Origin: Sphingobacteriales bacterium 44-15
GTDB lineage: Bacteria > Bacteroidota > Bacteroidia > Chitinophagales > Chitinophagaceae
Reading direction: 5' to 3'
Length of the DNA stretch: 64,000 nucleotides
Assembly: GCA_001899685.1 (NCBI GenBank)
Contig: MKWG01000024.1
Location: forward strand, 1 to 64,000
Part shown: piece after piece, positions 1 to 64,000 of the stretch
Layout: each line of letters opens with the position of its first letter
Numbering within the stretch: the first letter of the stretch is position 1
Position numbers and translations under genes: made by a program
The notes under the pieces: model-generated
The model's input: the letters and a program-made list of their open reading frames with translations, nothing else
The model's database searches: none
Told to the model about the DNA's origin: nothing

Positions 1-75
1 TCCTTTGTTTAAAAAGTGTTCCGTAAGGTTTGAACCAATAAATCCTGCGCCGCCGGTGATTAAAATTCTGATCAT
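1..75 (-). CDS. NAD-dependent nucleotide-sugar epimerase/dehydratase, N-terminal fragment
   Basis: The first 25 codons of a minus-strand gene that runs off the window. The start at 75 gives MIRILITGGAGFIGSNLTEH, the classic Rossmann NAD-binding start (GxxGxxG) of extended short-chain dehydrogenases such as UDP-glucose 4-epimerase or dTDP-glucose dehydratase. It lies 61 bp downstream of the Wzz/BY-kinase gene on the same strand, so it is probably the next gene of the exopolysaccharide operon and supplies an activated sugar. The substrate cannot be told from 25 residues. The fold call is firm; the exact enzyme is open. Confidence 0.85.
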   Translation of the reverse strand, partial: MIRILITGGAGFIGSNLTEHFLNKG

Positions 76-76
76 A

Positions 77-130
77 GTGAATGGTGAATAGACAATAGTG
101 AATAGTGAAACGTGAAAGGTGAGACAACCT
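77..130. repeat. Heptamer-phased GTGANNN repeat
   Basis: Between the BY-kinase gene and the epimerase gene. GTGA-initiated heptamers follow one another in register (GTGAATG, GTGAATA, GTGAAAC, GTGAAAG, GTGAGAC), with one GACAATA variant. It belongs to the dispersed intergenic family seen throughout the window. No open frame or T-tract terminator is visible. Confidence 0.8.
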
Positions 131-136
131 GATACC

Positions 137-2503
137 TCACACCTTCACCTTCTTCCCCTTCGTTTCTTCCGTATACCCGTAGCCGTACCCATAGCCATAC
201 CCGTAGCCATAACCATACCTGCCGCCGCCGGCTTTGATGCCGTTGAATACGATCGCCATATTTTTCAGCGGCTTTATCTTCAGTTGCTCGTCCATTTTTT
301 TGAGGTAGAAGCGGGGGGTAACGCCCTGGCGGATAATATACAGGGTGGCATCGCAGAGCGGTGAAATGATATAGGCATCCGTTACCGGGCTTACCGGGCA
401 GGTGTCTATGAGGATATAATCAAAATGCTGGTCAAGATAATCCAGCAGCTCATTCAGCCGCCCGTTCATGATCAGCTCGGAAGGATTGGGCGGTGTGGGC
501 CCTGAAGAGATGATGGACAGCCCGGGCTGATCCGGCACCGGCCGGATAATGTTTTCCGCTGTTTTTTCGCTGATAAAATACTGGGTGATGCCTGTCTCAC
601 GGGACATATGGAACACCTCGCTGAGCTTGGGCTTGCGGAGGTCCAGCTCTATCAGCACTACTTTTTTGCCTGCCAGTGCCAGGCTGATACCGAGGTTGGC
701 GCAGACAAAGCTCTTGCCTTCACCGGAGATGGAGGAAGTAACGAGGATGCGTTTCTTACGGGCATTGATGCCGAGGTATCCCAGGGAAGTGCGCAAATGC
801 CGGAACTGCTCGGCCGCAAGACTACGCCGTCCCTGGCCGATAACAATGGATGAGCCGGATACCGTTGTCTCCTGCACGATCTCGCCAAGGATCGGCGCCC
901 CGGTGCTTTTTTCAATTTCATCCCGCCGGGAAACCTCCCGGTTGAACAGTTCTTTACCTTCCACAATACCGATGCCCAGTACAAAAGCCAGTCCTATCGC
1001 TGCCAGCCAGATCAGCTTCCGTTTGGGGCTTACCGGGAGCTTACCGGCAATGGCCTGGTCAATGATGCGGCTGTCGGCCACGGTAGAGGAGTAGCTGAGC
1101 GCCGTTTCTTCCCGCTTCTGGAGCAGGAAGGTGTAAATATTGTTTTTGATGGCCTGCTGCCGGCTGATGTTCAGCAGCTCCCTTTCTTTCTGGGGCACAG
1201 TTTGCAGGATGCTGTTGTAGCGGCTGTTGCTCCGGTCGAGGTTGCGGATGCCTGCCTCAAGGCTGTGGCGCTGGTTGCGGATATTTTCCAGTATGCCGGG
1301 CTTCACCGCAGCGATCTGGTCTTCCAGCCCTTTCATAATGGCGTTGTTGGCGCCGGTAACGCCGCTCAGCATGATCCTTTTGCTTTCCAGCTCATAGAGC
1401 GACTGCAGCGACTGGAGGAGGACAGGATCGGTTACGCCCAGGGTTGCCGGCACAATGGCGGAATCCCTGCTTTCCCTGCTGCGCACATAAGACTCTACCT
1501 TATCCAGCACGGCAAGCTGCATATTCATCTCGGTGATCTTCTGGTCGGTAGCGCTTACATTGCTCAGGAACAACTGCCCCTGGGCGCTGAGGTCGATGAT
1601 CTTGTTCTTGGTGCGGAAATGCTCCAGCCCGTGCTCTACCGAATCCAGCTCGTTCACCACGTAGCGCAGCCTTTCGTCCACGAATCTCAGGGTATTGGAC
1701 GCCAGTTGGTTCTTGTCGCGGATAGCGGCATTGTTATAGGCAGCGATCCAGGTATTTAATATTTCTTTGCCGCGGCGGGGCACTGCATCGGTATATACAA
1801 AATTGATCACCGAAGCCACTTTGCTTACCGGGGTAACTTCAAGATTATTCAGCAGCGCTAATCCTACATCTTCAGGATTGGCCAAAGTAAAATATAGCTG
1901 GCGGTCAGATGATTCATGATTGTACCAGGGATTATCCAGGAAGCGGATCTCCCCATAGGGCAACCGGATCCAGTCCCCTGTTTTGTAAGGCTGTTTATCC
2001 AGTGTCACTGTGCTCCTGGCGGAATCGTATTGAAATAATATCTTTCCATCGCCTTCCGGCGCCTGCAGCGAATCGGGGTAGCGGGCCTCCACGATCACCG
2101 GCGAGTTGTGGAAGGCGGATGCATCTTTAATATTGCCCTCCTGCATTATGGGGGCATAGAGATGCAGCTCGGTAGCTACCTGCGTGGCAAGCGTGCGGGA
2201 CAGGATGACCTGGATCTCGTTTTCCACGTTTTTTTTATCGCCGAAAATATTCAGCGATTCCAGCAGTTGGGATTCGTCTATGCCGCTTTTGTCGTCCTTG
2301 ATCAGGATGCTGGCCTTTACCTGGTACAGGGGAGTGGCATAACGCAGGTACAGCCACCCGCCAATAATGCCCAGTACCAACAGCAGGGCAAACAGGGGCC
2401 ACCAGGGCAGGTAGCGGGCGGCAAGGTTCTGCAGCCTTTCACCGATGCTTATTTTTTCCTGCTCATCTTCTTTTTCTATCAACAGATCCTCGAGTTGCGA
2501 CAT
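137..2503 (-). CDS. Wzz-type chain-length protein fused to BY tyrosine autokinase (exopolysaccharide biosynthesis)
   Basis: A 788-residue inner-membrane protein. Residues ~34-53 and ~495-515 are hydrophobic segments that bracket a long periplasmic, partly coiled-coil Wzz/GNVR region. The cytoplasmic C-terminal domain is a bacterial tyrosine kinase: Walker A GEGKS at ~594-598, Walker A' IELDLRKP at ~618-625, Walker B ILIDTCP at ~697-703. The tail has eight tyrosines in strict Tyr-Gly alternation (~763-777), the expected autophosphorylation cluster, encoded by a 6-nt microsatellite (173-217). Family knowledge: such proteins control polymer length and export through cycles of autophosphorylation. 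It follows upxY by 157 bp on the same strand. The single-chain Wzz+kinase form is usual for Bacteroidota. Confidence 0.93.
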   Translation of the reverse strand: MSQLEDLLIEKEDEQEKISIGERLQNLAARYLPWWPLFALLLVLGIIGGWLYLRYATPLYQVKASILIKDDKSGIDESQLLESLNIFGDKKNVENEIQVILSRTLATQVATELHLYAPIMQEGNIKDASAFHNSPVIVEARYPDSLQAPEGDGKILFQYDSARSTVTLDKQPYKTGDWIRLPYGEIRFLDNPWYNHESSDRQLYFTLANPEDVGLALLNNLEVTPVSKVASVINFVYTDAVPRRGKEILNTWIAAYNNAAIRDKNQLASNTLRFVDERLRYVVNELDSVEHGLEHFRTKNKIIDLSAQGQLFLSNVSATDQKITEMNMQLAVLDKVESYVRSRESRDSAIVPATLGVTDPVLLQSLQSLYELESKRIMLSGVTGANNAIMKGLEDQIAAVKPGILENIRNQRHSLEAGIRNLDRSNSRYNSILQTVPQKERELLNISRQQAIKNNIYTFLLQKREETALSYSSTVADSRIIDQAIAGKLPVSPKRKLIWLAAIGLAFVLGIGIVEGKELFNREVSRRDEIEKSTGAPILGEIVQETTVSGSSIVIGQGRRSLAAEQFRHLRTSLGYLGINARKKRILVTSSISGEGKSFVCANLGISLALAGKKVVLIELDLRKPKLSEVFHMSRETGITQYFISEKTAENIIRPVPDQPGLSIISSGPTPPNPSELIMNGRLNELLDYLDQHFDYILIDTCPVSPVTDAYIISPLCDATLYIIRQGVTPRFYLKKMDEQLKIKPLKNMAIVFNGIKAGGGRYGYGYGYGYGYGYGYTEETKGKKVKV

Positions 2504-2577
2504 GGTAGGTGGTTAATGGTAAGAAATACGGATTAAAAAAGTGGTAAGGGATAAGGGGTAAGGTCTGCCGGAAACCT

Positions 2578-2735
2578 GAGGTGTGAAAGCAGCTTTGGGG
2601 TGTGGGCTTTGAGCCGATTGCCCACTGCTCATAGCCCATAGCTCATACCCGCTACCCCCGTCAGCCCCGGGCTGTGAGCTTTGGGCTTTGGGCTGCCAGC
2701 TCCTGGCTGATAGCCGGTTGCTCACTGCTCAACGC
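2578..2735. repeat. AGCNNNN heptamer-phased repeat running into the upxY 3' end
   Basis: Read on the minus strand, successive heptamers begin with AGC (AGCAGTG, AGCCAGG, AGCTGGC, AGCCCAA, AGCTCAC). The tract starts inside the last ~25 codons of upxY (stop at 2661) and continues ~85 bp past the stop into the upxY-BY kinase gap. It is a separate sequence family from the GTGANNN repeats but has the same 7-nt period. The short minus-strand frame 2513-2725 across it has no protein character. Confidence 0.75.
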
Positions 2736-3248
2736 TATATGCGTCCTGCTTACCTTAGCCACGAGGGCATAGCCCATAGAGGGCAGCTCGATCTTCACGG
2801 TATTATTGGTAACCTGTATGATCTTTCCTTCCTGGTGCATAAAGGGCCCGCGGACGATCTTTACGGTGTCGTGCAGGCTTACGCTGATCTTTTCCACGGC
2901 TACGGAATTGTGCTCGCCTAAGAAGTCTTTGACAGACTGGATCTCTTCATCGCGCACTACGGCAGGCCTGCCCAGCCAGTGGATAAAATTGACTACACCG
3001 GAAATAGCTTTTATATAGCTGTGCTGCTTTGGCGTGGCGCGCACAAACACATAAGAGGTAAAAAGCGGCTCCATCAGGGTCTTTTTCCGGTCGTGCCACT
3101 GCCTTACCACTTTATTGAGGGGACAGTAATGTTCCAGTTGTTTCTTTTCCAAAAGGCCGGCTACCTTTTTTTCCCAGCGGGGCCTGGTATATACCACGTA
3201 CCAGCGGGGCTGCGACGGATCGTTCATAACCTGCGATTGATCATTCAT
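2661..3248 (-). CDS. UpxY-family transcription antiterminator (NusG-like)
   Basis: A 195-residue protein. The NusG N-terminal (NGN) domain starts at RWYVVYTRPRWEKK, and a KOW-like C-terminal segment includes QEGKIIQVTNNTVKIELPSM. I chose the ATG at 3248 over the longer frame from 3338 because the extra residues have no NusG character and the bases before 3248 are A/T-rich, as is usual here. UpxY proteins of Bacteroides (family knowledge) act on the long 5' leaders of their own polysaccharide operons to stop premature termination. Here it is the first gene, with a probable promoter ~280 bp upstream and the Wzz/BY kinase next. The last ~20 residues (from about SSEQPAISQE) are encoded by a heptamer repeat and are probably not part of the fold. 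Confidence 0.88.
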   Translation of the reverse strand: MNDQSQVMNDPSQPRWYVVYTRPRWEKKVAGLLEKKQLEHYCPLNKVVRQWHDRKKTLMEPLFTSYVFVRATPKQHSYIKAISGVVNFIHWLGRPAVVRDEEIQSVKDFLGEHNSVAVEKISVSLHDTVKIVRGPFMHQEGKIIQVTNNTVKIELPSMGYALVAKVSRTHIALSSEQPAISQELAAQSPKLTARG

Positions 3249-3525
3249 AATTAAACAATTATAAATTAAGGGGTTGCCGCAATTTCCTTCAAGCACAAAG
3301 CTTCGCTTTTCCCAGTAACATCCTTGTTGCCGGGACATAACAATAGGGTTAACCTAAACAAATTATTCATTCCTTCCATCCGGTAATAGCTGGGAACCTG
3401 CTAAAATTATTCCTCATCACAACACTGAACACGAACAGGCAGGTATCGCCAGACAGGATAGGATCGGTAATGAAGTTCAGGCTTAACAAGATTTTGAATC
3501 AGGGCGCTTCTTTAAGAAACGTGTG
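3249..3525 (-). promoter_or_regulatory. Long 5' leader of the upxY exopolysaccharide operon
   Basis: About 270 bp between the predicted promoter and the upxY start, without a convincing gene. A long untranslated leader is the known target of UpxY antiterminators in Bacteroides, so this is the expected place for a leader terminator or pause site. I did not find a clean GC-rich hairpin with a T-run, so the role rests on position and family knowledge. Confidence 0.45.
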
Positions 3526-3533
3526 CAAAGGTA
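3526..3533 (-). promoter_or_regulatory. -7 box TACCTTTG for the upxY operon
   Basis: On the minus strand TACCTTTG matches the Bacteroidota -7 consensus TAnnTTTG exactly. No clear TTTG -33 box was found. Transcription would start near 3519. Confidence 0.55.
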
Positions 3534-3680
3534 ATTGAAATATGGTAATTGTCAGGTGGGTGAAGCGGAAAAAATGTTATGTCTTTATGATTTCTGTGAA
3601 GATAAAAACGACTTTGATGCATTAGCTAAAAAAACAATACATATCAAGAGCTATAAGTCAATGAGTTATATAGGTTTTTT
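3534..3680. other. Gene-free stretch between the upxY promoter and repeat array 1
   Basis: AT-rich DNA. The plus frame beginning at 3535 runs straight into the repeat array and has no recognisable protein features. I see no RNA gene or hairpin here. Confidence 0.5.
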
Positions 3681-4270
3681 GAACCACGGAGGCCGGGAGA
3701 ACACAGAGGTGCACAGAGGGGGAGTATGGGTTTGCTGTTTATCGTTTACCGTTGCGCTCGCCGCTCCTCTGCGCACGCTGCGAGAAACTTCTTTGAACCA
3801 CGGAGGCAGGGAGAACACGAAGGTGCACAGAGGACAGCAGTTTCTCGTTTGTCGTTTGACGTTTCTCGTTGCGCCCCGCCGCTCCTCTGCGCACGCTGCG
3901 TGAAACTTCTTTGAACCACGGAGGCAGGGAGAACACGAAGGTGCACAGAGGACAGCAGTTTCTCGTTTGTCGTTCGACGTTTCTCGTTGCGCCCCGCCGC
4001 TCCTCCGCGCGCGCTGCGAGAAACTTTTTTGAACCACAGAGGCAGGGAGAACACAGAGGTGCACAGAGGACAGCAGTTTCTCGTTTGTCGTTTGACGTTT
4101 CTCGTTGCGCCCCGCTGCTCCTCCGCGCGCTCTGCGTGAAACTTTTTTGAACCACGGAGGCAGGGAGAACACAGAGGTGCACAGAGGACAGCCGTTTGTC
4201 GTTTGTCGTTTCTCGTTGCGCCCGCTGCCCCTCCGCGCGCCCTGCGTGAAATTCTCTGCATGAAACTCCC
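3681..4270. repeat. Tandem array 1: five ~118-bp composite repeat units
   Basis: The landmark GAACCACGGAGG (GAACCACAGAGG in one unit) recurs at 3681, 3795, 3913, 4031 and 4149, giving periods of 114, 118, 118 and 118 bp. Each unit has three blocks: an ACCACGGAGG...CACAGAGG block, a heptamer block of TTTCTCG/TTTGTCG/TTTGACG, and a GC-rich block ending in GCTGCGTGAAAC. Units are nearly identical, so the array is young or homogenised. Open frames up to 214 aa cross it in several registers only because the repeat lacks stop codons. Units repeat without unique spacers, so it is not CRISPR. Confidence 0.92.
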
Positions 4271-4317
4271 TGCGTGAACCCCTCCAAAAATAGTTTCTTT
4301 TTACCCGCAATATTCCA

Positions 4318-4325
4318 TAGCTTTG
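4318..4325 (+). promoter_or_regulatory. -7 box TAGCTTTG for the marR gene
   Basis: TAGCTTTG fits TAnnTTTG and lies 22 bp before the marR start codon, just outside repeat array 1. Confidence 0.55.
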
Positions 4326-4347
4326 GATTAGTTGTTTAACTAACTAT

Positions 4348-4788
4348 ATGTCCGACAACCAATTTAAAAGAGGAGAACTATATAGTTTTATTACCGGCGC
4401 TGCGTCTACAGCTATCGCAAGAAGGCTGCAGAAAAACTTTAAACAGCACGGTATAGATATCACTATCGAGCAATGGAGCGTTCTGTATCATTTATGGAAG
4501 CAGGACGGGTTGAGCCAGCAGGACCTGTGCAATGCTACCTTCCGCGACAAGCCGAGCATTACAAGGCTGGTAGACAACCTCGAAAAGCTCAGGCTGGTGA
4601 GCAGGGTGCCTTCAAAAGAAGACAGGCGGATAAACCGTATCTACCTGAGCGAGCCCGCCACCAGGCTGAGAGACCTGACCATGGACTTGGCTAACCAGAC
4701 ACTTAATGAAGCGCTTGTGGGCGTAACGGGCGAAGAGATCGAAACCTGTAAATCTGTGCTGCAAAGAGTATATGATAACCTGAAATAA
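4348..4788 (+). CDS. MarR-family transcriptional regulator
   Basis: A 146-residue winged-helix protein. The helix-turn-helix region spans ~45-95 (EQWSVLYHLWKQDGLSQQDL...KPSITRLVDNLEKLRLVSR), and the wing carries the diagnostic KEDRRINRIYLS. Start and length match the family. It precedes the acyl-CoA dehydrogenase gene by 107 bp on the same strand, so it may sense a lipid or aromatic acid derivative and control that gene (inference). A partial copy of the dispersed 142-bp element lies in the gap between the two genes. Confidence 0.9.
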   Translation: MSDNQFKRGELYSFITGAASTAIARRLQKNFKQHGIDITIEQWSVLYHLWKQDGLSQQDLCNATFRDKPSITRLVDNLEKLRLVSRVPSKEDRRINRIYLSEPATRLRDLTMDLANQTLNEALVGVTGEEIETCKSVLQRVYDNLK

Positions 4789-4795
4789 CACCTGT

Positions 4796-4866
4796 GATCA
4801 ATGAAACCTTTTTGCTGTAGCTGGGGTGAGGCGATTAACCGGATTTATTCATAATGTCGGACAACA
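4796..4866 (+). mobile_element. Partial copy A of the dispersed ~142-bp element
   Basis: It shares the core GGTGAGGCGATTAAC and the end TGTCGGACAACA with the complete copy at 21969-22110, plus a short left match (AATGAAACC) to the copy at 38314-38464. The middle of the element is missing. It occupies most of the marR-acyl-CoA dehydrogenase gap, so it may affect expression of the dehydrogenase gene. Confidence 0.7.
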
Positions 4867-4895
4867 TATATTCACAAACATAAAATTTCAACAAT

Positions 4896-6683
4896 ATGAG
4901 CGCTACTGTATCAACTCCCGGTTTACTGAAAGGGGGGGAATGGATCATCAGGGAAAGCCTGCCGGAAAGCATTTTTATACCGGAAGATTTTTCCGAGGAG
5001 CAAAAGATGATCATGGAGATGTGCAGCTCTTTTGTAAAAACAGAAGTGCTGCCGGTGATAGAACGGATCGACAAGCTGGAGCCGGAGCTCATGCCCTCCC
5101 TGCTGGACAAGGCCGGGGAGCAGGGATTGCTTGGCACATCTATACCGGAGGAGTATGGCGGGCTGGGAAAAGATTTTGTAACCTCCACGCTGGTGAATGA
5201 AGGACTCGGCTGCGGGTTTTCCTTTTCCGTAGCGCTTGCTGCGCATACGGGTATCGGCACACTGCCTATTTTATATTTCGGCACCGACGCCCAAAAGCAA
5301 AAGTATATCCCTAAGCTTACCACGGGTGAGTGGAAGGGATCTTACGGGCTTACGGAGCCTAACAGCGGCAGCGATGCGCTGGGCGCTAAAACATCGGCAA
5401 AGCTGAGCGCCGACGGGAAATATTACCTGCTGAACGGACAGAAATGCTGGATCACCAACGGTGGCTTTGCAGATGTATATACGGTATTTGCCAAAGTGGA
5501 CGGGGATAAATTCACTGCGTTTATAGTTGACCGTGGCACGGAAGGCTTTACCCAGGGACCAGAGGAGCATAAAATGGGCATTAAAGGCTCTTCTACGGTG
5601 CAGCTTTATTTCCAGGATGCGAAAGTGCCGGTAGAGAATGTGCTGGGAGAGATCGGCAAGGGACATATTATAGCGTTCAACATCCTCAATATCGGGCGCC
5701 TGAAACTATGTGCCGCCGCATTAGGCGGAGCCAAATCGGCAGCTACTACCTCTATTGAATATGCGAATACCCGTGAGCAGTTCAAACAGCCCATAGCACA
5801 GTTCGGCGCTATCAAACATAAGATCGCTGAAATGGCCATCCGGATGTGGGCAGCCGAAAGCGCCCTGTACCGCACCGCCAAATGGATAGACGAAAAAGAG
5901 CAGGAACTGCTGCAAAGCGGTAAGCCTTTCAACGAAGCGCTGCTCGGGGCAGCAGAAGAATACGCCATTGAATGCGCCATGCTGAAAGTATTCGGGAGCG
6001 AAGTGCTGGATTATGTAGTGGATGAAGGAGTGCAGATACATGGCGGCAACGGGTTCAGCGCGGAGTATATCATCTCGAGAGCATACCGCGACAGCCGCAT
6101 CAACAGGATATTTGAAGGCACCAATGAGATCAATCGTTTACTCACGGTAGATATGGTGCTGAAGCGTGCCATGAAAGGCCGCCTGGATCTTATGGGCCCG
6201 GCAACGGCAGTGCAAAAGGAACTGATGAGCATACCCGACTTCGGCAGCGGGGAAGAAGCGCCTTTTGCAAAGGAGCTGAAGCTGATTGCCAGTATGAAAA
6301 AGGCTATACTGATGGTAGCAGGCGCCGCGGTGCAGAAGCTGATGATGAAGATCGAATCGGAACAGGAGATACTGATGCATATCGCCGACATGGCTATCAA
6401 CGTATTTCATGCCGAAAGCGCACTGCTCCGGGCGATAAAAATAAGCAATACATCAGGCGAAGCTGCCTTATACCAGGATATCGCCAGGACATATCTCTAC
6501 GACACCGCCGACCGCGTAAACAAAAGCGGCAGGGATGCCATCAACGCTTTTGCGGAAGGCGATGAGCAAAGAATGATGCTGCTGGGAGTGAAAAGGTTTA
6601 CCAAAGCAGACAGCTTTAATACTAAAGATGCCCGCAGGCGTATTGCGGATAAGCTGATAAGTGATAACCGGTATGGATTGTAA
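4896..6683 (+). CDS. Acyl-CoA dehydrogenase (VLCAD/ACAD9-like, with C-terminal extension)
   Basis: A 595-residue flavoenzyme that would catalyse alpha,beta-dehydrogenation of acyl-CoA in beta-oxidation. Visible signatures are the FAD/substrate loops YGLTEPNSGSDA and KCWITNGGFADVY, the segment FNILNIGRLKLCAAALGGAK, and FEGTNEINR, which contains the expected catalytic glutamate. At 595 residues it is longer than the ~380 of short and medium-chain enzymes, and the extra C-terminal helical domain resembles VLCAD-type proteins; chain-length preference is inference. The start at 4896 follows an A-rich leader. No electron-transfer flavoprotein genes are adjacent. Confidence 0.92.
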   Translation: MSATVSTPGLLKGGEWIIRESLPESIFIPEDFSEEQKMIMEMCSSFVKTEVLPVIERIDKLEPELMPSLLDKAGEQGLLGTSIPEEYGGLGKDFVTSTLVNEGLGCGFSFSVALAAHTGIGTLPILYFGTDAQKQKYIPKLTTGEWKGSYGLTEPNSGSDALGAKTSAKLSADGKYYLLNGQKCWITNGGFADVYTVFAKVDGDKFTAFIVDRGTEGFTQGPEEHKMGIKGSSTVQLYFQDAKVPVENVLGEIGKGHIIAFNILNIGRLKLCAAALGGAKSAATTSIEYANTREQFKQPIAQFGAIKHKIAEMAIRMWAAESALYRTAKWIDEKEQELLQSGKPFNEALLGAAEEYAIECAMLKVFGSEVLDYVVDEGVQIHGGNGFSAEYIISRAYRDSRINRIFEGTNEINRLLTVDMVLKRAMKGRLDLMGPATAVQKELMSIPDFGSGEEAPFAKELKLIASMKKAILMVAGAAVQKLMMKIESEQEILMHIADMAINVFHAESALLRAIKISNTSGEAALYQDIARTYLYDTADRVNKSGRDAINAFAEGDEQRMMLLGVKRFTKADSFNTKDARRRIADKLISDNRYGL

Positions 6684-6690
6684 TCCTGCA

Positions 6691-6772
6691 GCGTGAGAAG
6701 TGAGACGATAAAGGTGAGATCCTCACGTTTCGCTTCTCACATCTCACGTTTGACGTCTCACCTCTGACATAA
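6691..6772. repeat. Inverted GTGANNN heptamer repeat between convergent genes
   Basis: The left half reads GTGAGAA, GTGAGAC, GATAAAG, GTGAGAT and the right half is complementary heptamers, so the tract can fold into a long imperfect stem that fills the gap between the two convergent gene ends. It has no T-tract. Its left half and the end GACATAAC are nearly identical to the repeat at 45036-45113, which shows common descent. Confidence 0.85.
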
Positions 6773-6774
6773 CG

Positions 6775-7452
6775 CTATCCGTTCTCTTCTCCCACCGCTC
6801 GATTCAAAAAATCAATAAGCGGCTGAATTGCTGAGAAGGCTTCAACCGATTGTTTCAGTAAGTCTTTTGAAGTAAGGGCTGTATCTGTAAGCGATGACAT
6901 TGCCACCCAGCTTTTCAACTTTAAAAATTCGGCTGCGGGGTTGTCTTTTGTGTATCCTTTGGGTACGTTAGTGAGCCGGATCTCATCTTCCCGGTCGAGT
7001 CCGGCGTATATGCCTGAAAATTTTTTGGAGTGGATGATCTTTTTAAATTCGTCGTAGCAGTAGTCAATCTCCTGTCTTATTTTTTGCGTTTCGGCAGGCA
7101 TGGGCATCCATATCCCTCCGCCGATAAAGCTGTTTCCCGGCTCAAGATGGAAATAGTAGCCGGCAAGCACGGATTTTTTTCCTCCTTTATTGATGCTGGC
7201 GGCAAAATTCTTTTTGTAAGGCGTCTTGTCCCTGCTGAAGCGGATATCGCGGTTGATGCGGAACAGGCAGCTTTTTGCCGTTAATGCAGCGACGGAAGGG
7301 TCTTTTTTGCCAAACTGCTCGATGAGCGCCTGGATGAAGTTTTCAAAATCTTTCTTCGCTTCATCGTATTTTTTCCTGTTGGCATCAAACCAGGGTTTGT
7401 TATTATTCTTTGCAAGTTGTTTTAAAAACAACAGCGTGGAAGATTGCAGCAT
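6775..7452 (-). CDS. DUF2461 family protein
   Basis: A 225-residue protein matching the DUF2461/TIGR02453 family: FLKQLAKNNNKPWFDANRKKY at the start, FRINRDIRFSRDKTPYKKNF in the middle, GGGIWMPMPAETQKIRQEI after it. The function is unknown. I took the ATG at 7452 (MLQSS...) rather than 7461, since family members start just before the LLFLKQL segment. It converges with the acyl-CoA dehydrogenase gene. No signal peptide or membrane segment is visible, so it is probably cytoplasmic. Confidence 0.88.
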   Translation of the reverse strand: MLQSSTLLFLKQLAKNNNKPWFDANRKKYDEAKKDFENFIQALIEQFGKKDPSVAALTAKSCLFRINRDIRFSRDKTPYKKNFAASINKGGKKSVLAGYYFHLEPGNSFIGGGIWMPMPAETQKIRQEIDYCYDEFKKIIHSKKFSGIYAGLDREDEIRLTNVPKGYTKDNPAAEFLKLKSWVAMSSLTDTALTSKDLLKQSVEAFSAIQPLIDFLNRAVGEENG

Positions 7453-7482
7453 AATGAGCAAAAATAATCAGAAGTTGCACGT

Positions 7483-7832
7483 AAAGAATTTCACGCAGAG
7501 CGCGCAAAGAAAGCAAAGGCGCAACGGTAAACGATAAACGTCAAGCGGCAAACCGCTGATCTCCTCTCTGTGCCCCTCTGTGTTCTCCGAGCCTCCGTGG
7601 TTCAAAAAAGTTTCACGCAGAGCACGCAAAGAAAGCAAAGGCGCAACGGTAAACGACAAACGAGAAACGTCAAACTGCTGTTCTCCTCTCTGTGCCCCTC
7701 CGTGTTCTCCGAGCCTCCGTGGTTCAAAGAAGTTTCACGCAGCGCGCGCAGAGGAGCGGCGAACGCAACGGTAAACGATAAACAGCAAACCCATACTCCC
7801 CTCCCTGTTCTCCCTGCCTCCGTGGTTCAACA
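7483..7832. repeat. Array 2: three ~122-bp composite repeat units, inverted relative to array 1
   Basis: TTTCACGCAG/TTTCACGC recurs at 7489, 7611 and 7733, a 122-bp period. Each unit carries the same three blocks as the 3681-4270 array but in reverse complement, ending in GCCTCCGTGGTTCAA. The two arrays therefore form inverted repeats around a ~3.2-kb segment holding marR, the acyl-CoA dehydrogenase and DUF2461. The frames that cross it have no protein features. Confidence 0.9.
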
Positions 7833-7836
7833 ACAA

Positions 7837-8040
7837 TTACCAGCCTTGTTTTGCTATCCCGGCCTGGATGGCGGCCAGCGCTTTGGCTTCCCCTAAGAGT
7901 GTGGTGAGTTTATTTCCTTTACCATCATGTCCCTGCGCCATATAAGCGCCTTTGGAGGTTTTGGTGATCACTGCATCCTGGATAGGAACGTTTTTCTCTT
8001 TTGTCTTTACGTTATATGCTGTTAAAGTTAGGTCTGACAT
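7837..8040 (-). CDS. Small conserved-looking hypothetical protein (67 aa)
   Basis: A 67-residue protein beginning MSDLTLTAYNVKTKEKNVPI and ending QAGIAKQGW. It has no signal peptide, no membrane segment and no cysteine. The composition is ordinary and the frame starts with ATG and ends cleanly just beyond repeat array 2. I do not recognise a named family. It lies 95 bp downstream of gyrB on the same strand and could be cotranscribed. No function can be assigned. Confidence 0.7.
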   Translation of the reverse strand: MSDLTLTAYNVKTKEKNVPIQDAVITKTSKGAYMAQGHDGKGNKLTTLLGEAKALAAIQAGIAKQGW

Positions 8041-8135
8041 GATCTCGTATTTTATTAATTATTAATAATGAACTAATTACGATACTGGAAGCATCGAAGA
8101 TAATAATAATTCTATAGTAGTAATGCTAAAGTTAT

Positions 8136-10136
<2,001 letters not shown>

Positions 10137-10165
10137 TCACTTTTTTCTGGTCAAAAAATATTCTG

Positions 10166-10196
10166 CAAATGTACTGCAATTGAGCGGTATGGGCAA
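10166..10196 (-). promoter_or_regulatory. gyrB promoter: TTG (-33) and TACATTTG (-7)
   Basis: On the minus strand TTG (10196-10194) is followed after 20 nt by TACATTTG (10173-10166), both elements of the Bacteroidota housekeeping promoter at the usual spacing. The predicted 5' UTR is ~40 nt. This is the best-formed promoter I found in the window. Confidence 0.65.
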
Positions 10197-10202
10197 TTTT
10201 TG

Positions 10203-10265
10203 ATCGTGAAAGGTGAGATGTCAGGCGTGAAAATCTCACCGCTCACTTTTCACCTCTCACGTCTC
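10203..10265. repeat. Inverted GTGANNN heptamer repeat in the gyrB-araC divergent gap
   Basis: The left half reads GTGAAAG, GTGAGAT and the right half reads back as complementary TCAC heptamers. This is the one copy lying between two divergent starts, so a purely terminator role does not explain the family. Confidence 0.75.
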
Positions 10266-10300
10266 TCTCTTCTGTCATAAACTTGTCATTAATACAATGA

Positions 10301-10333
10301 TTGTCAAACAAGAGGTTAAACACAGTATATTTG
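10301..10333 (+). promoter_or_regulatory. Promoter of the AraC-type regulator: TTG (-33) and TATATTTG (-7)
   Basis: TTG at 10301-10303 and TATATTTG at 10326-10333 are 22 nt apart. The -7 box lies 9 nt before the ATG at 10343. An in-frame TTG at 10301 could give a longer protein, but it coincides with the promoter, so it is not used as a start. Confidence 0.6.
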
Positions 10334-10342
10334 CGGATTCTT

Positions 10343-11284
10343 ATGGCAAGGATACCCGATATACTGGAAATAGCACAGAAACGTCCTGTAATGGCAGATG
10401 ATCTTGAGCTCGTTGAAGAAAAGGAGCGGGTTACGCCGGGCGCGGTGCAATATGTTATCCGGCGGTATCGCAAGCAGCCGGATTGGAGCTTTGAAGACAC
10501 CGGCGTATTAAATTACCAGTACAGGAAGAGCAGTGAATCCGCCCCTACGCTGGAGCTGAAATTTTGCATTGCAGGAAATGTGTATTGCAATGGCAGAAAT
10601 TTTGAGTGCGAAGGATGCAAAGCCGGTATCTCGAAAAACTGCTCGGCAAAGGAAGAGACCATGGATGTGATGAGCTTTACATTCTATCCCGAACATTTGC
10701 AGCAGTACCTGAATGCACACCGCAGCTCGGGATTCACCAATCAGGTCTTATCTTTCAACCATACTTCCTCTTTTGCAAAGATACTCCCGCTCTGCAGCCG
10801 CACCAGGATGGTGCTGGAAGGGCTCCTGAATAATACTTATACGGAAAGCCTGGAAAATATCTACATCAATGCACAGACCCAGATGCTGCTCTTATACAGC
10901 CTGGAATGCATGCTGGGCGAAAAAGAAGAGGATGTTACCTTTAGCTGTAAATTCCTTGCCAACGATACAGACCGCGATAAGATCATCAATGCAAGGGATA
11001 TCCTGCTGAAGCATATAGGAGAGCCTATCACCATCAAGGAGCTGAGCCGTAAAGTGGCTATCAATGAGTGCTACCTGAAAAAGGGGTTCAAAGAGATCTT
11101 CGGCACTACCATTTTCGATTTTTACCAAAGCCAGCGGATGGAACATGCCAAGTACCTCCTCTACGAAAAGGGGCTCAGCGTAACGGATGTATCCCTGATG
11201 CTCGGGTATTCTTCCATCTCTCATTTTTCTACCGCCTTTAAGAAGCATACGGGGCTTAAGCCCTGCGAGCTGCTGTTCCGCTGA
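10343..11284 (+). CDS. AraC/XylS-family regulator with an N-terminal cysteine cluster
   Basis: A 313-residue protein. The C-terminal ~100 residues are the double helix-turn-helix of AraC proteins (IKELSRKVAINECYLKKGFK, then GLSVTDVSLMLGYSSISHFS, ending HTGLKP). The N-terminal part carries five cysteines in ~26 residues with spacing C-x6-C-x6-C-x2-C-x7-C (about residues 75-100), a likely metal, Fe-S or heme ligand set. It sits upstream of and codirectional with the heme cluster, which makes heme or iron sensing plausible (inference). PchR-like siderophore regulators are the nearest type by eye. The start was chosen from the promoter position. Confidence 0.85.
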   Translation: MARIPDILEIAQKRPVMADDLELVEEKERVTPGAVQYVIRRYRKQPDWSFEDTGVLNYQYRKSSESAPTLELKFCIAGNVYCNGRNFECEGCKAGISKNCSAKEETMDVMSFTFYPEHLQQYLNAHRSSGFTNQVLSFNHTSSFAKILPLCSRTRMVLEGLLNNTYTESLENIYINAQTQMLLLYSLECMLGEKEEDVTFSCKFLANDTDRDKIINARDILLKHIGEPITIKELSRKVAINECYLKKGFKEIFGTTIFDFYQSQRMEHAKYLLYEKGLSVTDVSLMLGYSSISHFSTAFKKHTGLKPCELLFR

Positions 11285-11400
11285 TCACGGCTGCTGTTAA
11301 GCCGGTCAAATTACATTCTGTATGATATCGTGAGGGGTGAGATGTGAAACGTGAAAGGGTAAAAGCGTGCTTCTGGTCCGGTCTTGCTGAGATAACCAGG

Positions 11401-11478
11401 TACAACAAAGCCACGGATGCACGAATGGGTTTTAATGTATTTATTCGTTCATTAGTGGCTATTTCTTCCTTTGTTGTA
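11401..11478. repeat. 78-bp palindromic element (empty form)
   Basis: It is bounded by TACAACAAAG and its perfect 10-bp inverse CTTTGTTGTA, with internal GCCAC/GTGGC pairing. A second copy of the same palindrome occurs around 21933-22160, where it is split by a 142-bp insertion; this copy shows the uninterrupted arrangement. Confidence 0.8.
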
Positions 11479-11739
11479 CAAGAGTGCAAGAATATTTAAT
11501 GGGAATGGCAAAAAATAAGAGAATGATGCTTTTGGAAGGGAATAGAATTTCGTCCTGAAGTTTCTTCTCACATCTCACGTTTCACATCTCACGTTTCACA
11601 TTTTGACATGCTAACCGTTTGCTGACCCAACCCACAGCCCATTCCTGACTTTAATCAGTTGATAACATGATTCTTTACGTTCCATCCAGACATGACGATA
11701 TTATGACAAAACACTGACGTAAACATGCCGGTTGTCCAT

Positions 11740-11747
11740 TACATTTG
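11740..11747 (+). promoter_or_regulatory. hemA -7 box TACATTTG
   Basis: An exact TAnnTTTG match 10 nt before the ATG at 11758. It decides the start: the ATG at 11725 lies upstream of the -7 box and would not be in the transcript. Confidence 0.65.
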
Positions 11748-11757
11748 CATCTCCCTT

Positions 11758-12990
11758 ATGAAGGATTTGACCCCATACGATATTTGCAGCGGATTAGACA
11801 GTTTTACTGTTATCGGCATCAATTACCACAAAGCCAATGCTGCAACCCGGAGCGACTTTGCTGTAAGCGCTTCAAAACTGGAGGTCATAACCCGGTCGGC
11901 AAAGCAACACCAGATCAATGATCTTATCGTATTATCTACCTGCAACAGGACAGAGCTGTATGGAACAGCCCCTGCAGCCGCTATGATCGGGTTTTTATGC
12001 TCGGCTACGCAAAACAGCAGCGCCGCGTTTGAAGATCTCGGGTATGTGCTGCATGGCATGGAAGCAGTTGATCATTTGTTCAGGGTAGCTGCCGGGCTGG
12101 ACTCCCAGATCATAGGCGACTATGAAATACTCATGCAATTAAAGAAGGCAGCGAGATACGCCAAAGAGAACGGATTGCTGGGTTCCCTGGCGGACCGCCT
12201 GGTCAATTTTGCGCTCCAAGCCTCCAAAAGGATCAAATCAGAAACGCAACTGAGCACCGGCACGGTATCTGTAGCCTATGCGGCGATAGAGGTGATAAGA
12301 GAAAAAGTAGCCGACATCCAGCACAAGAACGTGCTGCTGGTGGGAGCCGGAAAATTTGGATGCAACGTAGCCAGGAATATCCTCGAATATTTTCCGGGCG
12401 CTAATGTGAGCATCACCAACCGCACTCCCGTTAAGGCGGAAGATTTTGCCCGCGAAAATGGCATGCAGCCTGTTCCCTACGAGCAGTTAGCCCGGGCCTG
12501 CGATGAAGCGGACATACTCATCACCAGCACCAATGCCAATACATTTACTATACTTCCGGAATTCTTCACCGGCGGGAAACAGCGGCTTTTGTTAGACCTG
12601 TCTGTTCCCAAATGTATTGATCCTGCTGTGCAGCAAAGGGATGGTATCGTTTTAATGGATGTGGACCAGATATCAGCAATACTGGATAAAACTTTTGCTA
12701 AACGCAGGGCGGAAATTCCCAAAGCGCTTGCCATTATCAATGAAACGTTGAGTGAATTTGTGGAATGGCATAAAGTCTTCCTGCACCGTCATTTTCTCGG
12801 CCAGGTAAAAACCAAGCTGTATGAGCTGAGTGAAAGCGACTGCTGCGCAGCATCATTACAGCACGGAGAGAAAGATGTGATCATTCAGAAAGCAGTTAAA
12901 ACGCTTGCGGTTGACCTTCGCACACGAACTGCCAAAGGTTGTCAATATATTAATACGCTGCATGAATATCTTAAAATAAGCCATTCATAG
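11758..12990 (+). CDS. hemA: Glutamyl-tRNA reductase
   Basis: A 410-residue enzyme reducing glutamyl-tRNA to glutamate-1-semialdehyde, the first committed step of the C5 heme pathway. STCNRTELY holds the catalytic cysteine (~62), and AAGLDSQIIGDYEIL is the conserved segment before the NADPH domain (VLLVGAGKFGCNVARNI). The C-terminal dimerisation helix is present. Its partner HemL lies in the same cluster. It opens a tight plus-strand heme gene series. Confidence 0.95.
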   Translation: MKDLTPYDICSGLDSFTVIGINYHKANAATRSDFAVSASKLEVITRSAKQHQINDLIVLSTCNRTELYGTAPAAAMIGFLCSATQNSSAAFEDLGYVLHGMEAVDHLFRVAAGLDSQIIGDYEILMQLKKAARYAKENGLLGSLADRLVNFALQASKRIKSETQLSTGTVSVAYAAIEVIREKVADIQHKNVLLVGAGKFGCNVARNILEYFPGANVSITNRTPVKAEDFARENGMQPVPYEQLARACDEADILITSTNANTFTILPEFFTGGKQRLLLDLSVPKCIDPAVQQRDGIVLMDVDQISAILDKTFAKRRAEIPKALAIINETLSEFVEWHKVFLHRHFLGQVKTKLYELSESDCCAASLQHGEKDVIIQKAVKTLAVDLRTRTAKGCQYINTLHEYLKISHS

Positions 12991-13061
12991 CACAATATTC
13001 CTGCAACAAAATATTCATTTTTATTTCACCGGATTAATCTCCCGGTATATATTTTTATGCC

Positions 13062-14003
13062 ATGACCCAGGTAGTTAAAATAGGAACCCGCGACAGTGAG
13101 CTGGCGCTATGGCAGGCCAAAAAAGTTCAGTCTCTTTTGCAAGGACGGGGAATAGAGTCTGTTCTTGTGCATATAAAAAGCGAAGGCGATATTGACCTGT
13201 CCACACCTTTATACGAGATCGGCGTTCAGGGTATTTTTACCAAAACGCTTGATATCGCGCTCCTGCAAAACCGCATTGACATAGCAGTACATTCTTTCAA
13301 GGATGTGCCCACACAGCCGGCAAAAGGGCTCATCACCGCTGCGGTGCTGAAACGAGATGCGTATACGGATATACTGGTATTCAGGGGCGACAGGGAAGAT
13401 ACGCTTGCGGCGCTTGACCATGGTAGTGATGGCGCTGCGCTTACCATTGCCACGAGCAGCATCCGCAGGCGGGCGCAGTGGCTGCACCGCTACCCTCATC
13501 ACCGGATGGAAAATCTCCGGGGGAACGTAAATACAAGGCTGAAAAAGCTGGCAGAAAGCAACTGGCACGGCGCTATCTTTGCAGCGGCAGGGTTGGAAAG
13601 GATCGGTATAAGACCGGCGGGAAGCATTGATCTTACCTGGATGCTGCCTGCGCCTGCACAGGGAGCTGTAGCAGTTGCCTGCAGGGAAGACGATGAGCGG
13701 TTGAAACAAATATGCGCAGGCATCAATGATCATGATACGGCTGTATGTACCGGTGTGGAAAGAGATTTTCTTAGAACGTTAATGGGCGGATGCACTACGC
13801 CGATAAGTGCACTGGCAACCATAGAAAATGGAGAAGTTGTACTGAAAGGCAGCCTGCATTCCAAAGACGGCCGGCAAATGATCGGTGTGGAAAAACGTTC
13901 CGCCCTTTCCGGTGCAGCCGGTATCGGAAAAGAAGCAGGGGCAGAAGTGATGCAGCGCGGGGGAGATATAATAATTGAATCAATAAAGCATGGCGGCGAA
14001 TAA
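13062..14003 (+). CDS. hemC: Hydroxymethylbilane synthase (porphobilinogen deaminase)
   Basis: A 313-residue enzyme polymerising four porphobilinogens. The N-terminus KIGTRDSELALWQA, the segment IDIAVHSFKDVPT, and GNVNTRLKKL are diagnostic. LMGGCTTPISA carries the cysteine (~244) that binds the dipyrromethane cofactor. It starts 71 bp after hemA and overlaps hemD by 14 bp, so translation of the two is probably coupled. Confidence 0.96.
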   Translation: MTQVVKIGTRDSELALWQAKKVQSLLQGRGIESVLVHIKSEGDIDLSTPLYEIGVQGIFTKTLDIALLQNRIDIAVHSFKDVPTQPAKGLITAAVLKRDAYTDILVFRGDREDTLAALDHGSDGAALTIATSSIRRRAQWLHRYPHHRMENLRGNVNTRLKKLAESNWHGAIFAAAGLERIGIRPAGSIDLTWMLPAPAQGAVAVACREDDERLKQICAGINDHDTAVCTGVERDFLRTLMGGCTTPISALATIENGEVVLKGSLHSKDGRQMIGVEKRSALSGAAGIGKEAGAEVMQRGGDIIIESIKHGGE

Positions 14004-14703
14004 TATCCATATTTTGTCAACGAGGTTTCTGAACGAAGAGCTGGTAGAAAAAGCGGCCCTGCAGGATATTTATATAGATGCTGAAGCATTTATTCAAAAC
14101 ATACCCGACGTACCTGCCGAAACGGCTGACGTTATCTCTGCGCTGAGCCGGGAACCGGTAACGGCAGTGTTTACAAGCATCCATGCAGTGGAAGTGGTGA
14201 AAAGTGAGCTGGGAAATATACCGCCATGGGATATCTTTTGCACCGGCGGCGCAACGAAAGATGCATTGCTTGATATTTTCGAGGAACCTTCTGTAATAGC
14301 CACAGCAAAAAACGCAAGCAGTCTGGCCGAAAAGATCCTGCAGCACAGGGATATCAAAAAAGTGGTTTTCTTCTGCGGTAAGCAACGCCTGAATGATCTC
14401 CCCGAAACGCTCCTGGCAAATGGTGTAGCAGTGCAGGAAATAATTGTGTACCAAACTGTGGGCACTCCCAAAACGATCCATAAAAATTATAACGGCATCC
14501 TGTTTTTCAGCCCCAGCGGGGTACATAGCTTTTTTTCAACCAACACTATTCCGCTGGGCATTGTCATTTTCTCCATAGGAAAAACCACAACAGCTACTGT
14601 AGAGTCGTATTGCAGTAACCCGGTGATCACCAGCCAGTGGCCCGGGGAAGCCAACCTTGTAGAGCTGGCGATTGACTACTTTAAAAAACCGGTTGAGTCA
14701 TAA
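13990..14703 (+). CDS. hemD: Uroporphyrinogen-III synthase
   Basis: A 237-residue protein. HemD sequences are poorly conserved, so the call leans on context: it overlaps hemC by 14 bp and precedes hemE by 12 bp. It does show the two-domain HemD layout and typical segments such as IFCTGGATKDALLD, VVFFCGKQRLNDLPETL, VYQTVGTP and ILFFSPSGVHSFF. It would cyclise hydroxymethylbilane to uroporphyrinogen III. Its start ATG lies within the last codons of hemC. Confidence 0.88.
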   Translation: MAANNIHILSTRFLNEELVEKAALQDIYIDAEAFIQNIPDVPAETADVISALSREPVTAVFTSIHAVEVVKSELGNIPPWDIFCTGGATKDALLDIFEEPSVIATAKNASSLAEKILQHRDIKKVVFFCGKQRLNDLPETLLANGVAVQEIIVYQTVGTPKTIHKNYNGILFFSPSGVHSFFSTNTIPLGIVIFSIGKTTTATVESYCSNPVITSQWPGEANLVELAIDYFKKPVES

Positions 14704-14715
14704 TAAGCGTATAGC

Positions 14716-15756
14716 ATGAAAAATGATTTATTATTAAGAGCACTGAGAGGAGAAACAACGGAGCGCCCACCGGTATGGATGATGCGCCAGGCCGGGAGAT
14801 ACCTGCCGGAATATATGGCGCTGCGGGAGAAATACGGTTTTTTTGAACGCTGCCAGACGCCTGGGCTTGCATGTGAGATCACCCTGCAACCTGTTGATAT
14901 CATTGGCGTGGATGCGGCCATCCTGTTTTCGGATATACTGGTGGTGCCGCAGGCAATGGGGCTCGAAGTGCAACTGGTAGAGTCGAAAGGTCCCGTGCTC
15001 CCTGATCCGATCAAAACAGAGCAGGATCTGCAGAGAATAACCATACCCGATGTTCACGAAAAGCTGCAATATGTTTTTGACGCCGTTTCGCTGATAAAAA
15101 AAGAACTGGACGGGAGAGTGCCGCTTATCGGCTTTGCGGGCGCACCGTGGACAATACTCTGCTATATGGTGCAGGGTAAGGGCAGCAAGACCTTTGATGA
15201 GGCCAAAGCATTTTGCTATACGCAGCCGGAGCTGGCGCACCGGCTTTTGCACATGATCACGGAAACTACCATTGCCTACCTGAAAGCGCAGATCAAAGCA
15301 GGCGCAGATACCGTGCAGATCTTTGACAGTTGGGGCGGATTGCTCGGCCCCGGAGATTTTGAAAACATCTCTTTGCAATATATCCGCAGGATAGTAACAG
15401 CGATCAACGGGGAAGTGCCGGTGATCATTTTTGCCAAAGGCGCCTGGCATTCGCTGGAGAGCATGGCGGCGACCGGCGCTGCAGGCCTCGGTATTGACTG
15501 GTGTATACGGCCGGAAATGGCAAGACAGCTTTCCGGTAATGACATAACGCTGCAGGGGAATTTTGACCCGGCAAAATTGCTGTCGCCTGTACCTGTTATA
15601 AAAAAGGAAGTGACACAAATGCTGCACGCTTTCGGCAACCGGCGGTATATAGCCAACCTGGGGCATGGTATATTACCCAATGTGCCCGTTGACCATGCAA
15701 GGGCATTTGTAGATACGGTAAAAGAATGGGAGTATGCTCCGGTAAATGCAAATTAG
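14716..15756 (+). CDS. hemE: Uroporphyrinogen decarboxylase
   Basis: A 346-residue enzyme removing four carboxyl groups to give coproporphyrinogen III. The N-terminal signature [17 protein letters not shown] is exact for the family, and [20 protein letters not shown] and [14 protein letters not shown] are further conserved segments. It lies 12 bp after hemD. A 225-bp gap with an inverted repeat separates it from hemF. Confidence 0.97.
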
Positions 15757-15840
15757 AGAGGGCTGTTCGGCTTGGGGGGATGCATTTCAAATTATCCGAG
15801 CAGGCACGCCAGCAAAACATGGAATATACCCATTATATTT

Positions 15841-15929
15841 CTTTGTGGTCTTTGTGAAAAACTTTGTATTTCCTTTGCGGTAAAATATAACCGCAAAGCA
15901 CGCTAAGAAATTACGCAAAGGGCACAAAG
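15841..15929. repeat. Inverted repeat of CTTTGCG-type heptamers between hemE and hemF
   Basis: Two ~40-bp arms, perfect over the central CTTTGCGGT/ACCGCAAAG (15873-15881 and 15890-15898), are separated by AAAATATA. The arms consist of degenerate 7-nt units related to the GC-rich block of the ~120-bp arrays. It could terminate or attenuate the hem transcript, but it has no T-run. Confidence 0.8.
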
Positions 15930-15981
15930 CCGGACTAAAAGGTTTTTACATTTGAAAAATAATTTAGAATAAAAAAGAAAC

Positions 15982-17897
<1,916 letters not shown>

Positions 17898-17902
17898 GAG
17901 AG

Positions 17903-17926
17903 GTGAATGGGCAATGGTGAATGGTG
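17903..17926 (+). repeat. Left arm of a 24-bp inverted repeat flanking the IVP gene
   Basis: It pairs with 18381-18404 at 22 of 24 positions. It is made of GTGAATG/GGCAATG/GTGAATG heptamers of the dispersed family and starts 5 bp after the hemB stop. Confidence 0.8.
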
Positions 17927-17998
17927 AATAGTTGCAAAATGGAGCGTAAATGTAAAACGATTATTTTGCGGATATTTCCTCATCTAAAAATATAACCT

Positions 17999-18364
17999 AT
18001 GTTTCTCAAACTCAATCACCAAAAGTTAGAAGTATATACCTATTCGAGATCACTTACATTAGCCTGTTACAAACTTACAAAAGCGTTACCGGCAGAGGAA
18101 AGATTCGGAATGATTTCTCAAATAAGAAGAGCTGCATTGTCAGTACACCTTAATATCGCAGAGGGCGCTTCCAAAAAATCTGAAGTAGAACGAAGAAGAT
18201 ATTATGAAATTTCAAGAGGCTCGATCGTAGAAGTGGATGCAGCATTAGATATAGCCAACGATTTACAATATTTGAATAACATTGATATGAAAGATTTAGA
18301 AGAAAAGATGATCAAAACATTTAAACTGTTGACAGGTTTAATATTATCCTGCTCAAAGCATTAA
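17999..18364 (+). CDS. Four-helix-bundle protein (23S rRNA IVP/S23 family)
   Basis: A 121-residue helical protein of the family first found inside 23S rRNA intervening sequences (TIGR02436-like): [20 protein letters not shown], then [21 protein letters not shown], then [19 protein letters not shown]. The function is unknown. It stands alone here, inserted between hemB and hemL, is visibly more A+T-rich than its neighbours, and is flanked by inverted heptamer repeats at 17903-17926 and 18381-18404. Together these suggest a mobilised cassette rather than a heme gene. Confidence 0.92.
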
Positions 18365-18380
18365 TAGAATGCCTGTCATT

Positions 18381-18404
18381 CACTATTCACCATTGCCTAT
18401 TCAC
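18381..18404 (-). repeat. Right arm of the inverted repeat flanking the IVP gene
   Basis: Inverse of 17903-17926 with two mismatches. Further TCAC heptamers continue to the hemL start at 18421, so the repeat also forms the hemL leader. Confidence 0.8.
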
Positions 18405-18420
18405 TATTTACTCATTCACC

Positions 18421-19695
18421 ATGATCTACCAGTCCAGCAAATCCTTATTCGAACGCGCGCAGCGCTCCATTCCGGGCGGTGTAAATTCCCCGGTGCGCGC
18501 CTTTAAAAGTGTAGGCGGCACACCGCTGTTCATCACCAGAGCCAAAGGAGCATACCTGTATGATGCCGATGGCAACGAGTATATAGACTTCATCAACTCA
18601 TGGGGTCCTATGATACTGGGGCATGCTTATGAGCCTGTGATAAAAGCCATACAGGAGAGAGCAGCTTTATCCACCTCTTTCGGTGCGCCCACCGAGCTGG
18701 AGATTGAAATAGCCGAGCTCATCAAGAGTATAGCCCCCGGTATAGATCTTATCAGGATGGTCAGCAGCGGCACCGAAGCCTGTATGAGCGCTATCCGGCT
18801 GGCGCGCGGCTATACAGGGAAAAACAAATTTATAAAGTTTGAAGGCTGTTATCATGGTCATGCCGATTGTTTCCTGGTAAAAGCCGGAAGCGGGGTTGCT
18901 ACCTTCAACATCCAGGCTGTACCGGGAGTAACCGCAGGCGTATCGGCTGATACACTTACCTGCGCCTATAATGATATCGAAGCGGTTGAACAACTGGTGA
19001 AGGAGCATACCAATGAGATTGCCGCCATCATTATAGAACCGGTGGCGGGGAACATGGGTTGCATACTGCCGGGCAGTAATTATCTTGAGGCTTTGCGCAA
19101 AATATGCGACAGGGAGCATATCCTCCTCATTTTTGATGAGGTAATGACCGGCTTCAGGCTTGCACCCGGTGGCGCACAGGAGAAATTCAATATAAAAGCT
19201 GATATAGTCACCTATGGAAAGATCATCGGCGCAGGTATGCCGGTAGGCGCATTTGCCGCCAGGCGGGAAATCATGCAGCATATTGCTCCCCTGGGCAGTG
19301 TATACCAGGCAGGCACTTTGAGCGGTAATCCATTAGCCATGGTCGCAGGGTTTACGCTGCTTAAAACATTAAAAGATACTCCCGGCATTTATGGGGAGCT
19401 GGAAGCCAAAGGAGCGTACCTGGAAAAAGGATTGCGTGAAGTATTGGAGAAGAAAGGGTTTCCTGTATGGGTCAACCGGATGGGCAGCATGATCAGCGTA
19501 CATTTCAGCAGCCATGAGGTAAAAGATTTTGCCAGCGCCTCCGCTGCCGATATTGCAACTTTTAATAAATTTTTTCACCATATGTTAGATTCCGGCGTAT
19601 ATTTGCCGCCATCTGCATTTGAATCCTGGTTTATCAGTAATGCCATTTCCTATCAAGACCTGGACCGTACCATCAGCGCTGCGTCCCGTTTTTGA
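18421..19695 (+). CDS. hemL: Glutamate-1-semialdehyde 2,1-aminomutase
   Basis: A 424-residue PLP enzyme converting glutamate-1-semialdehyde to 5-aminolevulinate. [11 protein letters not shown] at the N-terminus is diagnostic. FDEVMTGFR and [16 protein letters not shown] place the PLP lysine at ~267, and [11 protein letters not shown] is also conserved. It completes the C5 route with HemA. It is separated from hemB by the IVP insertion and from hemH by 71 bp with a perfect hairpin. Confidence 0.97.
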
Positions 19696-19709
19696 TCCAT
19701 AATATCGGT

Positions 19710-19732
19710 AAAGGTCACCAACAGTGACCTTT
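19710..19732. terminator. Perfect 9-bp hairpin between hemL and hemH
   Basis: AAAGGTCAC (19710-19718), loop CAACA, GTGACCTTT (19724-19732), followed by only a short T-run. It could be an intrinsic terminator or attenuator limiting hemH expression from the upstream genes. Confidence 0.6.
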
Positions 19733-19766
19733 TGCCATTTATAAGAAAGTATAATCAACCTTTAAG

Positions 19767-20819
19767 ATGAATGCTTCCACCAAGCGGGGGATATTATTAA
19801 TGAATCTTGGCTCTCCCGATTCTACTGAAGTAAAAGACGTCCGGAAATACCTGATGGAGTTTTTAATGGACGAAAGAGTGATTGACAAACCCTACCTGCT
19901 GCGCCTGTTGCTGGTGGGTGGGATCATCGTGCCTTTCCGTGCGCCAAAATCTGCCGAAGCATACAGGCAGATCTGGACAAAAGAAGGCTCACCCCTCATA
20001 GTACTTACACAACAACTGCAGCAGGCGGTGCAGGAGAAGATCCCTGAGCCGGTTGAAATTGCCATGCGGTATGGCAATCCTACGGTAGAATACGGATTGG
20101 ATGCGCTGATGAAAAAAGTGCCGGGGCTGGAAGAAGTAATAGCCGTGCCATTGTATCCGCACTTTGCCATGTCTTCTTACGAAACAGCGGTAGAACATGC
20201 CAAAGCCGTTCACAGCAAAAAAAGATATCCCTTCAGGCTTACTTTTATCAAACCTTTTTACAATGAGCCGCGGTATATTAATGCCCTTGCAGACAGCATG
20301 AGGCCCTTTGTGAGCGGAGATTATGATCATATACTCTTCAGCTATCACGGCGTTCCTGCAAGGCATATCACCAAATCCGATATTACAGGCAGCCATCGTG
20401 AGGAATCTCCGACCTGCTGCGATGTGGTATCGTCCGCACCTGCATTTTGCTATCGCCACCAGTGCTTTATCACCACAAAGCTGGTAACTGAAAAGCTGGG
20501 CATCCCTGCAAATAAATACAGCGTTTCCTTCCAGTCCCGCCTGGGCAAAGGATGGCTGGAACCCTTTACGGATATACGTTTGGAAGAAATGCCGAAAGAA
20601 GGAATAAAGAAGCTGCTGATCCTCTGCCCCGCTTTTGTGAGCGACTGTCTTGAAACCCTCGAAGAAATAGCTATGAGAGGTAAAGAGACTTTTATGGAAG
20701 CCGGCGGTGAATCTTTTACTTTTATTCCCTGCTTAAATGTCCATCCTTTATGGACGGAAACCTTAGCTTCGTGGATAAAGGAATACGATAATGGCGATGC
20801 AGGCATGGTGCTGCAGTAA
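19767..20819 (+). CDS. hemH: Ferrochelatase
   Basis: A 350-residue enzyme inserting Fe2+ into protoporphyrin IX. GILLMNLGSPDS at the N-terminus, SYHGVPARH with the active-site histidine, SFQSRLGKGWLEPFT and PAFVSDCLETLEEI are diagnostic. No N- or C-terminal membrane segment is visible. It ends the heme cluster. A protoporphyrinogen oxidase gene (hemG, hemJ or hemY) is not in the window, so that step must be encoded elsewhere. Confidence 0.97.
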   Translation: MNASTKRGILLMNLGSPDSTEVKDVRKYLMEFLMDERVIDKPYLLRLLLVGGIIVPFRAPKSAEAYRQIWTKEGSPLIVLTQQLQQAVQEKIPEPVEIAMRYGNPTVEYGLDALMKKVPGLEEVIAVPLYPHFAMSSYETAVEHAKAVHSKKRYPFRLTFIKPFYNEPRYINALADSMRPFVSGDYDHILFSYHGVPARHITKSDITGSHREESPTCCDVVSSAPAFCYRHQCFITTKLVTEKLGIPANKYSVSFQSRLGKGWLEPFTDIRLEEMPKEGIKKLLILCPAFVSDCLETLEEIAMRGKETFMEAGGESFTFIPCLNVHPLWTETLASWIKEYDNGDAGMVLQ

Positions 20820-20846
20820 TTTAATAGTGTTGCGTTAACGTCAAAT

Positions 20847-20902
20847 GTGAGAGGCGAGACGTGAGAGGTGAAATGTGAAAGGTGAGACGTGAGACGTGAA
20901 AG
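20847..20902. repeat. Eight uninterrupted GTGANNN-type heptamers
   Basis: Eight consecutive 7-mers in perfect register, seven starting GTGA and one GCGA (examples GTGAGAG, GTGAAAT, GTGAGAC). This is the clearest proof of the 7-nt phase. Complementary TATCGTTTCTC-type sequence follows to ~20940, so a partial inverted arrangement is present. It lies between hemH and rsgA. Confidence 0.9.
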
Positions 20903-20954
20903 CATCGCTCATCTTTATCGTTTCTCTTTTATCGTCTCATGATAACATACTTGC

Positions 20955-21884
20955 ATGAAAGGAACAGTATACAAATCAACCGGGAGCTGGTACGTAGTAA
21001 AGGACGATCAGGGAAAGACATATAATGCAAGGATAAAAGGGAAGTTCAAATTAGACGATATCACTTCTACCAACCCCGTTACGGTAGGTGATGAGATAGA
21101 AGTTGCTTCCGAAGGCGGCGACAGCAACAGCGTGATCATAACGGGCATCAGTGAACGCCGCAATTATATCAACAGGCAATCTCCTTCCAACAAATACCAG
21201 CATCATATCATTGCAGCTAATATAGACCAGGCATTGCTGATATGCACGCTTCGCGAGCCCAGGACATCGCAGGGCTTTATTGACCGCTTTCTCGTGGCTT
21301 CTGAAGCTTACCATGTTCCCGCAATATTATTATTTAATAAAAAAGACCTGTACCGGAAAAAGGAAACGCTGTTGTATGAAAGCTGGAAAGCAATGTATGA
21401 AGCGATAGGGTATAAAACAATATTGATGAGCGTTGAAAAAAGCGAAGGACTTGCAGAAGCAAAGGCAATACTGCACGACCAGACGACCCTGATCAGCGGG
21501 CATTCGGGTGTAGGGAAATCTTCTTTTATCAATGCGATCATTCCCTCCTCCGGATTGAAAACCCAGGAAGTAAGCGGCTGGAGCGGAAAGGGACTGCATA
21601 CTACCACGTTTGCCGAAATGTATGACCTGCCGGGAGGAGGCAGGATCATCGATACCCCCGGCATCCGAGAATTTGGATTGGTAGATATATCACGCCGGGA
21701 ACTATCGCATTATTTTCCTGAAATGCGGCCACTCATCAATGAGTGCCAGTTTAATAACTGTTTGCACGTTAACGAGCCGGGATGCGCGGTCAAATCAGCC
21801 GTTGAAAATGAAACCATTCATATAGACAGATATATAAGCTATTGTAAAATTCTTGACTCCATCAACGATAAAGCATATCAATAA
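20955..21884 (+). CDS. rsgA: Ribosome small-subunit-dependent GTPase A
   Basis: A 309-residue 30S-maturation GTPase (YjeQ/EngC). It has an N-terminal OB fold, then a circularly permuted GTPase domain with FNKKDLY (G4), SGHSGVGKSSFIN (G1) and DTPGIREFGL (G3), and a C-terminal zinc knuckle CQFNNCLHVNEPGC. The order G4-G1-G3 is typical of the family. The start at 20955 gives MKGTVYKSTGSWYVV, as expected for the OB fold. Confidence 0.96.
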   Translation: MKGTVYKSTGSWYVVKDDQGKTYNARIKGKFKLDDITSTNPVTVGDEIEVASEGGDSNSVIITGISERRNYINRQSPSNKYQHHIIAANIDQALLICTLREPRTSQGFIDRFLVASEAYHVPAILLFNKKDLYRKKETLLYESWKAMYEAIGYKTILMSVEKSEGLAEAKAILHDQTTLISGHSGVGKSSFINAIIPSSGLKTQEVSGWSGKGLHTTTFAEMYDLPGGGRIIDTPGIREFGLVDISRRELSHYFPEMRPLINECQFNNCLHVNEPGCAVKSAVENETIHIDRYISYCKILDSINDKAYQ

Positions 21885-21959
21885 ATGCACCACGAATTCC
21901 AGCGCCCCGCGGAACGCGGGATGATTTATGAATAGAACAAAGCCACGGACGCACGAATG

Positions 21960-21968
21960 TATTTTAAT
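21960..21968. repeat. Target-site duplication, left copy (TATTTTAAT)
   Basis: The identical 9-mer recurs at 22111-22119 directly after the element's other end. The uninterrupted palindrome at 11401-11478 has a single equivalent (GTTTTAAT) at this place. Confidence 0.8.
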
Positions 21969-22110
21969 CACTGTTGTCCGGTTAAAAATATTATAGAACC
22001 GCTCAAACCCTTTACTATAGCAGGTTCTGCTCCCTCTCTGCGGGGAGAGGGCTGGAGTGAGGCGATTAACTGAATTTCAAATGCTTGTTACAATTTGTCG
22101 GACAACAGTG
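21969..22110 (+). mobile_element. MITE-like 142-bp element with 12-bp perfect inverted ends
   Basis: It begins CACTGTTGTCCG and ends CGGACAACAGTG, exact inverses, and is flanked by 9-bp direct repeats TATTTTAAT. It encodes nothing. The internal core GAGGCGATTAACTGAATTTCA is shared in parts of up to 20 nt with copies at 4796-4866 and 38314-38464. The structure is that of a non-autonomous transposable element moved by a transposase encoded elsewhere (inference). Confidence 0.85.
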
Positions 22111-22119
22111 TATTTTAAT
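22111..22119. repeat. Target-site duplication, right copy (TATTTTAAT)
   Basis: Direct repeat of 21960-21968, immediately outside the right inverted end of the element. Confidence 0.8.
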
Positions 22120-22289
22120 ATATTTATTCGTGCATCCGTGGCGATGTCTTCCCTGTAGTAAACGCTGCATCGTTTCAAAACATTTGTATTTTGTTAGTGT
22201 AAATTTTCGTTAAAGCAACTCGTCCCAAAATTTTATTTGATCAGCACTATCAATATTTGCTCATTCTTTCATGCTCAAAAATTAAATCT

Positions 22290-22955
22290 ATGGGAAAATT
22301 TACATTCTTCTTTCTGATCGCTTTTACTATGATATTTGTTGCCAATGCCCAGATACAAAAAGGAACTACGGTATTGGGCGGGAATATCGGTTTTTCTACT
22401 CAAAAGTACGATCCCGGTTCAGGCGGCATTGTTACCACAAACCAGAATTTTAATGTAATGCCGCTGTTTGCCAAAGCCATAAAGCAAAACTTTATCGTTG
22501 GAGGCGACATTACTTATGGAAAATATCTTAACAAACAAACCTCTCCTTCCAGTGCTGTTTATAAAACAGATAATAATTCTTATGGTATCGGTGCATTCAT
22601 AAGAGGGTATAAAAATCTTGGCAGCTCAGGGTTTTATCTTTTCCTGCAAAGCAGGTTAGGTGCGTCTGTTACAGATGGCAAAAGCAATTACACCGGCAAT
22701 CCTGGTCCAGCCACAAAGAATGACAATAATGGTTTCGACATCCGGCTTAACCTGTACCCCGGCGTGTCTTATGCTGTAACGCCTAAAATGCATATAGAGA
22801 CCGGCTTAAATGATCTGTTCCAGGTGGGCTACAATAGCAGCAAAAGTTCCGGTAGTCAAATTCCGGAAACCAAATCCAGTGGTTTTAGCGCAGGTATAGG
22901 ATTAGGCAGTTCGACGATATGGACAGTGGGAGTGAAATTCCTTTTTGGTGCTTAG
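22290..22955 (+). CDS. Secreted outer-membrane beta-barrel-like protein
   Basis: A 221-residue protein with a clear signal peptide (MGKFTFFFLIAFTMIFVANAQ, cleaved after ANA). The mature part has the alternating glycine/aromatic pattern of small beta-barrels (GGNIGFSTQKY, NFIVGGDITYGKY, YGIGAFIRGYKN) and ends WTVGVKFLFGA, a typical barrel-closing strand. The start at 22290 was chosen over 22257 because the signal peptide begins there. The exact function is unknown. A perfect 11-bp hairpin lies 100 bp downstream. Confidence 0.82.
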   Translation: MGKFTFFFLIAFTMIFVANAQIQKGTTVLGGNIGFSTQKYDPGSGGIVTTNQNFNVMPLFAKAIKQNFIVGGDITYGKYLNKQTSPSSAVYKTDNNSYGIGAFIRGYKNLGSSGFYLFLQSRLGASVTDGKSNYTGNPGPATKNDNNGFDIRLNLYPGVSYAVTPKMHIETGLNDLFQVGYNSSKSSGSQIPETKSSGFSAGIGLGSSTIWTVGVKFLFGA

Positions 22956-23055
22956 CAGCACAAAAGAAAATACAGATTATTATAGAGCCCGTCGAATACA
23001 GAAGCTGTTTGAGGGGAAGAGATTTTTTTTAACCGTAAAGAGGACGAAGATTACG

Positions 23056-23088
23056 CAAAGCCCGCAAAGGTCCTCCCTGCGGGCTTTG
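23056..23088. terminator. Perfect 11-bp hairpin after the beta-barrel gene
   Basis: CAAAGCCCGCA and its inverse TGCGGGCTTTG are separated by 11 nt. It sits in a tract of CGCAAAG-type repeat sequence between convergent genes. No strong T-run follows on either strand, so factor-independent termination is possible but not certain. Confidence 0.6.
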
Positions 23089-23212
23089 TAGTTTATCCTG
23101 TTTATTATAACAGTGAAAAATGATAAGGTATGAGCATTTCACGTCTGATGTTTGTCATTTCACATGACACTTTACAATTGACAGATACTCCTCTGCTGCG
23201 TTTATGCCCGGA

Positions 23213-23518
23213 TCATGACAGATGGTCTTCCAGTACCCTTGCCAGCGCTTTTACCGCTTCATTATCTTCGGGAATGGCTCCTTTGGATCGTACCGGTAAA
23301 ATGGAAACCCCGTTGTATATATTGTAGTGCAGTGTGAGCTTATGCCCGTTAAAATTGAAGTCCCAGTATGAAGTGTTTGAATCGTCAATTTTGTTGGTGA
23401 AGTTGAGATTCAGCTTATCGGTCAACAGGCTGGCGACGCCATAGAACTTGTCGAAACCGCAGTTTTCATCAATTACAGCTTCGGTGCAGCCATAATCATT
23501 ACGTAGGGTCAGGTTCAT
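23213..23518 (-). CDS. Hypothetical protein (101 aa), downstream of a small lipoprotein
   Basis: A 101-residue acidic protein starting MNLTLRNDYGCTEAVIDENC and ending ALARVLEDHLS. It has no signal peptide or membrane segment and ordinary codon use. I do not recognise a family. It follows a 53-aa lipoprotein gene by 22 bp on the same strand, so the two are probably one transcript. The convergent 3' gap carries hairpin and repeat sequence. Confidence 0.72.
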   Translation of the reverse strand: MNLTLRNDYGCTEAVIDENCGFDKFYGVASLLTDKLNLNFTNKIDDSNTSYWDFNFNGHKLTLHYNIYNGVSILPVRSKGAIPEDNEAVKALARVLEDHLS

Positions 23519-23540
23519 GGTTTTGATATTTAGTAGTTAA

Positions 23541-23702
23541 CTAATTCCTGAATGTCTTTGCCTTTGGCGCTTTCTCCCCGCTCAGCACTCTTTCGGCGCC
23601 CACGCTCCTGCCATCTGCAGGGCATCCGTACTTAGGCGAGCAACCGACTATATACGACACCAACACAAGAAGACATGCTGCATACCATAATTTTTTTTTC
23701 AT
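23541..23702 (-). CDS. Small lipoprotein (53 aa)
   Basis: Reading the minus strand from the ATG at 23702 gives MKKKLWYAACLLVLVSYIVG followed by CSPKYGCPADGRSVGAERVL and ending KAKTFRN. The positive start, hydrophobic core and lipobox IVGC mark a lipoprotein signal with lipid attachment at Cys21, leaving a 33-residue mature peptide with a second cysteine. It is unknown in function. It is upstream of, and probably cotranscribed with, the 101-aa gene. Confidence 0.78.
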   Translation of the reverse strand: MKKKLWYAACLLVLVSYIVGCSPKYGCPADGRSVGAERVLSGEKAPKAKTFRN

Positions 23703-24115
23703 ACTCCGGTTAAATATTTATTGTCATCCCAATACTTATAAAGAAACGATACAGATTGATTTTTGGTATATGCTCAGCATAAAAGCCAAATATCGCGAAT
23801 ATCTGCCCCGGAAGCTTGTAAAGTATTGACAATCAGATGACTTACCCCATATTTTTTCTTTGCAATGATATAACAAATAAATGAAGATGCTGTTACCGCC
23901 GGGAGTATTTCAATTTTTTGCTCCATGCATAACTTTCCGGTCGGTGAGACCCGCCCGAACGAAGTTCAGTCGGGCGGGCACCGTCCGGTAGCGGCTCTAC
24001 GGGCAGGTGTCGCCACCCGCCTGCCAAAAATTGAGATGCGATCTTACCGCCTAAACTTTAAACCGTATCAGGCAACATTTGTAATATAGCATTATCTTTA
24101 ATGGATATTGCTTAT
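23703..24115. other. Gene-free stretch with GC-rich hairpins
   Basis: A 413-bp divergent gap. 23703-23930 is AT-rich with nothing recognised. 23950-23978 is a perfect 9-bp stem, CCCGCCCGA / TCGGGCGGG, and a GGCAGG...CCTGCC pair follows near 24003-24026, resembling a REP-like remnant. The plus frame from ~23881 is short and runs through the hairpin, so it is not called. Confidence 0.55.
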
Positions 24116-24969
24116 ATGAAACACAGGCACCATACAACTCCGGGAAAGGTATATACCGGACTGCTATGTTGTTATTTCCTTTTGTGCTCTTGCATGAATA
24201 GAATCTACCCCTCTCATCATTTTGCATATTCACCAACAGGAACGAACGCCCCTTTTTAAAAGAAAAAAACCAGATCAGGATCTCCGGCAATGTTACTACA
24301 GTAGATAATGACGATCACGCTAATGGAACGAATATCGGCATGCAGGTTAAAACCGCCTACGCAATAACTGATCACTTCGGCATAGCTGCGGCTTATTTTT
24401 CAGGAAAAGAAAATGATAAATACAATCAACACAGTATATATGATGATGAAGCTAAATCGCTGTCATACCGGCGTAAGCTTGGAGAAATAAGTGCCGGGTA
24501 CTTTTCTTCTGTCAATACCCGGAAGAACCTTTTTCTGGAATTGTATGCAGGGTATGGACTGGGAAGGAATAGCATAAAAGAATCCTACAGGCAGCCGTAT
24601 TACGGAGGCGGTTTTTACAGCAATAATTATGACTTGTTTTTCCTGCAGCCCGGAATAGCGCTGCATCATAAAAATCTTTTTCAGGTAGGTATTTTTCTTC
24701 GTACCTCGCTGGTAAGCTTTAAAAACAGCTCCACTACTTATACTGACGACATATTGATGAACAAAAATGTGAGGCTATATGAGTTAAACAAGCATGGTTT
24801 TGTTTTCTTTCAGCCGGCATTAAGTCTCCGGCTGCCCCTGTCCAGGAAGGGCAACCTGAATCTGAATACAGAAATAAACGGCTCCTTCAATTTATCAGCG
24901 ATACCAATATATAATCGTACTGCCATAGTATTAATGGGGATCACCTATTCTCCCCGTTTGAAAAAATAA
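24116..24969 (+). pseudogene. Frameshifted lipoprotein/outer-membrane beta-barrel gene
   Basis: The ATG at 24116 opens MKHRHHTTPGKVYTGLLCCY followed by FLLCSC, a lipoprotein-like signal, and reads to TAA at 24257. One extra T in the T5 run at 24253-24257 would join it to NAPFLKEKNQIRISGN and on to the frame ending at 24969, giving ~284 residues. The downstream part has beta-barrel features (ELYAGYGLGRNS, LFFLQPGIALHHKNLFQVGI). Since both halves are otherwise intact, the shift is either a sequencing error at a homopolymer or a recent or phase-variable mutation. Without correction the only long frame starts at 24340 and lacks a signal. The function is unknown. Confidence 0.75.
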
Positions 24970-25027
24970 AGAAGCTTCGTCCTGCTTTCTTATATTTTTC
25001 CCTAAATTCCTTCCTAAATTCAATGTA

Positions 25028-27070
25028 ATGTCAGAAAAAAGCTTTCGCCCTTTCATTGCACCTGAAACCAGGATGGCAGAATTTACCGTCAAAGCTGTTG
25101 TGACGGGCGCTGTTTTCGGGATCATCTTTGGCGCCGCCACCGTATACCTGGCGCTCAAAGCAGGGCTCACCGTATCTGCATCCATTCCTATTGCAGTGAT
25201 GGCAATAACATTGAGCCGGGCTTTCCTGAAAACAACCATTCTTGAGAATAATATCATACAAACAACAGGATCGGCCGGCGAGAGCATAGCTGCCGGAGTG
25301 GTATTTACGCTGCCCGGTTTTTTATTTCTCAGCGATAAGGCAAATGCAGATTATTTTAATTACGTAACTATCCTTACACTGGCTGTGCTTGGCGGCATAT
25401 TGGGCACATTAATGATGATACCGCTTCGTCGCCCGTTGATAGTAAAAGAACACGATGCTTTACCCTATCCCGAAGGTACTGCCTGCGCTTCCGTATTAAA
25501 AGCCGGCGAAAAGGGAGGAGATGTAGCCAAAACCGCATTTGCCGGACTGGGGTTTGCTTTGCTGTATGCGTTGCTCCAGAAAATATTACATGTCATTGCA
25601 GAAACGCCCGAATTTATGACCAGGCAGGTAAATAAGTTTCTACCCTCTGCAAAGATCAGTGGTGAGATCACGCCTGAGTATCTGGGTGTGGGGTATATTA
25701 TCGGGCCAAAAATTGGCGGGGTGCTCGTTGCCGGTAGTGTGCTGGCTTCTTTTGCACTTGTGCCCCTGCTCGCCACGCTGGTGCCTCCTGATGCCATTGC
25801 CGGGCAGCTCGTAAAGCTCGGGCTGCTGGACGATATCTCCAAAGCAGGAGGACGGGGCGGATGGAATCCCGACACGCAGAGCTTTAATGATTTTTCTACG
25901 GCAATATACTGGGCATATATCAGGCAGATAGGCGCCGGCGCAGTGGCGGCAGGAGGGTTCATCACATTATTAAAAACCCTGCCCACCATTATTTCCTCCT
26001 TCAAAAGCAGCGTAGGCTCTCTTAAAGGCAGGGGAGAAGAAGCCCAGGCACAACTGCGCACGGAAAAAGACCTGAGCATAAAAGTCGTGGGATTTGGCAG
26101 CCTGGCATTGGTGCTGATCGTATCCGCATTACCATTTATTCCCGGAGATAATTTTTTCAGCCGGCTGCTGGTAGGACTTCTCATCGTGGTATTCGGTGCC
26201 TTATTTGTGACCGTATCCTCCAGGATCGTCGGGCTCATCGGCTCTTCCAACAATCCCATCTCGGGCATGACCATCGCTACCATCCTCGGCACCTGCCTGA
26301 TCTTCATCGCAGTGGGCTGGACAGGGAGCGCCTATGAACCTATGGTGCTCGTGGTAGGCGGTATGATCTGTATTGCTGCAGCCAATGCCGGCGCAACCTC
26401 CCAGGATCTTAAAACAGGGTATATCGTTGGCGCCACGCCGCGCTACCAGCAGATGGCATTGTTCATCGGGGCAATTGTTTCTTCGCTGGCTATCGGCGTT
26501 ACCATTAAAGTACTTGATACACCAACACCCGAAATGCTGGCACAGGGTATCCATCACGCTATTGGTCAAACTACCTATGCCGCACCACAGGCAACGTTGA
26601 TGGCTACCCTCATTAAGGGAGTATTATCGTTTAACCTTGACTGGCAGTATGTGCTCGTTGGCGTATTCATCGCTATTGTGGTGGAGCTCTGTGGTATAAA
26701 AGCATTGTCGTTTGCCATCGGTTTGTATCTTCCGCTGGCGACCACGCTGCCTATATTCATTGGGGGCGCTATAAGAGGGCTTGTTGACTGGCAGCAAAAA
26801 AGAAAAGGAGAATATACAACGCCTGAGGAGGAAGACCTGGGCAAAGGTAACCTGTTTGCTACCGGGCTTGTCGCCGGCGGCGCCATTGCCGGAGTGATCG
26901 TAGCCTTCCTGTCGGTAAACGGCACTATTGCAAAAGCGCTGGCTAAGATCAACCTGGAAGAAGCGTTGAGCAGCATGCTGGGCGGCGCATTAGGGTATGA
27001 GATCCTCGGTGTGCTGTTCTTTGCGGCACTGGGCTTGCTGCTTTATCGCGTGGCGGGACGTGAGAGGTGA
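25028..27070 (+). CDS. OPT-family oligopeptide transporter
   Basis: A 680-residue polytopic membrane protein with ~14-16 hydrophobic segments. EFTVKAVVTGAVFGIIFGAA, then NNIIQTTGSAGESIAAGVVF, then EHDALPYPEGTACA, then GSSNNPISGMTI, are hallmark OPT segments. Bacterial members import peptides or, in some cases, metal chelates; the substrate is not evident. It stands alone, convergent with the helicase gene, with a heptamer repeat between the two ends. Confidence 0.93.
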   Translation: MSEKSFRPFIAPETRMAEFTVKAVVTGAVFGIIFGAATVYLALKAGLTVSASIPIAVMAITLSRAFLKTTILENNIIQTTGSAGESIAAGVVFTLPGFLFLSDKANADYFNYVTILTLAVLGGILGTLMMIPLRRPLIVKEHDALPYPEGTACASVLKAGEKGGDVAKTAFAGLGFALLYALLQKILHVIAETPEFMTRQVNKFLPSAKISGEITPEYLGVGYIIGPKIGGVLVAGSVLASFALVPLLATLVPPDAIAGQLVKLGLLDDISKAGGRGGWNPDTQSFNDFSTAIYWAYIRQIGAGAVAAGGFITLLKTLPTIISSFKSSVGSLKGRGEEAQAQLRTEKDLSIKVVGFGSLALVLIVSALPFIPGDNFFSRLLVGLLIVVFGALFVTVSSRIVGLIGSSNNPISGMTIATILGTCLIFIAVGWTGSAYEPMVLVVGGMICIAAANAGATSQDLKTGYIVGATPRYQQMALFIGAIVSSLAIGVTIKVLDTPTPEMLAQGIHHAIGQTTYAAPQATLMATLIKGVLSFNLDWQYVLVGVFIAIVVELCGIKALSFAIGLYLPLATTLPIFIGGAIRGLVDWQQKRKGEYTTPEEEDLGKGNLFATGLVAGGAIAGVIVAFLSVNGTIAKALAKINLEEALSSMLGGALGYEILGVLFFAALGLLLYRVAGRER

Positions 27071-27112
27071 GAGGTGTCTCACGTCTGTCGTTTCACCTTT
27101 CACGTTTCACGA
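27063..27112. repeat. GTGANNN/TCAC heptamer repeat between convergent genes
   Basis: It begins inside the last codons of the OPT gene (GTGAGAG GTGAGAG) and turns into complementary TCAC units, forming a short inverted repeat that ends at the helicase stop. Confidence 0.75.
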
Positions 27113-28441
27113 CTACTTCGCCGCTTCGATCTTCACTTTCTTATTCTTGATCTTTTCATTTTTCACAAGGTGAAGTACATGACTGGCCCTGGTCTTACGT
27201 ACAGCCACAAACGAAAAAAAGTCTTTTACATCAACCAGTCCTATATCATCTTTTTTCAATTCCCCTTTTTTACTGAGAAACCCGACGATATCTATTTTAT
27301 TTACTTTATCCTTTTTCCCGGCTCCTATAAATAAAGTCGCCCACTTAGGTTTTTCCGGTAATATATCCGTCTCAGGAAGCTGTATCGGTATTATTTCTCC
27401 TGTGATATAGGAAGGGATCGCTTCTTCCGGTGAAAGGATAAGGATGGCGGTGCCGCTTGCCTCCATGCGTGCCGTTCTGCCGTTCCGGTGAATAAAGCTG
27501 GTTTCAGTATCCGGCAAATGATAATGTATAATATACCTGATATGAGGAATATCAAGCCCTCGTGCCGCAAGATCGGTGGTGACCAGCAGCGTTGCGCTGC
27601 CATTCCTGAATTTGCTCAGTGCCGCATCTCTGTCCCGCTGCTCCATTGCCCCGTGATAAAACATATTGACAATACCTTTCTCTTTTAGCAACATGCTGGT
27701 GCGCTCCACCGCTTCCCGGTGATTGCAAAAAACGATCGTGGGACGGCTGCCCAGAAAACAGATCAGCTTAAACAATGTATTGAGCTTATCTTTTTCAGGG
27801 CTGCGCACCATTTTAATTTCAAGCCTTTGAGGAACGGACTCTCCTTCATCCAGGAAACTGAGCTTCACCGGGTCGGTCAATCCTACAAATGCAGGGACTT
27901 CCATCACATCCGTTGCAGAGGTCAGCAGCCGGCGTTGCAAAGCCGGCAGGGCGCTGATGATAAAGGACATCTCATCCTGGAATCCCAGCTCTACCGATTT
28001 GTCGAACTCATCCAGCACCAGGGTGGCGATAGCAGTTGTACTAATATTGCCACGCCTTATATGATCGGACAGCCTGCCGGGAGTGCCAATGATCAATGCG
28101 GGCGCCTCTTTCAGGTTGTTCTCTTCCGTTTCGCGCAAATGACCGCCGTAGCAGCTCGTTACTTTAAAGCCGGCGCCCATTTTCTTAAATACCATTTCAA
28201 TCTGCTGCGCCAGCTCTCTCGAGGGAGTAACGATCAGCGCCTGCGTTTGCCCGGTTGCCGGATCTAACTGCTGCAATACAGACAGCAGGAAAGCTATTGT
28301 TTTGCCTGAACCCGTGGCGGAAAGCAGTATTACATCTCTGTGAGGGGAAGCAGCCTCTAAAAATGAAAGCTGCATTTCATTTAATGCGGAGATCTTCAAA
28401 CGTGCAAGTATATCATTAATGGAAATATTACCTTTGTTCAT
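27113..28441 (-). CDS. DbpA-like DEAD-box RNA helicase (motif II DEFD)
   Basis: A 442-residue helicase: motif I ATGSGKT (42-48), TPSRELAQQ (Ia), GTPGRL (Ib), motif II DEFD (144-147) in place of DEAD, SAT (175-177), and motif VI HRNGRTAR (318-325), as in DbpA. Residues ~365-435 (IGAGKKDKVNKIDIVGFLSK...VAVRKTRASHVL) match the DbpA RNA-binding domain that targets 23S rRNA hairpin 92 in Escherichia coli. A role in large-subunit assembly is likely. The promoter box ends four nt before the ATG, so the transcript may be nearly leaderless. Confidence 0.9.
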   Translation of the reverse strand: MNKGNISINDILARLKISALNEMQLSFLEAASPHRDVILLSATGSGKTIAFLLSVLQQLDPATGQTQALIVTPSRELAQQIEMVFKKMGAGFKVTSCYGGHLRETEENNLKEAPALIIGTPGRLSDHIRRGNISTTAIATLVLDEFDKSVELGFQDEMSFIISALPALQRRLLTSATDVMEVPAFVGLTDPVKLSFLDEGESVPQRLEIKMVRSPEKDKLNTLFKLICFLGSRPTIVFCNHREAVERTSMLLKEKGIVNMFYHGAMEQRDRDAALSKFRNGSATLLVTTDLAARGLDIPHIRYIIHYHLPDTETSFIHRNGRTARMEASGTAILILSPEEAIPSYITGEIIPIQLPETDILPEKPKWATLFIGAGKKDKVNKIDIVGFLSKKGELKKDDIGLVDVKDFFSFVAVRKTRASHVLHLVKNEKIKNKKVKIEAAK

Positions 28442-28445
28442 CCGG

Positions 28446-28453
28446 CAAAAGTA
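28446..28453 (-). promoter_or_regulatory. -7 box TACTTTTG of the helicase gene
   Basis: TACTTTTG fits TAnnTTTG and is separated from the ATG at 28441 by CCGG only, predicting a leaderless or very short-leader mRNA. Confidence 0.55.
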
Positions 28454-28540
28454 AATATTATGAGGCTGGGAACAGCATGCAGACTTCGCTTTGCCGCAAA
28501 ATATAACGGTAAGAGAAACCGGAGGTTAGCGAAGTTCTTT

Positions 28541-29692
28541 TCACGAGAAAATTTGTTTCATAGCGGCAATACCGAATATGCCCCCGGGCATTGCATTAAG
28601 GATAGGAAATTCTTCAGCCAGGGTTGTTTCATTGTCAAGAAAACGGAATATTTTCTTCGCAGGAATTTTTTTGAAGAGTGTTGAAAATATTTCTTCGCCA
28701 GTCATTTTATTTTCACTTAATACTCTCAGCAATATACTGTCGTATAACCTGAATCTTGAACGGGCAGGCTGAATCCCGGTTAAATCTGTTATGCCCTTTT
28801 TCAGCGCTCCGGCAATTTGTACCGATTGTTTCTGGATAAACTGGAAAGTATATCCCGTGGAAGCTTTGGTCTGTCCGCCTGCCGTACCGATATAATATAC
28901 CCCGTCTTTATAGAAAGGGAACCGGTGGCTCGTCATTGGGATGATGCCATACTCTGTGGCTGCAATGCGAAAATCACTGACCTTTAACTGAGCGGTAATA
29001 TAATTCCTGATAGCATCATCATATTGTTCCGGTAATAATGCTGATGCGGAAAATACCGTATATTCTATAAGCGCTTTATCCGGGCTCAGGGGAAGCACAT
29101 ACATGAATACAGTTCCCCATTGCTGCGGCACTGAAAAGTCCATGAATACTGCCTGCCCGGGATCAAAGCAGGGGATATCCGTTTCAATCAGCCATCCCTT
29201 AAAATGCTGCAATAGCGAGAATGTGCTCTTGGTTTTTGGAAAGCCCCGGTAAACGGCGCTGAATAGAAACCCTGCTTTTACTTCCATTGTCTTAGCGGCA
29301 GTTTGAATAGTATACCATCCGTTTTTGAAGCGAATTTCTTCCACTGCAGAGTAAACTATTTCTATATTTGGCGCTTTATTGATCCGATCAAAACAATAAT
29401 TGTAAAAATCAACAGCTCTTATCATTTTGTACTGATATGCGCCGGTATCCAGTGTTTTTGAAAGGTCTTTATTCCTGAAAATAAGATGATCCCATTGTTT
29501 ATAAACAACAGGCTCAAAATACCCGCTGTCTTTTTCCCAGAAACACCAGGTACGGTCATTGGTATCCTTTTTTGATTTATCTATCAGTAATATCTTCTTC
29601 GTATAGCCGGGATCGTTATCCATTATGCGCATGAGCAGGCTGAGCCCTGCACAGCCTGCCCCGATGATAATATGATCGTATTCCATCGTCAT
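28541..29692 (-). CDS. crtY: Lycopene beta-cyclase
   Basis: A 383-residue flavoprotein. The N-terminal dinucleotide fold IIIGAGCAGLSLLMRIM, the lycopene-cyclase motif NDRTWCFWEK, and the segment IGTAGGQTKASTGYTFQFIQ identify it. It forms beta-ionone rings from the ends of lycopene. It overlaps the upstream CruF-like gene by 4 bp (ATGA), so the two are translationally coupled. Together they suggest a monocyclic, 1'-hydroxylated carotenoid of the flexixanthin/saproxanthin type (inference); phytoene synthase and desaturase genes are not in the window. Confidence 0.93.
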   Translation of the reverse strand: MTMEYDHIIIGAGCAGLSLLMRIMDNDPGYTKKILLIDKSKKDTNDRTWCFWEKDSGYFEPVVYKQWDHLIFRNKDLSKTLDTGAYQYKMIRAVDFYNYCFDRINKAPNIEIVYSAVEEIRFKNGWYTIQTAAKTMEVKAGFLFSAVYRGFPKTKSTFSLLQHFKGWLIETDIPCFDPGQAVFMDFSVPQQWGTVFMYVLPLSPDKALIEYTVFSASALLPEQYDDAIRNYITAQLKVSDFRIAATEYGIIPMTSHRFPFYKDGVYYIGTAGGQTKASTGYTFQFIQKQSVQIAGALKKGITDLTGIQPARSRFRLYDSILLRVLSENKMTGEEIFSTLFKKIPAKKIFRFLDNETTLAEEFPILNAMPGGIFGIAAMKQIFS

Positions 29693-30396
29693 GGCAGGAT
29701 AGTTCTGAGCAATAAGAAAAACATTATCTGTATAAGCAAGAGATGTATTGCAAACCTGTTGGATTTATTGAAAGGGCAGGCTGAAAACACAAAAAGCAAT
29801 GCCACACTGACAATAAACCAGCTGAGATAGTTGAATACCGGAACGGCTGCAGAAGGCGCCCATTGCCAGTAACCCAGGCGAATAGCAACAGGCTCCATGA
29901 TCCAGTCGAAAAAAGTAGCGAGCAAAGCGCCGTCTACGATCACGGATGCCCTGCCCCACCCGGCATATACAGCCCGCTGATCTTCCGGTACATTTTTCGC
30001 CATTCGCGAAACAACCGACACCATTGTAACCCCGCAGCAATATATGACGATAAACCAGTTGACGCCAATGATCAGCGGGATACCATCATAGCTTATACCC
30101 AATGCTGCTCCATAGCTATATTCCCCAAAGAGCCATCCGGTATGCACCCCGGTATATTCGGATAAAAAGCCGGCTACCATTACTATCCCCATGAAAAGAT
30201 AAAAAGACCGGTTACGCGAAGGCTGTGTCCAAAGCAACAACAGTAGCATTACCATCATGTTCATAGAAGTCAGCCTGGTAAATAATGCAGTATTGCCCCG
30301 GATAATTCCTGCTAATCCCACTGTGTGGAATAGTATAGCAAGGGAAGTGGCTATATAAACCCTGGGTTTAGTACCCGGAATGGGAAAAAATTTCAT
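29689..30396 (-). CDS. Carotenoid biosynthesis protein (DUF422, CruF-like)
   Basis: A 235-residue membrane protein with ~6-7 hydrophobic segments. SEYTGVHTGWLFGEYSYGAA, then GVNWFIVIYCCG, then DGALLATFFDWIMEPVA and YWQWAPSAAVPVFNYLSWF, match the DUF422/CruF family, whose studied members hydrate the psi-end (1',2') of carotenoids. I used the ATG at 30396 (MKFFPIPGTKPRVY), since the longer frame from 30495 adds residues unlike the family. It is translationally coupled to crtY. Confidence 0.87.
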   Translation of the reverse strand: MKFFPIPGTKPRVYIATSLAILFHTVGLAGIIRGNTALFTRLTSMNMMVMLLLLLWTQPSRNRSFYLFMGIVMVAGFLSEYTGVHTGWLFGEYSYGAALGISYDGIPLIIGVNWFIVIYCCGVTMVSVVSRMAKNVPEDQRAVYAGWGRASVIVDGALLATFFDWIMEPVAIRLGYWQWAPSAAVPVFNYLSWFIVSVALLFVFSACPFNKSNRFAIHLLLIQIMFFLLLRTILP

Positions 30397-30504
30397 AACT
30401 GATCTGTGCACTGTAATGCAGCATGAAATTACAGAACGAATAGCATTGAAAAATATAAAGCTCCTAAAGAAAATGCGGTGTCCGGTGCACCGCATTTTTA
30501 ATTT

Positions 30505-30555
30505 AATGGTGAACGTGTGAGGTGAAATGTTATCTCATGCCTCACCTCTCACGTT
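30505..30555. repeat. GTGA/TCAC heptamer repeat
   Basis: A short inverted tract (GTGAACG, GTGAGGT then CTCACC, CTCACG) between the 87-aa gene and the CruF-like gene. Confidence 0.7.
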
Positions 30556-30585
30556 AATATAACAGTATTATCAATCAACCACAGA

Positions 30586-30849
30586 TCACGCCGCTTCCTT
30601 CATCCTGCTTATGTGCTTAAGCCTGCCGGCAATGGCTTGTTCAATTTCTCCGGGAATATCCGGGTTACGATGGTCATGCATGATCGTGAAACGGCTCCTG
30701 TCGTTGTTCCACCCAAATACGCACACGGGGCTATCGTTGACGCTTACCCGGTATCTCAGTTTTTCCTGTCCGTTCAAATATTCCGTTGCGCGCACCTGGT
30801 ATATATTTCCGCCGGACAATATTTCAAATTTTTCAGTTACTAATCTCAT
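30586..30849 (-). CDS. Hypothetical protein (87 aa)
   Basis: An 87-residue protein starting MRLVTEKFEILSGGNIYQVR and ending LKHISRMKEAA. There is no signal peptide or membrane segment; the first two thirds read as alternating beta strands (KLRYRVSVNDSPVCVFGWN) followed by a helix. I do not recognise a family. The ATG at 30849 was chosen over an in-frame TTG at 30858. It lies 189 bp upstream of the carotenoid pair, separated by a heptamer repeat. Confidence 0.65.
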   Translation of the reverse strand: MRLVTEKFEILSGGNIYQVRATEYLNGQEKLRYRVSVNDSPVCVFGWNNDRSRFTIMHDHRNPDIPGEIEQAIAGRLKHISRMKEAA

Positions 30850-31251
30850 ACAATTCAATTTTTAGGTTCAACAATTTTTATTTCAACGAGCAATTGCTTT
30901 TCGGTACAGAAAGTTCAATAAGTATGCCAGCGTATGGTAGTATAAATGTTAAATAGCATAAATGCATATATAATCAATTGTCTTATTATCAATTTCATAT
31001 TATTGCGTATAATCATTCATTGTATACACCTGGAAGGAGATCATTTAGAAACATGAATTCCTTTGAAATAAAACAGCATATTATGACCGTTCTCTTCAAA
31101 TTGATGATGTAACTTTGTATTCCGTTAAAGGCAAAGATTTGCAGGCATGCAATAAAGAATATGTCCTGCTTTTTCAGATACTTTGCCACTTCTCAGAGAT
31201 GCCTTGCTTTTCATGTGAATTACTTTTATCAAAGGAAATTTTGAACAGCGT
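30850..31251. other. Gene-free divergent region before mqo
   Basis: A 402-bp AT-rich gap. It contains a TAACTTTG box at 31110-31117, a fair -7 match that could serve mqo with a ~130-nt leader. The opposite-strand frames at ~31125-31437 overlap the mqo start and have no protein features. Confidence 0.5.
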
Positions 31252-32769
31252 ATGAGCAAGTCCGTTATTAAAGAAAATGATCCTGATGTGGTATTGATCG
31301 GCGCCGGTATTATGAGTGCCACTTTGGGTGTGATGCTGAAAGAGCTTCAGCCGGATATCACGATCCACGTTATAGAAAGGTTGCATACTGTAGCGGCGGA
31401 GAGTTCCGATGCGTGGAACAACGCAGGCACGGGGCATTCGGCATTTTGTGAATTAAACTATACACCGGAAAGAGAAGACGGCTCTATTGATTGCAGCAAA
31501 GCCATTAAAATTGCCGGGCAATTCCTTCAGAGCCGGGAATTCTGGACTTACCTGCTGGATAAGCAATATATCAGCAACCCGCACGACTTCATCCATACTG
31601 TTCCGCACATGAGCTTTGTGCATGGGGAAGAAAACGTAACCTACCTGAAGAAAAGATATGAGGCATTGCTGCAATACCACCTTTTTGAAGGAATGGAATT
31701 TTCAGAAGATACTGCAATGCTGAAAGAATGGATACCGCTGGTAATGGAGGGGCGCGACGTTTCAGAAAAAGTGGCTGCTACAAGAATGGATGTGGGAACC
31801 GATGTAAATTTCGGTGCGCTCACCAGAAAATTGTTCCGCTATCTTTTTGATAAGCCTGAGGTAAAGCTGCTGCTGGCGCATGAAGTATTCGACCTGGAGC
31901 AGGGTGAGGACAGCCGTTGGAAAATACAGGTAAAAAACCTGACTACCGGGAAGAAAAGGACTATTACAACAAAATTTATTTTCATAGGCGCAGGAGGAGG
32001 CTCGCTACCTCTGCTTGAAAAGTCGGATATACCTGAAAGCAAGGGTTATGGCGGCTTCCCGGTAAGCGGTCAGTGGCTGATTTGCAACAATCCTGCTGTT
32101 ATTGAAAAGCATGATGCCAAGGTATACGGCAAGGCTGCCGTAGGCTCTCCACCCATGAGCGTTCCTCACTTAGATACACGTATTATTGACGGGAAAAAAT
32201 CTCTGCTGTTTGGCCCTTATGCCGGGTTTTCTACAAAGTTTTTAAAGAATGGTTCATTTTGGGACCTGCCTTCCTCTATTAAGATCAGCAATATCAAGCC
32301 GATGATGATGGCAGGCATCCACAATATTTCTCTCACCAAATACCTGATCGATCAGGTAAGCCAGTCTCCCGAAGACAGGCTGGAAGCGCTGAAAGAGTAC
32401 CTTCCGCTTGCAGCAATGAATGACTGGGACCTGGAAGTAGCGGGACAACGGGTGCAGGTAATAAAAAAAGATGAGGAAGAAGGCGGTATACTTGAATTTG
32501 GCACTGAGGTGGTAAACGCTGCAGACGGCACCATTGCCGCATTGCTCGGAGCATCCCCCGGAGCCTCTACGGCTGTTTCTATTATGACAGACCTGCTGAA
32601 CCGTTGTTTCCCTAAACAAATGAAAACACGGCAATGGCAGGAAAAGCTGGAAGAAATGATACCTTCTCTCCATAAATCCCTCTCCGGTGACAAGGATCTC
32701 TGCAGGCAGATCCGTGAAAGAACGGGCAAAGCGCTGGAACTGGTTGAGGAAGAAGCGGTACCGGGATGA
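31252..32769 (+). CDS. mqo: Malate:quinone oxidoreductase
   Basis: A 505-residue FAD-dependent peripheral membrane enzyme oxidising malate to oxaloacetate with electrons passed to quinone. DVVLIGAGIMSATLGVMLKE is the N-terminal FAD motif, and AWNNAGTGHSAFCELNYTP, then GFPVSGQWLICNNP, then LFGPYAGFSTKFLK are family signatures. It would replace or supplement NAD-dependent malate dehydrogenase in the TCA cycle. It stands alone; the 3' end abuts a long inverted heptamer repeat shared with serS. Confidence 0.96.
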   Translation: MSKSVIKENDPDVVLIGAGIMSATLGVMLKELQPDITIHVIERLHTVAAESSDAWNNAGTGHSAFCELNYTPEREDGSIDCSKAIKIAGQFLQSREFWTYLLDKQYISNPHDFIHTVPHMSFVHGEENVTYLKKRYEALLQYHLFEGMEFSEDTAMLKEWIPLVMEGRDVSEKVAATRMDVGTDVNFGALTRKLFRYLFDKPEVKLLLAHEVFDLEQGEDSRWKIQVKNLTTGKKRTITTKFIFIGAGGGSLPLLEKSDIPESKGYGGFPVSGQWLICNNPAVIEKHDAKVYGKAAVGSPPMSVPHLDTRIIDGKKSLLFGPYAGFSTKFLKNGSFWDLPSSIKISNIKPMMMAGIHNISLTKYLIDQVSQSPEDRLEALKEYLPLAAMNDWDLEVAGQRVQVIKKDEEEGGILEFGTEVVNAADGTIAALLGASPGASTAVSIMTDLLNRCFPKQMKTRQWQEKLEEMIPSLHKSLSGDKDLCRQIRERTGKALELVEEEAVPG

Positions 32770-32776
32770 GAGGAGA

Positions 32777-32918
32777 GTGAATGGTGAAGAGGCAATAGTG
32801 AATGGTGAGACGACAAACGTGAAACGTGAGAAGACAGGCGTGAGGGTCATTCACCTTTATCTTCTCACGTCTCACCATTCACGTTTGTCGTCTCGCATTT
32901 GTCGTCTCACCATTCACC
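32777..32918. repeat. Long inverted heptamer repeat between mqo and serS
   Basis: About ten GTGANNN/GACAAAC heptamers on the left are answered by about ten complementary heptamers on the right, filling the entire convergent gap. It is the largest single copy of the family and the easiest to fold into one long stem. Confidence 0.88.
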
Positions 32919-32921
32919 TGT

Positions 32922-34199
32922 TCAGCTAATGATCTTTTCTCCGAAATAAGAGTGCAATATTTCAGGCAATATGATGCCGGACTCGGTTTGATTGTTTTCG
33001 AGCAGGCAGGCTAATATGCGGGGAAGCGCCAGTGAGCTGCCGTTGAGCGTGTGCGCTAAAATGTTCTTTCCTTTTTCTTCCTTCGACTTGAAACGGATCT
33101 TTGCCCGGTTGGCCTGGTATGCTTCAAAATTGCTGACGGAGCTTACTTCCAGCCAGCGGTCCTGCGCTGCGCTGTATACTTCAAAATCGTAGGTAAGCGC
33201 TGAAGTGAAGCTCATATCTCCCCCGCAGAGCTTAAGAATGCGGTAAGGAAGCTGCAGTGTATTCACCAGTTTTTCCACGTGAGCCACCATTTCTTCCAGC
33301 ACATCATAGCTTTTATCGGGATGCACTATCTGCACAATTTCTACTTTCTCAAACTGGTGCACCCTGTTGAGCCCGCGGACATCTTTACCAAAGCTGCCGG
33401 CTTCCCTGCGGAAACAGGGAGAATAGGCCGTCATTTTTACGGGCAGCTCCTCTTCCTTAAGAATTTCATCCCGGTAAATATTGGTGACCGGCACTTCGGA
33501 AGTTGGGATCAGGTAAAAATTGTCTGCAGGCATATAATACATCTGCCCCTCTTTGTCGGGGAGCTGTCCTGTTCCGTAAGCGGAAGCTTCATTTACCATA
33601 AAAGGCGGGAGATATTCCATGTACCCCGCCTGCGTATTATAATCAAGGAAATACTGCACTAATGCTCTTTGCAGCTTTGCTCCCCTGCCTTTGTATAAAG
33701 GGAACCCGCTGCCTGTGATCTTGGCGCCTGTTTCAAAATCCACCAGCCCGTATTTTTTAATAAGCTCCCAATGCGGTATGGCTGTTGCAGCAAGATTAGG
33801 TTTTGTGCCTCCTTCCTTTACCACAACATTATCTTCCGGGGTCTTCCCTTCAGGTACCTTTTCCGAAGGCAGGTTGGGCAGCTTTATCAGCTCCTCCTGT
33901 AATTGCGTTTCGGTGGCAGCAATTTTTTCACTGATACTGTTTATTTCCTGCTTACAGGATGCAACTATCTGTTTGGCATTCTCTGCAGCCTCTTTTTCTC
34001 CTTTGGCTATATACTGCCCGATCATCTTAGAGGTGCTGTTCACTTCCGATTGCCTGGTATCAAATTCGAGCTGGAGCTTTTTACGGGTATCATCCAGGGC
34101 GATGATCTTATCTACCAGGCTGATATCGGCAAAATGCTTCACCGCCAGCCTTTTTTTAACCCAATCCGTATGCTGCCTGAGCGTATTTACCTGTAGCAT
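32922..34199 (-). CDS. serS: Seryl-tRNA synthetase
   Basis: A 425-residue class II synthetase. The N-terminal coiled-coil arm (~30-105) is clear. Motif 2, SPCFRREAGSFGKDVRGLNR, and motif 3, LNGSSLALPRILACLLEN, are present, with the TSEVPVTNIYRDE serine-binding segment. I prefer the ATG at 34199 (MLQVNTLRQ) to 34205. A TACCTTTG box lies 17 nt upstream (34224-34217). Confidence 0.97.
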   Translation of the reverse strand: MLQVNTLRQHTDWVKKRLAVKHFADISLVDKIIALDDTRKKLQLEFDTRQSEVNSTSKMIGQYIAKGEKEAAENAKQIVASCKQEINSISEKIAATETQLQEELIKLPNLPSEKVPEGKTPEDNVVVKEGGTKPNLAATAIPHWELIKKYGLVDFETGAKITGSGFPLYKGRGAKLQRALVQYFLDYNTQAGYMEYLPPFMVNEASAYGTGQLPDKEGQMYYMPADNFYLIPTSEVPVTNIYRDEILKEEELPVKMTAYSPCFRREAGSFGKDVRGLNRVHQFEKVEIVQIVHPDKSYDVLEEMVAHVEKLVNTLQLPYRILKLCGGDMSFTSALTYDFEVYSAAQDRWLEVSSVSNFEAYQANRAKIRFKSKEEKGKNILAHTLNGSSLALPRILACLLENNQTESGIILPEILHSYFGEKIIS

Positions 34200-34216
34200 C
34201 CTCAAAAAATTTCACG

Positions 34217-34224
34217 CAAAGGTA
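34217..34224 (-). promoter_or_regulatory. serS -7 box TACCTTTG
   Basis: Exact TAnnTTTG match on the minus strand, 17 nt before the serS start, giving a short leader. Confidence 0.55.
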
Positions 34225-34294
34225 ATTGTTAGTGCATACTCTTAAAAATCTGAATAACATTCCATATTGAAATGCGCCCGCGCACTTCTTTGCC

Positions 34295-34302
34295 TACCTT
34301 TG
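34295..34302 (+). promoter_or_regulatory. -7 box TACCTTTG of the 118-aa gene
   Basis: Exact TAnnTTTG match 5 nt before the ATG at 34308. It fixes that ATG as the start and predicts a very short or absent leader; the ATG at 34272 lies upstream of the box. Confidence 0.6.
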
Positions 34303-34307
34303 CAGCC

Positions 34308-34664
34308 ATGAACAATATGGATAGCGATCTCCAGGTACGCTGGTGGAATCTTGAAGCCCAACTCGTGGAGCGGTTTAATAAAAAACCCGATATGGAAGCC
34401 ATCCTTTTCCTGATCGGTATCCAGGAGCTTGGAGATATACGGGCAAAGTTTACCAAGGAACAGAAGCAGGACCTGATGCATGTGGCGGTATGTACGCTCT
34501 TTTCGCAAAGCGGTTATTATGAGCTTGAAAAAGTAGATGAGGACGGCTGGCCTCATTTCAAACAATTAAAGCCCCTCCCGGCAATGAGCCTGCCCGAGCA
34601 GGAAAATTTTATGAAAGATCATGTATTGCTGTATTTTCAGACCAAAGGCTTTATTGATCAGTAA
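34308..34664 (+). CDS. Hypothetical protein (118 aa)
   Basis: A 118-residue soluble protein starting [20 protein letters not shown], with [20 protein letters not shown] and [20 protein letters not shown] as its most distinctive stretches. It has the look of a conserved Bacteroidota protein, but I cannot name a family with a function. It is divergent from serS and 161 bp upstream of gcvH. Confidence 0.75.
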
Positions 34665-34677
34665 TTAATGCTGCAAA

Positions 34678-34765
34678 TATTTTCACGCGGAGCGCGCAAA
34701 GGAGCAACGGGTGCAAAGAAAAGATTGCTGCGATCGCCACTCCGCCGTGCCCGCTGCGAGAAACC
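34678..34765. repeat. Degenerate copy of the array GC-rich block
   Basis: TTTTCACGCGGAGCGCGCAA and the reversed CCGCTGCGAGAAACC resemble the third block of the ~120-bp units; the two ends are partly inverse. It lies before gcvH. Confidence 0.6.
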
Positions 34766-34825
34766 GGATTGTTTTACTTTTTTTCAAATGGTTTTTGTAA
34801 TCTTTGCAGCATTAAAATATGCATT

Positions 34826-35206
34826 ATGAATTTTCCTGAAAACCTGCGTTATACTAAAGATCATGAATGGATACGCCTGGAAGGCGACACTGCTATCATT
34901 GGCATTACTGAATTTGCACAGAGTGAATTAGGCGATATTGTATATGTGGAAATTGAAACGCTGGATCAGCACCTGGGTGCAGAAGCTGTTTTTGGAACAG
35001 TGGAAGCTGTAAAAACCGTAAGCGATCTTTTTCTGCCGGTAACAGGAACTATTATTGAAATTAACCCCGGGCTGAACAATAAGCCTGAGCTGGTGAACAG
35101 CGATCCATATGGAGAGGGCTGGATGATCAAGGTAAAAGTAGATAATCCTGCTGATGTGGATGCCCTGCTAACATCTGAAGCTTACAGCGTTCTTGTAGGA
35201 AACTGA
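34826..35206 (+). CDS. gcvH: Glycine cleavage system H protein
   Basis: A 126-residue lipoyl carrier. [20 protein letters not shown] at the start and [19 protein letters not shown], which holds the lipoylated lysine, identify it. It shuttles the methylamine group between the P, T and L proteins, none of which is nearby. The ATG at 34826 gives the usual N-terminus; the frame extends 57 bp further upstream without family support. The vanZ-like gene starts 7 nt after its stop. Confidence 0.96.
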
Positions 35207-35212
35207 GCCGGT

Positions 35213-35629
35213 ATGACGATCAGCAGGTTGCTTAAAAAAATATGGCCGGCGCTCGCCTGGTCTGTTATGATTTTCGTCTTACTTATTATTCCCGGAAAAG
35301 AATTACCCCCGGGGCCGGAAATACCGTCTTTTGATAAGATCATTCACATGGTGCTTTTTGGAGCCCAGGTATGGCTTTGGAGCTATTATATTAAGCATGG
35401 AACAAATTTCCCCAAACACTTGTGGATTTTCTTGCTCATTTTTTTGCTTTCCTGCTTATATGGCATAGGAATGGAGTACTATCAAAAATACTTTGTGGCA
35501 AACCGCGCATTTGAAACAGGGGATATTCTGGCAGATATTGCCGGGTCGGCGATAGCTTTTCTGCTGTTCAGGAAAAGGCCGGGCAAAAAAATTGGCCTCT
35601 ATAGAAATAGAGGCCGCAACCAAAACTAA
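35213..35629 (+). CDS. VanZ-like family membrane protein
   Basis: A 138-residue protein with about four hydrophobic segments. IPSFDKIIHMVLFGAQVWLW, then YGIGMEYYQKYFVANRAFETGD and ILADIAGSAIAFLLF, fit the VanZ-like family, whose role outside teicoplanin resistance is unclear. It is probably cotranscribed with gcvH. The C-terminal basic tail is encoded by a perfect hairpin (35594-35615). Confidence 0.87.
   Translation: MTISRLLKKIWPALAWSVMIFVLLIIPGKELPPGPEIPSFDKIIHMVLFGAQVWLWSYYIKHGTNFPKHLWIFLLIFLLSCLYGIGMEYYQKYFVANRAFETGDILADIAGSAIAFLLFRKRPGKKIGLYRNRGRNQN
35594..35615. terminator. Perfect 9-bp hairpin overlapping the 3' end of the VanZ-like gene
   Basis: GGCCTCTAT, loop AGAA, ATAGAGGCC. On the plus strand it ends the gcvH-vanZ unit but lacks a T-run; on the minus strand it is followed by AATTTTTTTG, an intrinsic-terminator pattern. 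It lies inside the last codons of the gene. Confidence 0.6.
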
Positions 35630-35975
35630 CTGCTTATGAGAAAATTGACTGTTTTAAATCTCTTTATATTAAGACGCAAAACGGGATGATTTGTTTAATC
35701 CCTTTTTGTTAAATATTTCTAAAGATCTGTTTTAACTAACGTAATATACAAAATAAAATTGCAATTACAATGCCATTGTTATTTTGTTTTACAGGTACAA
35801 ATTTCCGACAAAAAACTATAGCCGTCTCTTAATAAATTGTAAAATCTTGTAGCACAGGTCTCTGCCGGAAAAGAAAACCGCCGGCCATCGTGTTTGTTAC
35901 CTGAGTGTTATCCGGAATTTCAATACCTTCAAAGCCGTATCTTTAAATGTAAACCTCCTGTAATTTCTTCGCCTT
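35630..35975. other. Gene-free region before the acyltransferase pair
   Basis: 346 bp, AT-rich. A 17-codon frame at ~35636 starting MRKLTVLNLF is too short to call. TATCTTTA at 35937-35944 is a fair -7 match for the next gene. Confidence 0.5.
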
Positions 35976-37139
35976 TTGAAACAAAGATTTTATGCTTTAG
36001 ATGTATTCCGCGGGGCTACAATAGCCCTGATGATCCTCGTGAACAATCCGGGAAGCTGGAAATACATTTATGCTCCCCTGGAGCATGCACCCTGGCATGG
36101 ATGCACCCCTACAGACCTGGTTTTCCCTTTTTTCCTGTTTGCGGTAGGGAATGCAATGGCATTCACTATCCCTGCCCTGCGACGGTCGGGCAACAGGGCT
36201 TTCTGGATGAAAACACTTAAGAGAACTGTATTGATCTTCGGTATTGGTCTTCTGCTCAATTGGTTCCCCTTCATAAAATATGACTCCGCGGGAGCGCTTG
36301 TAGCAAAGGGTTTTAATACTCTCAGGATATTAGGCGTGCTGCAGCGGATCGCTCTTTGCTACCTTTTTGCAAGTATTATTATCTATTATTTAAACCCTGC
36401 AAAAGCTTTCATCGCCGGCGTTGTGCTGCTATTGCTTTACTGGGGTATATGCCTTGCTTTCGGTAATGCTGCCGATCCCTACAGCCTCCAGGGCTGGTTT
36501 GGCACACCGATAGACAAAGCCATTCTCGGGGAATCCCACATGTATCACGGTGAAGGAGTGGCTTTTGATCCTGAAGGTTTCCCCAGCACTATCGCCGCCA
36601 TCACGCAGGTGATACTGGGCTATCTTGCAGGTGATTATATTGTACAAAAGAAAAATGCAATAGCCGGAACAGCCATGGCTGCTTCCTGGTATACGATCAT
36701 CGCTAATTTGTTTGTAGCCGGGGGACTGCTTGTCTTTACAGGATTTTGCTGGGATATGGTGTTCCCCATCAATAAAAAAATATGGACAAGCTCATTTGTA
36801 ATATATACGACCGGTATTGCCATAATGGTGCTGGCCACTTTGCTGCATCTGATAGAAGCAAACGGGCACAGGGGCGGATGGAGCAGGTTTTTTGAAGTGT
36901 TCGGCAAAAACCCGCTCTTTATTTTTGTGCTGAGCGGGGTATGGGTGAGGCTTTACGGATTAGTGCGCATTCCTGCCGATAACGGCTATGAAGGATTGGG
37001 CGGATGGATGTATAATCATGTTTTTGCACCCCTGTTTGGTAACATGAACGGCTCTTTGCTGTATGCCATATTCCATGTGATCATTTTCTGGGGCATTGCC
37101 TGGTGGCTGGATAAAAAGAAAATCTATATTAAAGTATAA
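35976..37139 (+). CDS. HGSNAT-like transmembrane acyltransferase, copy 1 (TTG start)
   Basis: A 387-residue protein with ~10-11 membrane segments of the heparan-alpha-glucosaminide N-acetyltransferase (DUF5009/DUF1624) family. RFYALDVFRGATIALMILVN opens the protein, PTDLVFPFFLFAVGNAM follows, and YHGEGVAFDPEGFPSTIAAI is conserved. No ATG is in frame before the conserved N-terminus, so the start is TTG at 35976. The family acetylates terminal glucosamine across a membrane in animals; the bacterial substrate is unknown, perhaps a cell-wall or imported amino sugar. It is followed after 12 bp by a paralogue. Confidence 0.88.
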   Translation: MKQRFYALDVFRGATIALMILVNNPGSWKYIYAPLEHAPWHGCTPTDLVFPFFLFAVGNAMAFTIPALRRSGNRAFWMKTLKRTVLIFGIGLLLNWFPFIKYDSAGALVAKGFNTLRILGVLQRIALCYLFASIIIYYLNPAKAFIAGVVLLLLYWGICLAFGNAADPYSLQGWFGTPIDKAILGESHMYHGEGVAFDPEGFPSTIAAITQVILGYLAGDYIVQKKNAIAGTAMAASWYTIIANLFVAGGLLVFTGFCWDMVFPINKKIWTSSFVIYTTGIAIMVLATLLHLIEANGHRGGWSRFFEVFGKNPLFIFVLSGVWVRLYGLVRIPADNGYEGLGGWMYNHVFAPLFGNMNGSLLYAIFHVIIFWGIAWWLDKKKIYIKV

Positions 37140-37151
37140 ATCCTGTTGGTT

Positions 37152-38273
37152 ATGACAAAACCCGATTCTCCCCGTTTCCTTGCACTGGATGTTTTGAGAG
37201 GTATGACGATCTGCTTTATGATCATCGTAAATACCCCGGGGAGCGGCGCTACCCCTTTTGCTCCTTTATTACATGCTGCATGGCATGGGTTTACGCCTAC
37301 AGACCTCGTATTCCCGACATTCCTGTTTGTAGTGGGAAACGCCATGAGCTTTTCTATGCCGAAATACAAACAGCTTGGCACCGGTACTGTGCTGGGAAAG
37401 ATATTCAAAAGAACATTCATCATTTTCCTTCTTGGCTACCTGATGTACTGGTTTCCCTTTTTCAGGGAAGTAAAGGGAGGCGGCTACGAATTTTTCCCTA
37501 TACAAAATACCCGCATACTGGGCGTGCTGCAGCGAATTGCTTTGTGCTATGGTATAGCAGCATTAATGATCCATTTTTTATCCAAAAAAGCAGTCTGGAC
37601 ATTAAGCGCCATTTTCCTCATAGGGTACTGGATCATCCTGTATGTGGGCGGGGATTATAATATGACGACTAATGCGGGGCATAAGCTGGATATGATATTA
37701 TTTGGAGAAAGCCACCTGTACCATGGGGAAGGCGTTGCCTTTGACCCTGAAGGATTGCTGAGCACCATGCCCACTATCGTCAACGTTGTGGCAGGCTATT
37801 ATGCGGGTGTTTTTATCCAGAAGAAAGGTAACAATTTTGAAACAGTTACCAGGCTGATGATCGCAGGTTTTGCATCCATGTGCCTTGCATATTTCTGGGA
37901 TTTTGTATTCCCTATCAATAAAAAACTATGGACCAGTCCCTTTGTATTATATACCGTGGGGCTTGATATGATAATACTCGGTATATTGATTTTTGTGACC
38001 GAAATTAAAGGTATGACCAAAGGCGCTTATTTCTTCCAGGTATTCGGTAAAAACCCGTTATTTATTTACCTCCTGTCCGAAATACTGGCTACCGTTCTTT
38101 TCACGATAAAGACAGGTCCCAAAACCAGCCTTTTCAACAGCATCAGCAATACTGTATTTCAAAAGATCCTTCCCGGTCCCTGGGGCTCATTGCTGTTTGC
38201 CCTTTGCTATATGATGTTATGCTGGCTGGTAGGCTACTGGATGGATAAGAGAAAAATATACGTGCGGGTATAA
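37152..38273 (+). CDS. HGSNAT-like transmembrane acyltransferase, copy 2
   Basis: A 373-residue paralogue of the preceding protein, with the same order of motifs: RFLALDVLRGMTICFMIIVN, PTDLVFPTFLFVVGNAM, YHGEGVAFDPEGLLSTMPTI, and the last segment LDKRKIY-type end (MDKRKIYVRV). I used the ATG at 37152, the first after the previous stop; the frame also contains an upstream TTG. The two are a tandem duplication that has diverged well, so they may form a heteromer or act on different sugars (inference). Confidence 0.9.
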   Translation: MTKPDSPRFLALDVLRGMTICFMIIVNTPGSGATPFAPLLHAAWHGFTPTDLVFPTFLFVVGNAMSFSMPKYKQLGTGTVLGKIFKRTFIIFLLGYLMYWFPFFREVKGGGYEFFPIQNTRILGVLQRIALCYGIAALMIHFLSKKAVWTLSAIFLIGYWIILYVGGDYNMTTNAGHKLDMILFGESHLYHGEGVAFDPEGLLSTMPTIVNVVAGYYAGVFIQKKGNNFETVTRLMIAGFASMCLAYFWDFVFPINKKLWTSPFVLYTVGLDMIILGILIFVTEIKGMTKGAYFFQVFGKNPLFIYLLSEILATVLFTIKTGPKTSLFNSISNTVFQKILPGPWGSLLFALCYMMLCWLVGYWMDKRKIYVRV

Positions 38274-38313
38274 ACACGACCGTTGCCACAAAAAACATTT
38301 CAATATTTTATTT

Positions 38314-38464
38314 CACTATTGCCTGCCCGACAAATATGAATAAGCGATTGAAATTCAGTTAATCGCCTCATCCCGGACCTCTTCCTGCCGGCAGGCAGGC
38401 TCGTGGAGAGGGTGCAGAACCTTCTGTCGTAAAGGGTTTCATTGATTTCAAGTTCTTTTAACCG
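38314..38464 (-). mobile_element. Copy C of the ~142-bp MITE-like element
   Basis: Read on the minus strand it follows the 21969-22110 copy through GGTTAAAA, ACCCTTTAC, AGGTTCTGC, CCCTCTC and GAGGCGATTAACTGAATTTC, and ends TTTGTCGGGCA...CAATAGTG. One end keeps a CACTATTG version of the inverted end; the other is lost where it abuts the epimerase stop. It lies between convergent genes. Confidence 0.78.
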
Positions 38465-38470
38465 CGCAGC

Positions 38471-39412
38471 TCACTTTACTTTGTACGTGGTTGAAAAATC
38501 AGTAACCTCACCGGGTTCAAGTGTCAATAATCCTATACCGTTGTTGAAAGCATTCGGTGGAGCGCTCAGGTTTTCTATAGCTATGCTCCGGCGGTGCGGG
38601 GGGATATATATCTGCAGGTAAGGATATTCCTTTTGGGGGTATATTTCCAGTTGCCGTTGGCTTGCCGGGTCGCGGAGTATGCACATGGGTTGCGGCTGTG
38701 AAAAATCCAGCACAAAAGAATTATCTATTTCCCTGCCATCAATCAGCGCCGGCCGCACGAAATCCGGGAAAGGAATGGTTTTACCGGTAGGGATCAGGTT
38801 TACAAATTCCAGCATTTCCTCCGACCTGAATTCGAGCAACAGGTCGTTTACCTTTCCTCCGAATGTGAAATAAGGATGCCAGCCGTCAGCGACAGGCATT
38901 GAAGAACCGCCTGTATTCTTAACAACAGTGGATACCGTAAGGGTATTGTCTTTTTCAAGTGTATAAGTAATAATGCAGGTATATGGAAAAGGGAACCCGG
39001 GAACATTTCCGGCATAATCATACTGCAATACCAGTTGCGCACCGGTTGTGTCAGCATGTTCTTTTGTAATGGTAAATGATTTGTTGTATAAAAAACCATG
39101 CAATACTACCCCGGACCGGTTGGGTTGGAATTGATGGGCTGTACCATTGAAGATATAGCTGCCTTTGTTTATCCTGCAGGGGAAAGGGGATAGCTTAAGC
39201 CCCTTGAAGCCTGTCGATTCGGTGGCTTCATCATATTCTTTTTTACTGCTATAGCTATCAATAAGATTAATTTCTCCTTTCCCATCTTTTATCACGAACG
39301 CGTGCAGCATTGCCCCGCAGGAAGGAATTATCTCTATTGTACAATCTTCCTGATCATTTTTCAGCACTATTTTATCAAAGCCATTCTCCTGCTTTCTGTA
39401 TATGCCAAACAT
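38471..39412 (-). CDS. Aldose 1-epimerase family protein
   Basis: A 313-residue galactose-mutarotase-like protein. LSPFPCRINKGSYIFNG, then GVVLHGFLYNKSF with a catalytic-type histidine, VADGWHPYFTFGG with the second histidine, and a distal QIYIPPHRRSIAIENLSAPP follow the family order. It would interconvert alpha and beta anomers of a sugar. I used the ATG at 39412 (MFGIYRKQENGFDK) rather than 39454. No sugar-utilisation genes are adjacent. Confidence 0.88.
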   Translation of the reverse strand: MFGIYRKQENGFDKIVLKNDQEDCTIEIIPSCGAMLHAFVIKDGKGEINLIDSYSSKKEYDEATESTGFKGLKLSPFPCRINKGSYIFNGTAHQFQPNRSGVVLHGFLYNKSFTITKEHADTTGAQLVLQYDYAGNVPGFPFPYTCIITYTLEKDNTLTVSTVVKNTGGSSMPVADGWHPYFTFGGKVNDLLLEFRSEEMLEFVNLIPTGKTIPFPDFVRPALIDGREIDNSFVLDFSQPQPMCILRDPASQRQLEIYPQKEYPYLQIYIPPHRRSIAIENLSAPPNAFNNGIGLLTLEPGEVTDFSTTYKVK

Positions 39413-39480
39413 AAGTTTCTCTTTATCTGCCAAATTAAATAAACAGAACGACAATTATAGCCAAAATAATGTTCAATCGT

Positions 39481-39660
39481 TTGCGTGAAATACAATACCC
39501 GCAGCGATTGCTACGGTGCAATGAGCGCAGCGATCTCTTCTTTGCGGCCGCTGCGTGAAACCATTTGAACCACAATGCATCGGGAACTAAGTATATGCAG
39601 CAATTCCCCGCCGCTGTGAAATGAGCTTTCACATCTCACCTTTCACGTCTCACAGAATAA
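39481..39660. repeat. Composite repeat remnants between the epimerase and glutathione peroxidase genes
   Basis: GCGTGAAA...GCTGCGTGAAACC with GAACCACAA resembles a broken ~120-bp unit, and 39620-39660 is a TCACATCTCACC heptamer tract. No gene is visible. Confidence 0.6.
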
Positions 39661-39671
39661 TAAGTGTTATG

Positions 39672-40184
39672 TCAGTTAAGGTACTTCAGCACTTCCTCGC
39701 TCATGGGATTGACTTTGCTGGGAAACACCGCGATCAATTTCCCGTGCTCGTCAATCAGGAATTTGGTAAAATTCCATTTTATCGGGTCTTTGATACCCAT
39801 TCCTTCCGCTTCATCGCAGAGGTATTTAAATAATGGATCAATGTCGTTTCCTTTCACCGATACCTTGGCAGACATGGGGAAAGTAACACCATAATTTTCG
39901 GTACAGAATGTTTGGATCTCCGCATTAGTGCCCGGTTCCTGTTGCTTAAAATTATTCGCAGGGAAGCCAATAACTACCAGTTTGTCCTTATAGGTTTTAT
40001 ACAGTGTCTCCAGGTCTTTGTATTGCGGTGTATACCCGCATTTGGAAGCGGTATTAACAATCAGCATCTTTTTGCCCTTATATTTTTCAAGCATAAAAGA
40101 GTTGCCATCCAGCCCTTCTATCTTAAAATCATAGATGGAAGCCACCATGGATAAAGCGACTGCAACAAATAATAAGCGTATCAT
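39672..40184 (-). CDS. Glutathione peroxidase family protein, exported
   Basis: A 170-residue thiol peroxidase. The catalytic set is Cys49 (NTASKCGYT), Gln81/82 (FPANNFKQQEPG) and Trp137 (KWNFTKFLI). Unlike the usual cytoplasmic bacterial enzyme, it has a hydrophobic N-terminus MIRLLFVAVALSMVASIYDF that reads as a signal peptide or anchor, so periplasmic action is likely. It probably uses thioredoxin-like reductants rather than glutathione (family knowledge). I chose the ATG at 40184 because the signal sequence begins there. Confidence 0.9.
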   Translation of the reverse strand: MIRLLFVAVALSMVASIYDFKIEGLDGNSFMLEKYKGKKMLIVNTASKCGYTPQYKDLETLYKTYKDKLVVIGFPANNFKQQEPGTNAEIQTFCTENYGVTFPMSAKVSVKGNDIDPLFKYLCDEAEGMGIKDPIKWNFTKFLIDEHGKLIAVFPSKVNPMSEEVLKYLN

Positions 40185-40260
40185 AATTATTGTTTTTAGA
40201 GTAAAGTACAAAATTGATGCAAAAAATTAATAAGTTTTATTACTGTTAAGTTAATCGTAA

Positions 40261-41649
40261 CTATTGCTTTTCATAACATCCCAGGTCAGGTTTGTCATCT
40301 CTCGGATTGCCATCCCTGTCGGTAGTCGCCATTGTGATCACTCCCGCATCCACTGCCGGGGAAGTTTTTTTACCCAGATGAAAGTCAAAATAATGCCGGG
40401 CGGTATTGATGCTGTCAAATGCAGGGTCCTGGTTAGCAATGCTGTTTTCCAGGGTTATCAGGCCGGTAATTGACTTTGCTTTATACAGGCTGTGATCCAG
40501 CAGCACCTCCATATTACTATCTCCCCTTTTTTCTGCCACCACCTCATTCTCTATGCTTCCTCCGTCTCCCCAGATAATACAATTTTTAAATATAGTACTA
40601 AGAGGATAGCTATTACCTGCATCATCAAAGTTATTGATATATGTCACCGGTTGCTTATGCTCTATGTAGGAATTGCCAAAGCTTGCAATAGTGCAGAAAG
40701 TGAAGTCATAGGTTCCCCCGGCGGTGATAGAAATATTAGAACCGCAATTGCTGATCAGGCAGTTTACGGCGCTTATGCCTGAGCCAAGCGCTGTTATACC
40801 GGCATCGTATATATTGTCAATCATACATGCATTCATTTGCAGCTTGGGAGCGTTGCCTGGCGCAGGCCCTGCGCAGATAATGCCCCGGTAAGCATTTTTC
40901 ACAACAGCATGCGTCAGCACATTATCCCTGCTCTTTTCACTAAAATAAATGCCGGGCCAGGAGGCGGGAAGATCGCGGTAAGGCTCATCCAGCCTGTCTC
41001 CTCCGAAAGTGACGCTGTCGGTTTTTGTGCCATTCACCACCAGGCTGCCATCCACCATCACCGGTGCATTGGCATGCATATAAACACGGCAGCCTTTTTC
41101 CATGGTCAGGGTTACGCCTTCTTTTATAAGCAGTCCTCCCGATATTACATACGGAAGATCATTCTCCCAGGTGGCGTCTGCATCAATAACATAATTTTTC
41201 AGGAAATGAGCATTCTGACCGTAAGCCTCAAGCTGCACATAGCGTTCGTTCCCGTTATATCCAACCAATATACTATCGCTCACAATAAAGGGAGTGCCGG
41301 AAGAAGAGGGATCAACAGTAAGAGACACGAATACATATACACTGTCGCCGGCATTGATCTCCACATCGCGTACTTCCGTGGAAGCAATACCATCCACATT
41401 TATTTTATATGGAGAATTGCTGCCGCCCATCAGCCTGACTGTATTTAGCTTTAATTTCCGGTTATTAGGATTTACTATTGTAAAGTTTTGTGTTACCGAT
41501 CCAACTGAAGTAAATACCGTATCAAATGAAAGGGTATCTGCCGTAATGGTCAATGCTGCATCTTTATCCATCATAAAAGATGTCTTTTTACAGCCAAAAA
41601 AGATAATGACCGCAGGCAGGATGATTATATATAGAAGTACCCTTCTCAT
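40261..41649 (-). CDS. Right-handed beta-helix lipoprotein (choice-of-anchor Q type)
   Basis: A 462-residue protein. MRRVLLYIIILPAVIIFFGC is a lipoprotein signal with lipobox FFGC. After a ~140-residue Ig-like region, the parallel beta-helix shows repeated short strand-turn units (GLLIKEGVTLTMEKGCRVYM, THAVVKNAYRGIICAG, CMIDNIYDAGITALGSGISA). The C-terminus TDRDGNPRDDKPDLGCYE is the typical end of choice-of-anchor Q proteins. It is probably surface-exposed; the ligand is unknown. The start at 41649 lies 28 bp after comF stops. Confidence 0.87.
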   Translation of the reverse strand: MRRVLLYIIILPAVIIFFGCKKTSFMMDKDAALTITADTLSFDTVFTSVGSVTQNFTIVNPNNRKLKLNTVRLMGGSNSPYKINVDGIASTEVRDVEINAGDSVYVFVSLTVDPSSSGTPFIVSDSILVGYNGNERYVQLEAYGQNAHFLKNYVIDADATWENDLPYVISGGLLIKEGVTLTMEKGCRVYMHANAPVMVDGSLVVNGTKTDSVTFGGDRLDEPYRDLPASWPGIYFSEKSRDNVLTHAVVKNAYRGIICAGPAPGNAPKLQMNACMIDNIYDAGITALGSGISAVNCLISNCGSNISITAGGTYDFTFCTIASFGNSYIEHKQPVTYINNFDDAGNSYPLSTIFKNCIIWGDGGSIENEVVAEKRGDSNMEVLLDHSLYKAKSITGLITLENSIANQDPAFDSINTARHYFDFHLGKKTSPAVDAGVITMATTDRDGNPRDDKPDLGCYEKQ

Positions 41650-41677
41650 GTAATACAGTAAATAACCGGTATCAGCT

Positions 41678-42376
41678 TCAGGCATTTGCATAGGCAAGTG
41701 TTGCAAAGCTCAGCCTTATGCCCCGAAGGTCTTCCAGCATTGCATTACCACAGGCTTCTATAGTAGCGCCTGTAGTAATTACATCGTCAACCAGTAAAAG
41801 ATGTTTACCCTCCGCTATTGCATTCGGGCGGGCAATAAATACACCCTCTACGTTTTGCCAGCGCTCCATTCTTGTTTTATGCGTTTGCGTGTCTGTATAA
41901 CGTATACGCTCCACCAAATTGTACAATACCGGTAATTGCATTGCTGAGGCAAGTCCCTCACATATTATTGCAGACTGGTTATAGCCTCTTTTTCTTTCCT
42001 TATCGGGAAAAAGGGGTAACGGTACAAGTGCATCTACGGATTGAAAGCGGGAAGAAGCTGCCAGTGCTGATCCCATCAGCTTTCCCAGGTAGATCCCCAG
42101 CTCTTTATTGGATTTGTATTTGACCTGGTGTACCAGTTGCTGGAATAAAGAGCCTTTGGAAAAATAGTACTGGCTCATGCCCGACACAGATCTCAGCCTG
42201 CCCCACATTGCCTTCTCTACAGGATTATCTTCCGCGGCCGCAAAACCTGTTTCATACAACTGCCCGGCACATTGTATACACAGCAGGTGCTCCCCGCTGA
42301 TAAGATCGCTGCCACAACCATTGCACAGATGCGGGAACAGTATATGAGAAACGCTATGGAAAATTGTTTTTATCAC
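41678..42376 (-). CDS. comF: ComF-family phosphoribosyltransferase-like protein
   Basis: A 232-residue protein if read from GTG at 42376, 10 nt after radA stops; ATG codons at 42412 and 42418 overlap radA and are alternatives. The N-terminal four-cysteine zinc motif LFPHLCNGCGSDL...LLCIQCAG and the PRPP-loop LLLVDDVITTGAT define ComF. In competent bacteria it aids ssDNA uptake. It is adjacent to radA, which also acts in recombination of incoming DNA, so a shared transcript makes sense. Confidence 0.9.
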   Translation of the reverse strand: MIKTIFHSVSHILFPHLCNGCGSDLISGEHLLCIQCAGQLYETGFAAAEDNPVEKAMWGRLRSVSGMSQYYFSKGSLFQQLVHQVKYKSNKELGIYLGKLMGSALAASSRFQSVDALVPLPLFPDKERKRGYNQSAIICEGLASAMQLPVLYNLVERIRYTDTQTHKTRMERWQNVEGVFIARPNAIAEGKHLLLVDDVITTGATIEACGNAMLEDLRGIRLSFATLAYANA

Positions 42377-42386
42377 TATTGCTTTC

Positions 42387-43757
42387 TTAAAACAGGTATT
42401 TATAAAGCTCATCCACACGCGCCATCGTTACCAGTTCTATATTAAAACGCTGCCTGCTCAATCCCTTCTGGTTGTATTTGCTGATGATCATTTTTTCAAA
42501 ACCAAGCTTTTCAGCTTCCGCTATCCTTTGCTCTATGCGGTTAACCGCTCTTATTTCACCACTCAGCCCTACCTCGCCGGCAAAAGCTATATGCCGGGCA
42601 AGCGGGATATCTTCATACGAGCTAAGCAATGCGCTTACCATTGCCAGGTCTGTGGAAGGGTCTTCTGTCTTGATACCGCCTGCTATATTTACAAATACAT
42701 CTTTCATCCCGAAATGGAAGCCTCCTCTTTTTTCAAGCACCGCCAGCAGCAGCTGCAGCCGGCGAAGATCAAAGCCGCTACTGGTTCTTTGCGGGGTACC
42801 ATATACCGACTGGGTTACCAGCGCCTGCACTTCTACCAGCAGGGGGCGCTGTCCCTCAAGGGTAGCCGCAATGCTTATACCACTCAACTGCTCTTCCTTT
42901 TGAGTGATGAGGATCTCAGAAGGATTTGACACCGGCCGCATCCCTGCCCCCGTCATTTCATAAATGCCCAGCTCGGAAGTAGAGCCAAACCTGTTCTTCA
43001 CTGTTCTCAAGATACGGTAAACATAATGCTGGTCGCCTTCAAACTGAAGAACGGTATCTACCATGTGCTCAAGGATCTTCGGACCTGCGATAGCCCCCTC
43101 TTTTGTGATATGCCCTATTAAGAATACCGGAGTATTTGTTTCCTTCGCAAAACGCTGGAGCTCGGAAGCTGTTTCCCTGATCTGGGAAACACTCCCTGCT
43201 GAAGATTCAATATAAGGTGAATGTAAAGTTTGAATGGAATCAATGATTACCAGGTCTGGTTGCAGCTTTTTTATTTCCTGGAAAATAACCTGGGTTGATG
43301 TTTCAGTAAGCAAATAAAAATTTTCATTGCTGATGTTTAAACGATCGGCCCGCATCTTGATCTGCTGCTCACTTTCTTCTCCGCTCACATACAGGGTAAC
43401 AATATGCTTCAGCGATAACCCGTTCTGCAGGAACAATGTTGATTTCCCTATGCCGGGTTCGCCTGCGATCAGCACAATGCTTCCCGGAACAATGCCATTG
43501 CCTAAAACCCTGTTCAGCTCTGCATCCTGTGTGATGATCCTCTTTTCTTCACCTGCGGTTACTTCATGAAGCGGAATGGTTTTAATATTCGCGCCATTGT
43601 CTTTGTAGCTCTTCCAGTTGTTCGTTTGCTTCGACTGCTTTTCAACCACTTCTTCAACAAATGTATTCCATTCACCACATGACGGACATCGCCCTGCCCA
43701 CTTCGGAGATTCATATCCGCAGTTACCACAAAAAAAAGCTGACTTGATTTTACTCAT
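42387..43757 (-). CDS. radA: DNA repair/recombination protein RadA (Sms)
   Basis: A 456-residue RecA-like branch-migration ATPase. It has the N-terminal zinc finger CGNCGYESPKWAGRCPSCGE, the Walker A GEPGIGKST, the RadA-specific KNRFGS motif, and a C-terminal Lon-like domain (GGIKTEDPSTDLAMVSALLS). The start MSKIKSAFFC is the family norm. comF follows within 10 nt, and a TATCTTTA box precedes it. Confidence 0.97.
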   Translation of the reverse strand: MSKIKSAFFCGNCGYESPKWAGRCPSCGEWNTFVEEVVEKQSKQTNNWKSYKDNGANIKTIPLHEVTAGEEKRIITQDAELNRVLGNGIVPGSIVLIAGEPGIGKSTLFLQNGLSLKHIVTLYVSGEESEQQIKMRADRLNISNENFYLLTETSTQVIFQEIKKLQPDLVIIDSIQTLHSPYIESSAGSVSQIRETASELQRFAKETNTPVFLIGHITKEGAIAGPKILEHMVDTVLQFEGDQHYVYRILRTVKNRFGSTSELGIYEMTGAGMRPVSNPSEILITQKEEQLSGISIAATLEGQRPLLVEVQALVTQSVYGTPQRTSSGFDLRRLQLLLAVLEKRGGFHFGMKDVFVNIAGGIKTEDPSTDLAMVSALLSSYEDIPLARHIAFAGEVGLSGEIRAVNRIEQRIAEAEKLGFEKMIISKYNQKGLSRQRFNIELVTMARVDELYKYLF

Positions 43758-43979
43758 GTATTAAAGATACGGGGTAAATGATTGAAAGATATAAGTTATG
43801 AATTGCACACTTATTTTACCCGCACACTTTTCAACTTACAGTACTGCATGAATTCATTTTTCTTTTTGTAATGCTCAAAAACCAACAAATGACTTGAGAT
43901 ACGACTGACCTTTTTAAATAAGTAATGAAGAAAAGATAGTGAGATGAAAATAGTAGGCAAAGCCGGTTTTTAAAAAGTT

Positions 43980-44005
43980 AAAGGGTCAACTTTCGCTGAC
44001 CCTTT
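43980..44005 (-). terminator. Perfect 9-bp hairpin with a minus-strand T-tract
   Basis: AAAGGGTCA, loop of 8, TGACCCTTT. Read on the minus strand it is followed by AACTTTTT, as in an intrinsic terminator. There is no annotated minus-strand gene ending here, so it may close a small RNA started to its right. Confidence 0.55.
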
Positions 44006-44183
44006 AGTACTTACTAACCCATTAAATTCTTGCACTAAATTACAAATTGCTCAAACATAACAAAATTAATTTTGGTCCCTGTGAATAACTTTTAGGGCGG
44101 TATCATTAGCCATTATTTCAAATTAACTAACTTAAAATCAAATACTTATAAAAAAAATTTTCATTGCCAAAAATTAATTTTAA

Positions 44184-44238
44184 AAGCCAATTTGTCAGCT
44201 ATATTTTCCTAAATGCAAGATCGCTGACAAAAAGGCTT
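44184..44238. promoter_or_regulatory. 16-bp imperfect inverted repeat upstream of the Zn peptidase gene
   Basis: AAGCCAATTTGTCAGC and GCTGACAAAAAGGCTT match as inverses at 14 of 16 positions, 23 nt apart, ~70 bp before the gene. It could be a regulator-binding site or hairpin. Confidence 0.5.
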
Positions 44239-44306
44239 GTCTTTTAAAGCGGGAAGAAACTTTAGCCTTAACCCTGAGAAATGGTCAGAGATTTGATATA
44301 GTTTAC

Positions 44307-45008
44307 ATGAAAAAAAATTTTATTATGGGTTCAATCTGGATCGTTTCATTAATTTTTGTGGGTATCAGTATGCTGGTGAGCATGCAGCTAAAGGGAAAGT
44401 TTGCCAGATACAGCAAAGTAGGCATAGCAAGCGGGCTAACCGGCAGGCAGGTAGCCGAAAAGATGTTAAAAGAAAATGGAATATATGATGTGACCGTGAA
44501 TATGTCAGATGGATTTTTGACAGATCATTATAATCCGCTCAATAAGACCGTGAACCTAAGCCCTGATGTGTACAACAGCAGTTCGGTGGCTGCCGCTGCA
44601 GTAGCGGCTCATGAATGTGGTCATGCCGTGCAGCACTCCACCTCTTATCCCTGGCTGATGCTGAGGAGCAGGCTGGTACCGGTGGTACAATACAGCTCCC
44701 TGCTGGTGCAATGGGTGCTTATAGGCGGGATTTTACTTATTAAGGTGTTCCCGTCGCTTTTGCTGATAGGCATTATTCTCTTTGCGCTCACTACCATTTT
44801 TTCGGTAATAACGCTTCCTGTAGAGTTTGATGCGAGCAAACGGGCGCTGGCATGGTTGCAGCATACCAATGTTACCAGCGCGCAGGAGTATCCTATGGCA
44901 AAAGATGCTTTGAAATGGGCAGCCATGACCTATGTAGTGGCAGCCATTGCTTCAATAGTTACACTGGCACAGTATATACTGATCTACTCCAATAACCGGA
45001 GAAGCTAG
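44307..45008 (+). CDS. Neutral zinc metallopeptidase, membrane-bound (YugP-like)
   Basis: A 233-residue protein with an N-terminal membrane segment, the zinc motif AAHECGHAVQH (HExxH), and two to three further membrane segments including a YSSLLVQWVLIGGILLIKVF stretch. SGLTGRQVAEKMLKENG and YNPLNKTVNLSPDVYNSSS precede the active site, the order of the YugP/Zn_peptidase_2 family. The role is probably membrane protein quality control (inference). The ATG at 44325 is an alternative start. It converges with the MBL gene over a heptamer repeat. Confidence 0.9.
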   Translation: MKKNFIMGSIWIVSLIFVGISMLVSMQLKGKFARYSKVGIASGLTGRQVAEKMLKENGIYDVTVNMSDGFLTDHYNPLNKTVNLSPDVYNSSSVAAAAVAAHECGHAVQHSTSYPWLMLRSRLVPVVQYSSLLVQWVLIGGILLIKVFPSLLLIGIILFALTTIFSVITLPVEFDASKRALAWLQHTNVTSAQEYPMAKDALKWAAMTYVVAAIASIVTLAQYILIYSNNRRS

Positions 45009-45035
45009 TGCTATATCAACAATAATTTGTCTGTT

Positions 45036-45113
45036 TCTTTGTGAGAAGTGAGACGATAAATGTGAGGCCCTCACATTTGTCGTCTGTCGTTTCACGTTTG
45101 ACATAACACTAGA
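45036..45113. repeat. Inverted GTGANNN heptamer repeat between convergent genes
   Basis: Left GTGAGAA, GTGAGAC, GATAAAT, GTGAGGC; the right side reads back as complementary heptamers up to GACATAACAC. Close sequence match to the copy at 6691-6772, ~38 kb away. Confidence 0.87.
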
Positions 45114-45852
45114 ATTTCCAGACAGGATTTTTTACATCATGATAAAACAGGAAGGTCCAGTGATCTTCCTGTCCTTTCTTCCACCATTCCTGCCTTAGCT
45201 CCATACATTTTTTGCCATCATAATCATACTTGGCAATAAATTTATTTTTCATCTGCCCCAGCTGCGGCGCATCATCCGCCCCGAAAAAAATGATCTCATT
45301 ATCTTCTCTTATGGTAAACACCTGGTGATAAGGAGAATGGGCGCCCGTTAATTCATAGCTGATATAGCCGTCAATCTCTCCATTGCCCTCAATAAAAACA
45401 ACATTGTCAGCGTCCTTTAATATTTCAATCTCTTCAGGTATATAGGAAGGCAACCCTTTCTCCAACGCAAAATCCAGCTCCTGCTGCTGCACATAATAAG
45501 TAGCGGAAGGAAAGCTCAGGAAATAGCGGTCAAGAATATTGTCTTTCATGCTTATACCACCGGCATGGTCTTTATGCAGGTGGCTCATTAAAACTTTAGT
45601 CACATCAGAGGGGCTGATGCCATGGTCAATAAGATGCTGATGGATCTGCAAAATGCCATTTTCATTGACGAACCCTAATCCTGTATCGAGGAGCAAAATA
45701 TCCTTTGATGTAATGATGACGAAAGGCTGGATCTCTACCAGCAGGCTTCCCCTGTTTCTTTGCTGAAGATCATCCGCATCCGGATTGAATGGAATAAATA
45801 ATTTTGAATGATCTATAGTGAACGTGCCTTCGCTAAGCGGAATAATTTTCAT
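45109..45852 (-). CDS. MBL-fold metallo-hydrolase
   Basis: A 247-residue metallo-beta-lactamase-fold enzyme. The metal motif is SHLHKDHAGG (HxHxDH), with later ligands in LTGAHSPYHQV and FFGADDAPQ. The layout resembles the AHL-lactonase-like branch, but the substrate is not evident. There is no signal peptide. A TACCTTTG box (45864-45857) ends 4 nt before the ATG, so the mRNA may be leaderless. Confidence 0.9.
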   Translation of the reverse strand: MKIIPLSEGTFTIDHSKLFIPFNPDADDLQQRNRGSLLVEIQPFVIITSKDILLLDTGLGFVNENGILQIHQHLIDHGISPSDVTKVLMSHLHKDHAGGISMKDNILDRYFLSFPSATYYVQQQELDFALEKGLPSYIPEEIEILKDADNVVFIEGNGEIDGYISYELTGAHSPYHQVFTIREDNEIIFFGADDAPQLGQMKNKFIAKYDYDGKKCMELRQEWWKKGQEDHWTFLFYHDVKNPVWKF

Positions 45853-45856
45853 GCAG

Positions 45857-45864
45857 CAAAGGTA
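45857..45864 (-). promoter_or_regulatory. -7 box TACCTTTG of the MBL gene
   Basis: Exact TAnnTTTG match four nt before the start codon; predicts a leaderless or near-leaderless transcript. Confidence 0.55.
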
Positions 45865-45971
45865 TTAAGCGATGAGCGTTTTTACAGTTGTTTTCTGCCG
45901 ATTACTATCCTGTCCAATGAATACTCTTGCCGACATATCATAATTTCAGATCTCAAATTTCAGATCTCAAA

Positions 45972-47315
45972 TCATCTCAGTACCATCTGCCTGTCTTTAT
46001 CAAGCCTCAAAAGTATAAAGATCATAATGCTGAAGGTAACCAGCGATAAGCCGCCATAGCTCACGAACGGCAGTGGTATCCCGATCACCGGTGCAAGCCC
46101 CATAGTCATGCAGAGGTTAATGGCAATATGGAAGAAAAGCACCGATGCCACACCATAGGCATAACAACGGCTGAAGGTACTTCGTTGTCGTTCGGCAATG
46201 GTCACAATCCGGAACAGCAATATAATATATATGCCCAGGAATACCATGCTACCTGCAAAGCCAAAGCCTTCCCCTATAGTGCAAAAGATAAAGTCAGTAC
46301 GTTGCTCCGGCACAAAGGAATAGCGTGTCTGCGTGCCTTTCAGAAGCCCTTTCCCGTACCAGCCCCCGCTGCCAATGGCAATTTTACTTTGCCTTACATT
46401 ATAGTCTCCGTCATCCTTTTTGGGTGCACTGTTCTTGGCAATATCTTCTGCCGCTGCGGCATCTTTGGGCACATAATCTTTACCGATCGTATCATAAATG
46501 CGTTTTACCTGATAGGGCTGCAGCACATGATCAAAAATAAACGGAACCGCAAAGCGCTGGATACCCACGCAGATAGCCCATATCCCGATAATTCCTGCCA
46601 GCACAGACTTATGCCTTTTGATCTGTCTTCGCATAAGGTAGATCACGAAGGCAGCAATGCCTGTCAGTGTAAGTGCGAGCACGTTGGGATCCACCACAAG
46701 CGTAGCTACCACTAATATGGCAAAAGAAAATCCTATGATCAATATTACAGCGGGGAGCCCTTCGCGGAACATGACCAGGAAAAAAGAAAAATATACCAGT
46801 GCAAGCCCTGTTTCACTTTGTAATATCGCAAGAATAGCGGGGGCAATTACAATTGCAGCAGCGATCATCTGGGAGCGGCTCTTTGTAAAATCAGTCTCCA
46901 TGCGCGACAGGTATTTGGAAAGCGCGAGGTTGGCAAAGAGAATACAAAGCTGTATGGGCTGCAATTGTAATGCACCTCCAAACTTAATGATAGACTTGGT
47001 GCCTTTAATATTAGAATGAAACGGGAATACCAGGATCAGCAGCAGCATTCCGAAGGCATACCATAAATTGGCTGTTGCGGTAAAGAACTTGCTGTCCATC
47101 AATAGTACTGCCACACCCGCCACAATCGAGACCAGGAAAAAGGCAGCCTGTTTGCTGTAATCCGTTTTGAAAGAAAGAAAACTGCGTACTATATCATCCC
47201 CTTCCCTGTAAGTGGCGGCGAAAATGCTTGTGATGCCTATGCAGCACAACAGAATGTACAGCCATAATACAAGACCGTCGATCCCTTTAGACATTTCTGA
47301 ATTGCTCCTTATCAT
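45972..47315 (-). CDS. rodA: Rod-shape SEDS glycosyltransferase RodA
   Basis: A 447-residue polytopic SEDS protein with ~10 membrane segments that polymerises peptidoglycan strands. Signatures are FSHSNIKG-type loop (FPFHSNIKGTKSIIKFG), QPIQLCILFANLALSKYLSR, GSGGWYGKGLLKGTQTRYSF and PLPFVSYGGLSLVTFSIM. Its ATG overlaps the PBP2 stop by 4 bp, so the enzyme pair is translationally coupled. It is the last gene of the mre cluster. RodA rather than FtsW is supported by the neighbours. Confidence 0.95.
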   Translation of the reverse strand: MIRSNSEMSKGIDGLVLWLYILLCCIGITSIFAATYREGDDIVRSFLSFKTDYSKQAAFFLVSIVAGVAVLLMDSKFFTATANLWYAFGMLLLILVFPFHSNIKGTKSIIKFGGALQLQPIQLCILFANLALSKYLSRMETDFTKSRSQMIAAAIVIAPAILAILQSETGLALVYFSFFLVMFREGLPAVILIIGFSFAILVVATLVVDPNVLALTLTGIAAFVIYLMRRQIKRHKSVLAGIIGIWAICVGIQRFAVPFIFDHVLQPYQVKRIYDTIGKDYVPKDAAAAEDIAKNSAPKKDDGDYNVRQSKIAIGSGGWYGKGLLKGTQTRYSFVPEQRTDFIFCTIGEGFGFAGSMVFLGIYIILLFRIVTIAERQRSTFSRCYAYGVASVLFFHIAINLCMTMGLAPVIGIPLPFVSYGGLSLVTFSIMIFILLRLDKDRQMVLR

Positions 47316-49468
47316 CCTGATATTTGCGCTTTTAAAGTTTTCTTATCATTCCCAACCAGTTGTTGCCCGCGAATAAATAAATGCGTGTTTCTGTTATCCT
47401 TCCTTTCTTTTGCAGGCTTCCGGCCGGCGATAGCGTCTTTCTTCTCTTTTGGTTGTATGAATACTATACTTTTTTCTTTTGGCTTTTCTTCGTGCGGGCG
47501 GTAGCCTCTCAAATATTTTCTGATATAGCTGCTATCCTTGCGGAGATTAAAATAATAATAGGCGCGGGTAGAGTCGGCAATAAACTGGCGGCGTTTCAGG
47601 TATGCCGGCATAAGGTTGGTACTTGCTATCCTTTCCAGGTCTTTCATTTTTTCAGAACGGATAGAATCTGTAAGATATTTTTCTACAAGGAAAGAAGCAA
47701 TAGGTGCAGCCCAGGTAGAGCCGAAGCCTGCATTTTCAACTGCTACGGCAATAGCTATTTTAGGATTTTCCCTCGGGGCAAAACAAACGAACATAGAATT
47801 GTTGGGCAACTTGATCCTGTGCCCGTCAAGCACTGTATATTTTTCCGCCGTGCCTGTTTTGGCACAAATATTTATCCCCGGGATCTTTGCAATCCTTGCC
47901 GTACCGCTTTCCACAACATCCTGCATACCCGCATGTATAGCTTCGTAAGCTTCATCAGGAATATGAGTAAGGGGGGAATATTTTACACGGAACCGGTTAA
48001 GAATGGTATCTTTTTTTGTTTCATTATCTATTCTTTCCACAAAATGAGGCGTATAAAAGTACCCTTTATTAGCAATGATGCACATGGCATTGGCAAGTTG
48101 CACAGGGGTTACCTGCATTTTATCCTGCCCTATGCCCAGCGTAACATTCGTACAGGAATTCCATTGTCCCCGGTACACTTTATTATACAAGGTGGTGTCC
48201 GGAATATTTCCCGGCAGTTCATTAGGAAGGTCTATGCCGAGCTTTTCTCCCCATCCAAATGCATTGAGGTATTCCATCCAGCGGGTGTATCCTTTCTTTG
48301 TACTGTGATCTGTGGAGTTATCCACTGTCATCCTGTATATCTGGGAAAAATAGGAATTGCAGGAGTTAGCCAGCGCAAGCCTCAGATTGGCCGCATGCCC
48401 GGGATTGTGATGCTCACACCTGATTACTTTAGAGCATCCATAGTATGCACCACTGCAAGAAACTCCATAGTGGGCGTTAATAACGCCAACATCAAGAGCG
48501 ATCAGCCCTCCCAAAGGCTTAAAGGTAGACCCGGGCTCATACAATCCCCGCGTGGCCCTGTTCATAAGGGGAGCCGCAACATCGAGCGCTAATTTTGCAT
48601 AGTTCTTTTGCCGGGCAGTACCGGTAAGATCGTTAGGATCAATTACAGGCCCGGATACCATAGCAAGAATACCGCCGGTTTTTGGATCAATGGCTACCAC
48701 GCTGCCTACCTTATTGGCCATTAATTTCTCAGCCAGCAATTGGAGGTCAATGTCTAAATAGGTATACAGATTTCTTCCTGCCTCAGCAGCGGTATCATAT
48801 TTGCCATTTTCCCAAGGCCCCTGTATACGGTTACGATTATCTTTTATCAGGTTCTGAACGCCACGTTTACCCATCAGCACACTTTCATAATACTGCTCCA
48901 TGCCTGACCTTCCCACATAGTCGCCCATCTGATAAAAATAATTGCTGCGGCGAATAATAGCTGTATCCACTTCGCCGATATCCCCAAGCAGGTGGGCCCC
49001 TGCCCTGTAGGGATAAGTGCGGATAGGACGCTCCACCAAAGTAAAGCCCGGGAAACGCCACATGTTTTCTTCCAGCTTTGCCTGCAGGTCTATTGGCAGC
49101 AATCCCTCAAATACCGAAGGGCGGTACCTGCCGTTCTTTATGATGGCGCTGATGATCCTGCTTTTAAGCTCAACAGTGTCTATGCTCAGCAGCGAGCAGA
49201 GTAATGTTGTATCTATATCTTTTACTTCATAAGGCGTTACGGTAAGATCATATATGATGGTATTATTAAGGATGGGTTTTTTATTCCGGTCAAAAATGAT
49301 CCCCCTGTCCGGATATACTACCTTCCTGTACACCGCATTATCAAGCGCCTGCGTTTTATATTTGCCCGAAACCACCTGCAACGTAAAAAGCCTTACTACT
49401 ATAATTAAAAAAGTAGCAGCGAATATGAGCCGTATAATGGTTTGCCTTGACTGGTTAAATACAGACAT
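47312..49468 (-). CDS. mrdA: Penicillin-binding protein 2 (class B transpeptidase)
   Basis: A 718-residue inner-membrane protein with one N-terminal membrane anchor, a dimerisation domain, and a transpeptidase domain with motifs PGSTFKPL (catalytic Ser), LANSCNSYF (SxN) and CAKTGTAEKY (KTG). It crosslinks peptidoglycan for rod elongation with RodA. A basic, low-complexity C-terminal tail (~50 residues) follows the domain. It lies 3 nt after mreD and overlaps rodA by 4 bp. Confidence 0.96.
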   Translation of the reverse strand: MSVFNQSRQTIIRLIFAATFLIIVVRLFTLQVVSGKYKTQALDNAVYRKVVYPDRGIIFDRNKKPILNNTIIYDLTVTPYEVKDIDTTLLCSLLSIDTVELKSRIISAIIKNGRYRPSVFEGLLPIDLQAKLEENMWRFPGFTLVERPIRTYPYRAGAHLLGDIGEVDTAIIRRSNYFYQMGDYVGRSGMEQYYESVLMGKRGVQNLIKDNRNRIQGPWENGKYDTAAEAGRNLYTYLDIDLQLLAEKLMANKVGSVVAIDPKTGGILAMVSGPVIDPNDLTGTARQKNYAKLALDVAAPLMNRATRGLYEPGSTFKPLGGLIALDVGVINAHYGVSCSGAYYGCSKVIRCEHHNPGHAANLRLALANSCNSYFSQIYRMTVDNSTDHSTKKGYTRWMEYLNAFGWGEKLGIDLPNELPGNIPDTTLYNKVYRGQWNSCTNVTLGIGQDKMQVTPVQLANAMCIIANKGYFYTPHFVERIDNETKKDTILNRFRVKYSPLTHIPDEAYEAIHAGMQDVVESGTARIAKIPGINICAKTGTAEKYTVLDGHRIKLPNNSMFVCFAPRENPKIAIAVAVENAGFGSTWAAPIASFLVEKYLTDSIRSEKMKDLERIASTNLMPAYLKRRQFIADSTRAYYYFNLRKDSSYIRKYLRGYRPHEEKPKEKSIVFIQPKEKKDAIAGRKPAKERKDNRNTHLFIRGQQLVGNDKKTLKAQISG

Positions 49469-49471
49469 TCC

Positions 49472-50008
49472 TTAATTATTTGTCCTGAACTTCTGTTTCC
49501 TGTAAAAAAGTATTTCCGTGATCATGATCAGCAGGAAGCTAACGCCGGTAGTGGCAACAACCTTGCCCAGAAAATACCAAAAATTTCCGAAACTCAGTGT
49601 TTCAAGAAGAACGATCCAAAAGTTATGTATAAAAGAGAGAACTAAAACATATACTATATACGGCGTCCATCCCATGCTGGAAGGAGCAGGGGCAATATAG
49701 CTGAATCCTGGATCTTCCTTCGACATTAAAATATTGATCATGAATGGCCTGAGATAAGCAATAAGCGTGCAGGCAGCAGCATGTAACCCGGGCGTTTTGG
49801 TAAAAAAATCGAAACAAAGCCCGTATATAAAGCCTAACAGCGTAAGCGATAACCTCGGAATTTTATAAGGCAGCCATAATATATAGATAAAATACAGGTA
49901 TGGCACTATGAACTGGTGCAGTGGAGGTATTTTATCCAGGATAAATACCTGAACAAGTATCAATACAAAAAAACGGATAATATTTTTTAACATTTCGCTC
50001 ATCTTCAC
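49472..50008 (-). CDS. mreD: Rod shape-determining protein MreD
   Basis: A 178-residue protein with about five membrane segments (FVLILVQVFILDKIPPL, LTLLGFIYGLCFDFF, YIVYVLVLSFIHNFWIVLL). MreD is weakly conserved, so the call leans on position: it starts within the mreC stop (4-bp ATGA overlap) and precedes PBP2 by 3 nt. Confidence 0.92.
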   Translation of the reverse strand: MKMSEMLKNIIRFFVLILVQVFILDKIPPLHQFIVPYLYFIYILWLPYKIPRLSLTLLGFIYGLCFDFFTKTPGLHAAACTLIAYLRPFMINILMSKEDPGFSYIAPAPSSMGWTPYIVYVLVLSFIHNFWIVLLETLSFGNFWYFLGKVVATTGVSFLLIMITEILFYRKQKFRTNN

Positions 50009-50853
50009 TCCTGTTTTTTCGTTGCCTTTTCAAGCTCATCCTGTTCTTCTCTTTGCAGGTTTTTCACTGCATATACAAACTGTATATTGAAAAAATTAGT
50101 AAGCGGTTTTAGCTTAAGCGTATAGAAATTGCTGCCCGTTTCACTTTCCACAGCGGAAATAGTACCAACCAGTTGCCCGGCCGGAAAGGTAGAATAACGG
50201 CTTGTTACAACGGTATCACCAATCTTTACCGGAACACTTTTGGGGATGTTCTTAAAAGTGATCACCAAAGGATCTTTACCGTCCCATTCAATGCTTCCTG
50301 TTTCCCCCGTTTTCTTCAGGCTTACGCTTACACGGCTTTGCCTGTGAAGGAGGCTCATCACTGTAGCCATATTTTTGCTTACGTTCACTACAGTGCCTAC
50401 AATGCCGGAAGGGCTTACAACAGCCATATCTTTGCGTACCCCCTGTGCATACCCCCGTCCGATCGTCAGGTAGTTATTTTGCCCCGTTACTGAATTATTG
50501 ATCACCTTGGCAGGATAATACTGGTACCTGCGGTACTGCTCAATAGAATCTACTCTTATGGTATCAAATGCAAGTTCGCTGGAAGTATCGGGAATAAGAA
50601 AGTCTTCTTTTAATAAGTTCCTGAGGCGCTGGTTTTCCTCTACCAGTATATCATTGGTTTTTTTAAGCCTGAAATAGTACTCTACATTATTGTACTGGCG
50701 GTTGATCCTGCCGGTTACTTCGCTTGCGGCATCAAGGAAAACCGCTTCATGAAAACGGTTGTAGTGAAACAACATGTACAGCGCAAACCCCTGCATGATC
50801 AGAAAGAACAGGAAATTCAGATTTCGCCTGATAAATAGAAAAACATTGCGCAC
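50005..50853 (-). CDS. mreC: Rod shape-determining protein MreC
   Basis: A 282-residue bitopic protein: an N-terminal membrane helix (LNFLFFLIMQGFALYMLFHY), a coiled coil (YFRLKKTNDILVEENQRLRN), then the periplasmic beta domains with NYLTIGRGYAQGVRKDMAVV and GIVGTVVNVSKNMATV, all typical of MreC. It links MreB to PBP2/RodA. It lies 71 bp after mreB. The acidic/basic C-terminal tail EEQDELEKATKKQE is not conserved in the family. Confidence 0.94.
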   Translation of the reverse strand: MRNVFLFIRRNLNFLFFLIMQGFALYMLFHYNRFHEAVFLDAASEVTGRINRQYNNVEYYFRLKKTNDILVEENQRLRNLLKEDFLIPDTSSELAFDTIRVDSIEQYRRYQYYPAKVINNSVTGQNNYLTIGRGYAQGVRKDMAVVSPSGIVGTVVNVSKNMATVMSLLHRQSRVSVSLKKTGETGSIEWDGKDPLVITFKNIPKSVPVKIGDTVVTSRYSTFPAGQLVGTISAVESETGSNFYTLKLKPLTNFFNIQFVYAVKNLQREEQDELEKATKKQE

Positions 50854-50924
50854 TGGATGTGTTTTTTACAATTCTACGCTGACATAGGTCCGGCAGAAAG
50901 GTAGAATGTTAGTGGTGTCATTCG

Positions 50925-51950
50925 CTATCTCATTACAAAAGGATATCGCTGATAGTTCTTCAATGCAATTCCTGTACCTCTCACTACACTTTTCAACGGG
51001 TCGTCGGCTACATGCACCGGCAATTTAATTTTCTGGCTGAGTCTTTTGTCCAATCCCCGAAGCAATGCCCCTCCACCGGTAATATAAATGCCCCGGCGGT
51101 AAATATCCGAAGCCAGTTCCGGGGGAGTTGTTTCCAATGCCTTAAGAATAGCTTCTTCTATCTTGAAAATACTTTTATCCAGTGCTTCTGCCACTTCCTG
51201 GTAGCTCACCATGATCTGCTTGGGAATACCGGTTACCAGGTCGCGACCGTTTACCGGCAGGTCATCCGGGGGCACTTCAAGATCCTTCATTGCCGCTCCT
51301 ATTTGTATCTTGATCTGCTCAGCAGTTCTTTCTCCTATCAGCAGCGAATGGTAGCGCCTGAGCGCTTCCATAATGTCTGCAGTAAATTCATCCCCGGCTA
51401 TGCGTATGGACTGGTCGCAAACAATACCTGCCAGGGCAATGACTGTTATACCGGTAGTACCGCCGCCAATATCCACGATCATATTTCCCACCGGTTCTTC
51501 TACGTCAATGCCTATACCCAGCGCCGCGGCCATAGGCTCATGCAGCAGGTATACCTCTTTGGCGCCCGCCTGCTCCGAACTGTCGCGCACCGCTCTTTTC
51601 TCCACTTCGGTAATGCTTGAAGGAATGCATATCATCATCCTCCAGCTTGGAGGGAATAAAGGCTTTTTTGGGTAGATCATTTTGATCAGTTCCCGTATCA
51701 TCAGTTCGGCTGCATTAAAATCAGCGATCACCCCGTCTTTCAGCGGGCGGATCGTGCGAATGCTTTCATGGGTTTTTTCGTGCATCATCAATGCCTTCTT
51801 GCCCACGGCAAGTACATTCTTAGGATTGTTCCTGTCCAGTGCTATGATAGAAGGTTCGTTTACTACAATCTCATCATTGTGAATAATAAGCGTGTTAGCC
51901 GTTCCCAGATCAATAGCTATTTCCTGTGTAAACCAGTTGAAAAGACCCAT
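50925..51950 (-). CDS. mreB: Rod shape-determining actin homologue MreB
   Basis: A 341-residue cytoskeletal ATPase. The actin-fold phosphate loops AIDLGTANTLI and VDIGGGTTGITVIAL, and the late ITGGGALLRGLDKRLSQ, identify it. FNWF near the N-terminus is a plausible membrane-binding hydrophobic patch. It is first of the five-gene rod-shape operon mreB-mreC-mreD-mrdA-rodA, so the organism is expected to be rod-shaped (inference). Confidence 0.97.
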   Translation of the reverse strand: MGLFNWFTQEIAIDLGTANTLIIHNDEIVVNEPSIIALDRNNPKNVLAVGKKALMMHEKTHESIRTIRPLKDGVIADFNAAELMIRELIKMIYPKKPLFPPSWRMMICIPSSITEVEKRAVRDSSEQAGAKEVYLLHEPMAAALGIGIDVEEPVGNMIVDIGGGTTGITVIALAGIVCDQSIRIAGDEFTADIMEALRRYHSLLIGERTAEQIKIQIGAAMKDLEVPPDDLPVNGRDLVTGIPKQIMVSYQEVAEALDKSIFKIEEAILKALETTPPELASDIYRRGIYITGGGALLRGLDKRLSQKIKLPVHVADDPLKSVVRGTGIALKNYQRYPFVMR

Positions 51951-52204
51951 AATTGATATTGGAGAATATAATTCTTAAATAATGTTTGCAAAGTTGTTGT
52001 AAATAATTTGAAATACAACGGCAAAACCTTGATTTTTATTGACTTTGAGGAAAATAAATTTTTTGTATATCACAGCCCTGCCGCGTTGCGGCGCTGCGGA
52101 TATCCTCAGGGCGCATTTCAATTTTTCGCTGGCGGGCGGAGACGCCGATCAGAATGTTGTACCCGGAGCGAAAAACAAATGCACCTATCCCCATGCAGGC
52201 CTTA

Positions 52205-53485
52205 TCAGTAAAATTCGTATCCTATATCTTTCCGGAAATACATGCCGTCAAAGCTTATCACTTCCAGGATCGCCTTCGACTTTTCAGCGGCATTTTTGAC
52301 GCTGTCGCCGAAAGAAGTTACCGTTAACACCCTTCCTCCGTTGGTAACAATACCCTCGCCGTCCTGCTTTGTACCGGCGTGAAAAATAAGGGCTTCTTCT
52401 TCCTGCAAAAGATCGAGCCCGTCTATCGGCACTCCTTTTTCATATTCACCGGGATAGCCGCCGCTTACCGCCATCACCGTTACCGCTGTTCTGCCGTCAG
52501 TTTCAATTTTGACTCCGCCAAGCTTTTGCTGTGCTGCCGCTGTCAGCAGCTCCACTATATCATTTTTAAGTCTTGGCATCACTACTTCCGTTTCCGGATC
52601 GCCCATGCGGCAGTTGTACTCTATGACGTAAGGATCGTCGCTGATATTGATCAGGCCGATAAAGATAAATCCGCAGTAATCGAGCCTGTCCTTTTTTATG
52701 CCTTCTATGGTGGGTATTACTATCCGGCTGATCGCCTTTTGCATAAAATCTTCATCAGCAAAAGGCACGGGGCTGATGGCGCCCATACCACCTGTATTCA
52801 ATCCTTTATCACCCTCTCCTATACGCTTATAATCCTTTGCTTCAGGCAGTAAAACATAGTTTTCACCATCTGTCAATACAAAAAGGCTCATCTCTATTCC
52901 CGACAAAAAATCTTCCACCACTACCTTCCTGCTGGCATCGCCGAATTTTGACTGCTGGATCATCAGCTCAAATTCCGCTATCGCTTCCACATGGTTCTGG
53001 CAAATGATCACACCTTTCCCTGCGGCGAGCCCGTCTGCTTTCAGCACTATAGGAAGAGCGTGCGACTGGAGATACGCCACACCGTCTTCGTAATTGTCAA
53101 TATCAAACTCCCTGTAAGCGGCCGTAGGGATATTATGACGATCCATAAAAGATTTGGCAAAAGCCTTGCTCCCTTCAAGCTGTGCCGCCTGTTGCGAAGG
53201 ACCGATAACCATAATATGCTGTAAAGCCCTGTCTGCTTTAAAAAAATCCTGTATACCTTTTACAAGCGGTTCTTCAGGACCTACTACCAGCATGTCTATT
53301 GCATGATCTATGCAACATTTCCTTACCGCTTCAAAATCAGTGGCAGGTATATCTATATTAATACCGCAATGGGCTGTGCCCGGATTTCCCGGAGCTATAA
53401 ATAACTGGCTGCAAAGCTTACTCTGGCTGATCTTCCATGCAAGGGCATGTTCGCGCCCGCCGGAACCTAATAATAAAATATTCAT
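52205..53485 (-). CDS. purD: Phosphoribosylamine--glycine ligase
   Basis: A 426-residue ATP-grasp enzyme of purine synthesis. MNILLLGSGGREHALAWKIS opens the N-domain. The ATP-grasp core shows PIVLKADGLAAGKGVIICQN and NTGGMGAISP, and EYNCRMGDPETEVVMPRL binds metal. I used the ATG at 53485 rather than 53497, as the family starts at MNILLLG. No other pur genes are near. It diverges from the POT gene. Confidence 0.96.
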   Translation of the reverse strand: MNILLLGSGGREHALAWKISQSKLCSQLFIAPGNPGTAHCGINIDIPATDFEAVRKCCIDHAIDMLVVGPEEPLVKGIQDFFKADRALQHIMVIGPSQQAAQLEGSKAFAKSFMDRHNIPTAAYREFDIDNYEDGVAYLQSHALPIVLKADGLAAGKGVIICQNHVEAIAEFELMIQQSKFGDASRKVVVEDFLSGIEMSLFVLTDGENYVLLPEAKDYKRIGEGDKGLNTGGMGAISPVPFADEDFMQKAISRIVIPTIEGIKKDRLDYCGFIFIGLINISDDPYVIEYNCRMGDPETEVVMPRLKNDIVELLTAAAQQKLGGVKIETDGRTAVTVMAVSGGYPGEYEKGVPIDGLDLLQEEEALIFHAGTKQDGEGIVTNGGRVLTVTSFGDSVKNAAEKSKAILEVISFDGMYFRKDIGYEFY

Positions 53486-53676
53486 AGAACTTAACATAAT
53501 GGCTGCGAAAATAAGGAAGAAAGACCGTTGAGAGCAGTTCTTTATATATACGGTATAAAATCCGTATGAACCTGGATTTTATAGCTAATAATAAAGCAAG
53601 GTATGAATTTGAACCCCGCGATTATCAAATAATCTTTAATTTCAGCATTAATACTTTATTGATCTAAATTAAATAT

Positions 53677-55338
53677 ATGAACCCGAAACCATCAGCTAAG
53701 GGGCGCCACCCAAGAGGATTAGCCGTACTTTTTTTTACAGAAATGTGGGAACGCTTTGGCTATTACCTGATGGTAGGAATATTGTTTTTGTATTTAACCG
53801 ATAATCAAACCGGGGGAAAGGGATTCAGCAACAAGATAGGCGCTGACGTTGTAGGATCGTTCATTGCACTGGTATACCTCACTCCCTTTATAGGAGGACT
53901 GATAGCCGACAGGTACCTGGGGTATATAAAATCAATTTTTATCGGAGGCAGCCTCATGGCTGCCGGTTACCTGGGATTGTCGCTTCCCGGAAATACGGCT
54001 ATGTATATTTCGCTCGCCCTGGTAATTATTGGCAATGGTTTTTTTAAACCTAACATCAGTACGCTTCTTGGCAATATTTATAACAAAGAGGAGCTAAAGC
54101 CATTAAAAGATTCGGCTTATAACATTTTTTACATGGGCATTAACATAGGAGCCCTTGTATGCAATTTTGTAGCAGCATATCTCCGCAATAATTACGGATG
54201 GGGTTATGCATTTGCAGCCGCGGGCATAGGCTTAATCATCGGGCTGATCTGGTTGTCTTTTGGCTTAAAGCATATACAGCATGCGGATGTAAAAAAGCCG
54301 ATGCAGGCCGGCGATATGCCGCTCTCAAAAATTTTCCTGTCTGTTTTTTTGCCTATGATCATTTTCGCTGTTATCGGGTGGGTGCTGCCAGGCAATTACT
54401 TTGGTTCGGACTCAAATGACGCATTTATTTTCGCCTGCTTACCGGTCATTTATTTTTATGTAAACTTATGGCGCACCGGTAATAAAGAAGATAAGAAAAG
54501 TATTGGTTCACTGCTTTTCATATTTGCGGTATCTATTATTTTCTGGACAATATATAATCAGAATTCCACCGGGCTTACCATCTGGGCACAGAATTATACA
54601 GACAGGCAGGTATCGCCTTCAGTAGAAAAAGTGGCAGAAAAGCTGGATATGCTTCAAAAAGTGAATACAACACCCAGAGAAACCGTTAAGCAGGATGAAT
54701 ATATGCGCACGGTTACAGATGCTTCAGGCAACCCGGTGATGACACAGGGACCCGATCCTTATTTTAAGAATTTACCTAAAGAAGAATGGCCGGGACCGCA
54801 GCAGAGTTTGAAGCTGATGAATGCGGAATTATTTCAGTCCATTAATCCGTTTTTTATTGTTGTGCTCACCCCTCTGCTTGTGGCGCTTTTTTCCTACCTG
54901 CGCAAGCGGCAAAAGGAACCTTCTACTGCCGCAAAATTCGGATACGCTTTAATTATTTCCGGGTTAAGCGCACTGATAATGGTTTTTGCTATCATGTCGG
55001 TTCCCAGCATATATACGCACAAAACCTCTCCGGGCTGGCTTGTAGCCACCTACGGCGTCTTTACTGTCAGTGAGATCTGTCTCAGCCCTATCGGGCTATC
55101 GCTGGTGTCTAAGCTGGCGCCTGCACGTTTAACAGCATTGATGATGGGCGGATGGTTTTTATCTACTTCACTGGGCGGAAAGGTAGCCGGCGTAATGGCC
55201 AGCTTTTGGGACAGCTTCCCTGATAAAAAATGGTTTTTTGGAATAATAGCGTTTGCTGCCGTTCTGGGAGGGCTATTGATCTTTATGAGATTAAAATCTT
55301 TAGATGCAGTTGTGAAGGAGAAAACCGGTTCCGTATAA
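53677..55338 (+). CDS. POT-family proton-coupled peptide transporter
   Basis: A 553-residue inner-membrane protein with ~14 hydrophobic segments. FFTEMWERFGYYLMVGILFL holds the ExxER-type motif of POT/PTR2 transporters, and FYMGINIGALVCNFVAAYLR and SEICLSPIGLSLVSKLAP are further family motifs. It imports di- and tripeptides with protons. A large loop of ~80 residues lies in the middle, as in several Bacteroidota members. A strong hairpin follows the stop. Confidence 0.94.
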   Translation: MNPKPSAKGRHPRGLAVLFFTEMWERFGYYLMVGILFLYLTDNQTGGKGFSNKIGADVVGSFIALVYLTPFIGGLIADRYLGYIKSIFIGGSLMAAGYLGLSLPGNTAMYISLALVIIGNGFFKPNISTLLGNIYNKEELKPLKDSAYNIFYMGINIGALVCNFVAAYLRNNYGWGYAFAAAGIGLIIGLIWLSFGLKHIQHADVKKPMQAGDMPLSKIFLSVFLPMIIFAVIGWVLPGNYFGSDSNDAFIFACLPVIYFYVNLWRTGNKEDKKSIGSLLFIFAVSIIFWTIYNQNSTGLTIWAQNYTDRQVSPSVEKVAEKLDMLQKVNTTPRETVKQDEYMRTVTDASGNPVMTQGPDPYFKNLPKEEWPGPQQSLKLMNAELFQSINPFFIVVLTPLLVALFSYLRKRQKEPSTAAKFGYALIISGLSALIMVFAIMSVPSIYTHKTSPGWLVATYGVFTVSEICLSPIGLSLVSKLAPARLTALMMGGWFLSTSLGGKVAGVMASFWDSFPDKKWFFGIIAFAAVLGGLLIFMRLKSLDAVVKEKTGSV

Positions 55339-55349
55339 TAAATAAAAAA

Positions 55350-55369
55350 GCCGGCGCTTCCACGCCGGC
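55350..55369 (-). terminator. Bidirectional intrinsic terminator
   Basis: GCCGGCG, loop CTTCCA, CGCCGGC, preceded by AAAAAA. On the minus strand it is followed by TTTTTT, a textbook terminator for the Spy/CpxP-like gene; on the plus strand it closes the POT gene with a weaker AATTATAA tail. Confidence 0.8.
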
Positions 55370-55401
55370 AATTATAATCAATCTTTCGTGCTTTCAATAG
55401 T

Positions 55402-56064
55402 TTACCGTGCATCCCTGTGTATATGCTTTGCCCTCATTGCTTCCATCTTTTTGATCTGCTCGGGAGTTAGCAGGCTGTTCATGTCTTCATGCTGCTTTTT
55501 AAATGCTGCCATCACCTGCTCTTTTTTCTGATCGGCCGAGAGGGACTGGTCTTCGCGTATACCTTTGATCTTTGACCTTGTTGCAGCCCCGAGCGCCTGT
55601 ATTTTCGCAGACTGATCGTCTGTCAGTTGAAGGTCTTTTTTCATTTTCTCCATTCTGTTCTTTGCCATTCCGTCAAATTTCTTTGCCCTGTCTGCTCTCA
55701 TTTTTGCCAACTGCTGCTTTTGATCAGGGGTCAGCACCGCCTGTATCTTTTCATGCTTTTCCTTACCTATTGCCTTCATTTGTTCTTTATACGCTTTCAC
55801 GGTAATAGTAGCCTCCTGCTTCCGGAGATCCGACATTTTACTGCGAGCCGCCTCATTGATGCTCTTTATCTGTTGCTGCTGGTCTGCGGTAAGATTGAGC
55901 TTTGCATAATACATCGCTTCGCCACGATGCCTCATGCCGGGCTTGCCATGATATCCATGAAACTGCTTTCCCTGGGTTTTAGCCGGAGGAGTTGTAGTCT
56001 CCTGCGCCTGTACCATACCAAAGCTGATTGCCAGTGCAAGTAAGGATAATGTTATTCTTTTCAT
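55402..56064 (-). CDS. Periplasmic Spy/CpxP-like (LTxxQ) protein
   Basis: A 220-residue secreted protein. The signal peptide MKRITLSLLALAISFGMVQA is clear. The mature part is helical, Lys/Met/Gln-rich, with LTxxQ-type motifs at LNLTADQQQQI, LTPDQKQQL, LQLTDDQSAKI, LSADQKKEQ and LTPEQIKKM. The region appears as two successive ~70-residue copies, each with a pair of LTxxQ motifs, so it may be an internal duplication of the Spy/CpxP fold. Such proteins act as periplasmic chaperones or stress sensors. No two-component system is adjacent. Confidence 0.82.
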   Translation of the reverse strand: MKRITLSLLALAISFGMVQAQETTTPPAKTQGKQFHGYHGKPGMRHRGEAMYYAKLNLTADQQQQIKSINEAARSKMSDLRKQEATITVKAYKEQMKAIGKEKHEKIQAVLTPDQKQQLAKMRADRAKKFDGMAKNRMEKMKKDLQLTDDQSAKIQALGAATRSKIKGIREDQSLSADQKKEQVMAAFKKQHEDMNSLLTPEQIKKMEAMRAKHIHRDAR

Positions 56065-56405
56065 TGAAACTAATTTTAAATGTGATCAATTACTGCAATA
56101 GACAACCGGCATATTTTAAAGTTTAAGGTAAAAAAGAAGGGAAAGCGCAGAAAGCTGTTTTACAGGGAGAAAAGAGTAAAATTATTAACGTTGTTTAACA
56201 AAAAGGAGCTATACGGCATGTTGCAGATACGTAGAAGCTGCTGAATAACTGGAGATGCCTCATAGATTTGGGAAAAAGAGTATATCACCATCCCGATGTG
56301 TTCATCGGGACACGAATCTTTAGTGTGAATTTATAAAAATCTTAAGATAATTACCTGCTTTTAAGGTGTAAGATTTGGTCTGACGCCATCATTGCTGCAA
56401 GACTT

Positions 56406-56760
56406 TTTACTATCCAATGCCGTTTCCTTAAGGAAGCATAGCGTTTTTAAGGTAAGTTGTTGATTGCCTCAAGCCGGTCCCGCTACTTGGCTTGGCGGGA
56501 TATCCGAAACACCACTGTTTTTAGTTCGGGCATATTTGATTTTTATTTGTCTCACTGAGTGCTTCGCAGTTGCTTTGAGGAGACCTGTCAGCTTCATATC
56601 ATTGTTCATCTATCCCTTTGATCGGCGGTAGAACAAATCTCAAGCAAAAAAAGGTGGCTTATTGGGATACTGGTAACAGTGCGATAAATCTCTGTGTTGC
56701 TGACAATTTAAAAGTTTTATAATGATGCTTATGCTAAAGGAAACGGCATTGAATAGTAAA
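56406..56760. mobile_element. 355-bp element with 24-bp inverted ends (MITE-like)
   Basis: The ends (56406-56429 and 56737-56760) are inverses at 23 of 24 positions and include CAATGCCGTTTCCTT. A second weaker AGCATA/TATGCT pairing lies just inside. The interior has no coding frame. No clear target-site duplication is visible; the right end merges with a heptamer repeat. Confidence 0.7.
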
Positions 56761-56870
56761 TAGGCAACGGCCCTCACGTCTCACGTTTGTCGTTTCACTA
56801 TTGACCATTCACTATTGCCTATTCACCTTTATCCCCTGCCTGCCGGTAGGCAAGTCTCACTTTTCACGAT
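56761..56870. repeat. TCAC/GTGA heptamer repeat downstream of icd
   Basis: Complementary-strand heptamers (for example GTGAAAC, GACAAAC, GTGAGAC read on the minus strand) lead into TTCACTATTGCC units and a CCTGCCGGTAGGCA palindrome. Confidence 0.75.
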
Positions 56871-56885
56871 AAGAAGGAGCCATAC

Positions 56886-58337
56886 TTATTGCCCCTGCGC
56901 CAGGCTGTAGCCTCTCTTATCACCCCACATGTTGAGCAGTTCAGAAGAACATATTTTAAAATTGCCGCTGAGGCTTACATACAGTCCCAGGATATCCTGC
57001 TGGTTGAGCGGCTCGCCATCGAGTGACTCGAAACGGACATTATACAGGTTGACCAGATTGGTATATACAGAACCCGTTGGCCATACCTGCGTACCGCGGT
57101 TGCTTATATTAACCAGCCTGAACTTCACCCCTGCATGCCGCTGGCACCTGGTAGCGATGGTGAGCGGCTGCTCATTGCTTTCAATAAAAAGATCCACGCC
57201 TACAATATCTTCATTGCCTGTTTCTACAGACTCCATCATTGCATTCTGCTGCAATTTGAATGGCGTCGGAGTACCGGGTTTATTGGGCACTACTGGTTTG
57301 GCATTAAAGTCCGGCTGCTTACCAAAATTGCCGATAATGGCTGCTGCAAATTCAGTAGTGTTTACGGGCTTTACAGCTTTATCGCCAAAATCTCCTGTAT
57401 GTACCCCGCTCTCAAGCGTGTACAGCAATGCATTCTCTATGATAGCTGCATTTTCGGTGAGCCCTACATGCTGCAGCATAGAGATACCGCTCAGTAATAA
57501 CGCGGTTGGGTTGGCGATATTTTTCCCTGCAATATCCGGCGCTGTGCCATGCACCGCCTCAAAAATAGAAATATGATCGCCGATATTGGCAGAGGGAGCG
57601 AAGCCCAGCCCGCCTACCAGTCCTGCACAGAGGTCTGACACAATATCGCCCTGCAGGTTGGTAAGCACTACCACGTCAAAATTATCCGGTCTTGTCACCA
57701 GCTTCATGCACAGGTCGTCCACAATAATGTCATCAGCCTTCAGGTCAGGAAACTCTTTGGCTACTTCATAGAAGCACTCAAGAAAGAGCCCGTCCGTGAT
57801 TTTCATGATATTAGCTTTATGCCCACAGGTAATTCTCTTCGTCCTTTTCTGTTTCGCCATCTGGAAAGCATAACGGATCACCTGCAGGCTCCCCGGCCTG
57901 GTGATAAACCTGCGGCTAAGGGCGACATCGTGGGTGAGCATATGCTCTATACCTCCATAGGTATCCTCTATATTTTCTCTTACTACAGTAATATCAACAG
58001 GAATGCCTGCTTTTGAAAAAACTGTGTCTACGCCGTGCAGGGACTGAAAAACCCTTTTATTGGCATAGGTATTCCAGGTTTTGCGAGCGGTAACATTTAC
58101 ACTCTTTACGCCTTTACCCTTGGGCGTTTCCATGGGCCCTTTAAAAAGCAGTCCAAGCGATTCTATGGCTATCTGGGCTTCGGGGGTCATCCCGTTGGAA
58201 AACCCCTTGTCGAATACCCATTTACCCATATCCACAAACTCATATTCCAGCGGGACTCCGTTAGCTTCAAATATCTTGAGCACGGCCGCCATGATCTCAG
58301 GGCCTATGCCATCACCTTTAGCTACAGCTATTTTCAT
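56886..58337 (-). CDS. icd: NADP-dependent isocitrate dehydrogenase
   Basis: A 483-residue TCA-cycle enzyme. MKIAVAKGDGIGPEIMAAVL is the family N-terminus; VRENIEDTYGGIEHMLTHDV, then DDLCMKLVTRPDNFDVVVLT, GDIVSDLCAGLVGGLGFAPS and IFEAVHGTAPDIAGKNIANP contain the substrate and metal ligands. The C-terminal ~140 residues beyond the core resemble the long form seen in Thermus-type enzymes. The frame runs upstream to 58553, but the ATG at 58337 is the family start. A TACCTTTG box lies at 58423-58416. Confidence 0.94.
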   Translation of the reverse strand: MKIAVAKGDGIGPEIMAAVLKIFEANGVPLEYEFVDMGKWVFDKGFSNGMTPEAQIAIESLGLLFKGPMETPKGKGVKSVNVTARKTWNTYANKRVFQSLHGVDTVFSKAGIPVDITVVRENIEDTYGGIEHMLTHDVALSRRFITRPGSLQVIRYAFQMAKQKRTKRITCGHKANIMKITDGLFLECFYEVAKEFPDLKADDIIVDDLCMKLVTRPDNFDVVVLTNLQGDIVSDLCAGLVGGLGFAPSANIGDHISIFEAVHGTAPDIAGKNIANPTALLLSGISMLQHVGLTENAAIIENALLYTLESGVHTGDFGDKAVKPVNTTEFAAAIIGNFGKQPDFNAKPVVPNKPGTPTPFKLQQNAMMESVETGNEDIVGVDLFIESNEQPLTIATRCQRHAGVKFRLVNISNRGTQVWPTGSVYTNLVNLYNVRFESLDGEPLNQQDILGLYVSLSGNFKICSSELLNMWGDKRGYSLAQGQ

Positions 58338-58415
58338 TATTTGAAATTTTAATAATATTAAACCAAAAATTAAACTAAAAAATTGTGTAGGCAAGAAATC
58401 TCCGGTAATGCGAGG

Positions 58416-58423
58416 CAAAGGTA
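58416..58423 (-). promoter_or_regulatory. icd -7 box TACCTTTG
   Basis: Exact TAnnTTTG match on the minus strand, 78 nt before the icd start. It confirms that the longer upstream frame is not translated. Confidence 0.55.
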
Positions 58424-58507
58424 ATTGCCATTTTAATTGCCCTCGCAGAAATTTGTCTTGAATTACAAGAGTTTTCGCTATTTTTAATGCAAACTTCAGT
58501 AAAGTCA

Positions 58508-58894
58508 ATGGCGTCAAAAGTAACGGAAGGTGTGATAGTAACGGTTGAGACATTTTATCAACCGGATTACAGCAATCCCGTAAACGGAGAATTTATGTTC
58601 GCCTACCGCATTACTTTACAAAATAACAATCCGTTCCCCATACGCCTGCTCAGGAGGCACTGGCATATTTTTGACAGTAATGGCACGCAAAGAGAGGTGG
58701 AAGGAGAGGGTGTGGTAGGCGTGCAGCCGCAGATCAATTCAGGAGAACAGTACCAGTATGTAAGCGGGTGCAATCTTCGTACCGAGATGGGAAAAATGTA
58801 CGGTACCTATACCATGCAAAATATTACGTCAAAAAAACAATTTGAAGTTAAAATTCCTGTTTTTGATATGATCGTTCCGTTTAAAATGAATTAA
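58508..58894 (+). CDS. apaG: ApaG domain protein
   Basis: A 128-residue beta-sandwich protein. VIVTVETFYQPDYSNPVNGE, then MFAYRITLQNNNPFPIRLLR and RHWHIFDSNGTQREVEGEGV form the recognised ApaG pattern. Its biochemical role is unsettled; it was first linked to Co2+/Mg2+ homeostasis in enterics. I use the ATG at 58508 (MASKVTEG); the in-frame ATG at 58487 sits close to a TATTTTTA box. It diverges from icd. Confidence 0.92.
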   Translation: MASKVTEGVIVTVETFYQPDYSNPVNGEFMFAYRITLQNNNPFPIRLLRRHWHIFDSNGTQREVEGEGVVGVQPQINSGEQYQYVSGCNLRTEMGKMYGTYTMQNITSKKQFEVKIPVFDMIVPFKMN

Positions 58895-58918
58895 CAGGAT
58901 TTTCCCATATAATATAAT

Positions 58919-58926
58919 TACCTTTG
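58919..58926 (+). promoter_or_regulatory. -7 box TACCTTTG of the desaturase gene
   Basis: Exact TAnnTTTG match 99 nt before the desaturase start, giving a leader of ~90 nt. Confidence 0.5.
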
Positions 58927-59025
58927 CCCACCTTTAATAAGGTATAGTGGGCCCTGAATTTCCTGAAATTATTTGATCAGAAACAATCCCGGAAGCCATC
59001 TCCGACAGTAAAAGATAGTATACAG

Positions 59026-60138
59026 ATGTACAAAGTAACCTTCAACAACAAAAACAAAGTTTTTTTCAATACGTTAAAAGCTAATGTAGACCAGTACTTC
59101 ACAGACAACAACCTGAAGAAGACCGGAAACTGGAAATTGTACCTTAAGACCATAATCCTTATTCCTGCAGCAACGGGGATCTATATTTCCCTGCTGTTTG
59201 CCCCGCTTACTCCTTTCTGGGGGATCGTATTAAGCGGTCTTTTTGGTTTCACCCTCGCCAGCATCGGCTTTAATGTAATGCACGATTCCTGCCACGGCAG
59301 CTACTCCTCACGGGGATGGGTAAACGATATTATGGGGTTAACCATGAATGCGTTGGGCGGGAACGCTTTTTTCTGGAAGCTGAAGCACAATATTGTGCAT
59401 CATACCTATACTAATATTGATGGTATTGATGATGACATCAATAACAAACCTTTCATGCGGGAATGCTCCACGCAAAAATGGTATCCGCCACACCAGTACC
59501 AGCATTATTATATGTTCGTCCTGTATGGGTTCACTTCCCTTTTCCTGCTGTTCATCACAGATTACATTAAATACGTTACCAAAAAAGTGTACACCACTCC
59601 GCTGAAGCCCATGGATTTTAAGGAACACCTTGTTTTCTGGGTTTCAAAGGCTTTATATGTCGGCTTTACTATTGTGCTGCCCATTATGGTTGTGGGATGG
59701 GAAGCCTGGCTGGTAGGATTCCTGGTAATGCATTTTGTATTGGGGCTGACACTGGCGCTGGTATTCCAGCTTGCTCATGTAGTAGAGCATGCAGAATTTG
59801 ACGTAGCGGGCATAGAGCCCAAAAAGATAGAGAACGAATGGGCTATTCACCAGGTAAAAACCACTGCAGATTTTGGTGCAGAAAGCAAGCTGCTTTCCTG
59901 GTTTGCCGGAGGTCTGAATTTCCAGATAGAACATCATTTGTTCCCGCGTATCAGTCATATTCATTACCCTGCGCTCAGGAAGATCGTTGAAAAAACCTGC
60001 AATGATTTCGGTTTGCGGTACAACTACTTCCCTACATTAGGAGCCGCAATAGCTTCTCATTTCCGTTTTATGAGGCAGTTAGGGCAAAGACCGGTGCCGA
60101 ACATGAACGGTAACCTGCCGCAGGACGCTGCTGCGTAA
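59026..60138 (+). CDS. Membrane fatty-acid desaturase (linoleoyl-CoA desaturase-like)
   Basis: A 370-residue di-iron membrane enzyme. The three histidine boxes are HDSCH (86-90), HNIVHH (121-126) and QIEHH (~300-304); a glutamine in the third box is typical of front-end desaturases. There is no fused cytochrome b5 domain, so it needs an outside electron donor such as ferredoxin. About four hydrophobic segments surround the boxes. It would introduce double bonds into acyl chains and so tune membrane fluidity (inference). Confidence 0.94.
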   Translation: MYKVTFNNKNKVFFNTLKANVDQYFTDNNLKKTGNWKLYLKTIILIPAATGIYISLLFAPLTPFWGIVLSGLFGFTLASIGFNVMHDSCHGSYSSRGWVNDIMGLTMNALGGNAFFWKLKHNIVHHTYTNIDGIDDDINNKPFMRECSTQKWYPPHQYQHYYMFVLYGFTSLFLLFITDYIKYVTKKVYTTPLKPMDFKEHLVFWVSKALYVGFTIVLPIMVVGWEAWLVGFLVMHFVLGLTLALVFQLAHVVEHAEFDVAGIEPKKIENEWAIHQVKTTADFGAESKLLSWFAGGLNFQIEHHLFPRISHIHYPALRKIVEKTCNDFGLRYNYFPTLGAAIASHFRFMRQLGQRPVPNMNGNLPQDAAA

Positions 60139-60164
60139 AGTAAGGTTTCCCCGCAGAGAGTGAT

Positions 60165-60250
60165 CATGAATGGTGGAAACGTGAATGGCAGACGTGAAAT
60201 GATAGACGGGAAACTGTAAACTTCCTTCGTGAAACTTTGTGCCCTTATGC
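60165..60250. repeat. Degenerate heptamer repeat between convergent genes
   Basis: GTGAATG, GTGAAAT and GACGGGAAACTG-type units, then CGTGAAACTTTGTGCC, in the gap between the desaturase and amidohydrolase genes. More degenerate than the other copies. Confidence 0.6.
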
Positions 60251-60271
60251 CTTTGTGGTTCTGGTTACGTC

Positions 60272-61903
60272 CTAATACACTTTCTCTCCGCTCACATACG
60301 TAGCCAGCACTTTCGCTTTCAGCATAGCAGCAGGCTCGCATTGCATCAGGTCTGTATCCGCAATAATAAAATCTGCATTCTTGCCTTTTTCAATACTTCC
60401 TTTCTCAGCTTCTTCAAAGCTGCTCTTAGCAGTCCATATCGTCATACCCCGTAATGCTTCTTCTCTTGTAAGCGCATTTTCTATCTGGAATCCTCCGGGC
60501 GGATAACCGGCTGCATCTTTTCTTACCACCGCCGCATAAAAAGTTTTAAAAGGACTGATATCTTCTACCGGGAAATCAGTGCCCAGCGCCATCCAGCCGT
60601 TTTGCCGCAACAGATCCTTATACGCATAAGCTGTCCGTATGCGGTCTGCGCCCAGCCTGTCCTCAGCCCAGTACATATCTGAAGTGGCGTGGGTAGGCTG
60701 CACCGATGGGATAATATTGAACCTGCCAAATAATGCTATATCTGCAGGGTCAACCACCTGTGCATGTTCAATACGCCAGCGGCGATCATTGTCCGGGGGA
60801 AGCAACGCGGCAAACTGCTGTAATATCACCCTGTTGCCGGAGTCGCCGATAGCATGTGCACAGGCCTGGAAAGGAGACCCCGCAATTTTTGACAGAGCAG
60901 TGGTATAATGATCAATGTCATTCAATAAAAAACCATTCCAGCCGGGCTTGTCCCGATAAGGCTTCAGCAGGCATGCGCCACGTGAACCCAAAGCTCCGTC
61001 TGCAAAAAGCTTAAAGCCTGCTATGTGCATACGGTCTGTTTTGTATATTCCCTTAGGCAGGTACCATGCATAATTTTCAGCATTATCAGCCAGCAGCACT
61101 GTCAGCTTCATTTTCAGCAGCCCTTCTTTTTGCAGGGAATCAAGCTTATCTGTTTCCTGCTTTGTCAGCCCGCAATCTGTGACAGAGGTCAATCCAACGG
61201 CAAAGCATTTTTGCTGCGCCTCATCAAACAACTTCCTCAGCGTACTGTTGCCAGGGCCAGGGATAATATCTCCCGCACGTCCCATAGCGTTATCCACCAG
61301 TATACCGGTGAGCCTGCCTGCCTTTGTTTCTATGATCCCGCCTGCAATAGCATCTCCCGCTTTGATGCCTGCTTTATCCAGCGCTGCCTGGTTTACAATG
61401 GCAGCATGCCCGTCAATCCTTGAAAGGAATATGGGGTTCCCGGGAAAATACTGATCCAGCAATGTTTTGGAAGGGAAGGCTTTACTGTCCCAATCATTCT
61501 GATCCCAGCCATACCCTGTGATCCATTCATCCTTCGCTATATGTTTTTCAGTAGTAAACTGTTGTATGCGGCTTATGCATTCCTCCCAACTCCGGGTACC
61601 TGTAAGGTTCACCTTTTGCAACGAAAGCGCATAGCTGTAAAAATGCGCATGACCGTCTATAAAGCCGGGATAGATGATCTTTCCTTCTGCATTTATCATA
61701 TCCGTGGCGGTATATGTTTCCCGGATGTGATCAGTTGAACCTGTCTCAAGGATTTTTCCGTCTTTTACTGCCATTGCTTCTGCAACAGAATAGCTGCTGT
61801 CTACGGTATATATTTTTGCCCCGTAGATTATCATATCGGCAGTGGTTGTATGATTGCAGCTCATAAATAAACTTGTAGCAATGACGATAAAAAATATTCT
61901 CAT
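60272..61903 (-). CDS. YtcJ-like amidohydrolase lipoprotein
   Basis: A 543-residue protein. MRIFFIVIATSLFMSC is a lipoprotein signal with Cys16. IIYGAKIYTVDSSYSVAEAM is the amidohydrolase N-domain, and IYPGFIDGHAHFYSYAL carries the HxH metal pair. Later metal ligands are in RWRIEHAQVVDP and LGTDFPVEDISPF. It fits the amidohydrolase-3/YtcJ family (metal-dependent hydrolases of varied substrates). The lipid anchor puts it in the envelope, which is unusual for this family. I used the ATG at 61903 because the signal starts there. Confidence 0.9.
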   Translation of the reverse strand: MRIFFIVIATSLFMSCNHTTTADMIIYGAKIYTVDSSYSVAEAMAVKDGKILETGSTDHIRETYTATDMINAEGKIIYPGFIDGHAHFYSYALSLQKVNLTGTRSWEECISRIQQFTTEKHIAKDEWITGYGWDQNDWDSKAFPSKTLLDQYFPGNPIFLSRIDGHAAIVNQAALDKAGIKAGDAIAGGIIETKAGRLTGILVDNAMGRAGDIIPGPGNSTLRKLFDEAQQKCFAVGLTSVTDCGLTKQETDKLDSLQKEGLLKMKLTVLLADNAENYAWYLPKGIYKTDRMHIAGFKLFADGALGSRGACLLKPYRDKPGWNGFLLNDIDHYTTALSKIAGSPFQACAHAIGDSGNRVILQQFAALLPPDNDRRWRIEHAQVVDPADIALFGRFNIIPSVQPTHATSDMYWAEDRLGADRIRTAYAYKDLLRQNGWMALGTDFPVEDISPFKTFYAAVVRKDAAGYPPGGFQIENALTREEALRGMTIWTAKSSFEEAEKGSIEKGKNADFIIADTDLMQCEPAAMLKAKVLATYVSGEKVY

Positions 61904-61993
61904 ATCAAAAAGTTGAGGGTAGTCATGCAATTTATAAAATTGACCCGGCAGGATAACTGCTTTATTTTACATTTACAACTGAAAAAATACTAC

Positions 61994-64000
61994 ATGTATA
62001 CCAAAGAACAAACGAAAGCTTTACAGCAGTCCGGCATAAGATTTTTAGAAGAAGCAGGTAAGCCTTTGCCGTCGTCTTCTGTTGAATCCTTAAGAGATGT
62101 ACTGCGTTTTCACGAATACCGGTATTACGTGATGAATGATCCCCTGCTGGCAGATGCGGAATACGATCGTTTGTATAAAATGCTTGAAAAAGCAGAAGCG
62201 GCTGACTCTTCCATTGTTACGCCAGATTCTCCTACCCAGCGAGTATCGAAAGGGCTGATCAAAGATTTTCCGAAAGTGCAGCATCTTGTGCCTATGCTCT
62301 CTCTCGACAACAGCTACAATGCAGAAGACCTGATTGATTTCGACAGAAAGGCGAGAGAACTAAGCGGAGCACAGGAGATCGCCTATTGTGTGGAACCAAA
62401 GTTTGACGGCGCCAGCATATCATTAATATACGAAAATGATATGCTGTACCGTGGCGCCACACGCGGTGATGGCGTAGTGGGCGATGATATTACCACCAAC
62501 ATCAGGCAGATACGCTCTGTGCCGCTCTCTGCGAAATTTTCCCGGTACGGCATTCAGCAGATAGAAATAAGAGGCGAGGTATTGATGAATAAAAATCATT
62601 TTAAAGCATACAACGATGCCCTGGAAGAGCAGGGACTGCCGCGGCTGGCTAACCCCCGGAATGCGGCTGCCGGGTCATTGCGCATTAAAGACCCCAAAGA
62701 AGTGAGCAGGCGGAACCTCGAAGCATTCCTCTATCATGTAAGCGATGTGACATTGCTACCGGGGCACCGGCAACCGGAGCAGTTACTGACGCATAGCGGA
62801 ACGCTGCAAATGCTCTGGGAGCTGGGCTTCAGAAGCCCCGAAAAGGAAAAGAAAGTGCTGAAAGGCATCCAGGCCGTTGTTGACTATTGCCTCGTATTTG
62901 AAAAGCAAAGAGATGACCTGTCTTATGAAATTGACGGTATGGTGATAAAGGTGAATCAACTCGAAATGCAGGAGCAGATGGGTATGACCACACACCACCC
63001 GCGTTGGGCTATCGCTTATAAGTTTAAGGCGAGGCAGGCTACCAGCAGGCTAAAAGCAGTAGAGTTCCAGGTGGGCAGAACAGGCGCCGTCACACCTGTT
63101 GCCAAGATAGAGCCGGTGACAGTAGGCGGCGTAACTGTGGGAAGCATCTCTGTGCATAATGAAGATTATATTAAGGATAAAGACCTGCTGATCGGCGACA
63201 CTATACTGATTGAAAGGTCGGGTGATGTGATACCCCAGGTAGTAAAATCATTCCCGGAGCTGAGAACGGGCGGTGAAAAAATGATTGCGTTCCCCAGAAA
63301 TTGCCCTGTATGCGGCTATCCTCTTGAGAAGCCCGAAGGCGAAGCGGTATGGCGCTGCAACAACAGCAATAACTGCGAAGCACAGATCGTGGAACGTATC
63401 ATTCACTTTACCAGCAAGGATGCAATGGACATACGCGGCTTCGGGGAGGCCATCGTAAAGAAATTTTACGCACTGGGCTATCTGAAAGATATCCCGGGCA
63501 TATACCGCCTGCCTTTTGATAAAATACGTTCGCTGGAAGGATTTGGCGAAAAAAGTATTACTAACCTGCAGGCTGCTATTGAAGCCTCAAAGCAACAGCC
63601 CCTGCACCGGCTTATGTATGCGCTTGGCATAAGATATATAGGAGAAACCACGGCAAAAGTATTAGCCAATGCCGTGCATCACCTGCTGGATTTTACTTCG
63701 TTCAGCCTGGAGCAACTGCAGGAACTGGAGGATGTAGGTCCCAAGGTGGCGGGAAGCGTTTACCAGTTTTTTCATAATGATCAGAACATACAGTTGCTTA
63801 AGGAGCTGGAAGCGATCGGGCTGCAGTTTAAAAACCTGAAAAAGGACCTGCATGCCGCCGGCAACCTCAGCGGGCAGACTTTCCTGTTTACAGGCACACT
63901 CGTACAACTCAAGCGGTCGGAAGCGGAAGCGCTGGTAGAGCAGCACGGCGGTAAGCTGCTGAGTGGTGTAAGCAGCAAGCTAAATTATCTTGTAGCAGGT
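61994..64000 (+). CDS. ligA: NAD-dependent DNA ligase (3' end outside the window)
   Basis: The first 669 codons of a gene that runs off the right edge. MYTKEQTKALQQSGIRFLEE leads the Ia domain with FHEYRYYVMNDP. The nucleotidyltransferase domain has EPKFDGAS, with the adenylated lysine at ~136, then RGEVLMNKNHF and NPRNAAAGSLR. The OB fold, a four-cysteine zinc finger (CPVCG ... RCNNSNNC), HhH repeats, and the start of the BRCT domain (LSGQTFLFTGTLVQ) follow. A TACATTTA box lies ~25 bp upstream of the start. Confidence 0.97.
   Translation, partial: MYTKEQTKALQQSGIRFLEEAGKPLPSSSVESLRDVLRFHEYRYYVMNDPLLADAEYDRLYKMLEKAEAADSSIVTPDSPTQRVSKGLIKDFPKVQHLVPMLSLDNSYNAEDLIDFDRKARELSGAQEIAYCVEPKFDGASISLIYENDMLYRGATRGDGVVGDDITTNIRQIRSVPLSAKFSRYGIQQIEIRGEVLMNKNHFKAYNDALEEQGLPRLANPRNAAAGSLRIKDPKEVSRRNLEAFLYHVSDVTLLPGHRQPEQLLTHSGTLQMLWELGFRSPEKEKKVLKGIQAVVDYCLVFEKQRDDLSYEIDGMVIKVNQLEMQEQMGMTTHHPRWAIAYKFKARQATSRLKAVEFQVGRTGAVTPVAKIEPVTVGGVTVGSISVHNEDYIKDKDLLIGDTILIERSGDVIPQVVKSFPELRTGGEKMIAFPRNCPVCGYPLEKPEGEAVWRCNNSNNCEAQIVERIIHFTSKDAMDIRGFGEAIVKKFYALGYLKDIPGIYRLPFDKIRSLEGFGEKSITNLQAAIEASKQQPLHRLMYALGIRYIGETTAKVLANAVHHLLDFTSFSLEQLQELEDVGPKVAGSVYQFFHNDQNIQLLKELEAIGLQFKNLKKDLHAAGNLSGQTFLFTGTLVQLKRSEAEALVEQHGGKLLSGVSSKLNYLVAG

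Follow-up and report, generated by a model that had tools for sequence, protein, structure and literature searches.

The heptamer tracts in the intergenic DNA of Sphingobacteriales bacterium 44-15 likely derive from S23/IVP elements, and the best explanation that we can offer is that they are probably the inverted repeats of such elements together with ORF-less derivatives, with units and period specific to each lineage. A complete element would consist of a heptamer array, a four-helix-bundle S23/IVP gene and the array inverted, and each protein lineage would tend to keep its own unit sequence and period (mostly 7 nt, in some cases 8), which would explain how several sequence families in one genome come to obey one period. 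Heptamer repeats (STRRs) are known from heterocystous cyanobacteria; we know of no accepted origin for heptamer repeats in bacteria, nor of a known function for S23/IVP proteins, whose structures have been solved (2gsc and 2rld). Tying the repeats to the protein gives each a testable explanation, with a named protein and a predicted ligand, its own flank, and would further yield a prediction of the repeats per genome and account for the use of one period by many sequences. Heptamer arrays could also be taken in error for CRISPR-like arrays or regulatory sites.

A 7-nt period in intergenic DNA

We analysed a window of 64,000 nt (GenBank assembly GCA_001899685.1, contig MKWG01000024.1, positions 1-64,000), in which a first-pass annotation had listed 14 intergenic GTGA/TCAC sites built of heptamers; lag-7 runs and in-register units were found at all 14, most weakly at 30505 and 39620 (Table 1). 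In the intergenic DNA of the window (11.3 kb in 37 pieces, from home-made gene calls based on ORFs and a codon score; the IVP gene was absent from this first list and so counted as intergenic), 4-nt runs at lags 7, 14 and 21 exceeded shuffled sequence by 13-16 sd, the next highest being lag 9 at 2.7 sd, while single-base matches were raised by 10 sd at lag 7 vs about 4 sd at lags 3, 5 and 9. The coding DNA of the window had no lag-7 excess, and multiples of 3, including lag 21, were raised there. In a 1.035-Mb sample of the genome, the autocorrelation proposed as a check gave z scores of 40, 37 and 18 at lags 7, 14 and 21, and these were still 19, 14 and 8 when the GTGA tracts were masked; because the 7-nt excess survives masking of GTGANNN tracts, several families share the period. 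Two small further peaks in this sample were lag 28 at z 4, which vanished on masking, and lag 8 at z 3; lags 4, 5, 10, 11 and 13 showed no excess.

Table 1 The S23/IVP element and the heptamer tracts of the window
Feature	Position	Strand	Remarks
ORF-less GTGA tract	74..125	+	
AGC-type heptamer tract	2578..2710	.	16 lag-7 runs
ORF-less heptamer palindrome	6693..6777	.	right end CTA is the stop (TAG, minus strand) of minus-strand gene 6775-7461
ORF-less heptamer palindrome	10206..10275	.	
GTGA tract, single arm	11329..11361	+	
Single-arm tract	11566..11601	-	mismatch-free 14-nt repeat over 11568-11601
Left array of S23/IVP element	17903..17930	+	GTGAATG GGCAATG GTGAATG GTGAATA; 10 lag-7 runs
23S_rRNA_IVP / four-helix-bundle (S23) gene, 121 aa	17999..18364	+	PF05635, E 6.6e-31
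Right array of the same S23/IVP element, inverted	18377..18420	-	TRF 18377-18422
Eight heptamers in register from 20847 (seven GTGA, one GCGA)	20838..20902	+	
Palindrome, convergent genes either side	27052..27112	.	GTGA unit is the OPT gene stop codon (27068-27070)
Weak palindrome	30507..30560	.	
Longest palindrome	32777..32917	.	GTGAATR-type and GTGARAC-type units in one register; convergent gap
Single-arm tract	39626..39653	-	
Dispersed palindromic element, ~105 bp	45002..45114	.	TAGTGYTATGTCAA-like ends, heptamer arms; convergent gap filled stop to stop
Tract with both unit types in register (by eye)	56769..56830	-	

Other blocks had been assigned the same period with mixed outcome. The AGC block at 2578 bears it out. 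The ~118- and ~122-bp arrays (GACAAAC/GTAAACG) do carry lag-7 runs (40 and 15, in several copies) but are not purely 7-periodic, because lags 10 and 9 are also up (15 and 18 runs), and the CTTTGCG block at 15841 has no lag-7 run and eight at lag 9, so that its supposed 7-nt period falls away. The heptamers at 20847-20902 are eight in register as described, except that one reads GCGAGAC rather than GTGA, and the copies at 6691 and 45036, called near-identical in their left halves, are related at a level of 80% over 69 nt. That several families obey one 7-nt period holds in this genome, whereas related arrays elsewhere can be of 8 nt, and the remark that no such system was described in Bacteroidota was too strong in view of MacGregor 2015 (PMC4679880).

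The palindromic order of the tracts, their gene-end position and the gene between 17903 and 18381 go beyond that annotation. We counted 158 tracts in 1.035 Mb of the genome, built of units in which some positions are fixed and others variable; all 88 tracts with two arms are palindromic and have their GTGA arm in front. By gap type there are 44 tracts per 83 convergent, 91 per 411 tandem and 18 per 104 divergent gaps, at a median of 28 nt from a stop codon. Single arms in tandem gaps have no strand preference (25 vs 18, near-copies kept), on which ground we rejected Rho utilisation sites as their identity. The element at 45002-45114 recurs at 19 further places with 82-94% identity among the matches listed, and several aligned copies appear by eye to have TA at both ends. 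Comparison of related genomes for gain and loss revealed tract insertions in one congener (G003) that are absent from another (G007).

S23/IVP genes between inverted arrays

A single S23/IVP gene, located between hemB (16902-17897) and hemL (18421-19695), both named by NCBIfam, has the tracts at 17903 and 18381 as its inverted flanks. Its product belongs to PF05635 (107.1 bits vs a curated cut-off of 33.8) and also matches TIGR02436 (E 1.9e-27; 95.6 bits vs a cut-off of 24) and PDB entry 2gsc (E 2.2e-18); 2gsc and a second PDB relative, 2rld, were deposited with five chains each. As in intervening sequences of 23S rRNA, stem-forming terminal inverted repeats surround an S23 ORF, and in the predicted RNA fold of 17895-18425 the left and right arrays pair as a terminal stem (z -4.44); the insertion lies in the hemB-hemL gap, not within an rRNA gene. 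Both arrays are present at the orthologous place in the two congeners. In G003 a stop codon interrupts the gene, and in G007 most of the gene is lost while the arrays remain. That G003 and G007, with 176 and 103 GTGA hits, have no intact copy at the hem locus counts against the explanation given above. PADLOC assigned the window's IVP protein to no defence family, and phage records searched with one IVP protein (L183) gave no match at E 1e-3. The whole genome holds seven PF05635 matches, including a copy on contig C2 (L184) with AGC-type flanks. The other IVP flanks of G000 rank 8, 19 and 23 of 139 as predictors of its other lag-7 words, which is supportive without being sharp. Pattern counts for G000 take in overlapping hits.

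The same arrangement recurs across many phyla. In the best 80 of 580 IVP loci (a non-random set, found by searching with seven aligned IVP proteins of the order, of which several have AGC flanks), the flanks held 1162, 961 and 653 runs at lags 7, 14 and 21, vs 240, 206 and 199 in shuffled sequence and 230, 181 and 234 in distal windows; lags 8, 9 and 15 were slightly up too (z 3.2-4.0). Arrays were present in the flanks at 57 of these 80 loci (including L259, whose N run counts at every lag) vs 7 of 80. An intergenic-gap control likewise gave lag-7 arrays in 50 of 83 gaps adjoining IVP-family genes vs 17 of 90 other gaps. The two arms resemble each other within a locus, with a match of 16.5 vs 8.9 between loci and 11.3 for unreversed arms (121 loci compared, five of 131 dropped); in the GTGA clade (n = 28) the values were 21.0 within a locus vs 13.0, and none of 5000 permutations was as high. 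A clear arm match (score of at least 15) was found in 111 of 195 IVP rows. Mismatches in the arms did not favour RNA wobble pairs (145 compatible vs 151 not), and selection on the arms at the RNA level was set aside on this test. By period, 134 of the 195 rows have a clear 7-nt array and 26 a clear 8-nt array, with an equal score at lag 5, 6, 10 or 11 in 11 rows. This association fits both a protein that makes arrays and one that lives in them, and cannot tell the two apart.

Unit sequence, period and protein lineage

In an even draw of 146 family genomes out of a larger group, the GTGA pattern followed the presence of one IVP clade (membership at E<=1e-28): at least one hit was found in 32/32 genomes with the clade vs 37/114 without it, and at least eight hits in 31/32 vs 18/114. 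All 11 within-genus contrasts had GTGA arrays following the clade, and 24 of 29 clade loci carried GTGA-type arrays on both sides (the expression permits GNNA variants; for L321 and L326 the ORF was misread by the script). Many IVP genes lack GTGA arrays, such as those of G009 (6 matches, 0 hits) and G021 (7 matches, 0 hits), as would be expected if clades differ. AGC arrays occurred in 13/13 genomes with an AGC-flanked copy vs 11/36 others (49 genomes, from 50 loci picked by eye among the 80 for clear flanks before counting; labels by exact gene ends with L207 carried over, a fixed position giving 11/11 vs 13/38). The period clusters on the protein tree as well, since the 8-nt label needs 15 changes vs 24.5 when shuffled (0/500 as low), on a tree of 157 of the 195 rows (35 rows that lack a clear period were left out, as were 3 poor ones) that has few columns, many open forks and unsettled bootstrap values. 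Over all loci the correlation between protein and unit is weak (Mantel r 0.145, 0/300 permutations as high; 139 of 151 loci, with an array by a loose score), and it is 0.133 without the GTGA clade (3/300).

Gene-flanking arrays and lineage-linked units together lead us to regard the heptamer families as repeats of S23/IVP elements. The first-pass annotation had suggested that the period reflects either a copying mechanism or a protein reading the repeats one by one, 7 nt at a time; a candidate protein can now be named, with a lineage-specific link to the arrays, and it may bind or copy the units. That the S23/IVP protein itself recognises and reads its units is close to an even call, and that it drives their spread is more tentative. 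It might help to maintain arrays and to found new ORF-less palindromes at the ends of genes, in the way proposed for RAYTs and REP repeats, while exchange between tracts could keep units of different sequence in a common register. The ORF-less tracts probably derive from S23/IVP elements, some with TIR-like ends, and the part of the GTGA set that has such ends and is bounded by TA is probably a second-order miniature element, served in trans by some transposase. More speculatively, and on balance doubtfully, S23/IVP proteins could be repeat readers with one 7- or 8-nt unit per lineage, a host copying enzyme extending the arrays and seeding the gene-end palindromes; this would amount to a transposase-free class of mobile repeats across phyla and give the heptamers of cyanobacteria, Beggiatoaceae and Bacteroidota a common origin. 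PF05635 is said in PMC10053308 to resemble Avd of diversity-generating retroelements, and if the repeat-reader view is true, this kinship would point first of all to a step of reverse transcription.

Alternative origins and related systems

Replication slippage with a preferred 7-nt step, set by polymerase contact length, would leave S23/IVP genes only to insert or survive in arrays. Among long simple repeats, heptanucleotides are reported to be the commonest in most genomes, for which polymerase contact has been put forward (Mrazek 2007, as cited in PMC4679880), and the tracts include a mismatch-free 14-nt repeat, a 28-nt repeat and, by eye, what seems to be one extra unit in one C2 copy of the dispersed element. 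Four GTGA-rich genomes also have no GTGA-flanked IVP copy, which at the same time counts against our own explanation, as judged from arrays on both sides of every PF05635 match at E<=1e-6: G080 (203 GTGA hits, 0/7 copies), G125 (40, 0/11; at L336 one TCAC pair lies further downstream), G126 (33, 0/6) and G095 (20, 0/1). We nevertheless hold slippage to be unlikely as the full account, as by itself it does not predict the fixed and variable positions within units, reverse-complement arms round one gene family, clustering of period 8 on the protein tree, or unit sequences that follow protein clade within genera.

The gap types and stop-codon distances given above would also suit host regulatory hairpins, that is, terminators or 3' mRNA stabilisers in place of classical terminators. 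The element occupies 45009-45108, a place taken in G003 and G007 by a hairpin with a T-rich tail (by eye), and a crude, insensitive scan found terminator-like sites in 3/38 convergent gaps with a tract vs 13/44 without. In tandem gaps, however, the difference was small (4/82 vs 32/341), and two of the G003 insertions still have a terminator-like hairpin next to the newly gained tract (by eye); on these two grounds we rejected terminator replacement as the main role. Intrinsic terminators are GC-rich hairpins followed by a T run, and such a run is absent after the arms of the aligned copies (by eye). Together with the strand-neutral single arms and the unexplained link to one gene family, this makes the hairpin reading improbable.

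It is very improbable that all GTGA tracts are MITEs of a DDE transposon, presumably IS630-like, with no role for the IVP gene. TAGTGYTAWGTYAA does occur 66 times in the genome vs 0 in a reversed control and, with up to 2 mismatches, at 54 of 246 tract ends vs none in shuffled sequence, and the G003 insertions absent from G007 would fit. Yet 192 of the 246 ends are without it, no facing pair lies ~1-2 kb apart among the matches listed, the window's IVP flanks have no ends of this type (by eye), and other phyla are left unexplained, so that MITEs are insufficient as a full account and may apply to a subset of tracts.

Dispersal of the palindromes by a Y1 tyrosine transposase, as in REP/RAYT systems, is hardly credible: three Y1_Tnp matches occur in the genome, one of which has a dispersed-element copy 1.2 kb away, but G019 combines 366 GTGA hits with no Y1_Tnp match at E 1e-3, which strongly disfavours a RAYT as mover, and G014 has 248 hits and a single match (8e-5). 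Equally remote is a stop-codon cassette, in which three GTGA units would stop all frames since 7 is 1 modulo 3; GTGA contains TGA and tracts supply neighbours' stops at 6775-6777, 27068-27070 and 45006-45008, but other non-multiples of 3 would serve as well and the five such lags named above have no excess, which refutes it as the reason for the period.

An origin from S23/IVP elements has parallels in several known systems. With 23S rRNA intervening sequences, which are excised by RNase III, the elements share the protein family and terminal inverted repeats, which pair into a stem whose loop contains the ORF; in one species, PMC4990558 describes a 28-bp terminal stem and heptameric repeats before the ORF that differ by one unit between strains. 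Here, in contrast, the element is found in a gap between protein genes, heptamer arrays make up both of its arms, 158 tracts occur in 1.035 Mb despite seven PF05635 matches genome-wide, and the heptamer rule extends across phyla and protein lineages. REP/RAYT systems (REPtrons; PMC3733652) similarly have a gene between inverted palindromic repeats, gene-less copies near gene 3' ends and repeat-specific gene families. Our elements show the inverted flanking repeats and lone copies elsewhere with the IVP gene as partner, which encodes a four-helix-bundle protein and not a tyrosine transposase, and their arrays are of 7- or 8-nt units. As tandem 7-nt intergenic units, the tracts also belong with the heptamer repeats of cyanobacteria (STRRs), Beggiatoaceae and Bacteroidetes (TAACTGA; PMC4679880), which are likewise mostly intergenic, of several families in some genomes and patchy across phyla. 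The partners proposed in PMC4679880 are S1, Csp and Csr proteins, whereas we propose S23/IVP, and 7-nt arrays accompany 10 of 12 IVP loci on cyanobacterial plasmids.

An S23/IVP gene between inverted arrays

Genes of the four-helix-bundle S23/IVP family commonly lie between inverted arrays of short repeats, and this architecture recurs across loci and is linked to the lineage of the protein. In the window, two tracts enclose an open reading frame that was absent from the first gene list, whose product is a 23S_rRNA_IVP protein (PF05635, E 6.6e-31; TIGR02436, four helix bundle protein) and whose neighbours are hemB and hemL. The copy at this locus carries an internal stop in one congener (G003) and is mostly deleted in the other (G007), where the two arrays are retained, and in a predicted RNA fold of the window locus the two arrays form the closing stem (table). 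PDB relatives of the protein (2gsc and 2rld) have five chains each as deposited. Several copies of the GTGA clade, i.e., relatives of the window's IVP protein, also appear to stand ahead of the same hemL-like gene (named by eye) in other genera (L305, L306, L309, L310, L317, L318, and L320), and this position may therefore be an old site or a recurrent target.

By eye, inverted arrays on both sides were common at IVP copies elsewhere in the order, with sequences differing by locus. Across 80 named IVP loci from many phyla (the best 80 of 580; 160-nt flanks scored), the flanks gave 1162, 961, and 653 at lags 7, 14, and 21, versus 240, 206, and 199 when shuffled and 230, 181, and 234 in farther windows of the same loci, while lags 8, 9, and 15 were slightly raised (z 3.2-4.0). 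A lag-7 array was present in 50 of 83 gaps adjoining an IVP gene versus 17 of 90 other intergenic gaps at the same loci; the corresponding counts were 10 versus 4 for lag 8 and 5 versus 0 for lag 9. The sense-strand array was C-poor (C 0.115 versus G 0.275; G exceeded C in 112 of 139 loci), and left arrays resembled the reverse complement of the right array of their own locus (16.5) more than that of other loci (8.9; 121 loci). On cyanobacterial plasmids (26 records matched), lag-7 arrays were found at 10 of 12 IVP loci, with an 8-nt array at one and neither at another. On some of these plasmids (L383, L391, and L393), IVP genes had CRISPR-Cas neighbours, with cas6 and cas4 or cas10 and a Cmr3 gene on either side, and here too 7- or 8-nt arrays were present. 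A figure legend in a CRISPR survey names 23S rRNA IVP (PMC10910872).

The 7-nt period and the anatomy of GTGA tracts

All 14 intergenic sites that the first-pass annotation had read as GTGA/TCAC heptamers are indeed built of 7-nt units, and the autocorrelation of intergenic DNA against shuffles, which it had suggested as a check, bore out the period. In 11.3 kb of intergenic DNA from the window, counts of 4-nt matches exceeded first-order shuffles by 13-16 sd at lags 7, 14, and 21, the next highest among lags 3 to 24 being lag 9 (2.7 sd), and lags 7, 14, and 21 also stood out (z 40, 37, and 18) in a 1.035-Mb sample of the window's genome (6.0 Mb, 46 contigs, the window being on C24). Coding DNA of the window had no excess at lag 7. 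With GTGA tracts masked, the sample still gave z 19, 14, and 8, with CTGA, CAGC, ACCT, CAGG, CTTA, and AAGT among the words behind the signal; several families therefore share one period, as had been proposed, although the CTTTGCG block named among them drops out (table).

In a trained profile (about 11 kb covered in the 1.035 Mb), the unit consensus was G[T/A][G/C]A-R-A/T-N, and a pyrimidine was almost absent from position 5. The sample contained 158 GTGA tracts, 88 of them two-armed, always with the GTGA arm ahead of the TCAC arm (88 of 88); stretches from the congeners include one tract reading +-+- and another reading +-+, so two palindromes can abut. Tracts lay a median of 28 nt from stop codons versus 99 nt from starts, and convergent gaps were richest in them (44 tracts in 83 gaps; tandem, 91 in 411; divergent, 18 in 104). 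Arms paired more strongly with their own partners than when swapped between tracts (mean -27.2 versus -23.2 kcal/mol; 79 tracts, near-copies included). The sequence TAGTGYTAWGTYAA occurred 66 times in the genome versus 0 for its reversed control, and at 54 of 246 tract ends versus 0 in shuffles; those members of the GTGA set whose ends are TIR-like probably rely on a different mode of movement. Between the two congeners, which are 73-84% identical over longer shared blocks, some tracts occur in one and are missing from the other, and others are common to both but altered. A palindrome in or beside heptamer tracts (table) looks as if it had been inserted into them.

Features of the window and related copies in its genome (G000)
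Feature	Position	Observation
S23/IVP gene	17999-18364 (+)	between the next two tracts
Flanking GTGA tracts	17903; 18381	common to window and both congeners
Folded segment	17895-18425	closing stem, z -4.44 (predicted)
CTTTGCG block	15841	0 lag-7 runs, 8 at lag 9
Mixed tract	32777-32917	two unit types within one register, single tract
Dispersed ~105-bp family member	45002-45114	at least 19 further places, 82-94% identity; ends like TAGTGYTATGTCAA
Palindrome like CTTGCCTACCGGCAGGCAGG	about 56834-56854; C2:210177; C2:396270	
~118-122-bp element	3675-4252; 7489-7833; 34675-34764	arrays and single copies
Second dispersed element	22030-22104; 38313-38448	inverted copies, 77%
Further copy of second element	C3:195775-195885	214 bp from Y1 transposase match
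14-nt repeat AATTTCAGATCTCA	45930-45980	in and beside gap 45853-45971
Gene	50925-51950	product 99.4% identical in G003 and G007

Unit sequence and protein lineage

Among 146 sampled genomes of the family, 32 carried a member of the GTGA clade (a relative of the window IVP at E 1e-28 or better). The exact GTGA array pattern was present in 32/32 clade genomes versus 37/114 others, at least 8 matches were present in 31/32 versus 18/114, and the gene-bearing member had more GTGA arrays in 11 of 11 within-genus contrasts. GTGA-type arrays lay on both sides at 24 of 29 clade loci (the expression permits GNNA variants); of the five that did not match, L321, at the edge of its contig, was read incorrectly, L330 uses a variant resembling GGCAATC, only the left side matches at L319 and L332, and polarity is reversed close to the gene at L322. 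Inside the clade, arms matched their own partners better (21.0 versus 13.0, n=28, 0/5000 permutations), and dialects were apparent: the window has GTGAATR, the array next to the G014 gene has GTGAATC, and G019 has GTGAAAG. A second unit family behaved similarly, with AGCNNTC arrays in 13/13 genomes with an AGC-flanked IVP copy versus 11/36 without (p 9.5e-6); one Blastocatellia genome had 13 close AGC array pairs (hand-picked from a listing) of uniform polarity. Over all loci, protein and unit similarity correlated weakly (r 0.145) yet beyond permutations. Clear arrays among 195 rows were 7-nt in 134 and 8-nt in 26, and the 8-nt period required 15 changes versus 24.5 when shuffled (0/500 as low) on a 157-protein tree with few columns, many open forks, and unsettled bootstrap.

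Some genomes run against this association. In G080, G125, G126, and G095, GTGA arrays were present and no PF05635 copy, among all matches at E<=1e-6, had them on both sides; G003 and G007 are likewise GTGA-rich (176 and 103 matches) and have damaged hem-locus copies. Loss of the IVP gene with survival of the repeats would account for the exception genomes. In two initial exceptions, G114 and G112, a copy with GTGA flanks exists beyond the E 1e-18 list (on one side only in G112), and the reversed control pattern was also frequent in G112, G099, and G042. The arms at IVP loci also showed no preference for RNA wobble pairs.

Working model, precedents, and other repeats

As the most likely mechanism, the S23/IVP protein would recognise its own units, which would fix both unit sequence and period. 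Palindromes without an ORF would derive from such elements and depend on the protein for their persistence or spread, by analogy with REP repeats, for which PMC3733652 describes a comparable dependence on RAYT genes as the prevailing view; here the IVP gene would take the partner role. The family is said in PMC10053308 to resemble Avd of diversity-generating retroelements, and a copying role is therefore conceivable. Exchange between aligned tracts would yield mixed units in one register, such as those of one window tract (table).

Intervening sequences of 23S rRNA with an S23 ORF have long been known. PMC4990558 terms the S23 intervening sequence studied there selfish, with a 28-bp stem, and describes heptameric repeats upstream of the S23 ORF, strains differing by one repeat; heptamer repeats are also on record for cyanobacteria, Beggiatoaceae, and Bacteroidetes (PMC4679880). 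Among the matches listed from open-licence PubMed Central literature, a tie between heptamer repeats and S23/IVP across genomes was not found, and the nearest precedent among them is the single-species report PMC4990558.

Other repeats occur in the window (table). The ~118-122-bp element has GNNAAAC heptamers between CACGGAG/CGCAAAG-like units spaced otherwise, and its inverted copies, separated by 3.9 kb, agree at 94% over 114 nt; a match to the second dispersed element is also listed in G004. The products of genes adjoining the gene at 50925-51950 are about 73-84% identical in the congeners, and the gap at the 14-nt repeat holds different, CAAATCT-like repeats in both.
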